A stretch of DNA of 64,000 nt from Streptomyces celluloflavus. Its GTDB lineage: Bacteria > Actinomycetota > Actinomycetes > Streptomycetales > Streptomycetaceae. Of the stretch, positions 1-64,000 are shown in pieces (the stretch's first letter is position 1; each line of letters begins with the position of its first letter). The notes under the pieces were generated by a model. It did not search any database. It saw only the letters and a program-made list of their open reading frames with translations, and was not told where the DNA came from. The position numbers and the translations under genes were made by a program. The DNA is taken from positions 124,001 to 188,000 of the forward strand of contig JOEL01000004.1 of NCBI GenBank assembly GCA_000720995.1, written 5' to 3'.

Positions 1-134
1 GATGCTGATCACGCCGTCCACGCTAGGCGCCGCGAACGGCCGCACCCTCCCGCCAAGGGCCCCCTGTCAAAGGCCGAGAGGCGGGAATTCGAAAGGACCT
101 AAGCCCCCATTAATGCAAACGGGGCAGCTCTCCG

Positions 135-140
135 TAGACT
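135..140 (+). promoter_or_regulatory. -10 box of a probable leaderless promoter for the ABC ATPase gene
   Basis: TAGACT ends 7 bases before the ATG at 148, and no purine-rich ribosome binding site lies between them. In actinobacteria this spacing places the transcription start at or next to the A of the start codon. The -35 region is not obvious. Confidence 0.5.
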
Positions 141-147
141 GCCCGGC

Positions 148-1074
148 ATGCGAACCGAGCCTGCCGTCGAGGTCGTCGGCCTGGTCAAGAGATACGGGAC
201 CAAGACCGCCGTGGACGGGCTCGACCTCACCGTCGCGCGCGGCGCCGTCACCGCCGTACTCGGCCCGAACGGCGCCGGCAAGACCACCACCGTCGAGATC
301 TGCGAGGGCTACCGCCGTGCGGACGCCGGCACGGTCCGCGTCCTGGGCCTGGACCCGGTCGCCGACGCCGCGGCACTGCGGCCCCGGATCGGCGTGATGC
401 TGCAATCCGGCGGCGTCTACCCGGGCGCCCGCGCCGACGAGATGCTGCGGCACACCGCCGGCCTGCACGCCCACCCCGTCGACGTGGACCTCCTCATCGA
501 GCGGCTGGGGCTGGGCAGCTGCGGCCGGACCGCGTACCGGCGGTTGTCCGGCGGGCAGCAGCAGCGGCTCGCGCTGGCGATGGCCGTCGTCGGCCGCCCC
601 GAACTGGTCTTCCTGGACGAACCGACCGCCGGCCTCGACCCGCAGGCCCGGCGCGCCACCTGGGACCTCGTGCGGGAGCTGCGCCAGGACGGCGTCAGCA
701 CCGTGCTGACCACCCACTTCATGGACGAGGCCGAGCAGCTCGCCGACGATGTCGCGATCATCGACGGCGGCCGGGTCATCGCCCGGGGCACCCCGGAGGA
801 GCTGTGCCGGGGCGGCGCGGAGAACACCCTGCGCTTCACCGGCCGTCCCGGCCTGGACGTCACCTCACTCCTCAAGGCGCTGCCCGCGGACAGCGCCGCC
901 ACCGAGCTGACCCCCGGCACCTACCGCGTCGACGGCAAGGTCGGCCCGCAACTCCTCGCCACCGTCGCCTCCTGGTGCGCGCAGCACGGCGTCATGCCGG
1001 ACGCCATAGCCGTCGAACGGCACACCCTGGAGGACGTCTTCCTTGAGCTGACCGGTAAGGAGCTGCGCGCATGA
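148..1074 (+). CDS. ABC transporter ATP-binding protein, drug-export (DrrA-like) type
   Basis: This 308-residue protein is the ATPase half of a two-gene ABC-2 exporter. Walker A GPNGAGKT is at residues 39-46, the signature LSGGQQQR at 133-140, and Walker B LVFLDEP at 153-159 followed by the D-loop AGLDP. The C-terminal third is the extension usual in DrrA/NatA-like ATPases. The permease partner follows at 1163. The substrate cannot be read from the sequence; antibiotic or lipid export is typical of the family. The ATG at 148 is preceded by a -10-like TAGACT and no ribosome binding site, so the mRNA is probably leaderless. The last ten codons are repeated almost exactly 92 bases downstream, just before the permease. 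Confidence 0.93.
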   Translation: MRTEPAVEVVGLVKRYGTKTAVDGLDLTVARGAVTAVLGPNGAGKTTTVEICEGYRRADAGTVRVLGLDPVADAAALRPRIGVMLQSGGVYPGARADEMLRHTAGLHAHPVDVDLLIERLGLGSCGRTAYRRLSGGQQQRLALAMAVVGRPELVFLDEPTAGLDPQARRATWDLVRELRQDGVSTVLTTHFMDEAEQLADDVAIIDGGRVIARGTPEELCRGGAENTLRFTGRPGLDVTSLLKALPADSAATELTPGTYRVDGKVGPQLLATVASWCAQHGVMPDAIAVERHTLEDVFLELTGKELRA

Positions 1075-1166
1075 GGCAGGGCCACACGTCCACCGGCCGG
1101 GGGTCCGGGGGTCGCCCCCCGGGACGGCACAGCCTGGAGCTCACCGGTAAGGAGCTGCGCGCATGA
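1041..1166 (+). repeat. 34-bp direct repeat flanking a short GC-rich insert at the ATPase/permease junction
   Basis: Positions 1041-1074 and 1133-1166 match at 32 of 34 bases. Both copies encode LELTGKELRA followed by stop and end in ATGA, and the two differences are synonymous third-position changes. Between them, about 58 bases contain an imperfect GC-rich inverted repeat around 1103-1125. In the second copy, ATGA supplies the start of the permease, so the ancestral junction was probably an ATGA overlap later split by this segment. Confidence 0.8.
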
Positions 1167-1933
1167 CCGCGACCGGCACGTTCACCCCGCGGCCCGGTGC
1201 GGCCCCGCTGCCCCGGATGATCCGCGCGCAGGCGGCCCTGGAGACCAGGATGCTGCTGCGCAACGGCGAGCAGCTGCTGCTGACCGTCATCATCCCGACG
1301 CTGCTGCTGGTGCTGTTCTCCGCCGTCGACATCATCGACACCGGCGCCGGCCGGTCCGTCGACTTCCTCGCGCCCGGCATCCTGGCGCTCGCCGTGCTGT
1401 CCACCGCCTTCACCGGCCAGGCCATCGCCACCGGTTTCGAGCGGCGCTACGGCGTGCTCAAGCGGCTCGCCGCCTCGCCGCTGCCGCGCTGGGGGCTGAT
1501 GACGGCGAAGACCTGCGCGGTGCTGGTCACCGAGGTCCTCCAGATCGCGCTGCTGACCGCCGTCGCCCTCGCCCTGGGCTGGTCCCCGCACGGCAATCCG
1601 GCCGCCGTGGCGGGGCTGCTGATCCTGGGCACCGCCGCGTTCTCCGGGCTGGGCCTGCTGATGGCCGGCACGCTCAAGGCCGAGGCGACCCTGGCCGCCG
1701 CCAACCTGGTCTTCCTGCTGCTCCTGGTGGGCGGCGGCGTGATCGTCCCGCTGGCGAAGTTCCCCGAGGCGGCCCAGGCGGTGCTCGGGCTGCTGCCGAT
1801 CACCGCGCTCTCCGACGGGCTGCGCACCGTCCTCCAGCACGGCGCCGGCGTCCCCTGGTCCGACCTCGGCATCCTCGCGGTCTGGGCGGTGGCGGGCCTG
1901 GGCGCGGCGGCCCGCTTCTTCCGCTGGGAGTAG
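1163..1933 (+). CDS. ABC transporter permease, ABC-2 type
   Basis: The 256-residue membrane protein is the transmembrane partner of the ATPase at 148. After a short cytoplasmic N-terminus it shows about six hydrophobic segments, beginning with LLLTVIIPTLLLVLFSAVD, with the conserved ABC-2 block (FLAPGILALAVLST) and FTGQAIATGFERRYGVLKRL. Length and layout fit the DrrB/ABC2_membrane family. The ATG sits inside the second copy of the repeated junction, where AAGGAG lies 8 bases upstream as the likely ribosome binding site. The ATPase ends 88 bases earlier, so the two genes should be co-transcribed. Confidence 0.92.
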   Translation: MTATGTFTPRPGAAPLPRMIRAQAALETRMLLRNGEQLLLTVIIPTLLLVLFSAVDIIDTGAGRSVDFLAPGILALAVLSTAFTGQAIATGFERRYGVLKRLAASPLPRWGLMTAKTCAVLVTEVLQIALLTAVALALGWSPHGNPAAVAGLLILGTAAFSGLGLLMAGTLKAEATLAAANLVFLLLLVGGGVIVPLAKFPEAAQAVLGLLPITALSDGLRTVLQHGAGVPWSDLGILAVWAVAGLGAAARFFRWE

Positions 1934-2045
1934 CCGTCGCGACCGGCCCCCGCACGGCCCGGACGGGGCCGCACGGCTGATCGCCCCGTCCGGTTCCGTT
2001 GCGATACGCACCCCTCGTGAAAGTTTGCACAAGGGGCCCCCTACG

Positions 2046-3080
2046 ATGGCTCCCGTGCCGAACACGCTGAATCCCCTTGAGCTGATCGCCCGCCGCTGGC
2101 AGCCGTCCGCGCGCTTCGTGGAGCGGGCCGCGCTGGCCACCGTCATCATGGCCGTGATCATCGTCGTGACCGGCGGGGCGGTCCGCCTCACCGAGTCCGG
2201 CCTCGGCTGCCCGACCTGGCCCACCTGCACGGCGGAGAGCCTGACGCCGACGCCGGCGATGGGCATCAACGGCATCGTCGAGTTCGGCAACCGCGCCCTG
2301 ACCGGCGTGCTGTGCGTCGTCGTCGGGCTGTTCATCATCGCCGCCCGCGCCCGCCACCCGCGCCGCCGCTCGCTGACCCGGCTCGGCTGGGCCCAGTTCT
2401 GGATCGTCATGGGCAACGCCGTCGTCGGCGGCATCACGGTCCTGACCGGCCTCAACCCGTACATCGTCAGCTCGCACTTCCTGCTCTCCACCGGTCTGCT
2501 CACGGTCGCCGTGGTGTCCTGGAAGCGGGCCGGCGAAGGCGACGGGGAACCGCGCGGCCTGGTCGCCCGGCCGGTCCGCCAGCTCGCCTTCGTGCTGGTG
2601 CTGGCCACCGCCGCACTGACCGTCATCGGTACGGTCGTGACGGGCTCGGGCCAGCACGCGGGCGACGCCTCCAAGGACGTCCACCGCATCCCGCTGGACT
2701 GGCAGGAGATCACCCAGCTCCATGTCGACTTCGTCTACATCGTCGTCGGCCTGAGCGTCGCCCTGTGGTTCACGCTGCGCGCCGTCAAGGCCCCGGCCGC
2801 GCCGCGCCGCGCCGTCCTGGAGCTGTTCGGCTGCCTCCTCTTCCAGGGCGTGATCGGCTACGTCCAGTACTTCAACGGCCAGCCCGAGCTGATCGTCGGC
2901 CTGCACATGTTCGGCTCCACGCTGGTCTGGATCGGCGTCCTGCGGATCTTCCTGGCGCTGCGCGACCGCGGCCCCGTACCCGCCGCACCGGAGTCCACCA
3001 CCGACGCCACGGATACCGAGGACGCCACGGAAACAGCCTCCCCGGCGGAGCAGCCGGCGAAGGCCCCGGCCGCCCGGTAG
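2046..3080 (+). CDS. ctaA: Heme A synthase (COX15/CtaA family)
   Basis: This 344-residue integral membrane protein oxidises the C8 methyl of heme O to make heme A for cytochrome aa3 oxidase. About eight hydrophobic segments are visible. The first loop holds a conserved cysteine pair (GLGCPTWPTC, C55 and C61), as in Bacillus-type CtaA, and heme-binding histidines lie in SSHFLLS, LHVDFVY and GLHMFGS. The C-terminal tail is Ala/Pro/Thr-rich. ATG 2046 is chosen over the in-frame TTG at 2025 because AAGGGG lies about 10 bases upstream. ctaB, the preceding pathway step, lies nearby on the opposite strand. A hairpin follows the gene. Confidence 0.95.
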   Translation: MAPVPNTLNPLELIARRWQPSARFVERAALATVIMAVIIVVTGGAVRLTESGLGCPTWPTCTAESLTPTPAMGINGIVEFGNRALTGVLCVVVGLFIIAARARHPRRRSLTRLGWAQFWIVMGNAVVGGITVLTGLNPYIVSSHFLLSTGLLTVAVVSWKRAGEGDGEPRGLVARPVRQLAFVLVLATAALTVIGTVVTGSGQHAGDASKDVHRIPLDWQEITQLHVDFVYIVVGLSVALWFTLRAVKAPAAPRRAVLELFGCLLFQGVIGYVQYFNGQPELIVGLHMFGSTLVWIGVLRIFLALRDRGPVPAAPESTTDATDTEDATETASPAEQPAKAPAAR

Positions 3081-3134
3081 ACCCCGCGCGACCACCGGCC
3101 CGGCCGGACACCGGCCCGGCCAACGGCTTGACGG

Positions 3135-3177
3135 ACGGCCTCTGCGCCCCGGACATCTCCCGGAGCGCAGGGGCCGT
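3135..3177 (+). terminator. Hairpin terminator of ctaA
   Basis: A 13-bp stem with one mismatch (3135-3147 with 3165-3177) lies 55 bases after the ctaA stop codon. There is no clear U tract. Confidence 0.6.
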
Positions 3178-3329
3178 CGTCCGTCCGCCAGGAGACCCGC
3201 TCTGGCATCCGCGACGGTCCACGGCGCGGCGCCGATCAGCTACCGGCGCCGCGCCGATCGCACCACGACCGAACCGGCGGCACCGGCCCGCACCGGCCGG
3301 AAGCCCGCCCCTCCCCGCAGACAGCAAAA

Positions 3330-3365
3330 AGCCCACCCGGCGCGGTACTCCGCGCCCGGTGGGCT
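3330..3365 (-). terminator. Intrinsic terminator of the small gene after ctaB
   Basis: A 15-bp stem with one mismatch (3330-3344 with 3351-3365) has a 6-base loop and is followed on the minus strand by five U residues (AAAAA at 3326-3330 on the plus strand). It is one of the few terminators in the window with a U tract. It lies 31 bases after the small minus-strand gene. Confidence 0.8.
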
Positions 3366-3396
3366 CTGTGGTTCAGGGGCCGGTCCGGGACCGGCG

Positions 3397-3774
3397 TCAG
3401 GGGTTGGCCGGGCCGCCCAGCTGGAGGCCCGCCATCCGGGACCACTCGTAGGGACCGGTGCGGACCTTGGCGGCGAGGGGGCCGTCGAAGTCGTCCTGGA
3501 GGGTGACGCCGGCCTGTTCGGCGGCCTCCTTGGCGGCGGTGAAGGACTCCGCGACGAGGTTTCCCCACTCGCCGTTGGCGCCGACGAGAGCGATACGGGT
3601 GCGGCCGCGGCCTATGTGCGCGAGCTGGCCCTCGGCGCTGCCGCCGTGCGAACCGGCGAAGGCCCGGATCTCCTTGGCGAGCCGGGCCGTGCGCCGGGCG
3701 GTCCGCCGCCGGTCCCGCGCCTCGGCCACGGCGTCGTCCGCCGTCTGCTCGTCCGCCTGCTGGGTGTCTGCCAT
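3397..3774 (-). CDS. Small conserved hypothetical protein
   Basis: A 125-residue soluble protein with no motif I recognise. The first 50 residues are charged and probably helical (AVAEARDRRRTARRTARLAKE), and the rest is mixed (GRTRIALVGANGEWGNLV). It begins 24 bases after the ctaB stop on the same strand, so it may be the second gene of the ctaB operon. No ribosome binding site precedes either candidate ATG (3783 or 3774). TAGCAT at 3782-3787 ends 7 bases before 3774, suggesting its own leaderless promoter and favouring 3774. Codon use is typical of the chromosome, and a U-tract terminator follows. Confidence 0.72.
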   Translation of the reverse strand: MADTQQADEQTADDAVAEARDRRRTARRTARLAKEIRAFAGSHGGSAEGQLAHIGRGRTRIALVGANGEWGNLVAESFTAAKEAAEQAGVTLQDDFDGPLAAKVRTGPYEWSRMAGLQLGGPANP

Positions 3775-3798
3775 GGACAGCATGCTACCCGCCGGTAA

Positions 3799-4752
3799 TC
3801 AGCGGAGGAAGGGGTCCACGGCGACGGCGACGAAGAGCAGCGACACATAGGTGATGGACCAGTGGAACAGCCGCATCTCCTTGAGCTTGGCGCCGGTGAG
3901 CCCGGCCTTGGCGCGGGCCCGCAGGCCGTGCGCCTCCTTGAGCCAGAAGGCGCCGCAGGCGACCGCGACGGCGGTGTAGAACCAGCCGGTGTAGCCGAGC
4001 GGCTGGAGCAGCAGCGAGACGGCGACCATCGCCCAGCTGTAGAGGACGATCTGGCGCGCGACGACCTTGTTGCCCGCGATGACCGGCAGCATCGGCACGC
4101 CGACCCGCGCGTAGTCCTCCTGGACCTTCATCGACAGCGGCCAGTAGTGCGGCGGCGTCCAGAAGAACATGACGAGGAAGAGGACCACTGCGGCCCAGGA
4201 GACCGAGTTCGTCACCGAGGACCAGCCGATGAAGACCGGCATACAGCCCGCGATACCGCCCCAGACGATGTTCTGCGCGGTGCGCCGCTTGAGGATCATC
4301 GTGTAGCCGACGACGTAGAAGAGCAGCGCGGCGAACGAGAGCACCGCGGAGAGCAGGTTGACGAAGGCCCAGAACCAGGCCACCGAGACCACGGTGAGGA
4401 CGGACGCGAAGACCAGGCCCTCACGCGGCGAGACCATGCCGGTGACCAGCGGGCGCTGGGCGGTGCGGTCCATCAGGGCGTCGATGTCGCGGTCGAGGTA
4501 CATGTTGAAGGCGGCCGCGCCGCCGGCGGAGAGGTAACCGCCGATGCAGGTCGCGAGCACCAGCCACAGATCTGGCACGCCCCCGGCCGCCAGGAACATC
4601 ACCGGCACGGTGGTCATCAGCAGCAATTCGATGACCCGCGGCTTGGTGAGGATCATGAACGCCTTGACACGGGCCCCGAACGGCCGGTTGCCGGGACTAC
4701 TCCCGGGGCCCTGAGAGAGCGCCCCCGCAGGACGGGATTCGACGGCCGTCAC
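3799..4752 (-). CDS. ctaB: Protoheme IX farnesyltransferase (heme O synthase)
   Basis: This 317-residue UbiA-family membrane prenyltransferase adds farnesyl to heme B to give heme O, the substrate of CtaA. The first aspartate motif reads [15 protein letters not shown], and about eight further hydrophobic helices follow. The N-terminus (TAVESRPAG, then [10 protein letters not shown]) matches Streptomyces homologues as I recall them. I chose GTG 4752, with AGGGG about 5 bases upstream; an in-frame ATG at 4782 is possible but would add a rare TTA codon at 4768-4770. The gene diverges from the pentose phosphate operon at 5179. Confidence 0.95.
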
Positions 4753-5178
4753 GCACACCCCTGGAAGTAACGTCTGCGGCATCCGCCGCGGAGATAAGGC
4801 CAGCAAGCACACCCGGCGATGACCGGTCAAGGCTTGCGCGTACCACGCCACTTTAGACGTTGGGGATATCGCGATCTTCGCGGGGGTGCGGTCGTGTTGG
4901 GCGCGGGCCGCGGTACCGGCGCCGCACCGCGGCCCCGCGATCATCGGGTGTTCAGGAGGCGGATGCCCGCGCCGCCCGGCAGTCTGGTCGTACGGGCGCC
5001 GCCTCCGGCGGGGAATTCCGGAAGCAGTGGTTCCGTTGCCCGGAGCGACGTCCTTCCCGGGTGCCGCCACCGACCACGAGTCGAAAAGGCGCACGCACTT
5101 GCGGGGGTAGGCTCGACACCGCCTGGCGGACATACCGGTCCGCGGCATTCGACATGTGGAGAGGAGCCCTGACTCAGG
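4753..5178. promoter_or_regulatory. Divergent promoter region of ctaB and tkt
   Basis: A 426-base region without a credible gene, which must contain the promoters of ctaB (leftward) and of the pentose phosphate operon (rightward). No clear consensus pair stands out. GAGAGGAG at 5157-5164 lies before tkt but is farther away than usual. Confidence 0.55.
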
Positions 5179-7281
5179 GTGAGCACCAAGCCGACCACCA
5201 CAGATTTCGAGTGGACCGAGCTGGACCAGCGGGCCGTTGACACCGTCCGCGTCCTGGCCATGGATTCCGTGCAGAAGGTCGGTAACGGCCATCCGGGTAC
5301 GGCCATGAGTCTGGCGCCGGCCGCCTATCTTCTCTTCCAGAAGCTGATGCGGCACGACCCCGCCGACGCGAACTGGACCGGCCGCGACCGGTTCGTGCTC
5401 TCCGCCGGCCACTCCAGCCTGACCCTCTACATCCAGCTCTACCTCGCCGGCTACGGCCTGGAGCTGGCGGACCTGGAAGCTTTCCGCACCTGGGGCTCGA
5501 AGACCCCCGGCCACCCCGAGTACGGCCACACCACCGGCGTGGAGACCACCACCGGCCCGCTGGGCCAGGGTGTCGCCAACGCCGTGGGCATGGCGATGGC
5601 CGCCCGCTACGAGCGCGGCCTCTTCGACCCGGAGGCGGCGCCGGGCACCTCGCCCTTCGACCACACCATCTACGCCATCGCCGGTGACGGCTGCCTCCAG
5701 GAGGGCATCTCCGCCGAGGCGTCCTCGCTCGCGGGCCACCAGAAGCTCGGCAACCTCGTACTGCTGTGGGACGACAACCACATCTCCATCGAGGGCGACA
5801 CGCAGACCGCGGTCTCCGAGGACACCCTCAAGCGGTACGAGGCGTACGGCTGGCACGTCCAGCGGGTGGCGCAGCTGCCCAACGGTGACCTGGACCCGGC
5901 CGGTCTGGCCAAGGCCCTCCAGGCCGCCAAGGCGGAGACCGGGCGCCCCTCGTTCATCGCGGCCCGCTCGATCATCGCCTGGCCGGCCCCGCACGCCCAG
6001 AACACCGAGGCCGCGCACGGCTCGGCGCTGGGTGCGGACGAGGTCGCCGCCACCAAGCGGGTCCTGGGCTTCGACCCGGAGAAGAGCTTCGAGGTCTCCG
6101 ACGAGGTCATCGCGCACACCCGCGCCGCCCTCGACCGCGGCCGCGAGGCCCGGGGCGAGTGGGAGAAGGCGTTCGCCGCCTGGCGCACCGCCAACCCGCA
6201 GCGCGCCGCCGAGTTCGACCGGATCGCCGCGGGCGAGCTGCCCGAGGGCTGGCAGGACCAGCTCCCGGCGTTCGAGACCGGCAAGGCCGTGGCCACCCGT
6301 GCCGCGTCCGGCAAGGTCCTCCAGGCGCTCGGCGCGGTCATCCCCGAGCTGTGGGGCGGCTCCGCCGACCTCGCGGGCTCGAACAACACCACCATCGACA
6401 AGAACTCCTCGTTCCTGCCGAAGGGCAACCCGCTGCCCGGCGCCGACCCGTACGGCCGCACGATCCACTACGGCATCCGCGAGCACTCCATGGCCGCGGA
6501 GATGAACGGCATCGCGCTGCACGGCAACACCCGCATCTACGGCGGCACCTTCCTGGTGTTCTCCGACTACATGCGCAACGCCGTCCGGCTCTCCGCGCTG
6601 ATGCACCTGCCGGTGACGTACGTGTGGACGCACGACTCCGTCGGGCTGGGCGAGGACGGCCCGACCCACCAGCCGGTCGAGCACCTGGCCTCGCTGCGCG
6701 CCATCCCGGGCCTGAACGTCGTGCGCCCGGCCGACGCCAACGAGACCGCCATCGCGTGGCGCGAGATCCTCAAGCGCTACACCAAGGAGTTCGGCAAGGG
6801 CGCCCCGCACGGCCTGGCGCTGACCCGCCAGGGCGTGCCGACGTACGAGGCGAACGAGGACGCCGCCAAGGGCGGCTACGTCCTGTTCGAGGCCGAAGGC
6901 TCCGACGGGCGGCCCACCGCGCCCGAGGTGGTGCTGATCGGCACCGGCTCCGAGGTGCAGCTCGCCGTCGAGGCGCGTGAGCAGCTGCAGGCCGAGGGCG
7001 TCCCGGCGCGCGTCGTCTCGATGCCGTCGGTCGAGTGGTTCGACGAGCAGGACCAGGACTACCGCGAGCGCGTGCTGCCGCCCGCCGTCAAGGCGCGGGT
7101 CGCCGTCGAGGCCGGTATCGGTCTGACCTGGCACCGCTTCGTCGGGGACGCCGGCCGCATCGTGTCCCTGGAGCACTTCGGCGCCTCCGCCGACGGCAAG
7201 GTCCTCTTCCGCGAGTTCGGCTTCACCGCCGACGCGGTGGCCGCCGCCGCCCGGGAATCCCTCGAAGCCGCCGCGCGCTGA
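5179..7281 (+). CDS. tkt: Transketolase
   Basis: The 700-residue cytosolic, thiamine-diphosphate-dependent enzyme moves two-carbon units between sugar phosphates in the non-oxidative pentose phosphate pathway. The cofactor-binding motif starts at GDG (169-171) and ends near [27 protein letters not shown] marks the pyrimidine domain, with the catalytic-site glutamate in this region. Length is normal for the family. GTG 5179 fits the conserved N-terminus [20 protein letters not shown]. It is the first gene of a five-gene operon supplying pentose phosphates and NADPH; tal follows after 34 bases. Confidence 0.97.
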
Positions 7282-7315
7282 CGCCGGTATACGACAAGTA
7301 GGAGATGCAGAACCC

Positions 7316-8434
7316 ATGACAGACGCACTCAAGCGCCTCTCCGACGAAGGCGTCGCGATCTGGCTGGACGACCTGTCGCGCAAGCGCATCACGTCCGGCA
7401 ACCTCGCCGAGCTGATCGACCAGCAGCACGTCGTCGGCGTCACCACCAACCCGTCGATCTTCCAGAAGGCGATCTCCGCGGGCGACGGCTACCAGCAGCA
7501 GCTCGCCGACCTCGCCGCCCGCAAGGTCACCGTCGAGGAAGCCATCCGCATGATCACGACGGCGGACGTCCGGGACGCCGCCGACATCCTGCGGCCGGTC
7601 TTCGACGCCACGGACGGCCAGGACGGCCGGGTCTCCATCGAGGTCGACCCGCGCCTGGCCCACCACACCGTCCCGACGATCGCCGAGGCCAAGCAGCTCG
7701 CCTGGCTGGTGGACCGTCCCAACACCCTCATCAAGATCCCGGCGACCAAGGCCGGCCTGCCGGCGATCACCGAGGTCATCGGCAGGGGTATCAGCGTCAA
7801 CGTCACGCTGATCTTCTCGCTGGAGCGCTACCGCGAGGTCATGGACGCCTACCTCGCGGGGCTGGAGAAGGCCCAGGCCGCCGGCCTCGACCTCGCCAAG
7901 ATCCACTCGGTGGCCTCGTTCTTCGTGTCCCGGGTGGACAGCGAGATCGACAAGCGCCTGGACAAGCTGGGCACCGACGAGGCCAAGGCCCTCAAGGGCA
8001 AGGCCGCGCTGGCCAACGCCCGGCTGGCCTACGAGGCGTACGAGGAGGTCTTCTCCTCGGACCGCTGGGCCGCGCTCGACAAGGCGCACGGCAACAAGCA
8101 GCGTCCGCTGTGGGCCTCGACCGGTGTCAAGGACCCGGCCTACAAGGACACGCTGTACGTCGACGAGCTGGTCGCCCCCGGCACCGTCAACACCATGCCG
8201 GAGGCCACCCTGGAGGCCACCGCCGACCACGGCGACATCACGGGTGACACCGTGCGCGGCGGTTACGCGGCGGCCCGTGCCGACCTGGACGCGCTGGCCG
8301 CGCTCGGGATCTCGTACGACGACGTCGTGCGGCTCCTGGAGGACGAGGGCGTCGAGAAGTTCGAGGCGTCCTGGAACGACCTGCTCAAGTCCACTGAGGC
8401 GGAGCTCAAGCGCCTCGCTCCTTCGGAGGGCTGA
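7316..8434 (+). CDS. tal: Transaldolase
   Basis: The 372-residue protein is a class I aldolase-type TIM barrel that transfers dihydroxyacetone units in the pentose phosphate pathway. The Schiff-base lysine is K140 in [10 protein letters not shown], and [11 protein letters not shown] near the N-terminus is the other transaldolase signature. Length fits the larger actinobacterial form. AGGAG lies about 11 bases before the ATG. zwf begins only 5 bases after the stop codon, so the two are translated from one message. Confidence 0.97.
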
Positions 8435-8439
8435 CCAAC

Positions 8440-9963
8440 TTGTCCAGCAGCAATCCGCTGCGTGACGCCCAGGACCGGCGGCTCCCGCGTATCGCGGGGC
8501 CGTCCGGCCTGGTCATCTTCGGCGTCACGGGCGATTTGTCCCGTAAAAAGCTGATGCCTGCCGTATACGACCTCGCCAACCGCGGTCTGCTGCCGCCGGG
8601 CTTCTCGCTCATCGGGTTCGCCCGCCGCGAGTGGCAGGACGAGGACTTCGCGGAGGAGGTGCACGAGGCCGTCAAGCAGCACGCGCGCACGCCCTTCCGC
8701 GAGGAGGTCTGGCAGCAGCTGGTCCAGGGCTGCCGCTTCGTGCAGGGCGACTTCGACGACGACGAAGCCTTCGAGACGCTCAAGGACACGATCCATGAGC
8801 TGGACAAGGCGCAGGGCACCGGCGGCAACTTCGCCTTCTACCTGTCCGTGCCGCCGAAGTTCTTCCCCAAGGTCGTCCAGCAGCTCAAGAAGCACGGGCT
8901 GGCCGACCAGAAGGAGGACTCCTGGCGCCGCGCGGTCATCGAGAAGCCCTTCGGCCACGACCTCAAGAGCGCCCAGGAGCTCAACCGGATCGTCCACGAG
9001 GTCTTCCCGCCGCACGAGGTCTTCCGGATCGACCACTACCTCGGCAAGGAGACGGTCCAGAACATCCTGGCGCTGCGGTTCGCCAACACGATGTTCGAGC
9101 CGATCTGGAACCGGTCGTACGTCGACCATGTGCAGATCACGATGGCCGAGGACATCGGCATCGGCGGCCGGGCCGGCTACTACGACGGCATCGGCGCCGC
9201 CCGCGACGTCATCCAGAACCACCTTCTCCAGCTGCTCGCACTGACCGCGATGGAGGAGCCCGCCTCCTTCGACGCGGACGCGCTGGTCGCGGAGAAGACC
9301 AAGGTGCTGGGCGCCGTCCGGCTGCCCGAGAACCTCGGCGAGGAGACGGTGCGCGCGCAGTACGCGGCCGGCTGGCAGGGCGGCGAGGAGGCCGTCGGCT
9401 ATCTCCAGGAAGACGGTATCGACCCCAAGTCGAAGACCGACACCTACGCCGCCATCAAGCTGAAGGTGGACAACCGCCGCTGGGCGGGCGTCCCCTTCTA
9501 CCTGCGCACCGGCAAGCGGCTGGGCCGCCGGGTCACCGAGATCGCGGTGGTCTTCCAGCGCGCGCCGCACTCCCCCTTCGACCACACCGCCACCGAGGAG
9601 CTGGGGCAGAACGCCCTGGTCATCCGGGTGCAGCCGGACGAGGGCGTGACCGTCCGGTTCGGCTCCAAGGTGCCGGGCACCTCGATGGAGGTGCGGGACG
9701 TGTCGATGGACTTCGCGTACGGCGAGTCCTTCACGGAGTCCAGCCCCGAGGCGTACGAGCGGCTCATCCTCGACGTCCTGCTCGGTGACGCCAACCTCTT
9801 CCCGCGGCTGGAGGAGGTCGAGCAGTCCTGGCGGATCCTCGACCCGATCGAGGAGTACTGGGACGCGCACGGCAAGCCCGCGCAGTACCCGGCGGGCACC
9901 TGGGGCCCCGTCGAGGCGGACGAAATGCTCGCACGAGACGGACGGAGCTGGCGTCGGCCATGA
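8440..9963 (+). CDS. zwf: Glucose-6-phosphate 1-dehydrogenase
   Basis: This 507-residue enzyme oxidises glucose 6-phosphate to 6-phosphogluconolactone, making NADPH. The N-terminal nucleotide-binding motif is FGVTGDLSRKKLMPA, and the active site is RIDHYLGKE with aspartate 198 in DHYLGKE. The start is a TTG at 8440 with GGAGG about 9 bases upstream, inside the end of tal. The last codon overlaps opcA (ATGA at 9960), matching the partnership in which OpcA assists assembly or activity of the dehydrogenase in actinobacteria. Confidence 0.97.
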   Translation: MSSSNPLRDAQDRRLPRIAGPSGLVIFGVTGDLSRKKLMPAVYDLANRGLLPPGFSLIGFARREWQDEDFAEEVHEAVKQHARTPFREEVWQQLVQGCRFVQGDFDDDEAFETLKDTIHELDKAQGTGGNFAFYLSVPPKFFPKVVQQLKKHGLADQKEDSWRRAVIEKPFGHDLKSAQELNRIVHEVFPPHEVFRIDHYLGKETVQNILALRFANTMFEPIWNRSYVDHVQITMAEDIGIGGRAGYYDGIGAARDVIQNHLLQLLALTAMEEPASFDADALVAEKTKVLGAVRLPENLGEETVRAQYAAGWQGGEEAVGYLQEDGIDPKSKTDTYAAIKLKVDNRRWAGVPFYLRTGKRLGRRVTEIAVVFQRAPHSPFDHTATEELGQNALVIRVQPDEGVTVRFGSKVPGTSMEVRDVSMDFAYGESFTESSPEAYERLILDVLLGDANLFPRLEEVEQSWRILDPIEEYWDAHGKPAQYPAGTWGPVEADEMLARDGRSWRRP

Positions 9964-11009
9964 AGATCGATCTGACGGAAACCACGGCCAGCAAGATCAA
10001 CAAGGCGCTGGTGGAAGGCCGTCGCGCCGTCGGCACCCCCGCCGTCGGCATGGTGCTCACCCTCGTCATCGTCACCGACGAGGAGAACGCCTACGACGCC
10101 CTGAAGGCGGCCAACAACGCCTCGCGCGAGCACCCCTCGCGCACCCTCGTCGTCATCAAGCGAGTCAGCCGGTCGCCGCGCGACCGCGCCAAGGCCCGCC
10201 TGGACGCCGAGGTACGGGTGGGCGCGGACGCCGGCACCGGCGAGACGGTCATACTCCGGCTGTACGGCGAGGCGATCAACCACGCCCAGTCCGTGGTGCT
10301 GCCGCTGCTGCTGCCGGACGCCCCGGTGGTGGTCTGGTGGGCGGTGAACTCCCCGCTGGACCCGGCCAAGGACCCGCTCGGCGCGCTCGCCCAGCGGCGC
10401 GTCACCGACGCCTACACCGCCGAGCAGCCCATCGCGGAGCTGACCAAGCGCGCCGACACCTACACCCCCGGCGACACCGATCTGGCCTGGACCCGCACCA
10501 CCCCGTGGCGCTCGATGCTCGCGGCGGCGCTGGACCAGATGCCGTGCACGGTCACCTCGGCCGAGGTCGAGGGCGAGGAGCTCAACCCCAGTGGCGAACT
10601 GCTCGCCATGTGGCTCGCCGGCCGGCTGAACGTCCCGGTCAAGCGCAGCCTGTCGGCCGGCCCGGGGCTGACGGCCGTCCGCATGGAGACCAGCGGCGGC
10701 CCGATCGTGCTGGACCGCCCGGACGGCGCCCTGGCCACGCTCTCCATGCGCGGCCAGCCGGACCGCGCGGTGGCGCTCAAGCGGCGGGAGACCGCCGAAC
10801 TGCTCGCCGAGGAACTGCGCCGGCTCGACCCGGACGACACCTACGCAGCGGCGCTGAAGTTCGGCGTGGACCGGCTCACCGGCCCGACCGCTGAACCGGC
10901 GGCGGCCGCGGACTCCTCGGAGCCCGCCGAGTCCGCCGCCACCGGGGCGGCCCCGGCCAAGCCCGCGGCGGCGAAGAAGCCGGCCGCCAAGAAGGCAGCC
11001 GCCAAGTGA
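9960..11009 (+). CDS. opcA: Glucose-6-phosphate dehydrogenase assembly protein OpcA
   Basis: A 349-residue OpcA-family protein, required for full activity of glucose-6-phosphate dehydrogenase in cyanobacteria and actinobacteria. The conserved core runs to about residue 300 (LPDAPVVVWWAVNSP, SMRGQPDRAVALKRRE). The last 45 residues are low-complexity and end in lysine/alanine/proline repeats ([11 protein letters not shown]) resembling histone H1-like tails. Both ends are coupled: the start overlaps zwf as ATGA, and the stop overlaps pgl as GTGA. Confidence 0.96.
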   Translation: MKIDLTETTASKINKALVEGRRAVGTPAVGMVLTLVIVTDEENAYDALKAANNASREHPSRTLVVIKRVSRSPRDRAKARLDAEVRVGADAGTGETVILRLYGEAINHAQSVVLPLLLPDAPVVVWWAVNSPLDPAKDPLGALAQRRVTDAYTAEQPIAELTKRADTYTPGDTDLAWTRTTPWRSMLAAALDQMPCTVTSAEVEGEELNPSGELLAMWLAGRLNVPVKRSLSAGPGLTAVRMETSGGPIVLDRPDGALATLSMRGQPDRAVALKRRETAELLAEELRRLDPDDTYAAALKFGVDRLTGPTAEPAAAADSSEPAESAATGAAPAKPAAAKKPAAKKAAAK

Positions 11010-11788
11010 GCGCTCCGCAGGTCGTCGTCCACCGCGACAAGGAGCTGATGGCGCGGGCCGCGGCGGCCCGGCTGATCACGAAGATCGTGGACGCCCAGGC
11101 CGCCCGCGGCACCGCCTCCGTGGTCCTGACCGGCGGGCGCAACGGCAACGGGCTGCTCGCGGCCCTCGCCGAGGCGCCCGCCCGGGACGCGGTGGACTGG
11201 TCCCGCCTCGACCTGTGGTGGGGCGACGAGCGGTTCGTGCCGGACGGCGACCCGGAGCGCAACTACACCCAGGCTCGCGAGGTGCTGCTGGACAGCGTCC
11301 CGCTGGACCCGGCCCGGGTGCACCCGATGACGGCCTCGGGCGGCACGTACGGCAACGACGCGGACGCCGCGGCGGAGGCGTACGCGGCCGAACTGGCCGC
11401 CGCGGCGGGCCCCGAGGACCACGGCCCGGTGCCGTCCTTCGACGTCCTGCTGCTGGGCGTCGGCCCGGACACCCATGTGGCCTCGCTCTTCCCCGAGCTG
11501 CCCGCGGTGCGCGAGCAGGAGCGGACGGTGGTCGGCGTGCGCGGCGCGCCCAAGCCGCCGCCCACCCGCCTGACCCTGACCCTGCCCGCGATCCGCGCGG
11601 CACGCGAGGTCTGGCTGCTGGCGGCCGGTGCGGACAAGGCCGGGGCCGCGGCCCTCGCACTCTCCGGCTCCGGGGAGATCCAGACCCCGGCGGCGGGCGC
11701 CCGCGGCCGCAGCCGGACACTCTGGCTGCTGGACGAGGCGGCGGCGGCCCAGCTGCCGCGCGGCCTCTACCCGCCCGCCTCGGCGTAG
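11006..11788 (+). CDS. pgl: 6-Phosphogluconolactonase
   Basis: The 260-residue DevB-type enzyme hydrolyses 6-phosphogluconolactone, completing the step after zwf. Family motifs visible are VVLTGGRNGNGLL near the N-terminus, DLWWGDERFVPDGDPERNY, LLLGVGPDTHVASLFP and a C-terminal VWLLAAGADKA. Several residues differ from the E. coli type, as usual in actinobacteria. GTG 11006 overlaps the opcA stop. A long perfect hairpin closes the operon. Confidence 0.95.
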   Translation: MSAPQVVVHRDKELMARAAAARLITKIVDAQAARGTASVVLTGGRNGNGLLAALAEAPARDAVDWSRLDLWWGDERFVPDGDPERNYTQAREVLLDSVPLDPARVHPMTASGGTYGNDADAAAEAYAAELAAAAGPEDHGPVPSFDVLLLGVGPDTHVASLFPELPAVREQERTVVGVRGAPKPPPTRLTLTLPAIRAAREVWLLAAGADKAGAAALALSGSGEIQTPAAGARGRSRTLWLLDEAAAAQLPRGLYPPASA

Positions 11789-11796
11789 CCGGCACG

Positions 11797-11850
11797 GACA
11801 ACGCCTGCGGCCCCGTCCTCCTCCGGGAGGGCGGGGCCGCAGGCGTTGTC
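11797..11850. terminator. Bidirectional terminator between pgl and pgi
   Basis: A perfect 19-bp inverted repeat (11797-11815 with 11832-11850) with a 16-base loop sits midway between the convergent pgl and pgi genes. There is no U tract on either strand, as is common for Streptomyces hairpin terminators. Confidence 0.8.
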
Positions 11851-11879
11851 ACGGGTGGCCGGCGCCGCGGCGCCGTCGG

Positions 11880-13532
11880 TCAACGGCCGCGCAGCTCGCG
11901 GTACTTGGTGACCAGATTGGCCGTGGATGCGTCCAGGCCCGGTACCTCGGCGCCGTCCGTCAGCGCGGGCTCCACGCGCTTGGCGAGGACCTTGCCCAGC
12001 TCCACGCCCCACTGGTCGAAGGAGTCGATGTGCCACACGGCGCCCTGGACGAACACCTTGTGCTCGTAGAGCGCGATCAGCTGGCCCAGTACGGAGGGGC
12101 TGAGCTCCTCGGCCAGGATCGTGGTGGTGGGGCGGTTGCCCTTGAAGGTCTTGTGCGGCACCAGTTCCTCGGCCACGCCCTCGGCGCGCACCTCGTCCGG
12201 CGTCTTGCCGAAGGCGAGCGCCTGGCCCTGTGCGAAGAGGTTGGCCATCAGCAGGTCGTGCTGGGCGACCAGACCGGGCCGGAGGTCGTCGACCGGCCGG
12301 GCGAAGCCGATGAGGTCGGCCGGGATCATCTTCGTGCCCTGGTGGAGCAGCTGGTAGTAGGCGTGCTGGCCATTGGTGCCCGGGGTGCCCCAGACGACCG
12401 GGCCGGTCTGCCAGTGCACCGGACGGCCGTCGCGGTCCACGGACTTGCCGTTGGACTCCATGTCCAGCTGCTGGAGATACGCGGTGAACTTGGCCAGGTA
12501 GTGGCTGTAGGGCAGGACCGCGTGCGACTGCGCGTCCCAGAAGTTGCCGTACCAGATCCCCAGCAGGCCCAGCAGCAGCGGGGCGTTCTCCTCCGGCGGG
12601 GCGCAGCGGAAGTGCTCGTCCACGAGATGGAAGCCGGCCAGCATCTCACGGAACCGCTCCTGGCCGATCGCGATCATCAGCGACAGGCCGATCGCGGAGT
12701 CGTACGAATAGCGGCCGCCGACCCAGTCCCAGAACTCGAACATGTTCGTCGTGTCGATGCCGAACTCCGACACCTTCTCGGCGTTGGTCGACAGGGCCAC
12801 GAAGTGCTTGGCCACCGCCTCGTCACCGGCGCCCAGGCCGGTCAGCAGCCAGTCGCGGGCCGAGGTGGCGTTGGTGATCGTCTCGATGGTGGTGAAGGTC
12901 TTCGAGGCGATGATGAAGAGCGTCTCCGCCGGATCGAGGTCGCGCAGCGCCTCGTGCAGGTCGGCGCCGTCCACGTTGGAGACGAAGCGGAACTGCATGT
13001 CCCGCTGGGTGTAGGCGCGCAGCGCCTCGTACGCCATCGCCGGGCCCAGGTCGGAGCCGCCGATGCCGATGTTGACGACGGTCTTGATGCGCTTGCCGGT
13101 GTGGCCCCGCCAGTCGCCGGAGCGGACCCGCTCGGCGAAGGTGCCCATCTTCGTCAGCACCGCGTGCACCGCGGGGACGACGTTCTCGCCGCCGGTGGTG
13201 ATGACGGCCGAGCCGGGCGCGCGCAGCGCGGTGTGCAGTACGGCGCGCCGCTCGGTGGTGTTGATCTTCTCACCGCGGAACATCGCGTCCCGCAGACCGG
13301 CCACCCCGGCCGCCGCGGCCAGTTCGCGCAGCAGCAGCAGCGTCTCGTCGGTGACCAGGTGCTTGGAGTAGTCCAGGTGGAGATCGCCGACCTGGAGGGT
13401 GTAGCGCCCGGCGCGCTCGGGATCCTGGGCGAACAGGTCGCGCAACTGCACCTCCCCCAGCTGCTCCCGGTGCTTGCCCAGCGCGATCCACTCAGGCATC
13501 TGGTCGAGCCTGCTGCGGCCTTCTGCGTTCAT
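11880..13532 (-). CDS. pgi: Glucose-6-phosphate isomerase
   Basis: This 550-residue enzyme interconverts glucose 6-phosphate and fructose 6-phosphate and converges on the pentose phosphate operon. Signatures include [18 protein letters not shown] for sugar-phosphate binding, [17 protein letters not shown] and [19 protein letters not shown], with the catalytic glutamate in [10 protein letters not shown]-adjacent sequence. ATG 13532 gives the conserved start [15 protein letters not shown]; the frame stays open upstream, but GAGAAGG about 11 bases before 13532 supports this choice. Confidence 0.96.
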
Positions 13533-13586
13533 CTCGGAATCAGCCTTCTCATCTCGTACCGGCCCCGCCGTCCCCAACCTAATTGA

Positions 13587-14846
13587 TCAGGGCACGGTAT
13601 GAGATGTCCGACTGCCGTCGAACGCGGTGCGGACGGGTATCAGGGCGAGCGTGCCACCGCCCAGCAGGGCGCCGGCCAGTAACGCCGGGGTGTTGGCGCC
13701 CCACCCCGCGGCCGCCGCGCCCCCCAGCAGCGCCCCCAGCGGCACCCCGGCCGTGGCGACCGTACGGAACGCGGCGCTGATCCGGCCGAGCAGCTCGGCG
13801 GGGCTGCGCTGCTGCACGACGGTGGTCTCCAGGACGTTCCACACCATCCCGGCGAAGCCGAACAGGCCCAGCAGCACGGCCGCCGCCACCAGCGAGCGCA
13901 CCGCCGCGAAGAGCATCAGCACGGCGGCCTGCGACAGGCCCGCGCCGAGCAGGGTACGGACCGGTCCGCCGAGGGCGGCCACCACCCGGCCGGCCAGCAG
14001 CCCGCCCAGCACCATGCCGATGCCGTATCCGGTCGTCACGAGGACATAGCCGGTGTCCCCGGCGCCCAGCCATCCCTTGACCACCACCACGAGCGTGCCG
14101 ATCAGCGCGCCGACGCCGACGTTGCCCAGCGCGACGGCCGCGCAACACGCGCGCAGCACCCGGTCGCGCCGCAACGCCCGTATGCCGTCACCTATTTCGT
14201 GCCGGACGGTGCGCCCCGGCGCGGCCGGCGGCCCGGGTGGCGCGGTGATCCGCAGCGAGGCGACGAGGGCGGCCGCGACCAGGTACGTCGCCGCGTCGGC
14301 GAGGAAGGGCACCGCGGCGCCCAGCGCGAGGAGCAGGGGCGCCACCGGTCCCCCGACGAACCGCCCCAGCACCTCCTGGCCGGTCATCAGCCGGGCGTTG
14401 GCGGTGGCCAGCGCCGTGGTGGGCACCACCGACGGCAGCAGGACCGTGGCGGCGTTGTCGAAGAGCGTCTGGAGGGTGGTGAGGGCGAAGGCCAGCGCGA
14501 TCAGCAGCCCGATACTCGCCTGGCCGAGCGCCACCGCCACGGCGAAACCGGCCATCAGCAGGCCGCGCAGCACATCCACGCCCCACATCGCCCGCCGCGG
14601 GTCCACCCGGTCGGCGACCGCGCCGCCCAGCAGTCCGAAGAGCAGCCAGGGCAGGAAGCCGCAGGCGGTGACGAGCGAGATGAGCAGCGGCGAGTCGGTG
14701 AGGGCGTAGGCGAGCAGCGGCAGTGCGGTGCCGCGCAGCGCGTCACCGAAGCGGGAGACGGCGGCCGCGCTCCACAGCCGCCCGAAGCCGCCCCGCCAGG
14801 CGAGCGCGCCGGCGTCCGGCGCGGTCCCCGTCCCGATGCCCGCCAT
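13587..14846 (-). CDS. MFS transporter with a DNA-damage-type promoter
   Basis: The 419-residue membrane protein is a major facilitator with about twelve hydrophobic segments. It resembles the MFS_3/enterobactin-exporter-like group (RFGDALRGTALPLLAYALT near the start, and DRVDPRRAMWGVDVLRG as the loop 2-3 motif). The substrate is unknown; drug or siderophore efflux is typical. GGAGG lies 5 bases before the ATG. A RecA-NDp element (14880-14902) ends 33 bases upstream, so expression probably rises on DNA damage, which would suit export of a DNA-active compound. Confidence 0.9.
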   Translation of the reverse strand: MAGIGTGTAPDAGALAWRGGFGRLWSAAAVSRFGDALRGTALPLLAYALTDSPLLISLVTACGFLPWLLFGLLGGAVADRVDPRRAMWGVDVLRGLLMAGFAVAVALGQASIGLLIALAFALTTLQTLFDNAATVLLPSVVPTTALATANARLMTGQEVLGRFVGGPVAPLLLALGAAVPFLADAATYLVAAALVASLRITAPPGPPAAPGRTVRHEIGDGIRALRRDRVLRACCAAVALGNVGVGALIGTLVVVVKGWLGAGDTGYVLVTTGYGIGMVLGGLLAGRVVAALGGPVRTLLGAGLSQAAVLMLFAAVRSLVAAAVLLGLFGFAGMVWNVLETTVVQQRSPAELLGRISAAFRTVATAGVPLGALLGGAAAAGWGANTPALLAGALLGGGTLALIPVRTAFDGSRTSHTVP

Positions 14847-14879
14847 ACCGCCTCCGTCCGTGATCGTCCGCCTACGGAA

Positions 14880-14902
14880 ACGGTAGGGGCGACCACTGAC
14901 AA
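14880..14902 (-). promoter_or_regulatory. RecA-NDp (PafBC-type) DNA-damage promoter of the MFS gene
   Basis: On the minus strand this reads TTGTCAGTG, 8 bases, TACCGT, an exact match to the RecA-independent DNA-damage promoter consensus. The predicted transcript starts near 14873, giving a short leader with a good ribosome binding site before ATG 14846. Confidence 0.85.
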
Positions 14903-15003
14903 CGGGCCTCGGGCACCTTCCCCATCCGCTGCCTCAGATGCGCCCCGGCAGCGTGCCCGGTACGGCGCTTGGGGCGGTCCGGGGCGACCGCGCCATCATG
15001 CGA

Positions 15004-15047
15004 AACGGCCCGGCCGGAGGGGGTGAGTCCCCTCCGGCCGGGCCGTT
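15004..15047. terminator. Strong hairpin terminator after the RbpA-like gene
   Basis: A perfect 19-bp stem (15004-15022 with 15029-15047) with a 6-base loop lies just downstream of the minus-strand gene ending at 15067. It also isolates the MFS promoter at 14880-14902. Confidence 0.85.
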
Positions 15048-15066
15048 CGCCAGGTCCGCCGATCCG

Positions 15067-15402
15067 TCAGATCTCGCCGCGGAGCTTCGCGAGCGCCTCC
15101 GCGAGAATCGCCTCGCCGTCGGCGTCGCTGCGGCGCTCCCGGACGTACGCGAGGTGGGTCTTGTACGGCTCGGTGCGCGGCGGGTCCGGCGGGCTGTCCC
15201 GGTCCTTGCCTGCCGGGAAACCACAGCGCGGGCAGTCCCAGGTGTCCGGAACCTGCGCGTCGCCGGCGAAGCTGGGCTGCGTCTCGTGCCCGTTGGAGCA
15301 CCAGAAGGAGATGCGGGTGCGCGGCGCGGACTCGCCGCGCTCGGCCTCCCCCATCGGCCCCGCCCCGACCCGACTTCCTCGGATCGCGTTGCCACTTGCC
15401 AC
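15067..15402 (-). CDS. RNA polymerase-binding protein, RbpA family (RbpB-like paralogue)
   Basis: A 111-residue actinobacterial protein of the family that binds RNA polymerase and the principal sigma factor and stabilises initiation. The zinc-binding core is visible as SFWCSNGHE and WDCPRCGFPAG, followed by the helical sigma-interaction region KTHLAYVRERRSDADGEAILAEALAKLR. Its sequence and place next to secG match, from memory, the second Streptomyces paralogue rather than the better-studied RbpA. GTG 15402 is used because AGGGAG lies 8 bases upstream; longer starts are not supported. TAGACT at 15471-15476 may be its -10 box. Confidence 0.88.
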   Translation of the reverse strand: MASGNAIRGSRVGAGPMGEAERGESAPRTRISFWCSNGHETQPSFAGDAQVPDTWDCPRCGFPAGKDRDSPPDPPRTEPYKTHLAYVRERRSDADGEAILAEALAKLRGEI

Positions 15403-15559
15403 GGTCGTAACTCCCTGCGTAATGGTGCTGCAAAGCATCTAACAGCAGCTGCGTTGCGGGCGCTCCAGTCTACGTAAGGCCCAACGCGCGTCCAGAGACA
15501 GGAGTTACCCTCCGGCCGAGGACGCCGCCCTCATGATAAGCCGCGTCCCCGACGGCATG

Positions 15560-15796
15560 TCAGCTGCCGAGCTTCATCAGGACGCCGAGGACGACGATGC
15601 ACGCGAACCACAGGAGACCGATCACGATGGTGATGCGGTCGAGGTTCCGCTCGGCGACCGAGGAGCCGCCGACCGAGGACTGCATGCCGCCACCGAACAT
15701 GTCGGACAGGCCGCCGCCCTTCCCCTTGTGCATGAGCACCAGCATCATCAGCAGCAGGCTGAAGACGATGAGGGCGATCGAGAACCCGATGACCAC
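15560..15796 (-). CDS. secG: Preprotein translocase subunit SecG
   Basis: The 78-residue protein is the small auxiliary subunit of the SecYEG channel. Two hydrophobic helices (residues 1-23 and about 56-74) flank a glycine-rich cytoplasmic loop (KGKGGGLSDMFGGG). The start is a GTG at 15796. It follows tpiA on the same strand, with two hairpins in between. Confidence 0.95.
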   Translation of the reverse strand: MVIGFSIALIVFSLLLMMLVLMHKGKGGGLSDMFGGGMQSSVGGSSVAERNLDRITIVIGLLWFACIVVLGVLMKLGS

Positions 15797-15835
15797 GGCT
15801 TGACCAACTCTCTAGGACTGACGGACGAAACTGTT

Positions 15836-15860
15836 GTGCCGGCGCCCGGGGCGCCGGCAC
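15836..15860 (-). terminator. Hairpin between tpiA and secG
   Basis: A perfect 11-bp stem (15836-15846 with 15850-15860) with a 3-base loop. A second GC-rich inverted repeat lies at about 15877-15913. Together they should end most transcripts from gap-pgk-tpiA before secG, or attenuate them. Confidence 0.65.
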
Positions 15861-15949
15861 GACACCGAAAGGGTGCGGGGCCGGGCGGCGACTGCACGCC
15901 GGACCCGGCCCCGACAGGGTACGACGGGCCGGGCCCGTCGTCATAGCCG

Positions 15950-16726
15950 CTACTGGTCGCGGAAGCGGACGATCTTGACGAACTCGTCCGCGTTCAGCGC
16001 CGCGCCGCCGATCAGCGCGCCGTCGACATCCGGCTGCGCCATGATCGCGGCGACATTGCCGGACTTGACCGAGCCGCCGTACTGGATGCGGACCTTGTCG
16101 GCCAGCTCCTGGCTGTAGAGCTCGGCGAGGCGGCCGCGGATCGCCCCGCAGACCTCCTGCGCGTCCTCGGGCGTGGCGACCTCGCCGGTGCCGATGGCCC
16201 AGACCGGCTCGTAGGCGATCACGATGGACTCGGCCTGCTCGGCCGGGACGCCGTCCAGGGCGCCGTCGACCTGCGCGAGGGTGTGCGCGACCTGGTTGCC
16301 GGCCTTGCGGACGTCCAGGCCCTCGCCGACGCAGAGGATCGGGGTGAGACCGTGCTGGTAGGCGGCCTTGACCTTGGCGTTGCAGATCTCTTCGTTCTCG
16401 CCGTGGTACTGGCGGCGCTCGCTGTGGCCGACGGCCACGTAGGTGCACTTGAGCTTGGCGAGCATCGGGCCGGAGATCTCACCGGTGTAGGCACCGGACT
16501 CGTGCGCCGAGATGTCCTGGGCGCCGTACTTGATCTTGAGCTTGTCGCCGTCGACCAGCGTCTGCACCGAGCGCAGGTCGGTGAAGGGCGGCAGGACCGC
16601 GACCTCTACGGCCTCGAAGTCCTTGTCGGCGAGCGCGAAGGCGAGCTTCTGGACGTGGGCGATGGCCTCGAGGTGGTTGAGGTTCATCTTCCAGTTGCCC
16701 GCCATCAGCGGGGTGCGGGATGTCAC
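15950..16726 (-). CDS. tpiA: Triosephosphate isomerase
   Basis: The 258-residue TIM-barrel enzyme interconverts dihydroxyacetone phosphate and glyceraldehyde 3-phosphate. Catalytic motifs are GNWKMN (lysine), VGHSERR (histidine) and [11 protein letters not shown] (glutamate). The start is GTG 16726, only 6 bases after the pgk stop, so translation is coupled. It belongs with pgk and gap in a glycolytic run on the minus strand. Confidence 0.97.
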
Positions 16727-16732
16727 GGTTCT

Positions 16733-17935
16733 TCAGTCCTCCAGAGCGGCGAGGCCGGGGAGCGTCTTGCCTTCGAGGTATTCGAGGCTGGCGCCGCCAC
16801 CGGTCGAAATGTGGCCGAAAGCATTCTCGTCGAAGCCGAGCGCGCGCACGGCCGCGGCCGAGTCACCGCCGCCGACGACGGTGAATCCGGGGCTGTCGAG
16901 CAGCGCCTGCGCGACGGCTGCGGTGCCGCCCGCGTAGTCGGGGTGCTCGGCGACACCGACCGGACCGTTCCAGAACACCGTCCCGGCGTCCGCGATCTTC
17001 GACGCGAACAGCTCACGGGTCTTCGGGCCGATGTCCAGCCCCTCCATGTCGGCGGGGATCTTGTCGGCGTCGACGGTGACGAAGTCGGCGGGGGCCTTGG
17101 TCTTCAGGTCCGGGAAGTCGCGCGAGGCCAGGATGTCCACGGGGAGGACCAGCTCGACGCCGCTCTTCTCCGCGCGCTCCAGGTACTCGGTGACGGCCGG
17201 GATCTGGTCCTTCTGCAACAGCGAGATACCGACCTCGTAGCCCTTGGCCTTGAGGAAGGTGTACGCCATACCGCCGCCGATCAGCAGCCGGTCGGCCTTG
17301 CCGAGCAGCTCGTCGATGACGGCGAGCTTGTCGGAGACCTTGGCGCCGCCGAGGACGACGACATAGGGGCGCTTGACGTCCTCGGTGAGGCGCTTCAGCA
17401 CGCCGACCTCGGTGGCGATCAGGTCGCCGGCGGCGTGCGGGAGGCGCGCCGGGAGATCGTAGACGGAGGCGTGCTTGCGGTGCACGGCGCCGAAGCCGTC
17501 GCCCACGTACAGGTCCGCGAGCTCGGCGAGCCGGTCGGCGAAGGCGCCGCGCTCCGTGTCGTCCTTGCTGGTCTCGCCGGCGTTGAAGCGGAGGTTCTCC
17601 ACGACGGCCACCTGGCCGTCGCGCAGGTCCGCGACCACGGAACGGGCGGAGTCGCCGACCGTGTCGGTCGCGAAGGCCACGTCCTGGCCGAGGATTTCGC
17701 CCAGCCGCGCGGCAGCGGGGGCGAGCGAGAAGGCCGGGTCCGGGGCGCCCTTGGGACGGCCCAGGTGGGAGGCGACGATCACCTTGGCGCCGCGCGCGGC
17801 GAGCTTGGCGATCGTCGGCGCGACGGCGCGGATCCGGCCGTCGTCGGTGATGGTCGTACCGTCCAGCGGCACGTTCAGGTCGGCGCGGACGAAGACCCGC
17901 TTGCCCGCTACCTGGAGGTCATCGATCGTCTTCAT
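16733..17935 (-). CDS. pgk: Phosphoglycerate kinase
   Basis: This 400-residue enzyme transfers phosphate from 1,3-bisphosphoglycerate to ADP. N-domain motifs RVFVRADLNVPLDG and ASHLGRPKG bind the triose; the C-domain has PYVVVLGGAKVSDK and the nucleotide-binding FWNGPVGV and VVGGGDSAAAV. GGAG lies 9 bases before the ATG. gap lies upstream behind a hairpin, and tpiA follows directly. Confidence 0.97.
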   Translation of the reverse strand: MKTIDDLQVAGKRVFVRADLNVPLDGTTITDDGRIRAVAPTIAKLAARGAKVIVASHLGRPKGAPDPAFSLAPAAARLGEILGQDVAFATDTVGDSARSVVADLRDGQVAVVENLRFNAGETSKDDTERGAFADRLAELADLYVGDGFGAVHRKHASVYDLPARLPHAAGDLIATEVGVLKRLTEDVKRPYVVVLGGAKVSDKLAVIDELLGKADRLLIGGGMAYTFLKAKGYEVGISLLQKDQIPAVTEYLERAEKSGVELVLPVDILASRDFPDLKTKAPADFVTVDADKIPADMEGLDIGPKTRELFASKIADAGTVFWNGPVGVAEHPDYAGGTAAVAQALLDSPGFTVVGGGDSAAAVRALGFDENAFGHISTGGGASLEYLEGKTLPGLAALED

Positions 17936-17969
17936 GAGAAGTGACTCCGTTGCGTAGGTCGGTCATGGG

Positions 17970-18011
17970 ACGGGGCTCGTACGACGCTTGCGCGCGCCGT
18001 ACGAGCCCCGT
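17970..18011 (-). terminator. Hairpin between gap and pgk
   Basis: A perfect 14-bp inverted repeat (17970-17983 with 17998-18011) with a 14-base loop lies between gap and pgk. It may end gap transcripts or set the ratio of gap to pgk-tpiA mRNA. Confidence 0.7.
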
Positions 18012-18072
18012 CCTCATTTCGCTGTGCCCTGCCCTGCGGCAAAGGGGGTGTCCCCAGCGCCGGCGGGCGAGA

Positions 18073-19203
<1,131 letters not shown>

Positions 19204-19234
19204 TCACCGAGCGCCCCCAGCCCATGACGCACCG

Positions 19235-19266
19235 CGCCCCCGGCATCACCTTGGAGACCGGGGGCG
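19235..19266 (-). terminator. Terminator after whiA
   Basis: A perfect 9-bp stem (19235-19243 with 19258-19266) lies 29 bases downstream of the whiA stop on the minus strand. Confidence 0.55.
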
Positions 19267-19294
19267 AGCGGGGTGGACGAGGTGTCCGGGCCGG

Positions 19295-20284
19295 TCAGCC
19301 GACCAGGCCGTCGGCCAGTTCCTCGGAGAGATTGGACTCGGTACCGGGGATACCGAGGTCCTGGGCGCGCTTGTCGGCCATCGCCAGCAGCCGGCGGATC
19401 CGGCCGGCCACCGCGTCCTTGGTCAGCGGCGGATCGGCGAGGGCGCCCAGCTCCTCCAGGGACGCCTGCTTGTGCTCCATGCGCAGCCGGCCGGCCGCCG
19501 CGAGGTGCTCGGGGACCTCCTCGCCGAGGATCTCCAGCGCCCGCTGGACCCGGGCGCCGGCGGCGACCGCGGCACGCGCCGAGCGGCGGAGGTTGGCGTC
19601 GTCGAAGTTGGCGAGGCGGTTGGCGGTGGCGCGGACCTCGCGGCGCATCCGCCGCTCCTCCCACGCGAGCACCGACTCGTGGGCGCCGAGCCGGGTCAGC
19701 AGCGCGCCGATCGCGTCACCGTCCCGGACGACGACGCGGTCCACACCGCGCACCTCGCGGGCCTTGGCGCCGATGCCGAGCCGGCGGGCCGCGCCGACCA
19801 GCGCGAGGGCCGCCTCGGGCCCCGGGCAGGTGACCTCCAGGGAGGAGGAGCGGCCGGGCTCGGTGAGCGAGCCGTGTGCCAGGAAGGCCCCGCGCCAGGC
19901 CGCCTCGGCATCGCAGGTCGCCCCGGAGACCACCTGTGGCGGGAGGCCCCGGATGGGGCGGCCGCGGCCGTCCACCAGACCGGTCTGCCGGGCGAGCTGG
20001 TCGCCGCCGGCGACCACCCGTACGACATAGCGGCTGCCGCGCCGCAGGCCGCCGGGGGCCATCACCACCAGGTCGGAGGAGTGCCCGAAGATCTCCAGGA
20101 TGTCCTTGCGCAGCCGCCGGGCCGCGATCCCCGTGTCCAGCTCCGCCTCGATCACAATGCGTCCGCTGACCAGGTGCAGACCACCCGCGAACCGCAGGAT
20201 CGACGAGACCTCCGACTTCCGGCAGCAGGTCCGGGTGACGGGGAGCCGGGAGATCTCGTCCTTCACCGCAGGCGTCATCGCCAT
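19295..20284 (-). CDS. whiA: Sporulation transcription factor WhiA
   Basis: This 329-residue DNA-binding regulator, with an N-terminal LAGLIDADG-like fold and a C-terminal helix-turn-helix, acts with WhiB to trigger sporulation septation in Streptomyces. The N-terminus ([18 protein letters not shown]) and the C-terminal block ([22 protein letters not shown]) are near-identical to homologues as I remember them. The start (ATG 20284, or ATG 20278) overlaps the yvcK stop. It is last in a uvrC-rapZ-yvcK-whiA chain whose first promoter is of DNA-damage type; in S. coelicolor whiA also has its own promoters. Confidence 0.97.
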
Positions 20285-21336
20285 GGGCCGATCCTTCCAT
20301 GCATCCGAAAAATACGGTCGTACGCGGCTGCCAGCAGCTCCGGGTCGTGCCGGTCGGGGGCTCCCCCGGCCGTCGGCCTGGAGTCGTCTCCCCGCGCGGC
20401 GACCGCCGCCAGCTCGACCTCGCTGCCGACGAGATGCTTGGCGGCAACCGTCAGACCTTCGGTGTCGGGCACGGCGTCCTTGTCGGCCAGCACCACGTCG
20501 AAGGCGAGTTTAGGGGCGTGTCGGGCCAAAACCTCCAAATGACGCTGCGGTGAGAAGCCATCGGTTTCGCCGGGCTGGGGCGCGAGGTTGAGCGAGAGGA
20601 CCTTGCGGGCCTTGGTCTCCTCCAGGGCCACGCGCAGTTCGGGCACCAGCAGATGCGGGATGACGGAAGAGAACCAGGAGCCGGGACCCAGCACCACCCA
20701 GTCGGCGTCGCGGACCGCCGTGACCACCTCGGGGACGGCCGGCGGGTCCTCGGGGACGACATGGACGGACTGCACCTCGCCGCGGGTGAGCGCGACGGTG
20801 GCCTGGCCACGGACCGTGACGATCTCGTCCGGGTGATCCTCGTGGTGTCCTTTGACCAGGGCCTGGAGCTCCAGGGGCACCGCCGACATGGGCAGCACCC
20901 GGCCGTGCGCGCCGAGCAGTTTGCCGACCAGGTCGAGGGCCTGGACGTGGTCGCCGAGCTGCTCCCACAGGGCGACGATCAGCAGATTGCCGACGGCGTG
21001 GTTGTGCAGCTCGCCCTCGCTCTGGAACCGGTGCTGGATGACCCGGGCCCAGGTCTGCCCCCAGTCGTCGTCACCGCAGAGCGCGGCCAGCGCCTTGCGC
21101 AGATCGCCGGGCGGCAGGACGCCCAGTTCGTCGCGGAGCCGGCCGCTGGAGCCGCCGTCGTCGGCGACGGTGACCACGGCGGTCAGATCGCCGGTGATCC
21201 GGCGGAGCGCGGCGAGCGAGGCGGACAGGCCCATACCGCCGCCGAGCGCCACCACCTTGGGTGTGGCGCCCTTGGCCGTGCGGCCGCCCGGTACGAGCCT
21301 GCGGACCCGGCGCAGTCGCAGCGCGCGCCCGGTCAC
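20275..21336 (-). CDS. yvcK: YvcK/CofD-like protein (gluconeogenesis factor)
   Basis: A 353-residue protein of the YvcK family, related to the 2-phospho-L-lactate transferase CofD. In Bacillus, members bind UDP-sugars and affect cell-wall metabolism on gluconeogenic carbon. Visible motifs are [19 protein letters not shown] and [17 protein letters not shown] at the N-terminus, then [22 protein letters not shown] 21336 overlaps the rapZ stop (GTGA), and the end overlaps whiA by 10 bases. Confidence 0.95.
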
Positions 21337-22283
21337 TCGCGCCCCATGTCCCGGTGGACGATGACGGTCTCCACGCCTTCGGAGACCAGCCTGCGGGCCA
21401 GCTTCTCGGACATCGCGACGCTGCGGTGCTTACCGCCCGTACAGCCGACCGCGATGGTCACATAGCGCTTGCCCTCGCGGCGGTAGCCCTCGGCGACGAG
21501 GCGGAGCAGTTCGGCGTAGCCGTCCAGGAACTCCTTGGAGCCGGGCTGGTTGAAGACGTAGTCGGAGACCTCTTCGTTGAGGCCGGTGAACGGGCGCAGC
21601 TCCGGGACCCAGTGCGGGTTGGGGATGAAGCGGCAGTCGATGACCATGTCGGCGTCGACCGGGAGGCCGTATTTGAAGCCGAAGGACATGACCGTGGCGC
21701 GCAGCTCGGGGACCTCCTCGCCGGCGAACTGGGCGTCCATCTTGGCGCGCAGCTCGTGGACGTTGAGGCTGGAGGTGTCGATGACGAGGTCGGCGTCGCC
21801 GCGCAGCTCGCGCAGCAGATCGCGCTCGGCGGCGATGCCGTCGACGATCCGGCCGTCGCCCTGGAGGGGGTGCGGGCGGCGCACCGACTCGAAGCGGCGC
21901 ACCAGGGCCTCGTCGGAGGACTCCAGGAAGACGATGCGGCGCTTGACGTTCTGTGCGTCGAGGGTGGCGAGCGACGCCTTGAGGTTGTCGAAGAAGCGGC
22001 GGCCGCGGACGTCGACGACGACGGCGATCCGCGCGACATTGCCCTGCGAACGGGCGCCCAGCTCGACCATCGGCGGGATCAGCTCGGGCGGGATGTTGTC
22101 GACGACGAACCAGCCGAGGTCCTCCAGGCACTTCGCGGCCGTGCTCCGGCCGGCGCCCGACATACCGGAGATGATCACCAGCTCGGGGATCGCGGCGCTC
22201 TCGCCCTGATCGGACTCGCGCATCGTGCCCGTACTCACCTGTGCACCGTCTCTCTCGGTTTCCTGCGTTCCGTGCGTGTTCAT
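21333..22283 (-). CDS. rapZ: RapZ-family nucleotide-binding protein
   Basis: The 316-residue P-loop protein is homologous to E. coli RapZ, the adapter for RNase E cleavage of GlmZ. No such sRNA is known in Streptomyces, so its role here is open. The Walker A-like loop reads GMSGAGRST, with arginine in place of the usual lysine. The C-terminal domain has [22 protein letters not shown]. The first 32 residues are a variable extension. ATG 22283 overlaps the uvrC stop as ATGA. Confidence 0.93.
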
Positions 22284-24355
22284 CTGTCCTGCCCCCGTTC
22301 TGCCGACAACGCGGCCGGTGGGGCCTCGTCATCCTCAATGATCTCTCCTGTGGCGGTGTTCACCGCGGGGCCGGCCGGTGCCGCCGCGGCCAGCGCCGCC
22401 GCGACGGTCTCGGCGGTCTTGCGGCCGACGCCCGGGACCTCGCAGATCTCGTCGATCGTCGCGGCCCGCAGCCTCTTCAGCGAACCGAAGTGTTTGAGCA
22501 GTGCCTGGCGGCGGCTGTCGCCGAGACCGGCGACGGCGTCGAGCGGCGACGCCTTCAGCCGCTTGGCGCGCTTGGTGCGCTGGTAGGTGATGGCGAAGCG
22601 GTGCGCTTCGTCGCGGACGCGCTGGAGAAGGTAGAGGCCCTCGCTGCTGCGCGGCAGCACGACCGGGTCGTCGTCCTCGGGCAGCCAGACCTCTTCGAGC
22701 CGCTTGGCCAGACCGCAGACGGCGACATCGTCGATGCCGAGCTCGTCCAGGGCCCGGCGGGCGGCGGCGACCTGGGGGGCGCCGCCGTCGACGACGACGA
22801 GCTGCGGCGGATAGGCGAAGCGCTTGGGGCGGCCCTCCTCGTCCACGGGGCGGCCGGCCATGGGGTCCGGTTCCAGGTCCGCGGCGGCGTCCGGCGGGCC
22901 GCCGGCGTCCGGGGCGGCACCGGCGGACGGCTCCTCGGTCCACTCGCCGGACTTCTGCTTCTCCTGGAGGTAGCGCTTGAAGCGGCGGCCGATGACCTCG
23001 TGCATGGACCGGACGTCGTCCTGGCCGGCGAAGCTCTTGATCTGGAAGCGGCGGTACTCGCTCTTGCGGGCGAGGCCGTCCTCGAAGACCACCATCGAGG
23101 CGACCACGTCATCGCCCTGGAGGTGGGAGATGTCGAAGCACTCGATGCGCAGCGGGACCGAGTCCAGACCGAGGGCCTGGGCGATCTCCTCCAGGGCGCG
23201 GGAGCGGGTGGTCAGGTCGGAGGCGCGCTTGGTCTTGTGCAGGGCCAGTGCCTGCTGGGCGTTGCGCTGGACCGTGGCCATCAGGTCCTTCTTGTCGCCG
23301 CGCTGCGGGATGCGCAGCGAGACCTGGGAGCCGCGGCGGCCGGAGAGCCACTGCTGGATCGGCTCGACATGCTCGGGGAGCGCCGGGACCAGGACTTCCT
23401 TGGGGACGGCATCGCCCTTCTCCTCGCCGTACAGCTGTTGGAGGGCGTGTTCGACGAGGCCGGCGGTGCTGACGGCCTCCACCTTGTCGGTGACCCAGCC
23501 GCGCTGGCCGCGGACCCGGCCGCCGCGGACGTGGAAGATCTGGACGGCGGCTTCGAGTTCGTCCTCGGCGACCGCGATCAGATCGGCGTCGGTGGCGTCG
23601 GCGAGCACCACGGCGCTCTTCTCCATCGCCCGCTTGAGCGCCACTATGTCGTCGCGCAGCCGGGCGGCGCGCTCGTACTCCATCTCCTCGGCGGCCTCCT
23701 GCATCCGGCGCTCCAGGCGGCGGAGGTAGGCGCCGGTGCGGCCAGCCATGAAGTCGCAGAACTCCTCGGCGAGTTCGCGGTGCTCCTGGGCGGAGATCCG
23801 CTCGACACAGGGGGCCGAGCACTTGCCGATGTAGCCGAGCAGGCAGGGGCGGCCGATCTGGGCGGAGCGCTTGAAGACTCCGGCGGAGCAGGTGCGCACC
23901 GGGAAGACGCGCAGCATCAGGTCGACGGTCTCCCGGATGGCCCAGGCGTGGCCGTACGGGCCGAAGTAGCGCACGCCCTTCTTCTTGGCGCCGCGCATGA
24001 CCTGGACGCGGGGGAACTCCTCGTTGAGGGTCACCGCGAGATAGGGATAGCTCTTGTCGTCGCGGTACTTGACGTTGAATCGGGGGTCGAACTCCTTGAT
24101 CCAGCTGTATTCGAGCTGGAGCGCCTCGACCTCGGTGGAGACGACGGTCCACTCCACGGAGGCGGCGGTGGTGACCATCGTGCGGGTACGCGGGTGGAGG
24201 CCGGCCAGGTCCTGGAAGTAGCTGGCCAGGCGCTGGCGCAGGCTCTTGGCCTTGCCGACGTAGATGACCCGGCCGTGCTCGTCGCGGAATTTATAGACCC
24301 CCGGCGAGTCGGGGATCTGTCCCGGCTTGGGTCGGTAGCTGCTGGGGTCTGCCAT
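22280..24355 (-). CDS. uvrC: Excinuclease ABC subunit C
   Basis: The 691-residue nuclease makes both incisions in nucleotide excision repair. Regions in order: GIY-YIG-like nuclease ([20 protein letters not shown]), cysteine-rich stretch ([15 protein letters not shown]), UVR motif around [13 protein letters not shown], the RNase H-like endonuclease with [10 protein letters not shown] and VVDGG, an Ala/Pro-rich insert near residues 505-540, and helix-hairpin-helix motifs ([12 protein letters not shown]). ATG 24355 is chosen because a RecA-NDp promoter lies 7 bases upstream; a longer frame to 24385 would run through it. It heads the uvrC-rapZ-yvcK-whiA operon. Confidence 0.97.
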
Positions 24356-24362
24356 GCCCACC

Positions 24363-24385
24363 ACCCTACTGACCGCCACCGACAA
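24363..24385 (-). promoter_or_regulatory. RecA-NDp (PafBC-type) DNA-damage promoter of the uvrC-whiA operon
   Basis: The minus strand reads TTGTCGGTG, 8 bases, TAGGGT. The -10 box ends 7 bases before ATG 24355, so the transcript should be leaderless. Confidence 0.88.
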
Positions 24386-24437
24386 TCACCGTGCCCGCAC
24401 CGCTCCGGGCGGCAGGGCCCCGGCCGGGTGGCGCCCG

Positions 24438-24476
24438 GCGCGCCGGGGCCGGACCGACGGCGCGGCCCCGGCGCGC
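24438..24476 (-). terminator. Hairpin after the secreted-protein pair
   Basis: A perfect 14-bp GC stem (24438-24451 with 24463-24476) with an 11-base loop lies downstream of the gene ending at 24624 and upstream of the uvrC promoter. Confidence 0.65.
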
Positions 24477-24623
24477 GGCGGCGCACCGGGGCTGGATCGC
24501 AGGGGCCGCGGCCCGGCGTCCTGGCCGGGCCGGGGCCCCTGCGGGTTCATCGGGCGCCGGGCGGCGGCGGTGCTGTCCGGCCGCGGGGCGGCGGACGGCG
24601 CGGCGGCAAGGCCCGGCCGGCGC

Positions 24624-25505
24624 TCAGCTGCGGCGCCGGCGCCGCAGCGCCACGGCGCCGGAGAGGCCGAGCGCCGCCAGGGCCGCGGCGCCCGCCACCG
24701 CCGAGGCGGTGGTCACCGGGCTGTCGCCGGCGGTGTCGGTACCGGCCGCGACGGTCTGCTCGTGGGCGCCCGCTTCGGCACCGGCCGCCCGCGGGGCGGT
24801 CTGCGGACCGTAGCCGCCGGCCTCGCCGCGCTTGTCGTAGGCGGAGCCGGGGAGCTTGTCGCCGTACGCCTTCGCCACCCGCTTCTGGTAGGCGGCGACG
24901 GTGGTGCCGGCGGCGCCGACCGCCTGCTCGGCCGCCGCGTCCAGCGGCTCGACGCGGTCGCCGCGCTGCACGTACCAGGCGTTGATCTGCGGTTCGCGGA
25001 AGACCGTGCCGCCGGTGCCGGCCTTCGCGGCGCCGGCCGCGGCGTAGCGGGTCTCGTCGTCGCCGCTGGCGATGTTGACCACCTTCCAGGCGGCGCCCCG
25101 CTGCACGGTCCACACCGAAGCCTTCCGGCCGTCGGCGGCGACGGCCTTGCTGGCGAGGAACTCCAGCCGGGCGACGGGGGCGTCGGCCTTGCCGCGGACG
25201 AAGTCCGGCGACAGGACGTAGACGGGGACCGCGGCGCCCTCGATGCGCGGGGCGGCCGGTTCGGCGGCGGGCGCAGCGGCGCGGGCCCGGCCGCCGCCGG
25301 CGCCGTCACTGGCGAAGAAGCGGGCGAGGGTGTCCAGCGTCGCGGGGGCGGCGGCCGCGTCGTGGGCGGCGGCGATGCTCGCGCGGGCCGGGGCCGGCGG
25401 CGGGGCGGGCGCCGTGGCGGCCAGTGCGGCCTGCGGCGCGAGGCCGATGAGGGCGGCGGCGAGCGTCCCGGTGGCGGCGGTGCGGACGACGGTGCGCTTC
25501 GTCAT
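24624..25505 (-). CDS. Secreted, probably membrane-anchored protein paired with a cysteine protease
   Basis: A 293-residue protein of unknown function. It has a signal peptide with an ALA-A cleavage site near residue 29, an Ala/Pro-rich stretch, a globular middle part (PVYVLSPDFVRGK, SVWTVQRGAAWKVVNIASG), and a C-terminal hydrophobic helix (about 265-287) ending in RRRRRS. That layout suggests anchoring on the outer face of the membrane. No sortase LPxTG motif is seen. It starts 4 bases after the protease gene, with its ribosome binding site inside the protease 3' end, so the two are translated as a pair. It could be the protease's substrate, inhibitor or anchor; the sequence does not say. 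Confidence 0.8.
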   Translation of the reverse strand: MTKRTVVRTAATGTLAAALIGLAPQAALAATAPAPPPAPARASIAAAHDAAAAPATLDTLARFFASDGAGGGRARAAAPAAEPAAPRIEGAAVPVYVLSPDFVRGKADAPVARLEFLASKAVAADGRKASVWTVQRGAAWKVVNIASGDDETRYAAAGAAKAGTGGTVFREPQINAWYVQRGDRVEPLDAAAEQAVGAAGTTVAAYQKRVAKAYGDKLPGSAYDKRGEAGGYGPQTAPRAAGAEAGAHEQTVAAGTDTAGDSPVTTASAVAGAAALAALGLSGAVALRRRRRS

Positions 25506-25509
25506 GGCC

Positions 25510-26166
25510 TCAGGCTCCTATCCGGTAGAGGGAGTGGGTCCAGGAGAAGGAGCTGCCGTTCACGTAGTAGTCGAAATCACCCCAGTTGTAGCGGTTGTTG
25601 GTGGCCCATGGGTCGCCCCAGTAGACCCAGTTCCGGCTCGTGTCGAAGCCGTAGAGCACATGCATATGGCCGCCGCCCGAGGACCACTCGATACGGGTCT
25701 CGACGGGACGGTTGGCGTTGATCTCACTCTGCACGGTGCTGTAGCGCAGATAACCGGTCACGTACGAGCCGGAGTTGATGCCCATCCACCGGAAGGCATT
25801 CTGCACATTGCCGAGTGTGGCCTGGTTGTTGGGGCAGGCGGTGTTCTGCTGGCGGTTGAAGGCGGCGTTGCAGAACTGGTTCTGGCTGTAGCTCCTGCCG
25901 TACCAGGCCGCGATGGTGTTGCCGGAGCCCGCCCAGCACCAGTTGGTCTTCTCCTGGGCCTGCATGGAGATGTTCAGGCGATTGGCGGCACGCAGCGCGG
26001 GGGCCGGGGCGGCGGGCTGCCCGGCGGCGGCGACGGGTGCCGGTGCCGCACCGGGCGTGGCCGCCGAGGCGGCCGTTCCCGGCAGCGCGGTGAGCGCGGC
26101 TGCGGTGAGCGCCGCGGCCGACAGCCATCGGCGGCGCGAACGGTGTATGAGCGGTGCACGGGTCAT
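25510..26166 (-). CDS. Secreted papain-like cysteine protease, C70 (AvrRpt2)-like
   Basis: The 218-residue precursor has a signal peptide with a basic start (HRSRRRW) and an ASA-A site near residue 36, an Ala/Pro-rich stretch, then a compact papain-like domain from about 62. The likely catalytic triad is C77 in TNWCWAG, H169 in GGGHMHVLYGFD and an Asp such as D185 in YWGDPW. The pattern resembles peptidase family C70. Two further cysteines (C99, C111) may form a disulfide. ATG 26166 follows GGGAGGA by about 6 bases; longer starts are not supported. It is coupled to the secreted partner at 24624 and diverges from an XRE regulator. Confidence 0.85.
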   Translation of the reverse strand: MTRAPLIHRSRRRWLSAAALTAAALTALPGTAASAATPGAAPAPVAAAGQPAAPAPALRAANRLNISMQAQEKTNWCWAGSGNTIAAWYGRSYSQNQFCNAAFNRQQNTACPNNQATLGNVQNAFRWMGINSGSYVTGYLRYSTVQSEINANRPVETRIEWSSGGGHMHVLYGFDTSRNWVYWGDPWATNNRYNWGDFDYYVNGSSFSWTHSLYRIGA

Positions 26167-26407
26167 GGCGTTCCTCCCGAACGAGGGGGTGTGCGAGGGA
26201 GAGGAGCGCATCCGGATGCTGTTGAGGAGCATCGGGTGTTGTCGTATGCAGGTCAACACGCTTCAATGCGGGGTGACACGGGGGTGTGGACGAACGGGCA
26301 AGGATGTGAACGTCCGGTGCCCGGCGTACTTCAGCGAACAGGCAGGGAGCGCGCGCGGCGTGCAATCCGGTTGTGAACGTTCACCCGCGCGCCGGAGGGT
26401 TGAGGAA

Positions 26408-27346
26408 ATGGCACAGAACACACCCGAGTCGGCCGAGCTGGCCCAGCTGCTGCGGACCGGCCCGTTCCATCTCGCGCTGCGCAGCGCGCTCAGCGCACGG
26501 GGCCTCGCGCTCCACCGCGTCCAGCACAAACTCGCCCAGCGCGGCATCAAGGTCGGGGTGACCAGTCTGAGTTACTGGCAGCAGGGGGCCCGGCGCCCGC
26601 AGCGCCCCGAGTCGCTGCGGGCGGTGCGCGCCCTGGAGGAGGTCCTCGAACTGCCCGCGCGCTCGCTGCACCGGCTGCTGGTGCCCGAGGGCGCCACCCG
26701 CCCGGAGACCGACCGGCCGACGGGCCGCAGCTACCGTTCGCTGGTCGCGCCCGTCGACACACTCCAGCAGTTGTTCGCCGCGCTGGAGGCCCCCACGGAC
26801 GGCGGGCTGCACACGGTCGGGCACCACGAGCGGGTCCGCATCGGGCCGGGCCGTGAGCTGAGCGAACGCGAATCGCTGCAGACCGTCCGCGCGCACCGGG
26901 ACGGCGTGGACCGCTATGTCGCCATCCACCGCGGCGACGCGGGCTGCGATCCGTCCCGGGTGACGGTGCGGGCCGCGGAGAACTGCCGGCTGGGGCGGGT
27001 GCGCGGCGACGCGGGCACCGGGGTGATCGTCGCCGAGTTACTCTTCGACGCCCGGCTGCGCGCCGGTGACACCCATGTCTTCGGATACGCCTTCGAGGAC
27101 GGCAGCGGCGGCCCGAGCACGGAGTACATCCGCGGTTTCAGCTTCGCGGGCGGCCAGTACGTCCTTCAGGTGCGCTTCGACGAGACGGCGCTGCCGGTGC
27201 GCTGCCACCGCTTCGCCCAGGTCTCGGCGGGCGCGCCGCGCAGCGCCCAGCAGGAGCTGACACTGAACGGCCGGCACCGCGCCGTCCATCTGGTGGAGCA
27301 GGGGGTCCGGCCGGGGATTCTCGGCATCAGGTGGGACTGGGGCTGA
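26408..27346 (+). CDS. XRE-like helix-turn-helix regulator with a TTA codon
   Basis: A 312-residue protein. Residues about 15-75 look like a variant Cro/CI-type helix-turn-helix (ALRSALSARGLALHRVQHKLAQ, then VTSLSYWQQG and PARSLHRLLV). The C-terminal 200 residues resemble no family I can name. ATG 26408 is preceded by GTTGAGG. Codon 211 is TTA (27038-27040), rare in Streptomyces and read only by the bldA tRNA, which ties expression to development. It diverges from the secreted protease pair across 241 bases, the classic position for its regulator. Confidence 0.82.
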   Translation: MAQNTPESAELAQLLRTGPFHLALRSALSARGLALHRVQHKLAQRGIKVGVTSLSYWQQGARRPQRPESLRAVRALEEVLELPARSLHRLLVPEGATRPETDRPTGRSYRSLVAPVDTLQQLFAALEAPTDGGLHTVGHHERVRIGPGRELSERESLQTVRAHRDGVDRYVAIHRGDAGCDPSRVTVRAAENCRLGRVRGDAGTGVIVAELLFDARLRAGDTHVFGYAFEDGSGGPSTEYIRGFSFAGGQYVLQVRFDETALPVRCHRFAQVSAGAPRSAQQELTLNGRHRAVHLVEQGVRPGILGIRWDWG

Positions 27347-27498
27347 CGGGGCCGCGTACGGCCGCCCGGTGACCGACGGCCGGTGGCGGATCACCGGTGT
27401 CCGGCCGGTACGCGACGGGGCCGGGCGTACGGCCGGCGGGAGGGCCCCGGCCGCCGCGGTCTCAGCACCGGCCGGCAGGCACCGGCCCGCTCCCCCGC

Positions 27499-27912
27499 TC
27501 AGCCCGCGATCAGCTTGCCGTTCTTGGCCTGGACCGGGACCTCGGGCAGCGGGGTGGTCGCCGGGCCCTGGAGGACCTCGCCGGTGGTGACGTCGAAGCG
27601 GCTGCCGTGGCAGGGGCAGGTGCCCTGCTTCTTGTCGACCTCGGACAGGACGCAGCCCGCATGGGTGCACTTGGCGCTGAAGCACTTGAACTCGCCCTTG
27701 GCCGGCTGCGAGACGAGCAGCCGGTCCTCGCGGTAGAGCTTGGCGCCGCCGACCGGTACATCGGCGGCGGCCCCCAGGTCGACCGGTGCGGTGGGCACCG
27801 CCGACGCGGCGCCGCCCGAGCCCTGCGCGGAGCAGGCCGCCAGTCCGAAGCCGGCGGCACCCGCCAGCGCGGCCCCGCGCAGCACGGTTCGGCGGGCGGG
27901 GGGCTGGCTCAT
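27499..27912 (-). CDS. Rieske [2Fe-2S] protein with a Tat-type lipoprotein signal
   Basis: A 137-residue exported electron carrier. The N-terminus has a twin-arginine pattern (ARRTVLRG) and a lipobox-like LAAC ending at C27, so it is probably a Tat-exported lipoprotein. The Rieske cluster ligands are C82 and H84 in CTHAGC and C99 and H102 in CPCHGS, with C87 and C101 placed for the stabilising disulfide. The redox partner is not nearby. GGAG lies 5 bases before ATG 27912. It converges with the XRE gene. Confidence 0.9.
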   Translation of the reverse strand: MSQPPARRTVLRGAALAGAAGFGLAACSAQGSGGAASAVPTAPVDLGAAADVPVGGAKLYREDRLLVSQPAKGEFKCFSAKCTHAGCVLSEVDKKQGTCPCHGSRFDVTTGEVLQGPATTPLPEVPVQAKNGKLIAG

Positions 27913-28140
27913 GGCTACTCCAGAGGTCGGGTGCCGGGGTGCGGACTGCGGGCCGGCGGATTCCGGCTCCCGACGATACCGGCACAGATCCTTCCGCTTC
28001 CGGCGGGCCCGGACCGGTGGACCGCGGGCCGCGCGGAGCTGCATGATCATCTGGACGAGGCCGTGCCCGACCGCGGTACCGGCCTCGCCGCTCCCTGTCC
28101 CGGCCACCGCCCGGGACGCCCGTGAGAGGAACCGCACCCC

Positions 28141-29121
28141 GTGATCGTCGTCGCCGGCGAGGCGCTGATCGACCTCGTCCCCAGTTCCCCGGAGCCGCTC
28201 CGGGACGGCCGGCTGCCCGCGCTGCTGCCCCGCCGCGGCGGCGGACCGTACAACACCGCGGTCGCGCTCGGGCGGCTCGGCTCGCCCACCGCGTTCTGCT
28301 CCCGGATCTCGACCGACGCCTTCGGCGAAGCGCTGCTGCACGGGCTGCGGACCGGCGGGGTGGACACCTCTCTGGTGCAGCGCGGCCCCGAGCCGACCAC
28401 TCTCGCGCTGGCGGAGGTCGGCCCGGACGGCTCGGCGGGCTACGGCTTCTACGCGGACGGCACCGCCGACCGTCTCTTCACCCTGCCGCCCGCGCTGCCC
28501 GCCGGGGTCCGCGCGCTCTCCCTGGGCACCTGCTCGCTCGTCCTGGAACCGGGCGCGAGCGCGTACGAGGCCCTGCTGCGCCGGGAGGCCGGGCGGGGCG
28601 TCTGCACCGCGCTCGACCCCAACATCCGCCCGGGTCTGATCCCGGACCCCGACGCCTACCGCGCCCGGTTCCGCTCCTGGCTCCCGCACCTCACCCTGCT
28701 GAAGCTCTCGGTGGAGGACGCGTACTGGCTGGCGGGGGCGGGGGCGCCGGACGGGTCCGGGGCGGGCGGCGGGGCGGACCGGGACGTCGCCGCCGCGCTG
28801 CGGCAGTGGCTGGGCGCGGGCCCGGCGGCGATCGTGATCACCCGGGGCGGCGACGGGCTGACGGTGCGGACGCCGGGCGGGTGCGAGGTGACGGTCCCCG
28901 GCAGACGGGTCGAGGTCGTCGACACCATAGGCGCGGGCGACACGGTCAACGCCGCACTGCTGCACCGGCTGGACGCCCACGACGCGCTCTCGCCCGCCGC
29001 CATCGCCGCGCTCGGCACCGACGACTGGCGCGACATCCTCGGCTTCGCCGCCCGCGCCGCCGCGGTCACCTGCTCCCGCGCCGGGGCGGAACCGCCGTAC
29101 GCGACGGAGCTCGCGCCGTAA
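28141..29121 (+). CDS. PfkB-family carbohydrate kinase (fructokinase-like)
   Basis: The 326-residue ribokinase-superfamily enzyme phosphorylates a sugar with ATP. The N-terminal motif is GGGPYNTAVALGRLG. The C-terminal pfkB signature is DTIGAGDTVNA, with D267 as catalytic base, and an ATP-loop TRGGDGL precedes it. The overall sequence is closest to bacterial fructokinases, but the substrate is not certain. GTG 28141 has GAGAGGA about 9 bases upstream. It converges with uvrA across a hairpin. Confidence 0.9.
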   Translation: MIVVAGEALIDLVPSSPEPLRDGRLPALLPRRGGGPYNTAVALGRLGSPTAFCSRISTDAFGEALLHGLRTGGVDTSLVQRGPEPTTLALAEVGPDGSAGYGFYADGTADRLFTLPPALPAGVRALSLGTCSLVLEPGASAYEALLRREAGRGVCTALDPNIRPGLIPDPDAYRARFRSWLPHLTLLKLSVEDAYWLAGAGAPDGSGAGGGADRDVAAALRQWLGAGPAAIVITRGGDGLTVRTPGGCEVTVPGRRVEVVDTIGAGDTVNAALLHRLDAHDALSPAAIAALGTDDWRDILGFAARAAAVTCSRAGAEPPYATELAP

Positions 29122-29275
29122 CGGACACCAGGTGCCGGGAGGGGCGGTGGTTGTACCGGCCCGCCCCTCCCCCGCCCTTCGTACCGGCCCTGCGCCGCCC
29201 CCGGTACCCGCCGTCGACGGCGGCCCGGCCCGGATACGTCCCCGCACCGGCCCCGGAGTCCGTCCCCGAACGCGA

Positions 29276-29316
29276 ACGGGCCGCCCCGTCCGCCGTGGTG
29301 GATGGGGGCGGCCCGT
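29276..29316. terminator. Bidirectional hairpin between the PfkB gene and uvrA
   Basis: A perfect 12-bp stem (29276-29287 with 29305-29316) with a 17-base loop in the convergent gap. Confidence 0.65.
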
Positions 29317-29335
29317 CCCGGAGCCGGGTGGCGCG

Positions 29336-32308
29336 TCAGGGGGTCCGGCGGGCCCGCGTCGTCGCCTTCTTGGCGGCCGGCTTCTTCGCCGCGGCCTTCT
29401 TGGCCACCGGCTTCTTCGCCGCCGCGGCCTTCTTCGCCGGCTTCCCCGTCGTCGCGGCATCGCTGACGCGGTCGCCGAGGATCTCCCGCAGGAACTTGCC
29501 GGTGTGGCTGGCCGGGACCGCCGCGACGCCCTCCGGGGTGCCTTCGGCGACGATCATTCCGCCGCCGTTGCCGCCCTCCGGGCCCATGTCGATGACCCAG
29601 TCGGCGGTCTTGATCACATCGAGGTTGTGCTCGATGACGATCACCGTGTTGCCCTTGTCGACCAGGCCGGAGAGCACCCTGATGAGCTTGCTGATGTCGT
29701 CGAAGTGCAGACCGGTGGTCGGCTCGTCCAGGACATAGACCGTGCTGCCCGTCGAACGCTTCTGGAGCTCGCTCGCCAGCTTGACGCGCTGCGCCTCGCC
29801 GCCCGAGAGGGTCGGCGCGGACTGCCCGAGCCGGACGTACCCGAGGCCGACCTCGTGGAGCGTCTTGAGATGGCGGGCGATGGTCGGCACCGCCTCGAAG
29901 AAGCCCAGCGCCTCCTCGATGGGCATGTCCAGCACCTCGGCGATGGACTTGCCCTTGTAGTGCACCTCCAGCGTCTCGCGGTTGTAGCGCGCACCGTGGC
30001 AGACCTCGCACGGTACGTACACATCCGGCAGGAAGTTCATCTCGATCTTGATCGTGCCGTCGCCGGTGCAGTTCTCGCAGCGGCCGCCCTTGACGTTGAA
30101 GGAGAAGCGCCCCGGCAGATAGCCGCGGACCTTGGCCTCCATCGTCTCCGCGAACAGCTTGCGGACGTGGTCGAAGACGCCGGTGTACGTGGCCGGGTTG
30201 GAGCGGGGGGTACGGCCGATGGGCGACTGATCGACATGGACGACCTTGTCCACCAGGTCGTCGCCCGCCACCCGGGTGTGCCGGCCCGGCACCGACTTGG
30301 CGCCGTTCAGCTCGCGCGCCAGGTGGGTGTAGAGGATGTCGTTGACCAGCGTCGACTTACCGGAGCCGGAGACGCCGGTGACGGCGGAGAGGACCCCGAG
30401 CGGGAAGGAGACGTCGATGTCGCGGAGGTTGTTCTCCTTCGCGCCGTGGACGGTCAGCTGCCGGGCGGGGTCGGCGGGACGGCGGATCTCCGGCGTCGGG
30501 ATGGCCTTCTTCCCGGACAGATACTGGCCGGTGATCGACTCCTTGTTGGCCAGCAGCTGCTTCATCGGACCGCTGTGCACGACCTTGCCGCCGTGCTCGC
30601 CCGCACCGGGGCCGATGTCCACGACCCAGTCGGCGACCTTGATGGTGTCCTCGTCGTGCTCCACGACGATCAGGGTGTTGCCCATGTCGCGCAGCCGTAC
30701 CAGCGTCTCGATCAGCCGGTGGTTGTCGCGCTGGTGCAGGCCGATGGACGGCTCGTCCAGGACGTAGAGCACGCCGACCAGACCGGAGCCGATCTGGGTG
30801 GCGAGGCGGATGCGCTGTGCCTCACCGCCGGAGAGGGTGCCCGCGGCGCGGTTCAGCGAGAGGTAGTCCAGGCCGACGTCGACCAGGAACTTCAGCCGTT
30901 CGTTGACCTCCTTGAGGACCCGCTCGGCGATCTTCTTCTCCCGGGCGTCGAGCTTCATCCCGCGCAGGAAGTCGGCGCAGTCGCTGATCGACATGGCCGC
31001 GACGTCGGCGATCGACTTCTGCTGCACCGTGACGGCGAGCACGACCGGCTTGAGCCGCGTCCCCGCACAGGTCGGGCAGGGCACCTCGCGCATATAGCCC
31101 TCGAAGCGCTCCCGGCTGCTGTCGCTCTCCGCCTCGCTGTGCCGCCGCTTGATGAACGGCAGGGCGCCCTCGAAGGGGGTGGTGTACGCGCGCTCGCGGC
31201 CGTACCGGTTGCGGTAGCGGACCTCGATCTGGGTCTTGTGGCCGTGCAGCAGGGCCTTCTTGGCGCGCTGCGGCAGCCCGGCCCACGGGATGTCCGTCCG
31301 GAAACCGAGGGCGTCCGCCAGCGCGCCCACCAGACGGCCGAAGTACTCCTTGGTGTGGCCGTGCGACCAGGGGTGGATCGCGCCCTCGTCGAGGGACCTG
31401 TCCTCGTCGGGGACGATCAGCTCGGGGTCGACCTCCATGCGGGTGCCGATGCCGGTGCAGTCCGGGCAGGCGCCGAAGGGCGAGTTGAAGGAGAAGGAGC
31501 GGGGCTCCAGCTCCTCGAAGGACAGGTCGTCGTAGGCGCAGTAGAGATGCTCGGAGTACATCCGCTCGCGCTGCGGGTCGTCCGCTTCCAGGTCGACGAA
31601 GTCGAGGATGACCATGCCGCCGGAGAGTCCGAGGGCGGTCTCGACGGAGTCGGTCAGCCGCCGCTTGGCGCTGTCCTTGACCGTGAGGCGGTCGACGACC
31701 ACCTCGATGGTGTGCTTCTCCTGCTTCTTGAGCTTCGGCGGCTCGGAGAGCTGGATCGTCTCCCCGTCGACCCGCGCCCGGCTGTAGCCCTTGGTCTGGA
31801 GGTCGGCGAAGAGATCAACGAACTCGCCCTTGCGCTCGCGCACCAGCGGGGAGAGCACCTGGAAGCGGCTGCCCTCGGGCAGTTCGAGCACCTTGTCGAC
31901 GATGGCCTGCGGCGACTGCCGGGCGATCGGCCGGCCGCACTCGGGGCAGTGCGGTTTACCGATCCGCGCGAAGAGCAGGCGGAGGTAGTCGTAGACCTCG
32001 GTGATCGTGCCGACCGTCGAGCGCGGGTTGCGCGAGGTCGACTTCTGATCGATCGAGACCGCGGGGGACAAGCCCTCGATGAAGTCCACATCGGGCTTGT
32101 CCATCTGCCCGAGGAACTGCCGGGCGTAGGAGGAGAGCGACTCGACATAGCGCCGCTGCCCCTCGGCGAAGATCGTGTCGAAGGCGAGCGAGGACTTGCC
32201 CGACCCGGAGAGCCCCGTGAAGACGATGAGGGAGTCGCGGGGGAGGTCGAGCGAGACGTTTCGGAGATTGTGCTCGCGAGCGCCACGAACGATGAGACGG
32301 TCGGCCAC
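29336..32308 (-). CDS. uvrA: Excinuclease ABC subunit A
   Basis: The 990-residue damage-recognition ATPase of nucleotide excision repair. Two ABC modules are visible: Walker [14 protein letters not shown] near residue 30 and [13 protein letters not shown] in the second half, each with LSGGEAQR. Zinc sites include CPECGRP and the CENC/CEVC pair. The last 35 residues are a lysine/alanine-rich tail ([18 protein letters not shown]), common in actinobacterial UvrA. GTG 32308 is chosen because [14 protein letters not shown] is the conserved start. The upstream region has a LexA-like site but no RecA-NDp element. Confidence 0.97.
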
Positions 32309-32810
32309 GCCGGTCGGCACCTTTCTGGAGAGGGGCGGGAGCCGCGGCTCTGCTTCCGCGGCCCGGTGGAACGAGCAGATGCGGCGGAGCGGAGCGGAGC
32401 CCCCCACCCAGGGTAGGGGGAACTGCCACGGCGCTGTCTGAGTGATGCCACACACGAGCCTATAGCACGCGCATTCGATTTACGGTGCTCGCGAGCCCGC
32501 TTCACCCAAACGTGTGGCAGCGCCGCCGTCCCACGCCGGCCGGCCTCGCGCACGTGCTCCAAGACGCCCCCGGATGCCCTCGCACCGGCCGGGCGCCGCC
32601 GCCCGGACTCACCGGCGACAGCGACCCGCGCGGGCGGACCGCGAGGCACGACGGCCGGGGCGGATATCCGGCGCCGGCCACCCACCCCGACCCGACATTC
32701 GGGACCATCTCCTCCATAGCCCCCCGTCCGCCCCTCCCGTCACACCCGCGTACGCCCCGGATCCGTGCGGCCGACTCCCGAAGCCGGCGGCGCGGCGCTA
32801 GCGTCTGGGC
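32309..32810. promoter_or_regulatory. Divergent region between uvrA and the maleylpyruvate-isomerase-like gene
   Basis: About 500 bases without a gene. It contains a LexA-like site at 32463-32478, a G/C-run hairpin-like stretch at about 32400-32420, and a leaderless -10 (TAGCGT, 32799-32804) for the rightward gene. Confidence 0.55.
32463..32478. promoter_or_regulatory. Possible degenerate LexA (SOS) box upstream of uvrA
   Basis: The plus strand reads TAGCAC, 4 bases, ATTCGA. This matches 9 of 12 positions of the actinobacterial SOS palindrome TCGAAC-N4-GTTCGA. It lies 155 bases before uvrA. A chance match in GC-rich sequence cannot be excluded. Confidence 0.35.
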
Positions 32811-33539
32811 ATGACCTCCACCCCGCCTGACTTCCCGCACGATGTGGCAGCCGTCCGCGAGGCCACCGACCGGCTGCTCGACTCGGTGGCCAAGCTGGAC
32901 GACGCCGCGGTCGGCGAACCGTGCCTGCTCCCGGGCTGGACCCGCGGCCATCTCCTCGCCCATCTGGCGCGCAACGCGGACGCGCTGGTCAACCTCCTCA
33001 CCTGGGCGCGTACGGACGTACCGACGCCCATGTACACCAGCGCCGGGGCCCGCGACGCCGATATCGCCCGGGACGCGGACCGCTCGCTGGCGGCCCATCT
33101 GGAGGACCTGCGGGCCACCGCCGCGCGGTTCGACGCGGCGGTGGACGCGCTGCCGCCCGAGCGCCTGGCGTACCGGGTGGAGATGCGCAACGGCGTCGTG
33201 GACCGGGCCGACCGGCTGCCGCAGCGGCGGCTGAACGAGGTCGAACTGCACCACGTCGATCTCGGCGTCGGCTATTCCGTGGAGCAGCTGCCGGCCGCGT
33301 TCCTGGGCGGTGTGCTGACGTTCCTGACCGAGGTGAAGTTCGCCGGACACCCGGCGCTGCCCGCGCTGGAGCTGCGTACCGACGACGGCCGGCGGTGGCG
33401 CACCGGGCGGGCGGACACCGGTGCGCCGGTGGTGGTGACCGGCTCCGCGGCGGCGCTGGCCGGCTGGCTCACCGGCCGTGGCGACGGGAGCGGGCTCGAC
33501 ACCCCGGGCTCCGCCCTGCCCGCCGTCCCGCCGCTCTAA
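32811..33539 (+). CDS. Maleylpyruvate isomerase / mycothiol-dependent enzyme family protein
   Basis: A 242-residue DinB-like four-helix-bundle protein. The N-terminal domain has the pattern LPGWTRGHLLAHLARNADAL, whose histidines form the metal site of mycothiol-dependent maleylpyruvate isomerases; RRLNEVELHHVDLGVGY supplies the third ligand. The C-terminal SCP2-like domain begins near 165. A true isomerase or a generic mycothiol transferase are both possible. TAGCGT ends 6 bases before the ATG and there is no ribosome binding site, so it is probably leaderless. The MBL-fold gene follows after 9 bases. Confidence 0.85.
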   Translation: MTSTPPDFPHDVAAVREATDRLLDSVAKLDDAAVGEPCLLPGWTRGHLLAHLARNADALVNLLTWARTDVPTPMYTSAGARDADIARDADRSLAAHLEDLRATAARFDAAVDALPPERLAYRVEMRNGVVDRADRLPQRRLNEVELHHVDLGVGYSVEQLPAAFLGGVLTFLTEVKFAGHPALPALELRTDDGRRWRTGRADTGAPVVVTGSAAALAGWLTGRGDGSGLDTPGSALPAVPPL

Positions 33540-33548
33540 GCTGACCCC

Positions 33549-34205
33549 ATGGCCTATAGCGGAGCAGTGAAGGTCGGCGGACCGGCCGACGTGCACGAGC
33601 TGACCGACCTGATGATCTCGAAGGTCGCGGTCGGTCCGATGGACAACAACGCCTATCTGCTGCGGTGCCGGGCGACGGACGAGCAGCTGCTGATCGACGC
33701 GGCCGCCGAACCGCACACCCTGCTCGCGCTGATCGGCGACAGCGGTATCGCGTCCGTCGTCACCACGCACCGGCACGGTGACCACTGGGGTGCGCTGCGC
33801 GAGGTGGTCGACGCGACGGGCGCGCGGACGTACGCGGGGCGGTACGACGCCGAGGGCATCCCCGTCCCCACCGATGTACCGGTCGAGGACGGCGACACCC
33901 TCACCGTCGGCCGCGTCGAGCTGACCGCGCGCCGCCTGGTCGGCCACACCCCGGGCAGCATCGCGCTGGTCTACGACGACCCGCACGGCCATCCCCACCT
34001 GTTCACCGGGGACTGCCTCTTCCCCGGAGGCGTCGGCAACACCCACGGCAACGCGGCGGACTTCGGCACGCTGCTCGACGGCGTACAGACCAAGCTCTTC
34101 GACCGGCTGCCCGACGAGACCTGGGTCTATCCGGGCCACGGCGCCGACACCACGCTCGGCGCGGAGCGGCCGCATCTCGCGGAGTGGCGCGAGCGCGGCT
34201 GGTAG
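33549..34205 (+). CDS. MBL-fold metallo-hydrolase
   Basis: The 218-residue glyoxalase II-like protein has the zinc motif HRHGDH at residues 74-79, a further ligand region GHTPGSIAL, the bridging aspartate in FTGDCLFPGG, and the C-terminal histidine in VYPGHGADTT. The exact thioester or lactone substrate is unknown. Pairing with a mycothiol-type enzyme suggests detoxification of mycothiol conjugates (inference). TAAGCT, which includes the upstream stop codon, ends 6 bases before the ATG, so a leaderless transcript is possible besides read-through. Confidence 0.88.
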   Translation: MAYSGAVKVGGPADVHELTDLMISKVAVGPMDNNAYLLRCRATDEQLLIDAAAEPHTLLALIGDSGIASVVTTHRHGDHWGALREVVDATGARTYAGRYDAEGIPVPTDVPVEDGDTLTVGRVELTARRLVGHTPGSIALVYDDPHGHPHLFTGDCLFPGGVGNTHGNAADFGTLLDGVQTKLFDRLPDETWVYPGHGADTTLGAERPHLAEWRERGW

Positions 34206-34288
34206 CGGCGGCGAACACGGCGGGAAGTGCGGGCCGGCGAGCGGATATTGAGCTGCCGGCCCGCCTTCGCGCCCCCTACCCTCGCGCC

Positions 34289-35350
34289 ATGCCGATATCC
34301 GCCACCACCGCTCCCGCCTACCCTCCCAAGCCCCGGCCCGGGGACCGCGTCGCGGTGCTCTCCCCGTCATCGGGGCTGCCGGGGCTCCTCCCGCTGCCGT
34401 ACGAACTCGGCCTCGCCCGGCTGACGGAGGAGTTCGGGCTGCTGCCGGTCGAGTACCCGGCCACCCGGAAGATGGGCGCCACCGCGCAGGAGCGGGCCGC
34501 CGATCTGCACGCCGCCTTCGCGGACCCGGACATCACCGCGGTCTTCGCAAGCATCGGCGGCAACGACCAGCTCACCGTGCTGCCCCACCTGGACCGCGAG
34601 GTGTTCCGCGCGCACCCCAAGCCGTTCTTCGGGTACAGCGACAACACCAATCTGCTGGCCTTTCTCCACAGCACCGGGATCGTCGGCTTCCACGGTGCCA
34701 CCGTGATGTGCGAACTGGGCCGCCCCGGGGCGATGCACCCGCTGACCACGGAGTCGCTGCGCGCCGCGCTGTTCACCCCGGGACCGTACGAACTGCGGCC
34801 CGCGGCGCACTACCGCGACGAGGACCGCGACTGGGCCGACCCGGACACCTTCGCGGCCGAGCCGCCCGTATGGCCGGGCGGCGGCTGGCACTGGCACGGA
34901 CCGGAGCGGGTGGTCGAGGGCATCAGCTGGGGCGGCAGTCTCGGGCCGCTGTCCTGGATGCTGATGGCGGACCGCGAGATCCCGGCCGGCCTCGCCGCCT
35001 CCGACGGCGGGGTGCTGTTCCTGGAGACGTCCGAGGCCCTGCCGAGCGCCGAGGAGGTGTACTTCGTACTGCGCAGCATGGGCGAGCGCGGGCTGCTCCG
35101 GCGGTTCCCCGCGCTGCTGATGGGCCGCCCCAAGGCGTGGTCGCGGGAGCGCCCCAACTCCCGGGAGGCGAAGGCGGCCTACCGGCGGGAGCAGCGCGCG
35201 GCGGTGCTGCGGGCGCTGGCCGCGTACGCCCCGGACACCCTGGTGGTCTTCGATGTCGATCTCGGCCACACCGATCCGCAGCTGGTGATCCCGTACGGCG
35301 GCACGGTCCGGGTGGACGGGGCGGCGCGGCGTATCACCGTGACGTACTGA
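34289..35350 (+). CDS. LD-carboxypeptidase / MccF-like serine peptidase (S66)
   Basis: A 353-residue S66-family peptidase. The nucleophile is S117 in FFGYSDNTN; FLETSE carries the glutamate and DLGHTDPQLVIPYGG the histidine of the Ser-Glu-His triad. Family members cleave the terminal D-Ala of muropeptides or, in the MccF branch, inactivate microcin C-like aminoacyl-nucleotides. The long insert WPGGGWHWHGPERVVEG before ISWGGSLGPL is more like MccF, so self-immunity is possible. ATG 34289 sits 6 bases after TACCCT and is probably leaderless. Confidence 0.85.
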   Translation: MPISATTAPAYPPKPRPGDRVAVLSPSSGLPGLLPLPYELGLARLTEEFGLLPVEYPATRKMGATAQERAADLHAAFADPDITAVFASIGGNDQLTVLPHLDREVFRAHPKPFFGYSDNTNLLAFLHSTGIVGFHGATVMCELGRPGAMHPLTTESLRAALFTPGPYELRPAAHYRDEDRDWADPDTFAAEPPVWPGGGWHWHGPERVVEGISWGGSLGPLSWMLMADREIPAGLAASDGGVLFLETSEALPSAEEVYFVLRSMGERGLLRRFPALLMGRPKAWSRERPNSREAKAAYRREQRAAVLRALAAYAPDTLVVFDVDLGHTDPQLVIPYGGTVRVDGAARRITVTY

Positions 35351-35355
35351 GTGAC

Positions 35356-35386
35356 GCCGCGGGCACCGGACACCGGTGCCCGCGGC
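35356..35386. terminator. Bidirectional terminator between the S66 peptidase gene and terC
   Basis: A perfect 14-bp stem (35356-35369 with 35373-35386) with a 3-base loop in a 45-base convergent gap. Confidence 0.85.
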
Positions 35387-35395
35387 GCGCGCCGC

Positions 35396-36379
35396 TCAGA
35401 CGCCGAGGGTGTCCTTGGATTCCGACCCGTCCGCCGCCCGCTTCCGGGAGGTGTACAGGCTGGTGATCGTCGTGACGACGAGCACGGTGCAGATGACGCC
35501 CAGCGAGACCGGGATGCTGATCTCCGGCACGCTCACGCCCGACTCGTGCAGGGCGTGCAGCACCAGCTTCACACCGATGAACCCGAGGATGACCGACAGG
35601 CCGTACGAGAGGTGGACCAGCTTCTTGAGCAGCCCGCCGAGCAGGAAGTACAGCTGCCGCAGACCCATCAGGGCGAAGGCGTTGGCGGTGAAGACGATGT
35701 ACGGGTCCTGGGTGAGGCCGAAGATCGCCGGGATGGAGTCCAGGGCGAACAGGACGTCGGTGGTGCCGATCGCCAGCATCACGATCAGCATCGGCGTCAT
35801 CAGCCGCCTGCCGTTCTCGACGACGAACAGCTTGGTGCCGCGGTAGGTGTCGGTCGACGGGAAGCGCCTCTCGACCAGCTTCAGGAAGCGGTTCTCCTCG
35901 AATTCCTCGTCCTCCGCACCGGCGCGCGCCTCCTTGATGAGCTTCCAGGCGGTCCAGATGAGGAAGGCGCCGAAGAGGTAGAACACCCAGGAGAAGTTGG
36001 CGATGATGGCGGCGCCCGCGCCGATGAATCCGGCCCGCAGCACCAGCGCGATCAGCACACCGACCAGCAGCACCCGCTGCTGATAGACGGATGGCACCGC
36101 GAACTTGCCCATGATCAGGACGAAGACGAAGAGGTTGTCGACGCTCAGGGACTTCTCGGTGATGAAGCCCGCGAAGAACTCACCGGCGGGGGCACCGCCG
36201 CCGTACAGCAGAAGTCCGAGTCCGAAGAGCGCGGCGAGCGCGATCCAGACACCGGTCCAGATTCCGGCCTCCTTGAGGGAGACCTCGTGCGGGGTGCGTC
36301 CGCCGATGAAGAAATCGGCGGCGATGAGGGCGCACAGACCGAGAATGGTCAGCACCCACAGGGTCAGGGAGACGTCCAC
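35396..36379 (-). CDS. TerC-family integral membrane protein
   Basis: The 327-residue protein has about nine hydrophobic segments with the family's acidic intramembrane motifs (SLSVDNLFVFVLIM and GTTDVLFALDSIPAIFG). TerC proteins are linked to tellurite resistance and, in Alx/YkoY relatives, to manganese export and metal loading of secreted proteins. GTG 36379 has GGAGGA 4-5 bases upstream; an ATG at 36406 is also open but poorly placed. The ribosome binding site lies in one arm of a 10-bp hairpin. Two TerD-domain genes follow on the same strand. Confidence 0.92.
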   Translation of the reverse strand: MDVSLTLWVLTILGLCALIAADFFIGGRTPHEVSLKEAGIWTGVWIALAALFGLGLLLYGGGAPAGEFFAGFITEKSLSVDNLFVFVLIMGKFAVPSVYQQRVLLVGVLIALVLRAGFIGAGAAIIANFSWVFYLFGAFLIWTAWKLIKEARAGAEDEEFEENRFLKLVERRFPSTDTYRGTKLFVVENGRRLMTPMLIVMLAIGTTDVLFALDSIPAIFGLTQDPYIVFTANAFALMGLRQLYFLLGGLLKKLVHLSYGLSVILGFIGVKLVLHALHESGVSVPEISIPVSLGVICTVLVVTTITSLYTSRKRAADGSESKDTLGV

Positions 36380-36738
36380 TGGTCCTCCGGCAGAGTCGTA
36401 CGGCACGTACAGCGTCGTCGCTGCCGGAGGTCTCTTCCACCCGGACCGCCACTGCTCGCGATCACTGAGATGGGCCGACGCCCCGGGATCTCGTCACATC
36501 CGGAATCCGTGATGACGGGTACGTCGCAGCAGGAATACTCCCCTCCGCCGTCAAAGAGTAAAGGAAGGGAAAGTAATAGTAAAGAGAAATACAAAAGTGC
36601 TGGTCATAGGCTTGACGGGGACAGGTCTCCGCGGTCGCGGCACAGCTCCTCGGCCGGCTCCCCGTCCGGTGCGCCGTCCGAACGCACCGCCCGGTTCGCC
36701 GGTGGGCGCCGGCGTCGGTCAGGGCCGGTCGGGGCCGG
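36380..36738. promoter_or_regulatory. Leader and promoter region of terC, with an AT-rich purine tract
   Basis: A 359-base region between the TerD-fusion gene and terC. Besides the hairpin at 36384-36430, it holds a 48-base tract (36551-36598) with only 14 G/C and 39 purines on the plus strand, far from the surrounding composition. TACTAT on the minus strand inside the tract could be a -10 for terC. Confidence 0.5.
36384..36430 (-). promoter_or_regulatory. Hairpin enclosing the terC ribosome binding site
   Basis: A perfect 10-bp inverted repeat (36384-36393 with 36421-36430) encloses a smaller 5-bp repeat (GTACG near 36398). The proximal arm contains the GGAGG before GTG 36379, so folding would hide the ribosome binding site. 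Confidence 0.55.
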
Positions 36739-38781
36739 TCAGCACCCGTCGGCGCGGCGGGCCTCGGCGAGCCGGTCCAGGACCTGGCGCACCACCTGAC
36801 TGCCCTTGGGGGCGAGCGGCGGCTCGTACGTCCAGGCATGGCCCACCCAGGGGTCGCCGAGGTGCGCGGCGGGCACCGGCGTGATCCGCAGCAGGGCGCG
36901 CCACAGCGGGTCCAGGAGGGGGCCGTACTCCCGGGCCCGGTCGCGGTCGGCGACCATCAGCAGATGCACTCCGGCCGACGGGCCCTCGTCGGCCAGATAG
37001 CGGAGCCGGGTGAGGGCACGGTCGTCGAAGCCGTGCGGGAAGTCGTGCACGATCAGCAGCTGCTGGGCGGTGTCGAGATCCGGCGGCAGCGCGTCCGCGG
37101 CGCGATGGCGCAACGCCATCTGGACGAGGTCCACGCGCCGGGTCAGCGCTTCCAGGACCGTGGCCACGCCCGCGGCCCCGGGGGCCGGCGGCTCGGGCAG
37201 CGCACCGGTCTCCAGCAGCGGGGCGAGCGCGGACGCCGCGGCACCCCCCGGATCGATGACCTGGACCGCGAAGTCGCCGACGGGGTGGCCGGCGAGCAGC
37301 CGGGCGGCGACGGCAACGGCGGTCTCCAGGGCGAGCCTGCGCAGCTCGGCCTCGTCCGGCGGTCCGTCCGTCAGCGCGCTGCCCAGCTCCCGGCGGCCGT
37401 ACTCGCGCTCCGGCGGGTGACCGCCGCTGCGCAGGACCGCGGCGCGCCCGCTGTCGATCCACAGCCCACGCTCCAGCGGGAGGCGGACGAGCATGGGGAT
37501 GCGCAGGTGTGGGACCTCGGGGAGATGCAGATCGCCCAGGCGGACCGCCATCGGGGGCTCCGGCGGAACGCGGTAGCCCTGCCATACGGGGTTGTCCCAG
37601 CGCGCGAAGGCGGGCGGCAGGGCGGGCTCCACGACCTCCGACTCGGCGACGAGCTGGGCGAGGTCGCGGTCGAGGGCCTCACGGGCCCGTGCCACGAGGG
37701 CGGCGTGCTTGTCGCGGGCGGCGGCACGGGCGGCGTCGGCAGCCGTGCCGAGGCGGTCGCGCGGGTCGGCGAGGGCGTGGTCCAGCTCCTTCGCCAGGCG
37801 GGAGTCGGCGAAGTCGGCTGCGCTACGGTACGCGGCGACCGAACGGGCCAGATCCTCGAACATGCCCCAGACCTGATTGAAGAGCCGCTCGTCCATGCTC
37901 CACCCGGCGGCGTCACCGGCCACCGGAGGCGGCGGGCCGTCGGACGCTCCCGGGGCGCCCCCGGGCGGTGCCGGGGTCCGGCGCGGTACGGCGGATGTGC
38001 CGTCCGGCGCGGCGGCGGCCGGGGCCGGTGCGGTGCGCCGCTTCGGATGGCGGTAGTCGATGGGGGCGCCGCCGGACGGGGCGGCCGGCGGCGACGGGTC
38101 CGCGGCGGGTTCCGGGCGATCCGCGGCGGGCGTCCGGGCCGGGGCCGGGTGGCCCACGGCGGCTTCCGGTCCTCCCCCGGGCGGCTCGGCCCCGTGCGCC
38201 GCGACGGGCGCACGGAGGGCGCGGGCGGGGGCCTGCCCGGCGGCGTCCTCGATGGCGGCGGCCAGCTCCGCCGCCTGCGGCAGCCCCTGGTCGCGCAGCA
38301 GTGCGGCGAGGCCGTCGGCGTACCCCTGGCCCACGGCGCGTACCTTCCAGGCGCCCTGCCGGCGGTACAGCTCCACGGCGACGACGGCGGACTCGGCGCC
38401 CAGACCGGTGAGGGTGTAGCCGGCGATCACCGTGCCGTCGGGAGCGGTGACCGCGACGGAGGGTGCGGCAACCGCACCGAACCCGCTGCGGCCGCCGCTC
38501 CCGGTGGGCGCCAGCGCGAGCAGCACGCTCACCCGGTGGACGGCGGCGGACAGCGCGTCGAGGTCCACCGCGATACGGTGCTCGGCGGCGGCCCGGCCGG
38601 GAACCTCGATGCCGGTGAGCCGGGGTGCGCCCGGATGGGCCACGGACTCGGCGCCCGGGAGCCTGCCCTGCGCGTCGCCGAGCGTGACCCCGGCCACCAC
38701 GGGCCCGCCCGCCACGATCCGGATCTCCACACGGGTCCGGTCCAGCGGGTGGTTCTGCCCCCGGACCAGCTCGGCCGTCAT
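36739..38781 (-). CDS. TerD-domain protein fused to a degenerate FtsK/HerA-like ATPase
   Basis: A 680-residue two-part protein. Residues 1-175 are a TerD calcium-binding-type domain (GVTLGDAQGRLPGAES, VELYRRQGAWKVRAVGQGYADGL). A Pro/Ala/Gly-rich linker of about 100 residues follows. From about 295 comes a helical stretch, then a region like the core of an FtsK-type ATPase: Walker B-like TAQQLLIVHDFPHGFDD near 570 and GVHLLMVADR. No Walker A GxxxxGK[ST] is visible; the place where it would fall reads LERGLWIDSG. It is therefore probably a non-hydrolysing scaffold. A second TerD gene lies 47 bases upstream in the same direction. Confidence 0.82.
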   Translation of the reverse strand: MTAELVRGQNHPLDRTRVEIRIVAGGPVVAGVTLGDAQGRLPGAESVAHPGAPRLTGIEVPGRAAAEHRIAVDLDALSAAVHRVSVLLALAPTGSGGRSGFGAVAAPSVAVTAPDGTVIAGYTLTGLGAESAVVAVELYRRQGAWKVRAVGQGYADGLAALLRDQGLPQAAELAAAIEDAAGQAPARALRAPVAAHGAEPPGGGPEAAVGHPAPARTPAADRPEPAADPSPPAAPSGGAPIDYRHPKRRTAPAPAAAAPDGTSAVPRRTPAPPGGAPGASDGPPPPVAGDAAGWSMDERLFNQVWGMFEDLARSVAAYRSAADFADSRLAKELDHALADPRDRLGTAADAARAAARDKHAALVARAREALDRDLAQLVAESEVVEPALPPAFARWDNPVWQGYRVPPEPPMAVRLGDLHLPEVPHLRIPMLVRLPLERGLWIDSGRAAVLRSGGHPPEREYGRRELGSALTDGPPDEAELRRLALETAVAVAARLLAGHPVGDFAVQVIDPGGAAASALAPLLETGALPEPPAPGAAGVATVLEALTRRVDLVQMALRHRAADALPPDLDTAQQLLIVHDFPHGFDDRALTRLRYLADEGPSAGVHLLMVADRDRAREYGPLLDPLWRALLRITPVPAAHLGDPWVGHAWTYEPPLAPKGSQVVRQVLDRLAEARRADGC

Positions 38782-38828
38782 CGATGTTCTCCCTGGTGGT
38801 GTACGCCGCGGGGCGGGCCGTGCGGGGG

Positions 38829-39407
38829 TTACAGGTGCGGCAGGATCCCCGGCACCACGTCCTGGAACGTCCGGCCCTGGGAAGGTTCGCCGATGGCGGT
38901 CATCTGCCAGCCGCCGCCCACCCGGTGCACCTTGGCCATGATCTGCGCGGTGTAGTCACCGCCGCCCGTGAGGGTGTAGCGGGCCAGCTCCTGACCGGTG
39001 GTCTCGTCGACCAGCCGGCAGAAGGCGTCCTGCACCTCCGCGAAGGTCTGGCCGGTGAAGGAGTTGACGAGGAACACGATCTGGTCGATGTGCACCGGCA
39101 CCCGCGCCAGGTCGACCAGGATCGCCTCGTCGTCGCCGCCCTGGCCCGCGCCGCCGACCAGGTTGTCGCCGGTGTGCCGGAGCGAACCGTCGTTGCTGAC
39201 GAGGTGCTGGAAGAAGACGACGTCGACGGGGTTCTGGTCGGCGAACAGCACCGCCGAGGCGTCCAGGTCGATCTCCCGCGTACGCGACCGGAACAGGCCG
39301 CGGCGGGGCGCCGAGCGCCAGCCCAGCCCCATCCGGACCGCGGTCAGCGTCCCTCCGCCGGACTTCTCCAGGCTGATGCCCTGCCCCTTGGACAAATTGA
39401 CCGACAC
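38829..39407 (-). CDS. TerD-family tellurium-resistance/stress protein
   Basis: The 192-residue single-domain TerD protein has the conserved VNLSKGQGISLEK start, acidic calcium-site segments (EIDLDASAVLF, GGDDEAILVDLARV) and SFTGQTFAEVQDAFCRLVD. Such proteins bind Ca2+ and form membrane-associated stress complexes with TerC and related ATPases. GTG 39407 has GAGGGGA about 6 bases upstream. It starts a probable TerD - TerD-fusion operon, with terC behind. Confidence 0.93.
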   Translation of the reverse strand: MSVNLSKGQGISLEKSGGGTLTAVRMGLGWRSAPRRGLFRSRTREIDLDASAVLFADQNPVDVVFFQHLVSNDGSLRHTGDNLVGGAGQGGDDEAILVDLARVPVHIDQIVFLVNSFTGQTFAEVQDAFCRLVDETTGQELARYTLTGGGDYTAQIMAKVHRVGGGWQMTAIGEPSQGRTFQDVVPGILPHL

Positions 39408-39565
39408 GCGCCGTCCCCTCTCCTCGCTGCTCTTCACTGTCCCCGCCCGCCTTACGGCGGCCCCTCGACCCTACGCACGGCGGCGGGCCCAGCGGCCACC
39501 AGCCCCGCTTTCTGTGGCGTTTCTGCAACACACCGGGCGCCGCCCACCCGGTGCGGCGCCGCCCG

Positions 39566-41698
39566 TCAGCTGACCCCGGCCTCCCGCATCTGCCGCAACT
39601 CCTTCTTCAGCTCGCCCACTTCGTCACGGAGCCGGGCGGCGACCTCGAACTGCAACTCGGCGGCGGCGGCCCGCATCCGCTCGGTCATCTCCTCGATGAG
39701 CTCGGCCAGTTCGGCGGCGGGGCGGTCCGTCAGGGCCACGGCGCCCTTGCCCGCCCGGCCCTTCGCGGCCTTCCCGCCGAGCGCGGGGACCGGCGCCTTG
39801 CCCTGGGCGTCCTTGGCGCCGGACGTCTTGCGGTATCCCGAACCCAGCAGCTCCTGGGTGTCGATCTCCTCGCGGGCGATCGTCGCGACGATGTCGCCGA
39901 TCTTCTTGCGGAGCGGCTGCGGGTCGATGCCGTTCTCCTTGTTGTACGCGAGCTGCTTCTCCCGGCGGCGGTTGGTCTCGTCGATGGCCCGCTCCATCGC
40001 CGGGGTGATCTTGTCGGCGTACATGTGCACCTGTCCGGAGACGTTGCGCGCCGCGCGTCCGATCGTCTGGATCAGGGCCGAACCGGACCGCAGGAAGCCC
40101 TCCTTGTCGGCGTCCAGGATGGCCACCAGGGAGACCTCGGGGAGGTCGAGTCCCTCCCGCAGCAGGTTGATGCCGACCAGGACGTCGTACTCGCCGGCCC
40201 GCAGTTCGCGCAGCAGCTCCACGCGCCGCAGGGTGTCCACATCGCTGTGCAGATAGCGGACCTGGATGCCGAGCTCCAGGAAGTAGTCCGTGAGATCCTC
40301 GGCCATCTTCTTGGTGAGGGTGGTGACCAGGACACGCTCGTTCTTGTCCGTGCGGGTGCGGATCTCGTGCACCAGGTCGTCGATCTGTCCGTCGGTGGGC
40401 TTGACGACCACCTCGGGGTCGACCAGGCCGGTCGGGCGGATGATCTGCTCCACGAAGCCGTCGCCGCGCGCGAGCTCGTACTTGCCCGGGGTCGCCGACA
40501 GGTAGACGGTCTGGCCGATGCGCTCCAGGAACTCCTCCCACTTCAGCGGCCGGTTGTCCATGGCGGACGGCAGCCGGAAGCCGTGCTCGACCAGGGTGCG
40601 CTTGCGGGAGGCGTCGCCCTCGTACATGGCGCCGATCTGCGGGACCGTGACATGCGACTCGTCGATGACCAGGAGGAAGTCGTCCGGGAAGTAGTCGATG
40701 AGGGTGTTGGGCGCGGAGCCGGGCTCACGGCCGTCCATGTGCATCGAGTAGTTCTCGATGCCGGAGCAGGAGCCGATCTGCCGCATCATCTCGATGTCGT
40801 ACGTGGTGCGCATGCGCAGCCGCTGGGCCTCCAGGTGCTTGCCCTGCTTCTCCATCGTGGCGAGGCTGTCCGCCAGCTCGGCCTCGATGCCGGCGATGGC
40901 CTTCTCCATGCGCTCCGGGCCCGCGATGTAGTGGCTGGCCGGGAAGATGTAGAGCTCCCGGTCGTCGCTGATGACCTCGCCGGTGAGCGGGTGGAGCGTG
41001 GACAGCGCCTCGACCTCGTCGCCGAACATCTCGATCCGGACGGCCAGCTCTTCATAGACCGGGAAGATCTCGATGGTGTCGCCGCGCACCCGGAAGGTGC
41101 CCCGGGTGAACGCCACGTCGTTGCGGGTGTACTGGATGTCGACGAAGCGGCGCAGCAGCTGGTCCCGGTCGATCTCGTCGCCGACCTTCAGCGGCACCAT
41201 GCGGTCGACGTACTCCTGCGGCGTGCCCAGGCCGTAGATGCAGGACACCGACGCGACCACGATGACATCACGCCGGGTGAGCAGCGAGTTCGTCGCGGAG
41301 TGGCGCAGCCGCTCGACCTCCTCGTTGATCGAGGAGTCCTTCTCGATGTACGTATCGGACTGCGGGACGTACGCCTCGGGCTGGTAGTAGTCGTAGTAGG
41401 AGACGAAGTATTCGACGGCGTTGTTGGGCAGCAGCTCACGGAATTCGTTGGCGAGCTGGGCCGCGAGGGTCTTGTTGGGCGCCATGACGAGCGTCGGGCG
41501 CTGCAGCTTCTCGATCATCCACGCGGTGGTCGCCGACTTGCCGGTGCCGGTCGCGCCCAGCAGGACGACATCCTTCTCACCGCCGCGGATGCGCCGTTCC
41601 AGCTCGGCGATGGCCGCCGGCTGGTCGCCATTGGGCTGATAGGGGCTGACGACCTCGAAGGGCGCCACCGTGCGTTCGATCTTTGATACGGGCCGCAT
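39566..41698 (-). CDS. uvrB: Excinuclease ABC subunit B
   Basis: The 710-residue damage-verification helicase of nucleotide excision repair. Walker A GATGTGKS is near residue 47, the beta-hairpin region [21 protein letters not shown] follows, and helicase motifs [10 protein letters not shown] and QTIGRAARN are clear. The C-terminal UVR domain ([19 protein letters not shown]) binds UvrC. ATG 41698 is chosen because a RecA-NDp promoter ends 6 bases upstream, implying a leaderless mRNA; the open frame continuing to 41944 crosses this promoter. Confidence 0.97.
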
Positions 41699-41704
41699 GA
41701 ATCC

Positions 41705-41727
41705 ACCGTACGACCCGGCACTGACAA
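41705..41727 (-). promoter_or_regulatory. RecA-NDp (PafBC-type) DNA-damage promoter of uvrB
   Basis: The minus strand reads TTGTCAGTG, 8 bases, TACGGT. The -10 ends 6 bases before ATG 41698. Confidence 0.88.
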
Positions 41728-42261
41728 TCGACCGCACACGCCTCCGACCAGCATCTTTGCTGGGGGCGTCAGCAGGCTTCCGAGGGCGCCGGGCGGTCGG
41801 CCGGCGCCCCCGACGACTTCCGGCCGGGACCGGGCGGGAGCCCGCCCGGCGTGCATGCGCCGGTGTCTGTGTCCGTGCCCGCGACCGCTCGGGTGCCCTC
41901 GCCCGCGCGCGGCGGCCCGCCGTGGGAGCCGCGCCGCCCGGCAAAGCCGGAACCGGTCAGGCATACGAGGGGTGACGAACCGTCGGCCGGGATGCGTGAA
42001 CGCCGTGTCTCCGGCAAGTTGGGCGGCGCCCGGGTGGATATCCCACAGCCCGGCGCCTTCCGGTCATCGCGCGCCCACAGCCCTCGACGCCGGAGCACCG
42101 GCCGCTTCCGTCTCCCCGTCCCCGTCCGGCCGCCCCGGGGCCGGCCCGCGTCCGTCCCTCGCCCCACCCGGCCGCGCACCGCTGCCGGCCGGCGCGCGCC
42201 ACCTCCCGCCCGCCGGTTCCCATCAGCTCCCATCAGTCCCACGACGTCACGAGGAGTCCGT
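41728..42261. other. Divergent region between uvrB and the phosphodiesterase gene
   Basis: No credible gene is seen. It must contain the glycerophosphodiesterase promoter. A 9-bp direct repeat TCCCATCAG at 42218 and 42228 lies 24 bases before that gene's ribosome binding site (GAGGAG, 42251-42256). Confidence 0.6.
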
Positions 42262-43146
42262 ATGCGTATTCGCCCCGTCGCCGCTGTCACCGGTGCTCTC
42301 CTGGGTCTGTCCGCGCTCGTCCTCTCCCCGCCCGCCGCCACGGCCACGTCCGGCGGCCACCGGACGGTGACGACGGTCGCCCACCGTGGCGCCCCCTCGT
42401 ACGCGCCCGAGAACACCCTCGCCTCGGTCGACGCGGCCGGCCGGCTCGGGTTCGACTGGGTCGAGAACGACGTCCAGCGCACCAAGGACGGCGAGCTGGT
42501 CGTCCTGCACGACACCTCGCTCGCCCGGACGACCGACGTCGAGCGGGTCTTCCCGCACCGCTCGCCCTGGAACGTCGGCGACTTCACGCTCCGCGAGATC
42601 GGGAAGCTGGACGCGGGCAGCTGGTTCGGGCCGGAGTTCACGGGTGAGCGGGTGCCCACCCTCGATGCCTACCTGGACGAGGTCGAGCACAACGGCCAGA
42701 AGCTGCTGCTGGAGCTCAAGTCTCCGCGGCGCTACCCCGGTATCGAGAGGCAGACCCTCGGGGAGCTGCGCCGCGCGGGCTGGCTGAACGCCTCGCACAT
42801 CGAGCACCGTCTGATCGTCCAGAGCTTCGACGCCGCCGCCGTCAAAACCGTCCACCGCCTGCGGCCGGACGTCAGGACCGGCCTGCTCGGCAACCCGGCG
42901 GCCGCCGGCCTCCCCGCGTACGCCAGGTACTGCGACCAGATCAACCCCGCCCACACGGCGCTCACCCGCGCCTATGTCGCGGCCGTCAAGCGGCTGAAGG
43001 GCCCGCACCACCGCCCGCTGGAGCTCTACACCTGGACCGTCGACGACGCCCCGACCGCGCGCAAGGCCGCCGGGCTGGGGGTCGACGGCGTCATCAGCAG
43101 CAGGCCCGACGTGGTGCGCGAGGCGCTGACGGGCCACGGCCGCTGA
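42262..43146 (+). CDS. Secreted glycerophosphodiester phosphodiesterase
   Basis: This 294-residue GDPD-family enzyme hydrolyses glycerophosphodiesters to glycerol 3-phosphate and an alcohol. A signal peptide (RPVAAVTGALLGLSALVLS, cleavage after about ATA near residue 29) marks it as exported. The active site shows VAHRGAPSYAPENTLAS (catalytic histidine, Arg, Glu-Asn), ENDVQRTKDGELVVLHD (acidic metal ligands and second histidine) and KLLLELKSP. It ends with the family's ELYTWTVDD. GAGGAG lies 5 bases before ATG 42262. Family members in Streptomyces are often phosphate-regulated, but no convincing PHO box was found. Confidence 0.94.
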   Translation: MRIRPVAAVTGALLGLSALVLSPPAATATSGGHRTVTTVAHRGAPSYAPENTLASVDAAGRLGFDWVENDVQRTKDGELVVLHDTSLARTTDVERVFPHRSPWNVGDFTLREIGKLDAGSWFGPEFTGERVPTLDAYLDEVEHNGQKLLLELKSPRRYPGIERQTLGELRRAGWLNASHIEHRLIVQSFDAAAVKTVHRLRPDVRTGLLGNPAAAGLPAYARYCDQINPAHTALTRAYVAAVKRLKGPHHRPLELYTWTVDDAPTARKAAGLGVDGVISSRPDVVREALTGHGR

Positions 43147-43203
43147 CCCGGTGAGCGGGGCGGTGCGGGGCCGGGGCGGCGCGGACCGGCGCTCGCCGTC
43201 GCG

Positions 43204-43226
43204 TTGTCAGTGGGGCGTCCTAGGCT
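43204..43226 (+). promoter_or_regulatory. RecA-NDp (PafBC-type) DNA-damage promoter of ogt
   Basis: The plus strand reads TTGTCAGTG, 8 bases, TAGGCT. The -10 ends 6 bases before GTG 43233. Confidence 0.9.
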
Positions 43227-43232
43227 GATCAC

Positions 43233-43838
43233 GTGACGAATTCAGAGCGGGTTGCGCATACGGAGCGGCTGCCGGAGGGGGCGGGCGGGCCGGACACCGC
43301 GCTGGATGCCGGGCGCGACTGGGGCCGGCGGCTGCTGGACACCCCCATCGGCCCCCTGCTGCTCGCCGCGACCCAGGAGGGTCTGGTCCAGGTCGTCTTC
43401 CACGCCGACGGACCGACGGCCCGCCGCGCATCGGCCCGTCTGGAGCACGCCTTCGGTGCCCCGCCGCTCCCGGAGATACCGCATCTGGCGACGGCGGCGG
43501 CCGAACTCACCGCCTATTTCTCCGGCGAGCTGCGGGTCTTCACCGTCCCCCTGGACTGGACCCTCTCCACCGGTTTCCACGCCCGGGTCCTGCACGCACT
43601 CGCCGACGGCGTCCCCTACGGCAGCGTCGTCGGCTATCAGGATCTCGCCGACCGGGTCGGGGAGCCCGGTGCCGCCCGCGCGGTGGGCGCGGCGATGGGC
43701 TCCAATCCGCTTCCGGTCGTCGTCCCCTGCCATCGTGTGGTGGCGAGCGACGGCGGTATCGGCGGTTTCGGCGGCGGTCTGGAGACCAAGCGGCTGCTGC
43801 TGGCCCTGGAGGGCGTCCTCCCCGCGCCCCTGTTCTGA
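43233..43838 (+). CDS. ogt: Methylated-DNA-protein-cysteine methyltransferase
   Basis: The 201-residue suicide repair protein removes alkyl groups from O6-alkylguanine. The acceptor cysteine is C166 in VVVPCHRVV, followed by GGIGGFGGGLETKRLLLALEG; the helix-turn-helix segment lies in VPYGSVVGYQDLADRVG. Length fits the Ogt class with an N-terminal RNase H-like domain. GTG 43233 has no ribosome binding site but lies 6 bases after the -10 of a RecA-NDp promoter, so the mRNA should be leaderless and damage-inducible. Confidence 0.95.
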   Translation: MTNSERVAHTERLPEGAGGPDTALDAGRDWGRRLLDTPIGPLLLAATQEGLVQVVFHADGPTARRASARLEHAFGAPPLPEIPHLATAAAELTAYFSGELRVFTVPLDWTLSTGFHARVLHALADGVPYGSVVGYQDLADRVGEPGAARAVGAAMGSNPLPVVVPCHRVVASDGGIGGFGGGLETKRLLLALEGVLPAPLF

Positions 43839-43907
43839 ACCTTTCCCGTCCCCCGCCGCCGCGTCCGGGTCCGGGCCGGGCTCCGGGGCCTACGAACGGC
43901 CGGTGCC

Positions 43908-44450
43908 ATGTCCCGTCAGATCGCGCTGCTGCGCGGTATCAACGTCGGAGGCCACAACTCCTTCCCCAAGGCACGGCAGCTGGCGCTGGCCGAGTCCCTG
44001 GGCCTGGAGGACGTCTCCGTCCTTCTCCAGACCGGCAACATCGTCTTCGCCGACCCCGGTGAGCCGCCGGCGGAGACCGCGCGCGCCCTCCGGGACCGGA
44101 TCGCCGCCGACCTGGGCCTTTCGGTCCCGGTCGTCGTCCGGACCCGCGACGAGCTGGCCGCCGCCATCGCCGCGAATCCGTTCCCGCAGGCCGTGGCGGA
44201 GCCCAAGAGCCTGCATGTCACGTTCCTGTCGGCGGTGCCTGCCGACACCGCCCGGCTGGACGCGCTCGATCCCGCCGCCTTCGCGCCCGATCAGTACCGG
44301 CTGATCGGCCGCGAGCTGTATCTGTGGTGCCCCGACGGCATCGGCCGTTCCCGGCTCGCCGGGGCGGTCGGCCGGGTCCGGCTCGGGGTGACGGCCACCG
44401 CGCGCAACTGGACCACGGTCACCAGGCTCCTGGCCCTGGCCGACGCCTGA
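43908..44450 (+). CDS. DUF1697 domain protein
   Basis: The 180-residue protein belongs to the widespread DUF1697 family, whose function is unknown. The typical start QIALLRGINVGGHN, the central LLQTGNIVFAD and the C-terminal ARNWTTVTRLLALAD are all present. It lies 69 bases after ogt on the same strand and could be transcribed with it, which would put it under damage control. Confidence 0.9.
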   Translation: MSRQIALLRGINVGGHNSFPKARQLALAESLGLEDVSVLLQTGNIVFADPGEPPAETARALRDRIAADLGLSVPVVVRTRDELAAAIAANPFPQAVAEPKSLHVTFLSAVPADTARLDALDPAAFAPDQYRLIGRELYLWCPDGIGRSRLAGAVGRVRLGVTATARNWTTVTRLLALADA

Positions 44451-44503
44451 CCGGCCCCCGCATACCGCTGTGCCGTCCGGCCGTCGATCGCGTCAGCGGT
44501 CGA

Positions 44504-44526
44504 TTGTCAGTGGTCGGCCGTACGGT
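44504..44526 (+). promoter_or_regulatory. RecA-NDp (PafBC-type) DNA-damage promoter of the WGR gene
   Basis: The plus strand reads TTGTCAGTG, 8 bases, TACGGT. ATG 44576 lies 49 bases after the -10, with a strong ribosome binding site (GGGGAGGGGA, 44561-44570). Confidence 0.88.
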
Positions 44527-44575
44527 TTTCAGCAGCGGGAAACGGTCGCACGGGCCGCCCGGGGAGGGGATCGCC

Positions 44576-46003
44576 ATGTCCGGCACGACGTATCTGGAGC
44601 TGTCCCAAGAGGATGGCGGGGCCCACAAGTTCTACGAGGTGACGGTGGCGGGCACGGTCGTCTCGGTCCGCTACGGACGGATCGGCGCGGCCGGCCAGCA
44701 GCAGACCTCGTCCTTCCCGACCGCGGAGAAGGCGCGGGCCGCGGCCGCCAGGAAGATCGGCGAGAAGGTCCGCAAGGGCTATGCGCCCGCCGTCGCCGGG
44801 CAGCGCGCCGCCCGGCCGGTGACGCGGCGCCAGGTCGCCTCCGCACCGTCGACGGCCCGCGCGGTGGCACCGGTGCTGTGGCGGTTCCGTACCGGCGCCG
44901 CCGCGTTCGGGATCCATATCGCCGAGGACCGCTGCTGGGTCGGAAACCAGAGCGGTGACGTCTACACCCTCGGCCACGACGGCGAGGTGCTGGCCCGCTA
45001 CCAGCTCCCCGACGGCGTCAAATGCCTGGTGGCGGACGACTTCTGGATCTACGCGGGCTGCGACGACGGCACGGTCTACGACCTCTCCTCGAAGCTGCCG
45101 TTCGCCGCCTACGCCATCACCCCCGATGTCGACATCTTCTGGCTGGACATCCACGAAGGCGTTCTGAATGTCGCGGACCGCAACGGCGGGCTGACCGTCA
45201 TCGACCACGAGGACGAGTACCAGTGGTCGCGGCGCAGTGCGGGCGCGCACGCGTGGATGGTCCGGCGCGACGGAGCTGCCGTCTACCACGGCCATCAGCA
45301 GGGCGTCACCGCCTACTCGGCCGACGGCAGCGGCGAGTTGTGGCACACGCCGACCACGGGTGCGGTGCTGTTCGGCTGGCAGGAGGACGACGCGGTGTAC
45401 GCCGGCACCGACCGGCGCGTCGTGCAGCGGCTGGCGAAGGAGGACGGCGCGCTGCACGCCACCTACCGGTGCGACACGGTCGTCTACTCCTGCGCCACCG
45501 CCCCCGGCGGCCGCTATGTCTTCGCCGGTGACTCCGCCTCCTCGGTGTACTGCTTCGACGCCGACGGCACCCGGCTGTGGAAGCTGGGCACCGGTGGCGG
45601 ATCGGCGCTGTCGATGCAGTATCTGGACGAGAAGCTGTACATGGTGACCACCGACGGGTCCCTGGTGTGTGTGGACGCGAGCGACGCGGCGATCGCCGCC
45701 GCCCGGTCGGGCACGGTTCCGGTCGCCCGGGACGTCAAATCGGCCGCCGCGCTGCCCACGTACACCCCGTCGGCCACGGTGCGGACGGTGGCCTCCACCG
45801 CGGCCTCGGGGATCGTGGTGGAGTGCGTCCAGGAGAGCGGCCGGCTGCGGGTCCACGTCGTCTCCGGCGGTTACGAACCGTCCTGGAACGTCCAGTTCCC
45901 GCGCCATATACGCCGGCCCGGGGTGCGGTACGTCGTCGACGATCTGTCCCCGGCCCCGGGCGGGTTCTACCGCGTCCGCGGTGAGATCCGGCAGCTCGTC
46001 TGA
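44576..46003 (+). CDS. WGR-domain protein with a PQQ-like beta-propeller
   Basis: A 475-residue protein. Residues 1-75 form a WGR domain (KFYEVTVAGTVVSVRYGRIGAAG, then FPTAEKARAAAARKI), a fold found in PARPs and other DNA-repair proteins, where it senses DNA ends or nicks. From about 95 the sequence is a repetitive propeller with WVGNQSGDVYTLGHDGE-like blades of the PQQ/WD type. No catalytic domain is visible, so it may be a sensor or scaffold. A RecA-NDp promoter stands in front. Confidence 0.87.
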   Translation: MSGTTYLELSQEDGGAHKFYEVTVAGTVVSVRYGRIGAAGQQQTSSFPTAEKARAAAARKIGEKVRKGYAPAVAGQRAARPVTRRQVASAPSTARAVAPVLWRFRTGAAAFGIHIAEDRCWVGNQSGDVYTLGHDGEVLARYQLPDGVKCLVADDFWIYAGCDDGTVYDLSSKLPFAAYAITPDVDIFWLDIHEGVLNVADRNGGLTVIDHEDEYQWSRRSAGAHAWMVRRDGAAVYHGHQQGVTAYSADGSGELWHTPTTGAVLFGWQEDDAVYAGTDRRVVQRLAKEDGALHATYRCDTVVYSCATAPGGRYVFAGDSASSVYCFDADGTRLWKLGTGGGSALSMQYLDEKLYMVTTDGSLVCVDASDAAIAAARSGTVPVARDVKSAAALPTYTPSATVRTVASTAASGIVVECVQESGRLRVHVVSGGYEPSWNVQFPRHIRRPGVRYVVDDLSPAPGGFYRVRGEIRQLV

Positions 46004-46057
46004 CACCCCGGGCACGTCCGGCGGCCCGGTGCCGGGCCGGGCCGGCCGGACCGGCGC

Positions 46058-46696
46058 TCAGCCCGGTCCGCTCCAGGCCGGCCGACGGGGATCGTCCGCC
46101 CGCACGACGACGTCCGCGGCCTCCTCCGGCCGGGTCTCGGCCTCGTAGCGCGCGAACGCGGGCAGTGTCCAGCGTTCGCCCTCCGGTGTACGACGGGCGA
46201 GCGCGGCCGGTGTCAGCTTCAGGTGCACGGAGAGATCGAAGGGGAACCAGTGACCCAGCAGCAGAGGACCGTGCAGCAGCAGGACACCACCGGGCGGCAG
46301 CTCGGCGTACGCACTGCGCGTCGCCCGGTCCGCCACCGGATCCCACAGATCGGGGAGCACCCGCCCGGTGCCCCCGGGATCCAGCGGCCGGAACACCTCG
46401 CGCCACAGAGCCTGCCGGTCGAACCATGCGTCGTGGTAGGCGTCCGGGTCCTGCCGCCCGTACTCCAGCCGCAGCGAGGCGGGGCGCAGAAATCCGGACG
46501 CGCCGACCTGGCGGACGGCCCGCCCGCGGACCCGCAGCGCCTCGGCGAGCCGCGCCGCGAGGGCGTCCGGGGACGCGGCGGGAGCCCCGTCGACCGCCAC
46601 CCGCAGCCACGGGCTCCCGTCGTGCGCCGGCATCGCGACGATGCGTTCGGCGAGCGCGTCGGCCAGCCGTTCCCAGGTGATCGCTTCGAGCCGCAC
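46058..46696 (-). CDS. Uridine-kinase-like protein with a degenerate P-loop
   Basis: A 212-residue protein resembling the actinobacterial uridine kinase family: ASGFLRPASLRLEYGRQDPDAYHDAWFD, LPPGGVLLLHGPLLLGHWFPFDL and LTPAALARRTPEGERW are typical. The expected Walker A GxSGSGKS is replaced by VDGAPAASPDALAARLA (residues 35-51), lacking the GK[ST] core, so ATP binding by the usual loop is doubtful. The GTG start has no ribosome binding site; CACAAT 6 bases upstream may be a weak leaderless -10. It converges with the WGR gene. Confidence 0.78.
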   Translation of the reverse strand: MRLEAITWERLADALAERIVAMPAHDGSPWLRVAVDGAPAASPDALAARLAEALRVRGRAVRQVGASGFLRPASLRLEYGRQDPDAYHDAWFDRQALWREVFRPLDPGGTGRVLPDLWDPVADRATRSAYAELPPGGVLLLHGPLLLGHWFPFDLSVHLKLTPAALARRTPEGERWTLPAFARYEAETRPEEAADVVVRADDPRRPAWSGPG

Positions 46697-46737
46697 CCCG
46701 TCATTGTGCCGGGCCCCGCGGCGCGCGGCGCACCGGG

Positions 46738-47187
46738 TCAGCCGGGGTGCGGTCCGCCCGACGGCCTGTTGATCAGGTCACCGGAGACCACCCCGGCCTG
46801 GATGACCATGCCGTGCTGCACCCCGCCACTGATGCTGTTGTGCACCTCCCGCACCGAGACCTGCTCCCGCTCCGGCGCCAACTCGTCCAGCAGGGCCTGC
46901 AGTTCTGCCGCGGCGGCCGGGTCCTCGCGCAGCAGGCGCCGCAGCCGCAGCTGCCAGGCAGCGGTCACTCCCCGCACGCCGTCCTCGTCGCCCTCCTCGC
47001 GGGCCGTCATCACATCGGTGCGGGAGACCTCCAGTTCACCTTCGAGTGCCTCTTCGTCCGCCATGCCGCGGCGCCGGGCGAGGAAGGAGGCCACCCGCTG
47101 GCGGACCCTCTCCCAGCCGCCCGTCGCCATCTGCTGTACCAGCGTCGTCGCCCCCGCCATCGCGAGCGTCGCCAACTCCGCTTCCAT
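46738..47187 (-). CDS. Small helical protein with a possible amyloid-signalling (RHIM-like) motif
   Basis: A 149-residue protein with no enzyme motif. It starts with a short hydrophobic stretch (LATLAMAGATTLVQQ) and continues as charged helix. Near the C-terminus (116-139) it has NSISGGVQHGMVIQAGVVSG, matching the general form of the Gly/Val/Gln-rich motifs appended to actinobacterial NLR-type and effector proteins (BASS motifs, related to the RHIM core [IV]-Q-x-G). No NLR or effector is adjacent. AAGGGG lies about 5 bases before the ATG. Confidence 0.75.
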   Translation of the reverse strand: MEAELATLAMAGATTLVQQMATGGWERVRQRVASFLARRRGMADEEALEGELEVSRTDVMTAREEGDEDGVRGVTAAWQLRLRRLLREDPAAAAELQALLDELAPEREQVSVREVHNSISGGVQHGMVIQAGVVSGDLINRPSGGPHPG

Positions 47188-47286
47188 GAGGCCCCTTTGT
47201 GTGTGGTGCGTCCGGTGTCCGGTTGCCGGTGCCAGCGTAGAGAGGCGGACCGGGACATGACCAGGCCGGACACCGGGCGGCCCGGC

Positions 47287-48240
47287 TCAGTCCTGGCCCG
47301 CAGCCGGCACCGCGGCTCCGCAGCGGCTGAGCTCGGCCGCCGCCTCCTTCGTCGCCTCGATCACGCCGTCGGGGGCCACCGGCATCACGGACTTGAGCTT
47401 GAGCAGCAGGACCGCGCCCATGATGGCGCCGTCCCACATGATGGGTGCCGCACAGGAGTTCCAGCCGGCCATGCACTCCTCGTTGCCGAGCGCGTGGCCC
47501 AGGTCGCGGACCTCGGCCAGGGAGGCCAGCAGGGCGTCGTTGTCCCGGTAGACGCCGGGTCCGGCCTGGTCGGGTACGGGCTCGGCGAGCACCCGCTGCT
47601 GGAGCACTGCCGGCAGGTAGGCGAGGATCGTCCGGCCGGATGCGCCGGTGCGCAGGGAGCGCGTCACGGACAGCACATCGCGGGGCGTCATGCCCAGCTC
47701 CGCGAGGTCGGAGTCGCCGACCGCCATATCGACGCACTGCCGGTGCGCCCCGGAGAACGGAGCCACCATGTAGAGGAACGCCAGCCCACCGTCGGTGGCC
47801 GTCCGCAGCCTGCCCAGCACGGTCTGCGAGGTCGCGCCGTCGAGACGGTGGTCGAGTGCGGTGAAGGCGAGCTGCGCCGCCGAGGTCCGCAGCCGGTAGA
47901 GGCCGCGGTCCACCCGTTCGAAGATGCGCTGGTAGATACCGGACTGGAGGATGCGGTAGACGACGGAGTCGTCCAGGCCGGTGAATTCGGCTATCTCCCC
48001 AGGTCCATGGGCCGAGCCGCCGAGCTCGGCGAAGGCCGTCTGGACGAGGAAGACGCGCTCGGCATGGCCGGATCCCGACGTCCGGGAGCCCGCGGCGACC
48101 GCGGCCACCGCGGGCCCGGATGCCGTCCGGCGCGTACTCCTGGTGCGTCCCGGGGTCCCCGTCGCCGTGGTGTCGGCGCCCGGAGCGGAACCGGTGGCGG
48201 CCGGCGCGGTGGAGCCCGGAGTTCTGGTGCTGTTGCCCAT
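47287..48240 (-). CDS. IclR-family transcriptional regulator
   Basis: The 317-residue protein has a 55-residue Ala/Thr/Ser-rich N-terminal extension, then a winged helix (LVQTAFAELGGSAHGPGEIAEFTGLDDSVVYRIL) and an IclR effector-binding GAF-like domain (DLGHALGNEECMAGWNSCAAPIM). The effector is unknown. GGGGAG lies 9 bases before ATG 48240. It is followed on the same strand by the motif protein at 46738. The quinone oxidoreductase lies behind it, separated by 156 bases. Confidence 0.88.
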   Translation of the reverse strand: MGNSTRTPGSTAPAATGSAPGADTTATGTPGRTRSTRRTASGPAVAAVAAGSRTSGSGHAERVFLVQTAFAELGGSAHGPGEIAEFTGLDDSVVYRILQSGIYQRIFERVDRGLYRLRTSAAQLAFTALDHRLDGATSQTVLGRLRTATDGGLAFLYMVAPFSGAHRQCVDMAVGDSDLAELGMTPRDVLSVTRSLRTGASGRTILAYLPAVLQQRVLAEPVPDQAGPGVYRDNDALLASLAEVRDLGHALGNEECMAGWNSCAAPIMWDGAIMGAVLLLKLKSVMPVAPDGVIEATKEAAAELSRCGAAVPAAGQD

Positions 48241-48396
48241 CGTGTGTGCTCTCCCCTGACAGTGATCCGCGCCCGCGGGCGCACGGCATTTGCGGTGCGG
48301 GCCGGGGCACCCGTCGTCCGTCGGGTGATCCGCGGCCCCGGGCGGACGGCCCCGGACATCACGCCCCGGGCCGCCGTACCGGTCCGGCGCCGGGTG

Positions 48397-49353
48397 CTAC
48401 GCCGGGTGCCGGCGCGCGACGTCCAGGGCGAGCTTCCCGGTCGGGGTGCGCGCGGCCAGATCGCGATGCGCCCGAGCCGCCTCATCGAGGGCGTAGGTGG
48501 CGCCGGTCAGCGGCTTGAGCCAGCCGGCCGCGACCGCGTCGAACAAGGCTTGCATGGAGGCCGGCAGCGCCGTCCGGTCCGCGTAGAGCTGGGGCAGCCA
48601 GAAGCCCGAGACGGTCAGGGAGCGCTCCATCAGGTCCCGGGTCGGCACACTCGCCAACTCGCCGCCCGCGTACCCGTACACCGCGAGCCGGCCGCGCGGG
48701 GCGACCGCGGCGAGGGTCCGCTCGAAGGTGACGCCGCCGGTCATCTCCAGCGCCGCCCGGACCGGCCCGCCGGCCGCCTCGACAATGCGCTCCGTCAGGT
48801 CCTCGGCGGTCGAGTCGACCACCGCGTGGGCGCCCAGTTCCTCGGCCAGCTTGCGCTTTTCCGGGGAACCGGCGAGGCCGATGACCTTCGCCCCGGCGTG
48901 GGCGGCGAGCTGGACGGCCAGCGAGCCGAGGCCGCCCGCCGCCGCCGGGATGACGACGGTCTCGCCCGGAGTGATGCGCAGCGAGGTGAACAGCAGGTGC
49001 CAGGCGCTGTTGCCCTGGAGTGCCAGCGCGACGGCCTGTTCGTCGCTGATGCCGTCGGGGACGTCCCAGATGACCTTGCGGTGCAGCAGCGCCCGCTCCG
49101 CGTATCCGCCGCCGCGGCACAGCCCGACGACGCGCCGCGCGCCGTCCACGGTCCCCACGACCTCGTTGCCGGGGATGTACGGCAGCTCGACGGGCGCGAG
49201 ATAGGAGTCGCCGCGTACATGCACATCCGCGTAGTTGACGCCGGCCAGGGCCACCTCCACCAGCACGTGGCCGCCACGGGGCGCGGGCTCGGGGACGTCC
49301 TCCGGACGCAGCACGTCCGGGCCGCCGAATTCTCGCATCACGATCGCGCGCAC
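48397..49353 (-). CDS. Zinc-independent quinone oxidoreductase (MDR family)
   Basis: The 318-residue NADPH-dependent reductase belongs to the medium-chain dehydrogenase superfamily, QOR branch. The N-terminal catalytic domain starts RAIVMREFGGPDVL and has AGVNYADVHVRGD. The Rossmann part has VVIPAAAGGLGSLAVQLA and AKVIGLAGSPEKRKLAEELGA. The structural zinc cysteines of alcohol dehydrogenases are absent. GTG 49353 has GAGGGAG about 4 bases upstream; the frame remains open upstream but is not coding in style. Confidence 0.92.
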   Translation of the reverse strand: MRAIVMREFGGPDVLRPEDVPEPAPRGGHVLVEVALAGVNYADVHVRGDSYLAPVELPYIPGNEVVGTVDGARRVVGLCRGGGYAERALLHRKVIWDVPDGISDEQAVALALQGNSAWHLLFTSLRITPGETVVIPAAAGGLGSLAVQLAAHAGAKVIGLAGSPEKRKLAEELGAHAVVDSTAEDLTERIVEAAGGPVRAALEMTGGVTFERTLAAVAPRGRLAVYGYAGGELASVPTRDLMERSLTVSGFWLPQLYADRTALPASMQALFDAVAAGWLKPLTGATYALDEAARAHRDLAARTPTGKLALDVARRHPA

Positions 49354-49803
49354 GACTCTCCCTCGGGTTCTCACCTGCGGTGTCCGCACAGGGTAGGCAC
49401 GGCGTCCGTCACCCCGCGGGCACCCGACCATTTCACGCCAACAACAAGGGGCTTCAGGCGCCCGCATCCGTCGCGCCATGAGCGATACCGGCCGGCTTTC
49501 TCGCGTCACGAGAAACACACGGAGCGCTTTCCACCCATTACGCCGTTTTGCATCAGATCTACCCATCGGTATCCCCGGAGTGGCTGCCACGCGCCCCTGG
49601 GACATGCGCAGGTACCGAAGGGAATCTCCGCCGCCTACCATCCGGAGTCGTGTCCACCGTCGGCATCGGGTGGCGGCCGCGTTCCCCGGGGCAGAGCTCG
49701 TTTCACGAGGTGGTACCCGTCCGCACCGCCCCGGGTGAGTGACGTGCGGCAAAGCACATGGCCGTGTGTGTGGCGGGGCGTGCACAGGCTGAGGGGGAGT
49801 CAT
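49354..49803. promoter_or_regulatory. Divergent region between the quinone reductase and the small unknown gene
   Basis: About 450 bases. The middle (49470-49620) is less GC-rich than the surroundings and contains no frame with Streptomyces codon bias; a possible 86-codon frame at 49478 has an early TTA and poor third-position GC. Promoters of the flanking genes should lie here. Confidence 0.5.
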
Positions 49804-50076
49804 ATGGGGAAATCGGACACCGGTATACGGGCCTGCGCGCCGGCCTGCCGGGACCTGCAACGGGCGCTGCCGCTGCTGCCGGCGCACCTGCGCATCCTGC
49901 GGGCCGCGTCCGCTTCCCTGCCGGCCACGTGGACGGCCTCGCTCACGGCCGCTACCGGCGCTGTCCTCGCCGCCGCGCGCCGCCGGCCCATTCCCTATGC
50001 GGCACTGCCCTCTCCGGACGTGACGCACACCCGCCCGGAAACCGGGCGCCCCTGCCGGGAATGGCACTGTCCGTGA
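49804..50076 (+). CDS. Small unknown protein coupled to a flavoprotein monooxygenase
   Basis: A 90-residue protein I do not recognise. It has five cysteines, two near the N-terminus (RACAPACRD) and two near the end (CREWHC), and an alanine-rich amphipathic middle. Support for it as a real gene: GAGGGGGAG lies about 6 bases before ATG 49804, third codon positions are mostly G/C, and its stop overlaps the next start as GTGA at 50073-50076. The cysteines could bind a metal, but nothing proves this. Confidence 0.72.
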   Translation: MGKSDTGIRACAPACRDLQRALPLLPAHLRILRAASASLPATWTASLTAATGAVLAAARRRPIPYAALPSPDVTHTRPETGRPCREWHCP

Positions 50077-51893
50077 ACGCGCCGGGCAGGTCGGGCGGCA
50101 CCGCGCTCCAGTTCAGACGACCGCACCTCGCCGTGGTGCTCGGCGGCGGCTTCACAGGGATGCTGGCCGCCTCGGCACTGACCGCGCACGCGGATGTCGT
50201 GGTGGTCGAGCGGGAGCGGCTGCCGTGGACTCCGGTGCCGTGTACGGATCTTCCGCAGCCCCGGCACGCCCATCTGCTGGCGGCGGCGGGCGCCCGGAGA
50301 GTCGAGAACCTGCTGCCCGGCACCCTCGCGCGATGGCTGGCCGAGGGAGCCCGGCGTGTCCCGCTGTCGGCCGGGCTCGTCGGCCGGTCCCTGCCGGTCC
50401 GGTCGCCGCACCGGCCGCAGTCGCCCTACCTGATCGCCTGTTCCCGCGATCTGCTCGACCGGGTCGCGCAGCAGCAGGCGGCGGCCCTTCCCGGGGTCAC
50501 CGTCCTCGACGGTACGGAAGCCGAGGGGCTGTCCGGCACCGCGGAGCACATCACCGGGGTGCGGGTCCGGGATACCGTCACCGGCGAGACGTACCGCCTG
50601 GATGCCGACCTCGTCGTCGATGCCACCGGCCGCAACTCCGCCACCCCCGGCAGACTGGCGGCGCTCGGGATGCCTGCCGTGCGCGAAGAGGCCGTGGACT
50701 TGGGGATCGTCTGTGCCACCCGGATCTTCCGGGCCCCGGCGGGCACCGAGAACTGCCCGGTGATCAGCGTCCGTTCGGCGGCCGGGACACCACCGGCAGG
50801 CGGCGGTGCCGTTCCCGGGAGCCCGGTTCCCCCGGGTCCCCGGGTTCCCGAGCGGACGGCGACGCTGGTCCCCATCGAGGGTGGCCGCTGGCTGGTCACG
50901 CTCACCGGCGGCCGGGGCGGTCAACCGTCCGGGCACGCCGACCGGTTCGTGCCGTTCGCCCGCAGTATGGAGGACCCTGTCGTCGGCGACCTCATCGCCG
51001 GCGCCGAGCCGCTGAGCGAGGTACGGCTGTCCCGCGACACGGCCAGCCACCTGCGTCGTTACGAACAACTGGCCTCCTGGCCCACGGGGTTCGTCGTCCT
51101 CGGCGGTGCCGTGGCCGCGTGCCACCCCGACTACGGCCAGGGTCTGTCCCTCGCCGCCCACGGTGCCGCCGCGCTCCGCGACACGGTGCACCACCTCGGA
51201 CTCGACGATCCGGCGCTCGCCCGCTGCCTGCAACGGAGCATCGGGCGTATCGTCCAGGCGTCCTGGGCCCAGGCCACCGGTCAGGGCGTCCACTCCCCCG
51301 CCGTACGGCGACGCCCGGCGGGCTCCCGGGCGGTGAGCGCCGCCGTGTACCGCGCCCTGCCCGGCGCGGCCGCCCGGTCCGCCGTCTGCCCGGACTACGT
51401 CGATGTGGCCGCGCCCGCCGTCCCCACGGCCCGCTTCCCGAGTGCCTCTTCCGCCCTCGGCTCGGCCCGCGGTACGGCGCGTCCGGGCCCGGCCGGACCG
51501 CCGCCGGCCGCCGTAGCACGCGACGAGAAACCGCCGGGCGGTCCGCAGCCGCCGATGGCACCACGGATCGCGGGCCCGGCTGGCGCGGGGCCGCCGCCCG
51601 GTGCTTCCGATGCCGCGCCCGGCGTATCAGCGGCACCCGCCGGCTCCGCTGCCGCGGCCCGCTCCGCCACGCCGGCCGGACAGGGACCGCCCGCGGCTCC
51701 TCCGTACACGTCCGTGGCCGGGCCGGAGGCCGTCTCCCGCCCCGAGTCGGCCGACGCATCCGCGGCTGTCCCGCCCGTCCCGCCGCGCCCGGCTGCCGAG
51801 CGCCCCGCCCGGCGTCTTCCCCGCCCGCTCAGCCTCGGGCCGACGGCACTGCGGCGTACCGGCCGGTGCAGCAGGCGGAAGCCGGCGGGCTGA
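50073..51893 (+). CDS. FAD-dependent monooxygenase-like protein with a long low-complexity tail
   Basis: A 606-residue protein. Residues about 18-440 form a flavoprotein of the PHBH/squalene-epoxidase-like group: FAD motif VVLGGGFTGMLAAS, QPRHAHLLAAAGARRVENL, NAD/FAD motif DATGRNS, and VLGGAVAACHPDYGQGLSLA for the FAD phosphates. The substrate is unknown. The last 170 residues are Pro/Ala/Arg low complexity with no domain, unusual for the family. GTG 50073 is chosen because it overlaps the preceding small gene; ATG 50061 is the alternative. A hairpin follows. Confidence 0.85.
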   Translation: MNAPGRSGGTALQFRRPHLAVVLGGGFTGMLAASALTAHADVVVVERERLPWTPVPCTDLPQPRHAHLLAAAGARRVENLLPGTLARWLAEGARRVPLSAGLVGRSLPVRSPHRPQSPYLIACSRDLLDRVAQQQAAALPGVTVLDGTEAEGLSGTAEHITGVRVRDTVTGETYRLDADLVVDATGRNSATPGRLAALGMPAVREEAVDLGIVCATRIFRAPAGTENCPVISVRSAAGTPPAGGGAVPGSPVPPGPRVPERTATLVPIEGGRWLVTLTGGRGGQPSGHADRFVPFARSMEDPVVGDLIAGAEPLSEVRLSRDTASHLRRYEQLASWPTGFVVLGGAVAACHPDYGQGLSLAAHGAAALRDTVHHLGLDDPALARCLQRSIGRIVQASWAQATGQGVHSPAVRRRPAGSRAVSAAVYRALPGAAARSAVCPDYVDVAAPAVPTARFPSASSALGSARGTARPGPAGPPPAAVARDEKPPGGPQPPMAPRIAGPAGAGPPPGASDAAPGVSAAPAGSAAAARSATPAGQGPPAAPPYTSVAGPEAVSRPESADASAAVPPVPPRPAAERPARRLPRPLSLGPTALRRTGRCSRRKPAG

Positions 51894-51930
51894 CCCGCCC
51901 GCACCGCGGGCCGGTCCGCGGCCCACAGTC

Positions 51931-51962
51931 CGCGAGCCCCCTTCACGGGGAGGGGGCTCGCG
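51931..51962 (+). terminator. Terminator after the flavoprotein gene
   Basis: A perfect 12-bp stem (51931-51942 with 51951-51962) with an 8-base loop lies 38 bases after the stop codon. Confidence 0.75.
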
Positions 51963-52780
51963 ACGGCTCACCCGCCGGACCTTCCCGCCTGCGGGCTCCG
52001 CCGGATCCGCGCCGCCCGCCCGGCGCGCCCGAGTCCTGCTGTGCCGCGGAGCGCCATGGACCGCTTCGCTCGGGCGCCGGGGGTTGCGGCCGGCGGTGAC
52101 GCGCGCTGAGGGCTGCCTGACCGCGAACTGCGGACGCCTGTGCTTGCGCCCGTACTTGCGGCTGCGGCTGCGCAGGTGACGCCGCCCGCGATGCCGGCCG
52201 TGGGTTCACACCCCGCTCCGCGTGGCCGTCGGTGACGAGCCCGAGCACCGGCTGACGTTCCCCGGCGAATGTGTCGTCATAGCCGTCGCGCGCGCCTGTC
52301 ACACCGACCGCTCCTGCCCTCGACGGCCTCTGTCCGGTCATATGCGACAACGCCCGTGTCTCGCCCGTCCTCACACGCCGCAGTCGGGCGGCCAGTGATT
52401 CACGAGCACCCGCACGCCGGTGGGCCGGAGCTTGCGCGGGCGGGTCCGTACCCCGCCGTCGTGGCCGAGGACGCCCGCCGGACCGTCGGTCTCGCCATCC
52501 GTGCGCGGGCGCGGGCGACCCGTCTGCGGGGGCCAGTGGCCGGTGGCCAAACCGGGTTGACCGTTCTGTGGGTCACCGGGGCACAGCGCTACGGCTGCGC
52601 GGCGAGCCGTCCCAAGGGACCGCCGCCGGACGGGGGGGCAGGGCCCCGTCAGGTGATATGCGAGCCGCCAGGGCGCGAGGCCCCTGGACCGCCGGGCCTC
52701 GGCGGTACGCGGCATGGCGCCCCACCCACGGAGTCGGCGCCGGAAGCGGGCCGCAGGGCCGACACCGGAGGGCCGGCGGA
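51963..52780. other. Gene-poor stretch of about 820 bases
   Basis: Beyond the terminator, several frames are open on both strands, as is usual in this GC range, but none has a ribosome binding site, normal codon bias and a recognisable product together. It may hold remnants of lost genes. Confidence 0.55.
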
Positions 52781-54745
52781 TCACGGGCCCCCGGCCCCCG
52801 TCGTGTACGGGGCCCCGGCGGGGAGTCCCAGGAGGCGTTGGGCGAGGGCGAGGGGAGCGCCGGTGCCCCGGGGGGCGGCGGGTGTCTTGGTGCGGTGGGT
52901 GGGGAGGCGTTCGACGGTCGTGGTGCCGGTGTCGGATTCGAGGGTGGGTGCGTAGCCCGCCGCGCGGAGCGCCTCCAGGGTGGCGGCCGGCGGGCGGCCG
53001 CTCACCAGGACGGTGGGGGCGATGGCACGCAGGCCGAGGTCGCGCAGTGCGCGGTGGGCGGCGAGTTCACCGATGAGGGCCGTGTCGTCGGAGCGGATGC
53101 AGCAGGCGGTGGGCAGGACGCGCATCCGGCCGTGGGTGCGGGCGGTGTCCTGGATGAGGTAGTCGAGCGGCTGCGGCAGAGCGCCGGTCGCGGAGGCTGC
53201 GGTGAGGTCGTCGCGCAGGCTGTGGGCGGTGTGGCCGGCGTCCAGGGCGCGGCGTACGGAGGCGGGGGTGAACCGCCAGGTGACGGCGTGGCCTTCGGAC
53301 TCGCGGTCCGCCGCGGCGGCTAGCAGCCCGGCGAGGGCGGCGGCCGGGCGGCCGGGGACGACGGCGGTCAGGTCGGCCTGGAAGTGGGCCTGTTCGAGGA
53401 GCGGCGGGAGCAGGTCGCGGAGCGGCTCGTCGAGGGTCTGCGGGTCGGTGCGGAGCGCATGGCCCAACGGTGTGAGGGTGCCATGGGCGGTCAGGCCCAG
53501 GTAAGCCGCTTCGTGGAGGGTGTGGACGGCGCGGTCCGCGTCCGTCGGCTGCCCGGTGACGGCGAGGGGCCGGTACCAGGCTGCGGCACGGAGGAGGCTC
53601 TGCAAGGTGGTGCCGGCGACGTCCTCCGGGCCGGGCGTTTGGGGTGGCAGGGGGGAGCCCGCGCCGAGGGGGACCGCGGCGAGGGGGACCGCGGCGAGGG
53701 CGGCCAGCAGGGCGTACCGGAGCGCGGGGGCGTACCGGTCCTCTCCCCGGACCAGCGCGGTCGCGGTCTCGCCGAAGGGGGCGTGGGTGGGGACGGCCCA
53801 CAGGGCGGACCAGGCGGTCAGGAGGGGGGCGAGGCGCTCGCCGGGCGGACGGGTGAGCCAGTCGTCGTAGGCGCCGGTGGGGAGCGCGGTGATGCCGGCG
53901 GGGGTACGGGTCAGGGCGATCAGGCCGGCGGCGAGGGTGAGGTCGAGGAGGAGCCGGGTCTGCGGTTCGGTGGCGCCGGCCGCTCCGGCCAGCCGCCTGA
54001 TCTCGCGGACGGCCAGTCCGCCCGATTTGCGCAGCGCCGCGGGCTGCGTCGCCAACGAGGACAGGAGGCGGTCCACGGTGGCCGCGAGGGTCGCTGCGGC
54101 GGCCCGGGACTCGTCGTGGAGCGCGGCCGGGGTGACCACGGCGGAACGGATCCCGGGGCGGGCGGTGGCCGGCGGAGTGCCGCCGGAGGCGGGCCGCGGG
54201 GCGGCGGGGGTGAACGGGCCGAGGCCATGAGCGGCCAGGAGCTGCGGGACGCGGGGCGGGACGACGAGGGTGCCGTCCTCCGTCAGGGCGGCCAGTCCGT
54301 CGTCGCAGAGGGAGCGAAGGGCGGTCTCGGCGGCGGTGCGCGCCGGGCCCGGCGGTGTGGCACCGAGCGCGGCGTAGACGTCCTCGGGCGGGACGGGTGC
54401 GGTGGCCAGGTGCGGGAAGGACAGCCGGTGCGCCATCAGGGACTGGTGATCGGCGCCCGGGGCGGGGGCGGCGGGGCCCGGTGCGGCGCGCGCGGCGCGG
54501 TCCTGGCTGATGCGGGCGGCGGTGGCGAGTACCTGGAGCCGGGGGTGGTCGAGGTGCAGCACCAGGTGGTGGAGGGTTTCGTACGACCACAACGCACCGG
54601 CCAGGCCGCGCAGTTGGGTGGGTGCGGGCTTCCGGGCGAGCGGCTCGGCGTGGCGGCTGAGGAGTGCGGCGAGCTGCTCGGGGGTGCGCTGCGCGAGGGA
54701 CCGGGTGAGTGTGTCGAGACCTTCCACGGCCTTGAGGTTAGTCAT
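52781..54745 (-). CDS. XPB/Ssl2-like helicase-associated domain protein
   Basis: A 654-residue protein. The N-terminal half resembles the actinobacterial family related to the N-terminal accessory part of XPB helicases (NLKAVEGLDTLTRSLAQRTPEQLAALL at the start), and the C-terminal part carries the Helicase_C_3-type domain (WRFTPASVRRALDAGHTAHSLRDDL, PLDYLIQDTARTHGRMRV). Walker motifs are absent, so it is an accessory protein rather than a helicase. ATG 54745 overlaps the stop of the SWIM gene (ATGA). It ends an SNF2 - SWIM - XPB-like operon. Confidence 0.87.
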   Translation of the reverse strand: MTNLKAVEGLDTLTRSLAQRTPEQLAALLSRHAEPLARKPAPTQLRGLAGALWSYETLHHLVLHLDHPRLQVLATAARISQDRAARAAPGPAAPAPGADHQSLMAHRLSFPHLATAPVPPEDVYAALGATPPGPARTAAETALRSLCDDGLAALTEDGTLVVPPRVPQLLAAHGLGPFTPAAPRPASGGTPPATARPGIRSAVVTPAALHDESRAAAATLAATVDRLLSSLATQPAALRKSGGLAVREIRRLAGAAGATEPQTRLLLDLTLAAGLIALTRTPAGITALPTGAYDDWLTRPPGERLAPLLTAWSALWAVPTHAPFGETATALVRGEDRYAPALRYALLAALAAVPLAAVPLGAGSPLPPQTPGPEDVAGTTLQSLLRAAAWYRPLAVTGQPTDADRAVHTLHEAAYLGLTAHGTLTPLGHALRTDPQTLDEPLRDLLPPLLEQAHFQADLTAVVPGRPAAALAGLLAAAADRESEGHAVTWRFTPASVRRALDAGHTAHSLRDDLTAASATGALPQPLDYLIQDTARTHGRMRVLPTACCIRSDDTALIGELAAHRALRDLGLRAIAPTVLVSGRPPAATLEALRAAGYAPTLESDTGTTTVERLPTHRTKTPAAPRGTGAPLALAQRLLGLPAGAPYTTGAGGP

Positions 54746-56289
54746 CGCGCGAGCAGGGTGGTGAGGGCGCCCACGGGATCGGGGTCCGCCGGCCCGGTGG
54801 GCCACCAGTCCTCGGCGCCGGGCTCGGATTCGTACGGGTACCAGCGGTTGTCGTGGCCGAAACGGAGCTGGATGCCGCCGCGGGGGTGTGTGAGGTGGTT
54901 GTGGTGCGGGCGCAGGGCCGGGAGGTCCGCGGCGAGGAGGGCGCTGCGGGCGCGGTCGAAGTCACCGGCCGGGGGGTTCCACGGGGTGTGGAGGAGGGAG
55001 AGCCCCTCGGCGCCGCCCTGGCGCCAGGCGGCGACGGAGCGGGCCACGTCGGTAGGGGTACGGCCGGTGGCCGCCGCCAGGTCACGGTAGAGCGCCCGGG
55101 TGGTGGAGGTCAGGCCCGCGGTGGGGTGGGCGGTGGCCGCCAGGCGGATGGCGTCCTCCCACGGGGGCAACGCCGGGTACGGGCCGGGGACGGCGGGCCC
55201 TCCCGGACCGCGGGGACCTGCGGCGGATACGCAGGCGTGGGCGCGGGCCGCGGCGTCGGCGGCCAGGAATTCGAGGACGGCCGGATCGAAGGGCAGGCCG
55301 TCGGCGTCCGGGAGGGCCGGCGGACGGCCGGGGTGCGGTGGCACCGGCAGGGGCGGCGGGAGCGGCGGCCGGGGGCGGTCGCCGAGGGCCTCGCGGGCGA
55401 GGACGCCGCGGGGTGCGGGGCTTCCCGGGGATCCCGTTCCGGCAGCGGTGCGGGTCTCTCGGACCGGGCCGGGGTCGCCGGAAACGGTGGGTGCGGTGGC
55501 GGCGTCGGCGGCTCCGGGGACGGTTCTGCCGCCGGGCGGCACGGGGGCCGCGAGGGGGTGTGCGCGGGTTTCGCGTGCGGTGTGGCCGGCGTTGCGGCGG
55601 GAGAGTTCGTCGAGGAGTTCGCGCTCGCCACGGCCGCGCATCAGCAGCAGGACGAAGGGGTCGGCGTCCAGGAGGCGGGCCACCTGGAAGCAGAGCGCGG
55701 CGGCGTGCTTGCAGGGCCGGCCGTGGTCCGGACACGAACAGCGGGGCACGAGGTCACCCGGCCCCGGCAGGAGGCGCGCCTCCTCCTCGGCCAGTGCCCG
55801 GGGCAGCTTCTTGGCCAGGAGGGCGGCGAGTTGGGCGGGCTCGGCGGTGATCGCATCGAGGAGGCCGGACCACTCCTCGTCGGTGAGGGTTCCGATGCGG
55901 ATTTCGGCGCTGTAGGGGCGGGGCCTGCTGCCGCGTACGGTGGCGACGATGCGGCCCGGTGTGACGTTGATGGTGTCCACATGGCCGTCGCGGGCGTACG
56001 TCCGGCCGCGGGCGAGCCGGGCGCTGTCGAGAGCGGTGGTCTCCAGCGCGTCCAGCCATGCGCTCCCCCACCAGGATTCGGCGGACAGACCTCCGGTACC
56101 GGTACGGGCCGGCAGCGGCGGGAACGTACGCGAACGGTCAGCGCGGACCAGCCGGTCCGCCGCGGCGGCGCGCCCGGAGGTGGCGGGCCGGCCCCGGAAG
56201 CCCGCGCCCGTGGTTCCGCCGATGGCCGCGGCCCGGCCCGCGCCGGAGCCGTGGGAGCCGGAACCGCCGACTGCGGAACGGGGGTTCAC
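54742..56289 (-). CDS. SWIM zinc-finger protein
   Basis: A 515-residue protein. Its centre carries the SWIM zinc site CSC-x5-CKH as RCSCPDHGRPCKHAAALCF (residues about 198-216), a DNA- or protein-binding fold often encoded beside SNF2 helicases. SWWGSAWLDALE, typical of this partner family, lies near residue 75. The rest is Pro/Ala-rich with a conserved C-terminal segment (PWNPPAGDFDRARSALLAADLPALRPHHNHL). GTG 56289 overlaps the SNF2 stop as GTGA, with AGGAGG 5-6 bases upstream. Confidence 0.9.
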   Translation of the reverse strand: MNPRSAVGGSGSHGSGAGRAAAIGGTTGAGFRGRPATSGRAAAADRLVRADRSRTFPPLPARTGTGGLSAESWWGSAWLDALETTALDSARLARGRTYARDGHVDTINVTPGRIVATVRGSRPRPYSAEIRIGTLTDEEWSGLLDAITAEPAQLAALLAKKLPRALAEEEARLLPGPGDLVPRCSCPDHGRPCKHAAALCFQVARLLDADPFVLLLMRGRGERELLDELSRRNAGHTARETRAHPLAAPVPPGGRTVPGAADAATAPTVSGDPGPVRETRTAAGTGSPGSPAPRGVLAREALGDRPRPPLPPPLPVPPHPGRPPALPDADGLPFDPAVLEFLAADAAARAHACVSAAGPRGPGGPAVPGPYPALPPWEDAIRLAATAHPTAGLTSTTRALYRDLAAATGRTPTDVARSVAAWRQGGAEGLSLLHTPWNPPAGDFDRARSALLAADLPALRPHHNHLTHPRGGIQLRFGHDNRWYPYESEPGAEDWWPTGPADPDPVGALTTLLAR

Positions 56290-59288
56290 CCGGGCCTCCT
56301 CAGGGAGACGAGGTCGGCCAGCTCGGCGTCGGACAGTTCGGTGAGCGCGGCCTCGCCACCGGAGAGCACCGCATCGGCGAGGGCCCTTTTGGCGGTGAGG
56401 AGTTGGGCGATGTTGTCCTCGACAGTGCCCTCGGCGATCAGGCGGTGGACCTGGACGGGCTGGGTCTGGCCGATGCGGTAGGCGCGGTCGGTGGCCTGCT
56501 CCTCCACCGCCGGGTTCCACCAGCGGTCGTAGTGGATCACGTGTCCCGCGCGGGTGAGGTTGAGGCCCGTACCGGCCGCTTTCAGGGACAGCAGGAAGAC
56601 GGGGGTGTGACCGGACTGGAAGCGATCGACCATCTGTTCCCGCTGGGCGACGGGGGTACCGCCGTGCAGGAACTGGTGCGCGATGCCATGGGTGTCGAGG
56701 TGCCGTTCGAGCAGCCGCGCCATGCCGACGTACTGGGTGAAGACCAATGTCGCGCCGCCCTCGGCGAGGATGGTGCCGAGGAGTTCGTCGAGGAGTTCGA
56801 GCTTTCCCGAACGGGCGGCCAGACCGGGCGCGGCCTCCTTGAGGTACTGCGCGGGGTGGTTGCAGATCTGTTTGAGCGCGGTGAGCAGCTTCATCACCAG
56901 GCCGCGGCGCGCGATGCCCTCGGCGGCCTCGATCCGGGAGAGCGCCTCGCGGACGACGGCCTGGTAGAGCGCGGCCTGTTCGCGGCCCAGCGCCACCGGG
57001 TGGTCCGTCTCGGTCTTGGGCGGGAGTTCGGGCGCGATTCCGGGATCGGACTTCTTGCGGCGCAGGATGAACGGGCGCACCAGCCGGGCCAGCCGCCGCG
57101 CCGCCTCCGGGTCCTCGCCGCCTTCGACCTCACGGGCGTGCAGCGCGCGGAACGTCTTGAGGGGGCCGAGCAGCCCAGGGGTGGTCCAGTCGAGGAGGGC
57201 CCACAGCTCGGAGAGGTTGTTCTCGACGGGGGTGCCGGTGAGGGCGATCCGGGCCGGAGCCTTGATGCCACGCAGCGCCTTGGCCGTGGAGGAGCGCGGG
57301 TTCTTGACGTGCTGGGCCTCGTCGGCGACGACCCATCCCCAGGAGTGGGCGGCCAGTTGGGCAGCGCTGCTGCGCATCGTCCCGTAGGTGGTGAGGACGA
57401 AACCGCCGGTCAGCCCGTCGAGGCTGCGGCCGGTGCCGTGGAAGCGACGTACGGGCGTGCCGGGGGCGAAGCGCTCGATCTCGCGCTGCCAGTTGCCGAG
57501 GAGGGAGGCGGGGCAGACGACGAGGACGGGTGCGGTGGGCCGCCGGTGGAGGTGGAGGGCGATGACGGTGATGGTCTTGCCGAGGCCCATGTCGTCGGCG
57601 AGGCAGCCGCCGAGGCCGGTCGAGGTCATGGTGTCGAGCCAGGCCATACCGCGCAGTTGGTAGTCGCGCAGGGTCGCCCGCAGCCCGGGTGGCTGGGGCA
57701 GGGGGTGCGCGTCGGCGGTGAGGCGGCTGCGCAGCGCGGCGAGCGCGCCCAGGGGCACCACCTCGACCTCTTCGCCGTCCACGTCCGTCGTGCCGCGGAG
57801 CGTCGCGGCGAGCGCGTCGACCGGGTCCAGGTAGCCCAGTTCCCGTTTGCGGGCCTTGCGTACGAGCGCGGCGTCGACCAGGACCCATTGGTCGCGCAGC
57901 CGGACAATCGGGCGGTGGGCCTCGGCGAGGGTGTCCATTTCCGCCTCGCTGAGCGGCGCGCCGTCCAGCGCCAGCCGCCAGCGGAATTGCAGCAGTTCAT
58001 CGGTGTCGAAGAAGCCGAAGCCGTCCGCGGCCGAGCCCGGAGCCGGGCGCAGCACGGCCGCGGCGGTCAGCCCGCGGGCCAGCTCTTTGGGCCAGTGGAC
58101 GGTCACTCCGGCGGCGCCCAGTCGCGGCGTGGCCTCGCCCAGCAGTTCGTACAGCTCGTCCTCGCCGAGTGGCAGTACGTCGGGGACCGGCCGCTCCAGG
58201 AAGCGGGTGAGCGGAGGCCAGACGCGGGCCGCGCGCCGCAGTGCCAGGAGGGTGTCGACGCGGGAGCGAGGGCCGAAGTGGTCGGGGCCGTCGCCCTCCC
58301 ACAGGTCGCGGGCGTCGGCGACCAGGGTCGGGTCGGTGAGGCTGTGGACCTGGAGGACGACGGCCGCCGCCCCGCGCTCTTCGGCACCGCCACCGTCGCG
58401 CCCGCCGACAGCGGCGGCGTCCGGGCCACCGGCACCTTCCGCACCGCCGCCCGCGTCGGTCTCGGCGTCCTGCCGCCCGGTGTCGAAGAGGCGGTGCGGA
58501 GCCAGGTCCAGGCGCAGGGAGAGCCGCACTCCGGCGTCGGCACCGGCCGCGACCTCCGCGGCCCATTCCCGGGCACCCGGGAGCTGCTGCGGCGCACTCG
58601 CGGCGAACGGGGCGCCGGCCACGAGGGCGGCGGCGGGGGTGCGCGGCAGGGTGTCGGCGACGGCGTCCACGAAGAGCCGTACCAGAGCTGCGGGGTCGGG
58701 CAGCTGGAGCGGCCGGCTGCCGGGGAGCGGCACGGCGTACGCCTCGGCGGGCATGGCGGCGGCGATGGCCCGCAGATGCGCGATGTCGTCGGGGTCCAGC
58801 GGGCCGGCCCGCCAGGCGTCGGTGTCCTCGGCGGTCAGCCCCGGCAGCATTTTTCCGCGCGCGGCGAGGTGGAGGGCGTGCAGGGTGGCCGCGCCCCAGC
58901 AGGCGGCGGCCGGGTGGGCGGCCGGATCGTGGCGGGCGCGGACCAGCAGCGGAACGGCGTCGACGACCGGGAGCAGTACGGCGGGGACGGTGCGGCTGCG
59001 CGCGCCGTTTCCGTGGCGGCGGGCGACCGTCAGCTGTGCCGGCCCGGCCACTCCGTCCGCGCCCTGCGCCGCCCCTTCCCCGGCCCCTATGTCCGGGAGC
59101 GGGCCGCCATCGGGCCGCCAGAGGGCGAGGTGTCCGGCGCGCGGTGGCCGGGCGGGCAGAAAGACCACGGCACACCGGGCCACGGCGGCAGCGAGGCCGC
59201 CGGTGTCCCCGCTCGCCCCGGAACCGGCCGTCAGAGCGGCATCCGACGGCCCACCGGTCTCTGCCGCCGCTTCCCACCGCCTCGCCAT
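56286..59288 (-). CDS. SNF2-family DEAD/DEAH helicase with an SNF2-associated (DUF3670-like) domain
   Basis: A protein of about 1000 residues. The SNF2-associated domain (LPLGEDELYELLGEATPRLG to VLVDAALVRKARKRELGYL) precedes the motor: Walker A DDMGLGKTITV, DEAQH as motif II, TGTPVENNLSELW, and in the second lobe TLVFTQYVGMARLL and DRAYRIGQTQPVQVHR. Such motors translocate on duplex DNA. Start choice is uncertain: ATG 59288 opens the typical-looking sequence, whereas GTG 59405 has a strong GGGGGAGG 5 bases upstream and would add 39 residues. A RecA-NDp-like element lies at 59483-59505. It is first in the operon with the SWIM and XPB-like genes. Confidence 0.9.
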   Translation of the reverse strand: MARRWEAAAETGGPSDAALTAGSGASGDTGGLAAAVARCAVVFLPARPPRAGHLALWRPDGGPLPDIGAGEGAAQGADGVAGPAQLTVARRHGNGARSRTVPAVLLPVVDAVPLLVRARHDPAAHPAAACWGAATLHALHLAARGKMLPGLTAEDTDAWRAGPLDPDDIAHLRAIAAAMPAEAYAVPLPGSRPLQLPDPAALVRLFVDAVADTLPRTPAAALVAGAPFAASAPQQLPGAREWAAEVAAGADAGVRLSLRLDLAPHRLFDTGRQDAETDAGGGAEGAGGPDAAAVGGRDGGGAEERGAAAVVLQVHSLTDPTLVADARDLWEGDGPDHFGPRSRVDTLLALRRAARVWPPLTRFLERPVPDVLPLGEDELYELLGEATPRLGAAGVTVHWPKELARGLTAAAVLRPAPGSAADGFGFFDTDELLQFRWRLALDGAPLSEAEMDTLAEAHRPIVRLRDQWVLVDAALVRKARKRELGYLDPVDALAATLRGTTDVDGEEVEVVPLGALAALRSRLTADAHPLPQPPGLRATLRDYQLRGMAWLDTMTSTGLGGCLADDMGLGKTITVIALHLHRRPTAPVLVVCPASLLGNWQREIERFAPGTPVRRFHGTGRSLDGLTGGFVLTTYGTMRSSAAQLAAHSWGWVVADEAQHVKNPRSSTAKALRGIKAPARIALTGTPVENNLSELWALLDWTTPGLLGPLKTFRALHAREVEGGEDPEAARRLARLVRPFILRRKKSDPGIAPELPPKTETDHPVALGREQAALYQAVVREALSRIEAAEGIARRGLVMKLLTALKQICNHPAQYLKEAAPGLAARSGKLELLDELLGTILAEGGATLVFTQYVGMARLLERHLDTHGIAHQFLHGGTPVAQREQMVDRFQSGHTPVFLLSLKAAGTGLNLTRAGHVIHYDRWWNPAVEEQATDRAYRIGQTQPVQVHRLIAEGTVEDNIAQLLTAKRALADAVLSGGEAALTELSDAELADLVSLRRPG

Positions 59289-59482
59289 ACCGTCCCTGCC
59301 GTCCCCTCGTGCCTGTTCGCCCGATGCCGGTCGCGGCCACGGCCGGGCCTGCCGTGCCCGGCTCACCCTCGCGGCCCCGACCTGCGAGTCTACGGTCGTA
59401 CGCACTGCCCCTCCCCCGCGTCTGCTGCTCACCGGCGTCGGTCCCGCCGCGCCGTGCGTGATGTCGATGGAACGTGATGTCG

Positions 59483-59505
59483 ATGGAAGCAGACGGCACT
59501 GACAA
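59483..59505 (-). promoter_or_regulatory. RecA-NDp-like element, with a degenerate -10, before the SNF2 operon
   Basis: The minus strand reads TTGTCAGTG, 8 bases, TTCCAT. The activator half-site is perfect; the -10 hexamer keeps only the first and last T of TAnnnT. It lies 78 bases before GTG 59405. Confidence 0.5.
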
Positions 59506-59577
59506 TGCGTCTCGGCCGCGCCTCCCACGCCGGTCGCCGACGTCTCACTCGGGCCCCGCCGAGGCCACCGCGCGGAG

Positions 59578-59586
59578 TTATCCACA
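59578..59586 (+). promoter_or_regulatory. Isolated DnaA-box match
   Basis: TTATCCACA is an exact match to the classical DnaA box; Streptomyces oriC prefers TTGTCCACA. Only one copy is present and dnaA/dnaN are absent, so this is not oriC. It could be a DnaA-responsive site. Confidence 0.4.
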
Positions 59587-59680
59587 GGCCGCACAGCACA
59601 TCTCACTCTCCCACCAAAATCCGCTACGGTGAGTGACGTAATCACTCTCGGTGATCGCTACATGTCGGCGAGGAGTTCCC

Positions 59681-61471
59681 ATGCATGCCCCCACTCCCGA
59701 GCAGACCGCCGCGGCCGACGCGTTTCGGGCCGGCACCCACCTCGTGATCCAGGCCGGTGCCGGCACCGGCAAGACGACAACCCTCACGATGCTGGCGCGC
59801 GAAGCACGGCGCGAGAGCCGACTCGGCCGGTACATCGCCTTCAACAGAGCCGTCGCGCGCGACGCCGCCCGGGAGTTCCCCGCCAGCGTGGCCTGCGGAA
59901 CCGCTCATGCCCTCGCGTACACCGCGGTGGGCAGGGCCTATCAGGCACGGATGAACGCCCCTCGGCAGGCGGGGTGGAGAACGGGCGCGGCACTGGGCAT
60001 CGACGTCGGCCTGTCCGTACGCATCGGGGCGCGCACGGTCGACCACAAGGCCCTCTCCCACACGGTTCTGCGCACGGTCACCCGGTTCTGCCAATCGGCC
60101 GACGAGAAGATCACGCGCCACCATGTACCGCCCTTGCGCGGAGCGGAATCGGCGCCGCTGCACCATCAGCTCACCGGCATCGTCCTGCCCTACGCGCGCA
60201 AGGCATGGCGCGACCTGCAGCGCCCCGACCACGGCGTCGTCCGCTTCGAGCACGACCACTACCTCAAGATGTGGGCACTGCGAGAGCCCGTCATCCCGGT
60301 GGACTTCCTGCTCCTGGACGAGGCACAGGACACCAATCCCGTGGTCGAACAGATCCTGCTGGCGCAGCGGGACCACGCACAGCTGGTGCTGGTCGGGGAC
60401 TCCGCTCAGGCCGTCTACGGCTGGCGCGGCGCACGCGATGTGATGACCGGATTCGACGGCAGACAGCTCACGCTCTCCCGCTCGTTCCGCTTCGGGCCTG
60501 CACTGGCCGCGGAGGCCAACCGCTGGCTGACGATCGTGGACGCGCCGATCCGGCTCACCGGATCCCCGTGGCTGGATACGGAGCTGGGCCCGGTCCGCGA
60601 TCCGGCGGCGATCCTGTGCCGGTCGAACGTCGGGGCGATGGTGGAGGTGATAAGGCAACTGGAGGCACACCGCCGGGTCGCGCTCGCCGGTGGCGGCGAA
60701 GCGCTGAGCGCGCTGGTGCGGGCCGCTCACGACCTGGAGGCGGGGCGCCGCACGTCCCATCCCGAGCTGATGCTCTTCGAGTCCTGGGCGGAACTGCGGG
60801 AATACGCGGCGCACGACCCGGCGGGCCGGGATCTGCTGCCGTTGGTGGGGCTCGTCGACGAACACGGCACCGCAGCCCTGTTACACGCCTTGGAGCGGCT
60901 CCAGCCGGAGGAATCGGCCGAGGTGACGGTGTCCACAGCACATCGGGCCAAGGGCAGGGAGTGGGCGAGCGTGCGTATCGCGGACGATTTCACGCCCCCT
61001 GGCGACCTCGACGAGCGCGGCGAGGACGGCGCACCGCTCCCCGGGCCGATCGACATCGACGAGGCGCGCCTGGCCTACGTCGCGGTGACCCGCGCCCGCT
61101 CACAACTCGACATCGGCGGGCTCTCCTGGCTCAACGGTCATCCGGCGGGCGATCCACGACCCCGCGAAGCGGGAACCGAGGACCGATACGACAGACCCGA
61201 TGGACCGCGTGGACTCCATGAATCACATGGACCGTGTGGGCCCCGTGACCCCCATGGACCGAATGAACGAGTTCGCGGAGGTGACGGCACGGAGCGCGAT
61301 ATCGCCCGGAAAGACGGGGAGCCGTGGGTCCCACCCCCACGCCAACGAGGCCACCCTCGCCCGAAGCACGGCCATGGCGTCGTGGCCCGTGGGACGGCAG
61401 GCGGTGGTGCGACAGCCAGTGATGCGGCAGACGGAACGCGAAGGGCAGGGAAGGACAGTGAGGAGCACTGA
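59681..61471 (+). CDS. UvrD/PcrA-like superfamily 1 helicase with a TTA codon
   Basis: A 596-residue helicase-like protein, shorter than UvrD itself. Walker A QAGAGTGKTTTL is near residue 25, motif II LLLDEAQDTNP near 212, VGDSAQAVYGWRGA (motif III), STAHRAKGREW (motif V) and LAYVAVTRARSQL (motif VI). The 2B region is reduced. Codon 401 is TTA (60881-60883), so bldA should be needed. The last 110 residues are low complexity, including a 27-bp tandem repeat. GAGGAG lies about 6 bases before ATG 59681; an upstream ATG at 59651 lacks one. Confidence 0.88.
   Translation: MHAPTPEQTAAADAFRAGTHLVIQAGAGTGKTTTLTMLAREARRESRLGRYIAFNRAVARDAAREFPASVACGTAHALAYTAVGRAYQARMNAPRQAGWRTGAALGIDVGLSVRIGARTVDHKALSHTVLRTVTRFCQSADEKITRHHVPPLRGAESAPLHHQLTGIVLPYARKAWRDLQRPDHGVVRFEHDHYLKMWALREPVIPVDFLLLDEAQDTNPVVEQILLAQRDHAQLVLVGDSAQAVYGWRGARDVMTGFDGRQLTLSRSFRFGPALAAEANRWLTIVDAPIRLTGSPWLDTELGPVRDPAAILCRSNVGAMVEVIRQLEAHRRVALAGGGEALSALVRAAHDLEAGRRTSHPELMLFESWAELREYAAHDPAGRDLLPLVGLVDEHGTAALLHALERLQPEESAEVTVSTAHRAKGREWASVRIADDFTPPGDLDERGEDGAPLPGPIDIDEARLAYVAVTRARSQLDIGGLSWLNGHPAGDPRPREAGTEDRYDRPDGPRGLHESHGPCGPRDPHGPNERVRGGDGTERDIARKDGEPWVPPPRQRGHPRPKHGHGVVARGTAGGGATASDAADGTRRAGKDSEEH
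61200..61280 (+). repeat. 27-bp imperfect tandem repeat in the helicase tail
   Basis: ATGGACCG recurs at 61200, 61227 and 61254, exactly 27 bases apart. In the helicase frame this gives nine-residue units starting with GP (GPRGLHESH, GPCGPRDPH, GPNERVRGG). Confidence 0.75.
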
Positions 61472-61697
61472 TGCGGTAGCAGACATCCGGCACGTACAGG
61501 ACGTCATGGGGCGACGACGCTGCGCACAGAACTCCGGACCAACCCCCACACGGACGGCAGTAGCAGCACCACGCCCCGCGTCCAGACCTGCGGAACGGCC
61601 GTCGCACCACCCCCTGACGCGCTTCCCGAATCGCCACCACGGGGCAGGTGACGGGCTTGCCCGGCGGGAGGATCCTGTAGGTGGGAGATGGGTGCCG

Positions 61698-62012
61698 ATG
61701 CGTACGGGAAACGAACCCCTTCAGGCACGCAGCCCACTGAAAATGCGCTGTGGGCTGGCGCTGTGGGGACTCCTGTGGACCATCGCCGGAACAGTTGCCT
61801 TCGTCATGGCCGGCAGGCCGGAATGGGCGGCGGCGTGTGCCGCCGTGGCGGCGGTGGCGGCGGTCGATCTGTCACTGGTGATCCGGCACATCCGACAGGG
61901 ACCGCACTACCAGCCGGGCAAGGACATACCCCCCTACGAGCCCGATCACGGCCGGAATGACACCTTCGGCAGACGGGATACCGCCGGCCGCAGACGCAAG
62001 GCCGGACCGTAA
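61698..62012 (+). CDS. DUF6343-type small membrane protein
   Basis: A 104-residue protein matching what I recall of the Streptomyces DUF6343 family: conserved start RTGNEPLQARSPL, two hydrophobic helices (about 18-36 and 43-60), then the family's C-terminal RHIRQGPHYQPGKDIPPYEP. Function is unknown. Two starts are close together, ATG 61698 and GTG 61692; GGGAG at 61683 could serve either. The preceding helicase gene ends 226 bases upstream. Confidence 0.8.
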   Translation: MRTGNEPLQARSPLKMRCGLALWGLLWTIAGTVAFVMAGRPEWAAACAAVAAVAAVDLSLVIRHIRQGPHYQPGKDIPPYEPDHGRNDTFGRRDTAGRRRKAGP

Positions 62013-62702
62013 AGCGCCGCCGTCAATCCGGAACTGCCACGGGGTGCCGTACCCACATCGCGGAACGGCTTCCATCAGGACCAGCCGGCCGGACGGACCG
62101 GCGGACGGGCCTCGCCCCGGGCAGCCGACCGTGTACGACGACCGGCAAGGCCGTCGATTCACCCCACCTCCGACGCCGCCAGATCACGTTCCGCCGTTTC
62201 CCAACCACGACCGGCAAGGAGGTATCCGAAGGCCGCCAGGCCCATCTGACCCGCCGCAAGTACGCCACCCGCAGAGTCCCGACGATGCAGCACCGATTCT
62301 CCGCCCACCCGCGCGTCCACCCTCACGTCCCCGTCAGCGGGTCGCGCCGATCGCCCTCCCACCCGGCGAACTGTCTTCACACCCCAGCGGAGTCCCCACC
62401 CAGCGAACCCACGATGGCCGAGCCCGGCCGAGCGATCCTTCTCCAAGTCGGCAAATCAGCGCGTACGCCGCGGACTCCGGGCGTACGCCGCGGAGTCCGG
62501 CCACCCACCGAGATCCTGGAAGTGAACATGCTGGACGTGAACATGTGGGCCTGCATCACCGACCGGAGCGATGCCCCGGACCGGAATCGTCCGTCCGGGC
62601 CGGGACGCCACCCGGATCCGCAGGTCCGCGGCGAGCTGCTGTCCGGCCCCGGCCCGCTGGCCCCCACCCCGGCGGCGGCCCGCACCGGAGCCGCCGTCAC
62701 CG
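62013..62702. other. Mostly non-coding stretch between the DUF6343 gene and the TPR gene
   Basis: About 690 bases. No convincing gene; a possible short frame starts at 62528. It contains the palindromic tandem repeat at 62461-62500 and two GTGAACATG copies 15 bases apart (62522, 62537). Confidence 0.5.
62461..62500. repeat. 20-bp tandem repeat forming a 29-bp palindrome
   Basis: Two 20-bp copies differ at one base. Their junction makes a palindrome: CGGACTCCG (62471-62479), GGCGTACGCC (62480-62489), G, CGGAGTCCG (62491-62499). It could be an operator or a cruciform-forming site. Confidence 0.7.
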
Positions 62703-63083
62703 TCATCCGTCGTCATTCGTACCGCTCGCGAAGCGGGCCGCCTCGATGAACTGCGGGCGCGGTTCCAGGGCCGCCGCGAGGCGGAAGTGACGCAGCGCCT
62801 CCGCGGGCCGGTTGGCGCGCTCCAGGGTGCGGCCCAGCGCGAAGTGGGCGAAGGCATTGTCCGGCTCGCGTTCCAGCACGATCTGGAACTCGAGTTCGGC
62901 GGGACGCAGTTGAGCGGCGAGGAAGAAGGCGCGGGCACGCAGCAGTCGGGCCGCGGTGTTCTCGGGGTGCGCGGAGATGACAGAGTCCAGCAGCCGGATC
63001 GCACCGCGCGGATCGCGGGCCTCCAACAGGTGCTCCGCGGCGCGGAAGTCGATGACATGCGTCTCGGGGCTGCGATCGGGCAC
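62703..63083 (-). CDS. Tetratricopeptide-repeat protein
   Basis: A 126-residue protein of about three TPR units (LLEARDPRGAIRLLDSVISAHPEN, LRPAELEFQIVLEREPDN, NRPAEALRHFRLAAALEP), so it probably mediates protein contacts. No other domain is present. GTG 63083 has GAGAGGAG 6 bases upstream; the frame upstream of it is not supported. Confidence 0.88.
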   Translation of the reverse strand: MPDRSPETHVIDFRAAEHLLEARDPRGAIRLLDSVISAHPENTAARLLRARAFFLAAQLRPAELEFQIVLEREPDNAFAHFALGRTLERANRPAEALRHFRLAAALEPRPQFIEAARFASGTNDDG

Positions 63084-63227
63084 GGCCGTCTCCTCTCCGG
63101 GGCCGTCCGGGCAGCCCGTCAGCCACCCACCGCACGGCGTTACGTGCCCCGACAACAATCCCGTCAGCCACCGAATTCCCCGTGCCCCACCCGCTCCCCG
63201 CTCCGCCCCTTCCCCATGGACCCGCCC

Positions 63228-63686
63228 CTACAGGCTGATGTGGTACGCCTTGCGCAACGTCTCGTGCACGGTCCACCGCGTGCGGTCGCCTTCGCGCAGT
63301 ATGCAGGCGTCGCCCGGTCCCACCTGGAGCACCGGACCGTCCTCCACCTCGATCGTGGCGCGCCCGCTGACGACCACGAAGAGTTCATTGGCCTCGGTGT
63401 CCGTCACCACGCCGGGCGTGATCTGCCAGACCCCCCGGATCTGCCGCCCGTCCGGCGACTCCCACAGCACCTTGCCGGTCACCACCGGCTCCCCGGAGAC
63501 GATCTGACCGGGGTCCAGCGGCTCCGGCTCCAGATCGGCATCCGCGAACCCGGGGACACTGACGACGAACGAAGCGGCGGGCACAGCGGAGACCTCGGGG
63601 ACATCGGAGCCGGCTTCAGCGCCAGGGCCAGCGCCAGAGCCGGGGCCCGAAACAACGGTCGCGGAGTCAAGATCGGTAGCAGTCAT
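63228..63686 (-). CDS. Cupin-domain protein (Cupin_3/DUF861-like)
   Basis: A 152-residue protein. A variable Gly/Ala-rich N-terminus (to about residue 45) is followed by a single cupin barrel: GVWQITPGVVTDTEANELFVVVSGRATIE (motif 1, with E in place of some metal histidines) and LQVGPGDACILREGDRTRWTV (motif 2). This resembles the (S)-ureidoglycine aminohydrolase-like cupin group, but no other purine-degradation gene is nearby. TAGCCT (63694-63699) ends 7 bases before the ATG and no ribosome binding site is seen, so it is probably leaderless. Confidence 0.85.
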   Translation of the reverse strand: MTATDLDSATVVSGPGSGAGPGAEAGSDVPEVSAVPAASFVVSVPGFADADLEPEPLDPGQIVSGEPVVTGKVLWESPDGRQIRGVWQITPGVVTDTEANELFVVVSGRATIEVEDGPVLQVGPGDACILREGDRTRWTVHETLRKAYHISL

Positions 63687-63790
63687 GGCGGCGAGGCTAC
63701 CGCCCACCCCAACGCCACCCGCAGGCGCTCCCGCCACGTCCGCCCGTATGCCCCGCCGCCCCGCCGCCCATCAGCCCCGCCCCATCCGCC

Positions 63791-64000
63791 TCACCGGCTC
63801 CGCAAGCGCTCCCAGACCTCGCGGACCTGCGGTTCCAGTTCCGCCAGCGGTCCGTCGTTGTCGATGACGAGATCCGCGATCGCCAGACGCTGCTCGCGGG
63901 TCGCCTGCGCCGCCATCCGGGACTTCGCCTCGTCCTCCGTCATACCGCGCTGCCGCACCAGCCGGTCCAACTGGGTCTGCGGGGCGGCGTCGATGACGAT
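63791..64000 (-). CDS. coaE: Dephospho-CoA kinase, C-terminal part (runs off the window)
   Basis: The last 69 codons of a minus-strand gene whose 5' end lies beyond 64000. The residues [20 protein letters not shown], the [13 protein letters not shown] block and the end EVWERLR match the C-terminus of CoaE, which phosphorylates dephospho-CoA in the last step of coenzyme A synthesis. The P-loop half is outside the window. Confidence 0.88.

Follow-up and report, generated by a model that had tools for sequence, protein, structure and literature searches.

Several genes in a 64,000-nt stretch of Streptomyces celluloflavus DNA (the window) are preceded by a common element, TTGTC[A/G]GTG-N8-TAnnnT; among them are two that we take to be uvrC, from its sequence and neighbourhood, and uvrB, from its sequence. 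The question raised by this locus is whether the element is a promoter of the RecA-NDp kind and which genes such promoters would place in a damage regulon. The element matches the promoter motif through which mycobacteria switch on a second DNA-damage response, one that is independent of RecA. A preliminary description had listed five exact copies with a common 23-bp geometry, and a pattern scan of the window recovered all five where they had been placed (Table 1), each with a putative -26 element TTGTC[A/G]GTG and a putative -10 box TAnnnT at the fixed N8 spacing. None of 100 dinucleotide shuffles of the window contained the exact element. The 9-mer half-site alone occurs seven times in the window, against a shuffle mean of 0.37 and a largest shuffle value of 3.

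Table 1 Features of the window discussed in the text
Feature	Position	Strand	Basis and remarks
MFS transporter, 419 aa	13587..14846	-	Pfam MFS_1 E 2.6e-24, MFS_3 E 7.8e-21
Candidate RecA-NDp/PafBC-type promoter, MFS gene	14880..14902	-	exact match; TTGTCAGTG-GTCGCCCC-TACCGT
uvrC (presumed)	22280..24355	-	ORF; ATG 7 nt after -10
Seventh half-site	23484..23492	+	antisense within uvrC; probably chance; absent from the preliminary description
Candidate RecA-NDp/PafBC-type promoter, uvrC	24363..24385	-	exact match; TTGTCGGTG-GCGGTCAG-TAGGGT
uvrB (presumed)	39566..41698	-	sequence read; ATG 6 nt after -10
Candidate RecA-NDp/PafBC-type promoter, uvrB	41705..41727	-	exact match; TTGTCAGTG-CCGGGTCG-TACGGT
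Candidate RecA-NDp/PafBC-type promoter, ogt	43204..43226	+	exact match; TTGTCAGTG-GGGCGTCC-TAGGCT
ogt, O6-methylguanine DNA methyltransferase	43233..43838	+	Pfam PF01035 E 1.1e-29; GTG 6 nt after -10
Candidate RecA-NDp/PafBC-type promoter, WGR gene	44504..44526	+	exact match; TTGTCAGTG-GTCGGCCG-TACGGT
WGR-domain/beta-propeller protein, 475 aa	44576..46003	+	Pfam WGR E 3.6e-17
SNF2-family helicase	56286..59051	-	Pfam; start uncertain
Probable -10 of SNF2 operon, TAGACT	59387..59392	-	the five closest relatives have TAGACT/TAAACT at the aligned position
Activator-half look-alike	59483..59505	-	TTGTCAGTG-CCGTCTGC-TTCCAT; one mismatch, at TA

A genome-wide scan for the 23-bp element, of the kind that had been proposed but run with the exact pattern, returned 33 sites in the 8.68-Mb genome and none for the reversed pattern. 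When spacers of 3-13 bp were allowed, 33 sites were found at N8 and a single one at the ten other lengths combined (reversed control, 1). Sites with one mismatch numbered 82 genome-wide; the control pattern gave 7 at ≤1 mismatch. Position 6 of the element is A in 27 of the 33 sites. According to our own simple gene caller, no exact site falls within a called gene and 26 have a called gene start ≤160 nt downstream; five of the remaining seven are followed, within 80 nt, by the start of an open frame of ≥127 aa, although frames of this length beside a site are common by chance at the G+C content of this genome. First genes behind the other exact sites include recA, ruvC, dnaX and genes for a uracil-DNA glycosylase and for AlkZ-like glycosylase and UvrD/nuclease proteins. 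An ATG or GTG lies 6 or 7 nt past the -10 box at 16 of the 33 sites, where about 1.6 would be expected, and this phasing indicates that the TAnnnT box is very probably a true -10 and that many of the transcripts are probably leaderless. In the window the distance is 6 nt for uvrB and ogt, 7 nt for uvrC, 33 nt for the MFS gene and 49 nt for the WGR gene, so that the uvrC and uvrB mRNAs are probably leaderless.

The preliminary description had spoken of a dense set of sites and had used their concentration to name regulon members. A 29.6-kb span holding five of 33 sites is indeed rare, arising in 0.025% of uniform draws (contig ends ignored). Much of the cluster, however, exists because uvrB, uvrC, ogt and the WGR gene are near one another here. 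Of the 68 WGR loci in relatives with a complete 10-kb upstream flank, no more than 24 had uvrB. Since the sites are spread genome-wide, the concentration in the window was given too much weight as a basis for naming members.

In relatives, the element is conserved upstream of the MFS, uvrB, ogt and WGR genes. Across 80 WGR loci it was exact at 67 and had one mismatch at 13, giving 80/80 at ≤1 mismatch. The MFS promoter retained it at ≤1 mismatch in 29 of 30 loci, our own included, these being the best 30 by score from 37 genomes with a match. At both genes the flanks vary while the element itself stays. Among 33 uvrB promoters, 22 were exact, 10 had one mismatch and one had two. A TGTC[AG]-anchored element precedes ogt at 27 of 30 loci (25 GTG, 1 GTA, 1 GAC; best 30 of about 100); a wider set of 52 ogt loci with usable upstream DNA, perhaps including some paralogues, gave 28 exact, 10 one-mismatch and 14 worse, and two further loci had too little upstream DNA. 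The MFS, SNF2, ogt and JetA locus sets were all the best 30 by score (the last three from about 100) and therefore lean to closer relatives. On this comparative evidence, membership of the WGR gene in a damage regulon is strongly supported, as is that of the MFS gene where it exists. An AlphaFold model of the WGR protein has a propeller core at middling confidence (mean pLDDT 70.9), and both natural and designed propellers were among the 50 Foldseek matches listed, which is uninformative on function. The MFS protein matched eight NCBIfam families, drug exporters among them, all below their cut-offs.

Could the sites be chance or compositional matches? The seventh half-site within uvrC is probably such a match, and individual members of the 33 may be of this nature. 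For the set as a whole, chance is refuted by the empty shuffles and reversed scan, the N8 preference, the start-codon phasing, the complete WGR series and the survey of the genus, in which sites were present in 150 of 150 genomes (own included) and totalled 3,739 against 14 for a hand-counted control; we regard it as a negligible explanation.

The SNF2 gene had also been put forward as a possible new member, through a sixth site with a perfect activator half. The 9-mer at 59483 is indeed perfect, with TTCCAT in place of TAnnnT; the block is identical in our genome and five close relatives, always with TTCCAT and never with TAnnnT at N8. The statement that all sites face a gene start holds for the five exact ones and only loosely for this one, the called SNF2 start being some 430 nt away. 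The TAGACT box about 90 nt downstream of the site is the probable -10 of the SNF2 operon, to judge from its alignment in relatives. Because the 59483 site lacks TA, forms a separate conserved block and is passed over for a likelier -10, we reject the idea that PafBC acts through it on SNF2 in S. celluloflavus, and membership by that route falls with it. The helicase gene heads a run that also encodes a SWIM-finger protein and a Helicase_C_3 protein (Pfam), and elsewhere in the genus the element is often present at this operon (best 30 of about 100).

A separate observation concerns the form of the activator half, which alternates between TGTC[AG]GTG and TGTC[AG]GAC at three orthologous promoters, SNF2, jetA and (once) ogt. 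The GAC form contains a GTC-N-GAC palindrome and has its own N8 preference (5/6; reversed control, 1). The element also precedes a JetA/JetC-like SMC operon (L238), whose products match PADLOC JetA3 (E 7.1e-186) and JetC3 (E 0). Its middle gene, in the place of JetB, had no PADLOC match, and no JetD was seen directly downstream of jetC, the next gene being on the opposite strand. Because of these two features, and because JetA relatives occur in 98 of 101 genus genomes, we did not file the locus as a type III Wadjet (JetABCD) system.

In mycobacteria, single-stranded DNA binds the WYL domain of PafB, and PafBC then joins the polymerase at the promoter, with the -26 element bound by the helix-turn-helix of PafB and sigma domain 4, normally the -35 contact, engaged by PafC, an arrangement described as sigma adaptation (PMC8223512, PMC11804915). 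By analogy, TTGTC[A/G]GTG would serve as -26 element and TAnnnT as -10, damage would induce uvrC, uvrB, ogt, the MFS exporter and the WGR-propeller protein, and the uvrC, uvrB and ogt transcripts would be leaderless. The S. celluloflavus genome encodes pafBC near the proteasome genes (L057, 13717-15653). PafB and PafC match the solved mycobacterial PafBC with E values of 2.2e-59 and 3.2e-54 and keep the DNA- and ssDNA-contact residues R46, R50, R181, Y196, R204 and R208; no NCBIfam names were obtained for the two proteins. R46 and R50 appear to correspond to R44 and R48 of A. aurescens (PMC6789036). Fixed spacing, intergenic position, start-codon phasing, a pafBC pair with kept residues and the retention of the site at WGR and MFS loci together bear out the earlier assignment of the element to the RecA-NDp/PafBC type. 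We therefore read the five exact sites as RecA-NDp-kind promoters served by the housekeeping RNA polymerase and the WYL-domain activator PafBC, with a probability of roughly 0.85, and infer from sequence that they would be damage-inducible, PafBC-dependent and RecA-independent.

A different WYL activator (a PafBC paralogue or a homodimer) might recognize promoters of this class, in place of PafBC or alongside it. PF19187 has nine matches in this genome, mostly weak, and a homodimer might prefer the palindromic GAC form, whose spacing preference and alternation with GTG are described above. Against this, the key PafBC residues are kept, we know of no reader of this motif other than PafBC, and the GTG form is retained at 79 of 80 WGR promoters and 29 of 30 MFS promoters (best 30 of 37), so we consider another reader unlikely. 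A phylum-wide comparison of motif and PafC occurrence did not discriminate. A PafC-family match exceeded the cut-off in 126 of 198 genomes, many of them outside the class, and PF19187 also matches four non-actinobacterial control genomes. Counting by eye across 181 genomes outside the class gave 41 sites, with 17 for the control. PafC and motif thus do not simply co-occur, since genomes outside the class are often PafC-positive with little motif excess.

Control of these genes mainly by LexA/RecA (SOS), with the motif a constitutive promoter type lacking any damage role, would agree with the report that in S. venezuelae LexA controls recA, ruvC and possibly uvrA (PMC9380542). Yet no GAACNNNNGTTC match (≤1 mismatch) was found up to 500 nt from any of the five sites, the 13 such matches in the window do not exceed the shuffle mean of 15.2, and SCO6735 of S. 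coelicolor, a macrodomain hydrolase gene with a RecA-NDp promoter, is reported to be induced 5-fold by UV (PMC5087735). This explanation is very improbable, and the PafBC reading is retained.

A 2022 study reported the M. smegmatis PafBC motif as not conserved in S. venezuelae and, for that reason, left open a RecA/LexA-independent damage response in Streptomyces; its account of slow SOS induction in these bacteria makes a second pathway more interesting (PMC9380542). With the motif in all 150 genus genomes and named targets that keep it, such a response is now testable. Tentatively, and at somewhat under even odds, we suggest a genus-wide PafBC-type regulon whose -26 element comes as either TGTCRGTG or the palindromic TGTCRGAC, the two being interchangeable and perhaps recognized by a pair of related WYL activators. 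Besides repair genes, this regulon would arm a core JetA/JetC-like SMC operon, an exporter and the WGR-propeller protein, and roughly half of its mRNAs would be leaderless.

To regard the element as new in Streptomyces would be too strong, since RecA-NDp promoters were described there from 2002 to 2016 (PMC2375139, PMC5087735). The UV-inducible recA promoter of S. rimosus is quoted as TTGTCAGTGGC-N6-TAGggT (Ahel 2002, cited in PMC2375139), and the SIGffRid prediction in S. coelicolor comprised 67 genes, ung and uvrB being named (PMC2375139). That work shares with ours the element, the genus and DNA-repair targets; it predates PafBC and allowed several spacings. SCO6735, likewise with a RecA-NDp promoter, represents a single gene (PMC5087735). 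Wadjet type III has JetA and JetC in common with the SMC operon and differs from it in JetB, in JetD and in the near-universal occurrence of JetA relatives in the genus. A close parallel is Mycobacterium (M. smegmatis, M. tuberculosis), where the promoters likewise combine a -26 element with a -10 behind it, pafBC lies near the Pup-proteasome genes, and recA, uvrA and uvrC are among the targets (PMC8223512, PMC11804915). Unlike in Mycobacterium, A dominates position 6 in S. celluloflavus, the GAC form of the half-site occurs, and the candidate targets, predicted from sequence, include the MFS, WGR-propeller and JetA/JetC-like SMC genes.

All five exact matches to TTGTC[A/G]GTG-N8-TAnnnT, the RecA-NDp/PafBC-type promoter element, were recovered at the positions assigned to them in the preliminary description, with zero matches in shuffled sequence. 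No site was found at uvrA, between uvrC and uvrB, when up to two mismatches were allowed, and a strict pattern search found no SOS box near this gene. The whole source genome (8.68 Mb) holds 33 exact sites and 0 matches to the reversed pattern. When the spacer was varied from 3 to 13 bp, N8 gave these 33 sites, N10 gave one and the nine remaining lengths gave none, with a single match in the reversed control. None of the 33 sites lies within a gene called by a simple codon-usage caller, and the same caller places a start no more than 160 nt downstream of 26 of them. At 16 of the 33, an ATG or GTG stands 6 or 7 nt past the -10 box (binomial 7e-13), against 1.6 expected from the mean of 0.82 such codons per offset at 15-99 nt. 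This spacing is that of leaderless mRNAs, and it independently supports reading the box as a -10. We conclude that both the element and the five targets are genuine and belong to a known type.

Positions of the element and of associated features in the window and the source genome (contigs C2, C30 and C50; L numbers are loci extracted there)
Feature	Position	Strand	Remark
MFS gene, exact site	window 14880-14902	-	leader between -10 box and start codon
uvrC, exact site	window 24363-24385	-	leaderless-type spacing, 7 nt
uvrA gene	window 29336-32455		
uvrB, exact site	window 41705-41727	-	leaderless-type spacing, 6 nt
ogt, exact site	window 43204-43226	+	leaderless-type spacing, 6 nt
WGR gene, exact site	window 44504-44526	+	leader between -10 box and start codon
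SNF2 operon, sixth site	window 59483-59505	-	TTCCAT where TAnnnT is expected
Kept block TTGTCAGTGCYGTCTGCTTCCAT	window 59480-59505		23-25 nt, spacer included
Three-gene SMC-like operon	L238 122-7521; C2:409621 onward		exact site 7 nt before GTG
SWIM-finger protein gene, site	L048/L059; C30:69878		then DUF5691 protein
RecD2-type helicase gene, TTGTCGGAC-N8-TACGGT	L236/L244; C50:44272		GAC form, 6 nt before ATG

The proposal that the WGR and MFS genes belong to the damage regulon is well backed by retention of the site in relatives. The nearest WGR loci in named genomes are at most 92% identical and nearly all from Streptomyces, which points to this genus for the source genome as well. Named genomes yielded 142 relatives; of the best 80, searched from 250 nt upstream through 30 nt inside the match, 67 carry the exact site and 13 a site with one mismatch (the first T in 12 of the 13); random stretches of the same loci reached one mismatch or fewer in 47 of 4,000 cases, true sites included. 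Since uvrB was found at just 24 of the 68 loci whose 10-kb upstream flank is complete, it is the WGR gene that the site travels with. The MFS gene occurs in 37 of 101 genomes, and its best 30 loci comprise 27 exact sites, two with one mismatch and one without a site. Retention was also counted for uvrB (33 promoters: 22 exact, 10 with one mismatch, one with two) and ogt (anchored element at 27 of 30 loci). In promoter alignments the core columns are conserved, partly by construction as rows were preselected at one mismatch or fewer, and the 30-nt flanks show 0.37-0.57 pairwise identity. WGR and MFS are thus well-supported candidate members of the damage regulon.

The sixth site has a perfect 9-mer half, but it fails at a single position, the A of TAnnnT, which is the base that matters most in a -10. 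(A seventh 9-mer in the window lies antisense within uvrC.) Across the source genome and five close relatives the block differs by at most one base, reads TTCCAT in every case and is followed downstream by a separate TAGACT or TAAACT. The SNF2 operon, earlier named as a possible member, was therefore rejected for S. celluloflavus. The block is kept in all six genomes, and upstream of it lies TGTGGATAAC, which we take to be DnaA-box-like. Other species often carry TTGTC[AG]G-(AC or TG)-N8-TAGACT, or nearly so, at this operon; 39 SNF2 promoters divide into 18 GAC, eight GTG, four other anchored forms and nine without an element, six of these nine from the source strain's clade. A SWIM protein, as encoded at L048/L059, also occurs in the SNF2 run of the window.

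The same alternation of GTG and GAC was seen at jetA promoters and in one ogt case; WGR and MFS promoters keep GTG almost without exception. The SMC-like operon at L238 has PADLOC matches to JetA3 and JetC3, with no JetD directly downstream. Nearly all genus genomes (98 of 101) encode a JetA relative, and all but one of 30 jetA promoters bear a TGTC[AG]-anchored element (15 GTG, 9 GAC, 3 GTC, 1 GTA, 1 GTT, 1 none). In the source genome, five of six TTGTCRGAC matches have N8 spacing, against one in the reversed control (3e-5 under equal spacings); one of these matches is the site before the RecD2-type helicase gene, and another falls within a called gene, upstream of one that resembles a ligase gene. 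Elsewhere, a 7-kb contig (C98, locus L034) carries two exact sites, each ahead of a protein gene; the proteins, presumably HNH-like, match nucleases of the PADLOC defence library.

The genes pafB and pafC follow the Pup-ligase gene (PF03136 matches), preceded also by what we assume to be pup and proteasome subunit genes. Both proteins match WYL in Pfam, PafC additionally HTH_PafC, and both have matches among solved complexes, namely to PafB and PafC of M. smegmatis. M. smegmatis mutants of R181, Y196, R204 and R208 lost ssDNA binding, R204 and R208 being tested jointly with R181 (available text of PMC11804915). Sequence comparison places all four residues at the same positions in the source strain, and recognition-helix R46 and R50 are also kept. 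PafBC is the predicted regulator, and the five targets would respond to damage.

Every one of 150 genus genomes, the source included, has between 5 and 44 sites (median 23), a total of 3,739 against 14 reversed-control matches by eye. In nine further members of the class 56 sites were counted, at least one in eight of the nine, with no control matches by eye; the 181 genomes from other classes gave 41 against 17 by eye, so the strong excess is a feature of the class. PafC-family genes above cut-off occur in 126 of 198 genomes, many from outside the class, and PafC presence alone is therefore no predictor of the motif. These data speak against a simple one-to-one pairing of the two.

RecA-NDp promoters as such are already known in Streptomyces, from the S. 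rimosus recA (Ahel 2002, as quoted), from SCO6735 (PMC5087735) and from a 2008 prediction for 67 S. coelicolor genes (PMC2375139), as given in the accessible portions of these sources; supplementary tables of the papers cited in this paragraph may already list WGR, MFS or jetA. In the partly available literature on PafBC/RecA-NDp, the motif or WGR in Streptomyces, no paper was recognised as testing PafBC there. A 2022 S. venezuelae study, in its accessible text, called the PafBC motif not conserved from an initial search and left open the existence of such a response (PMC9380542). For the genus at large, the present results speak against the former statement, and the latter question is now testable.
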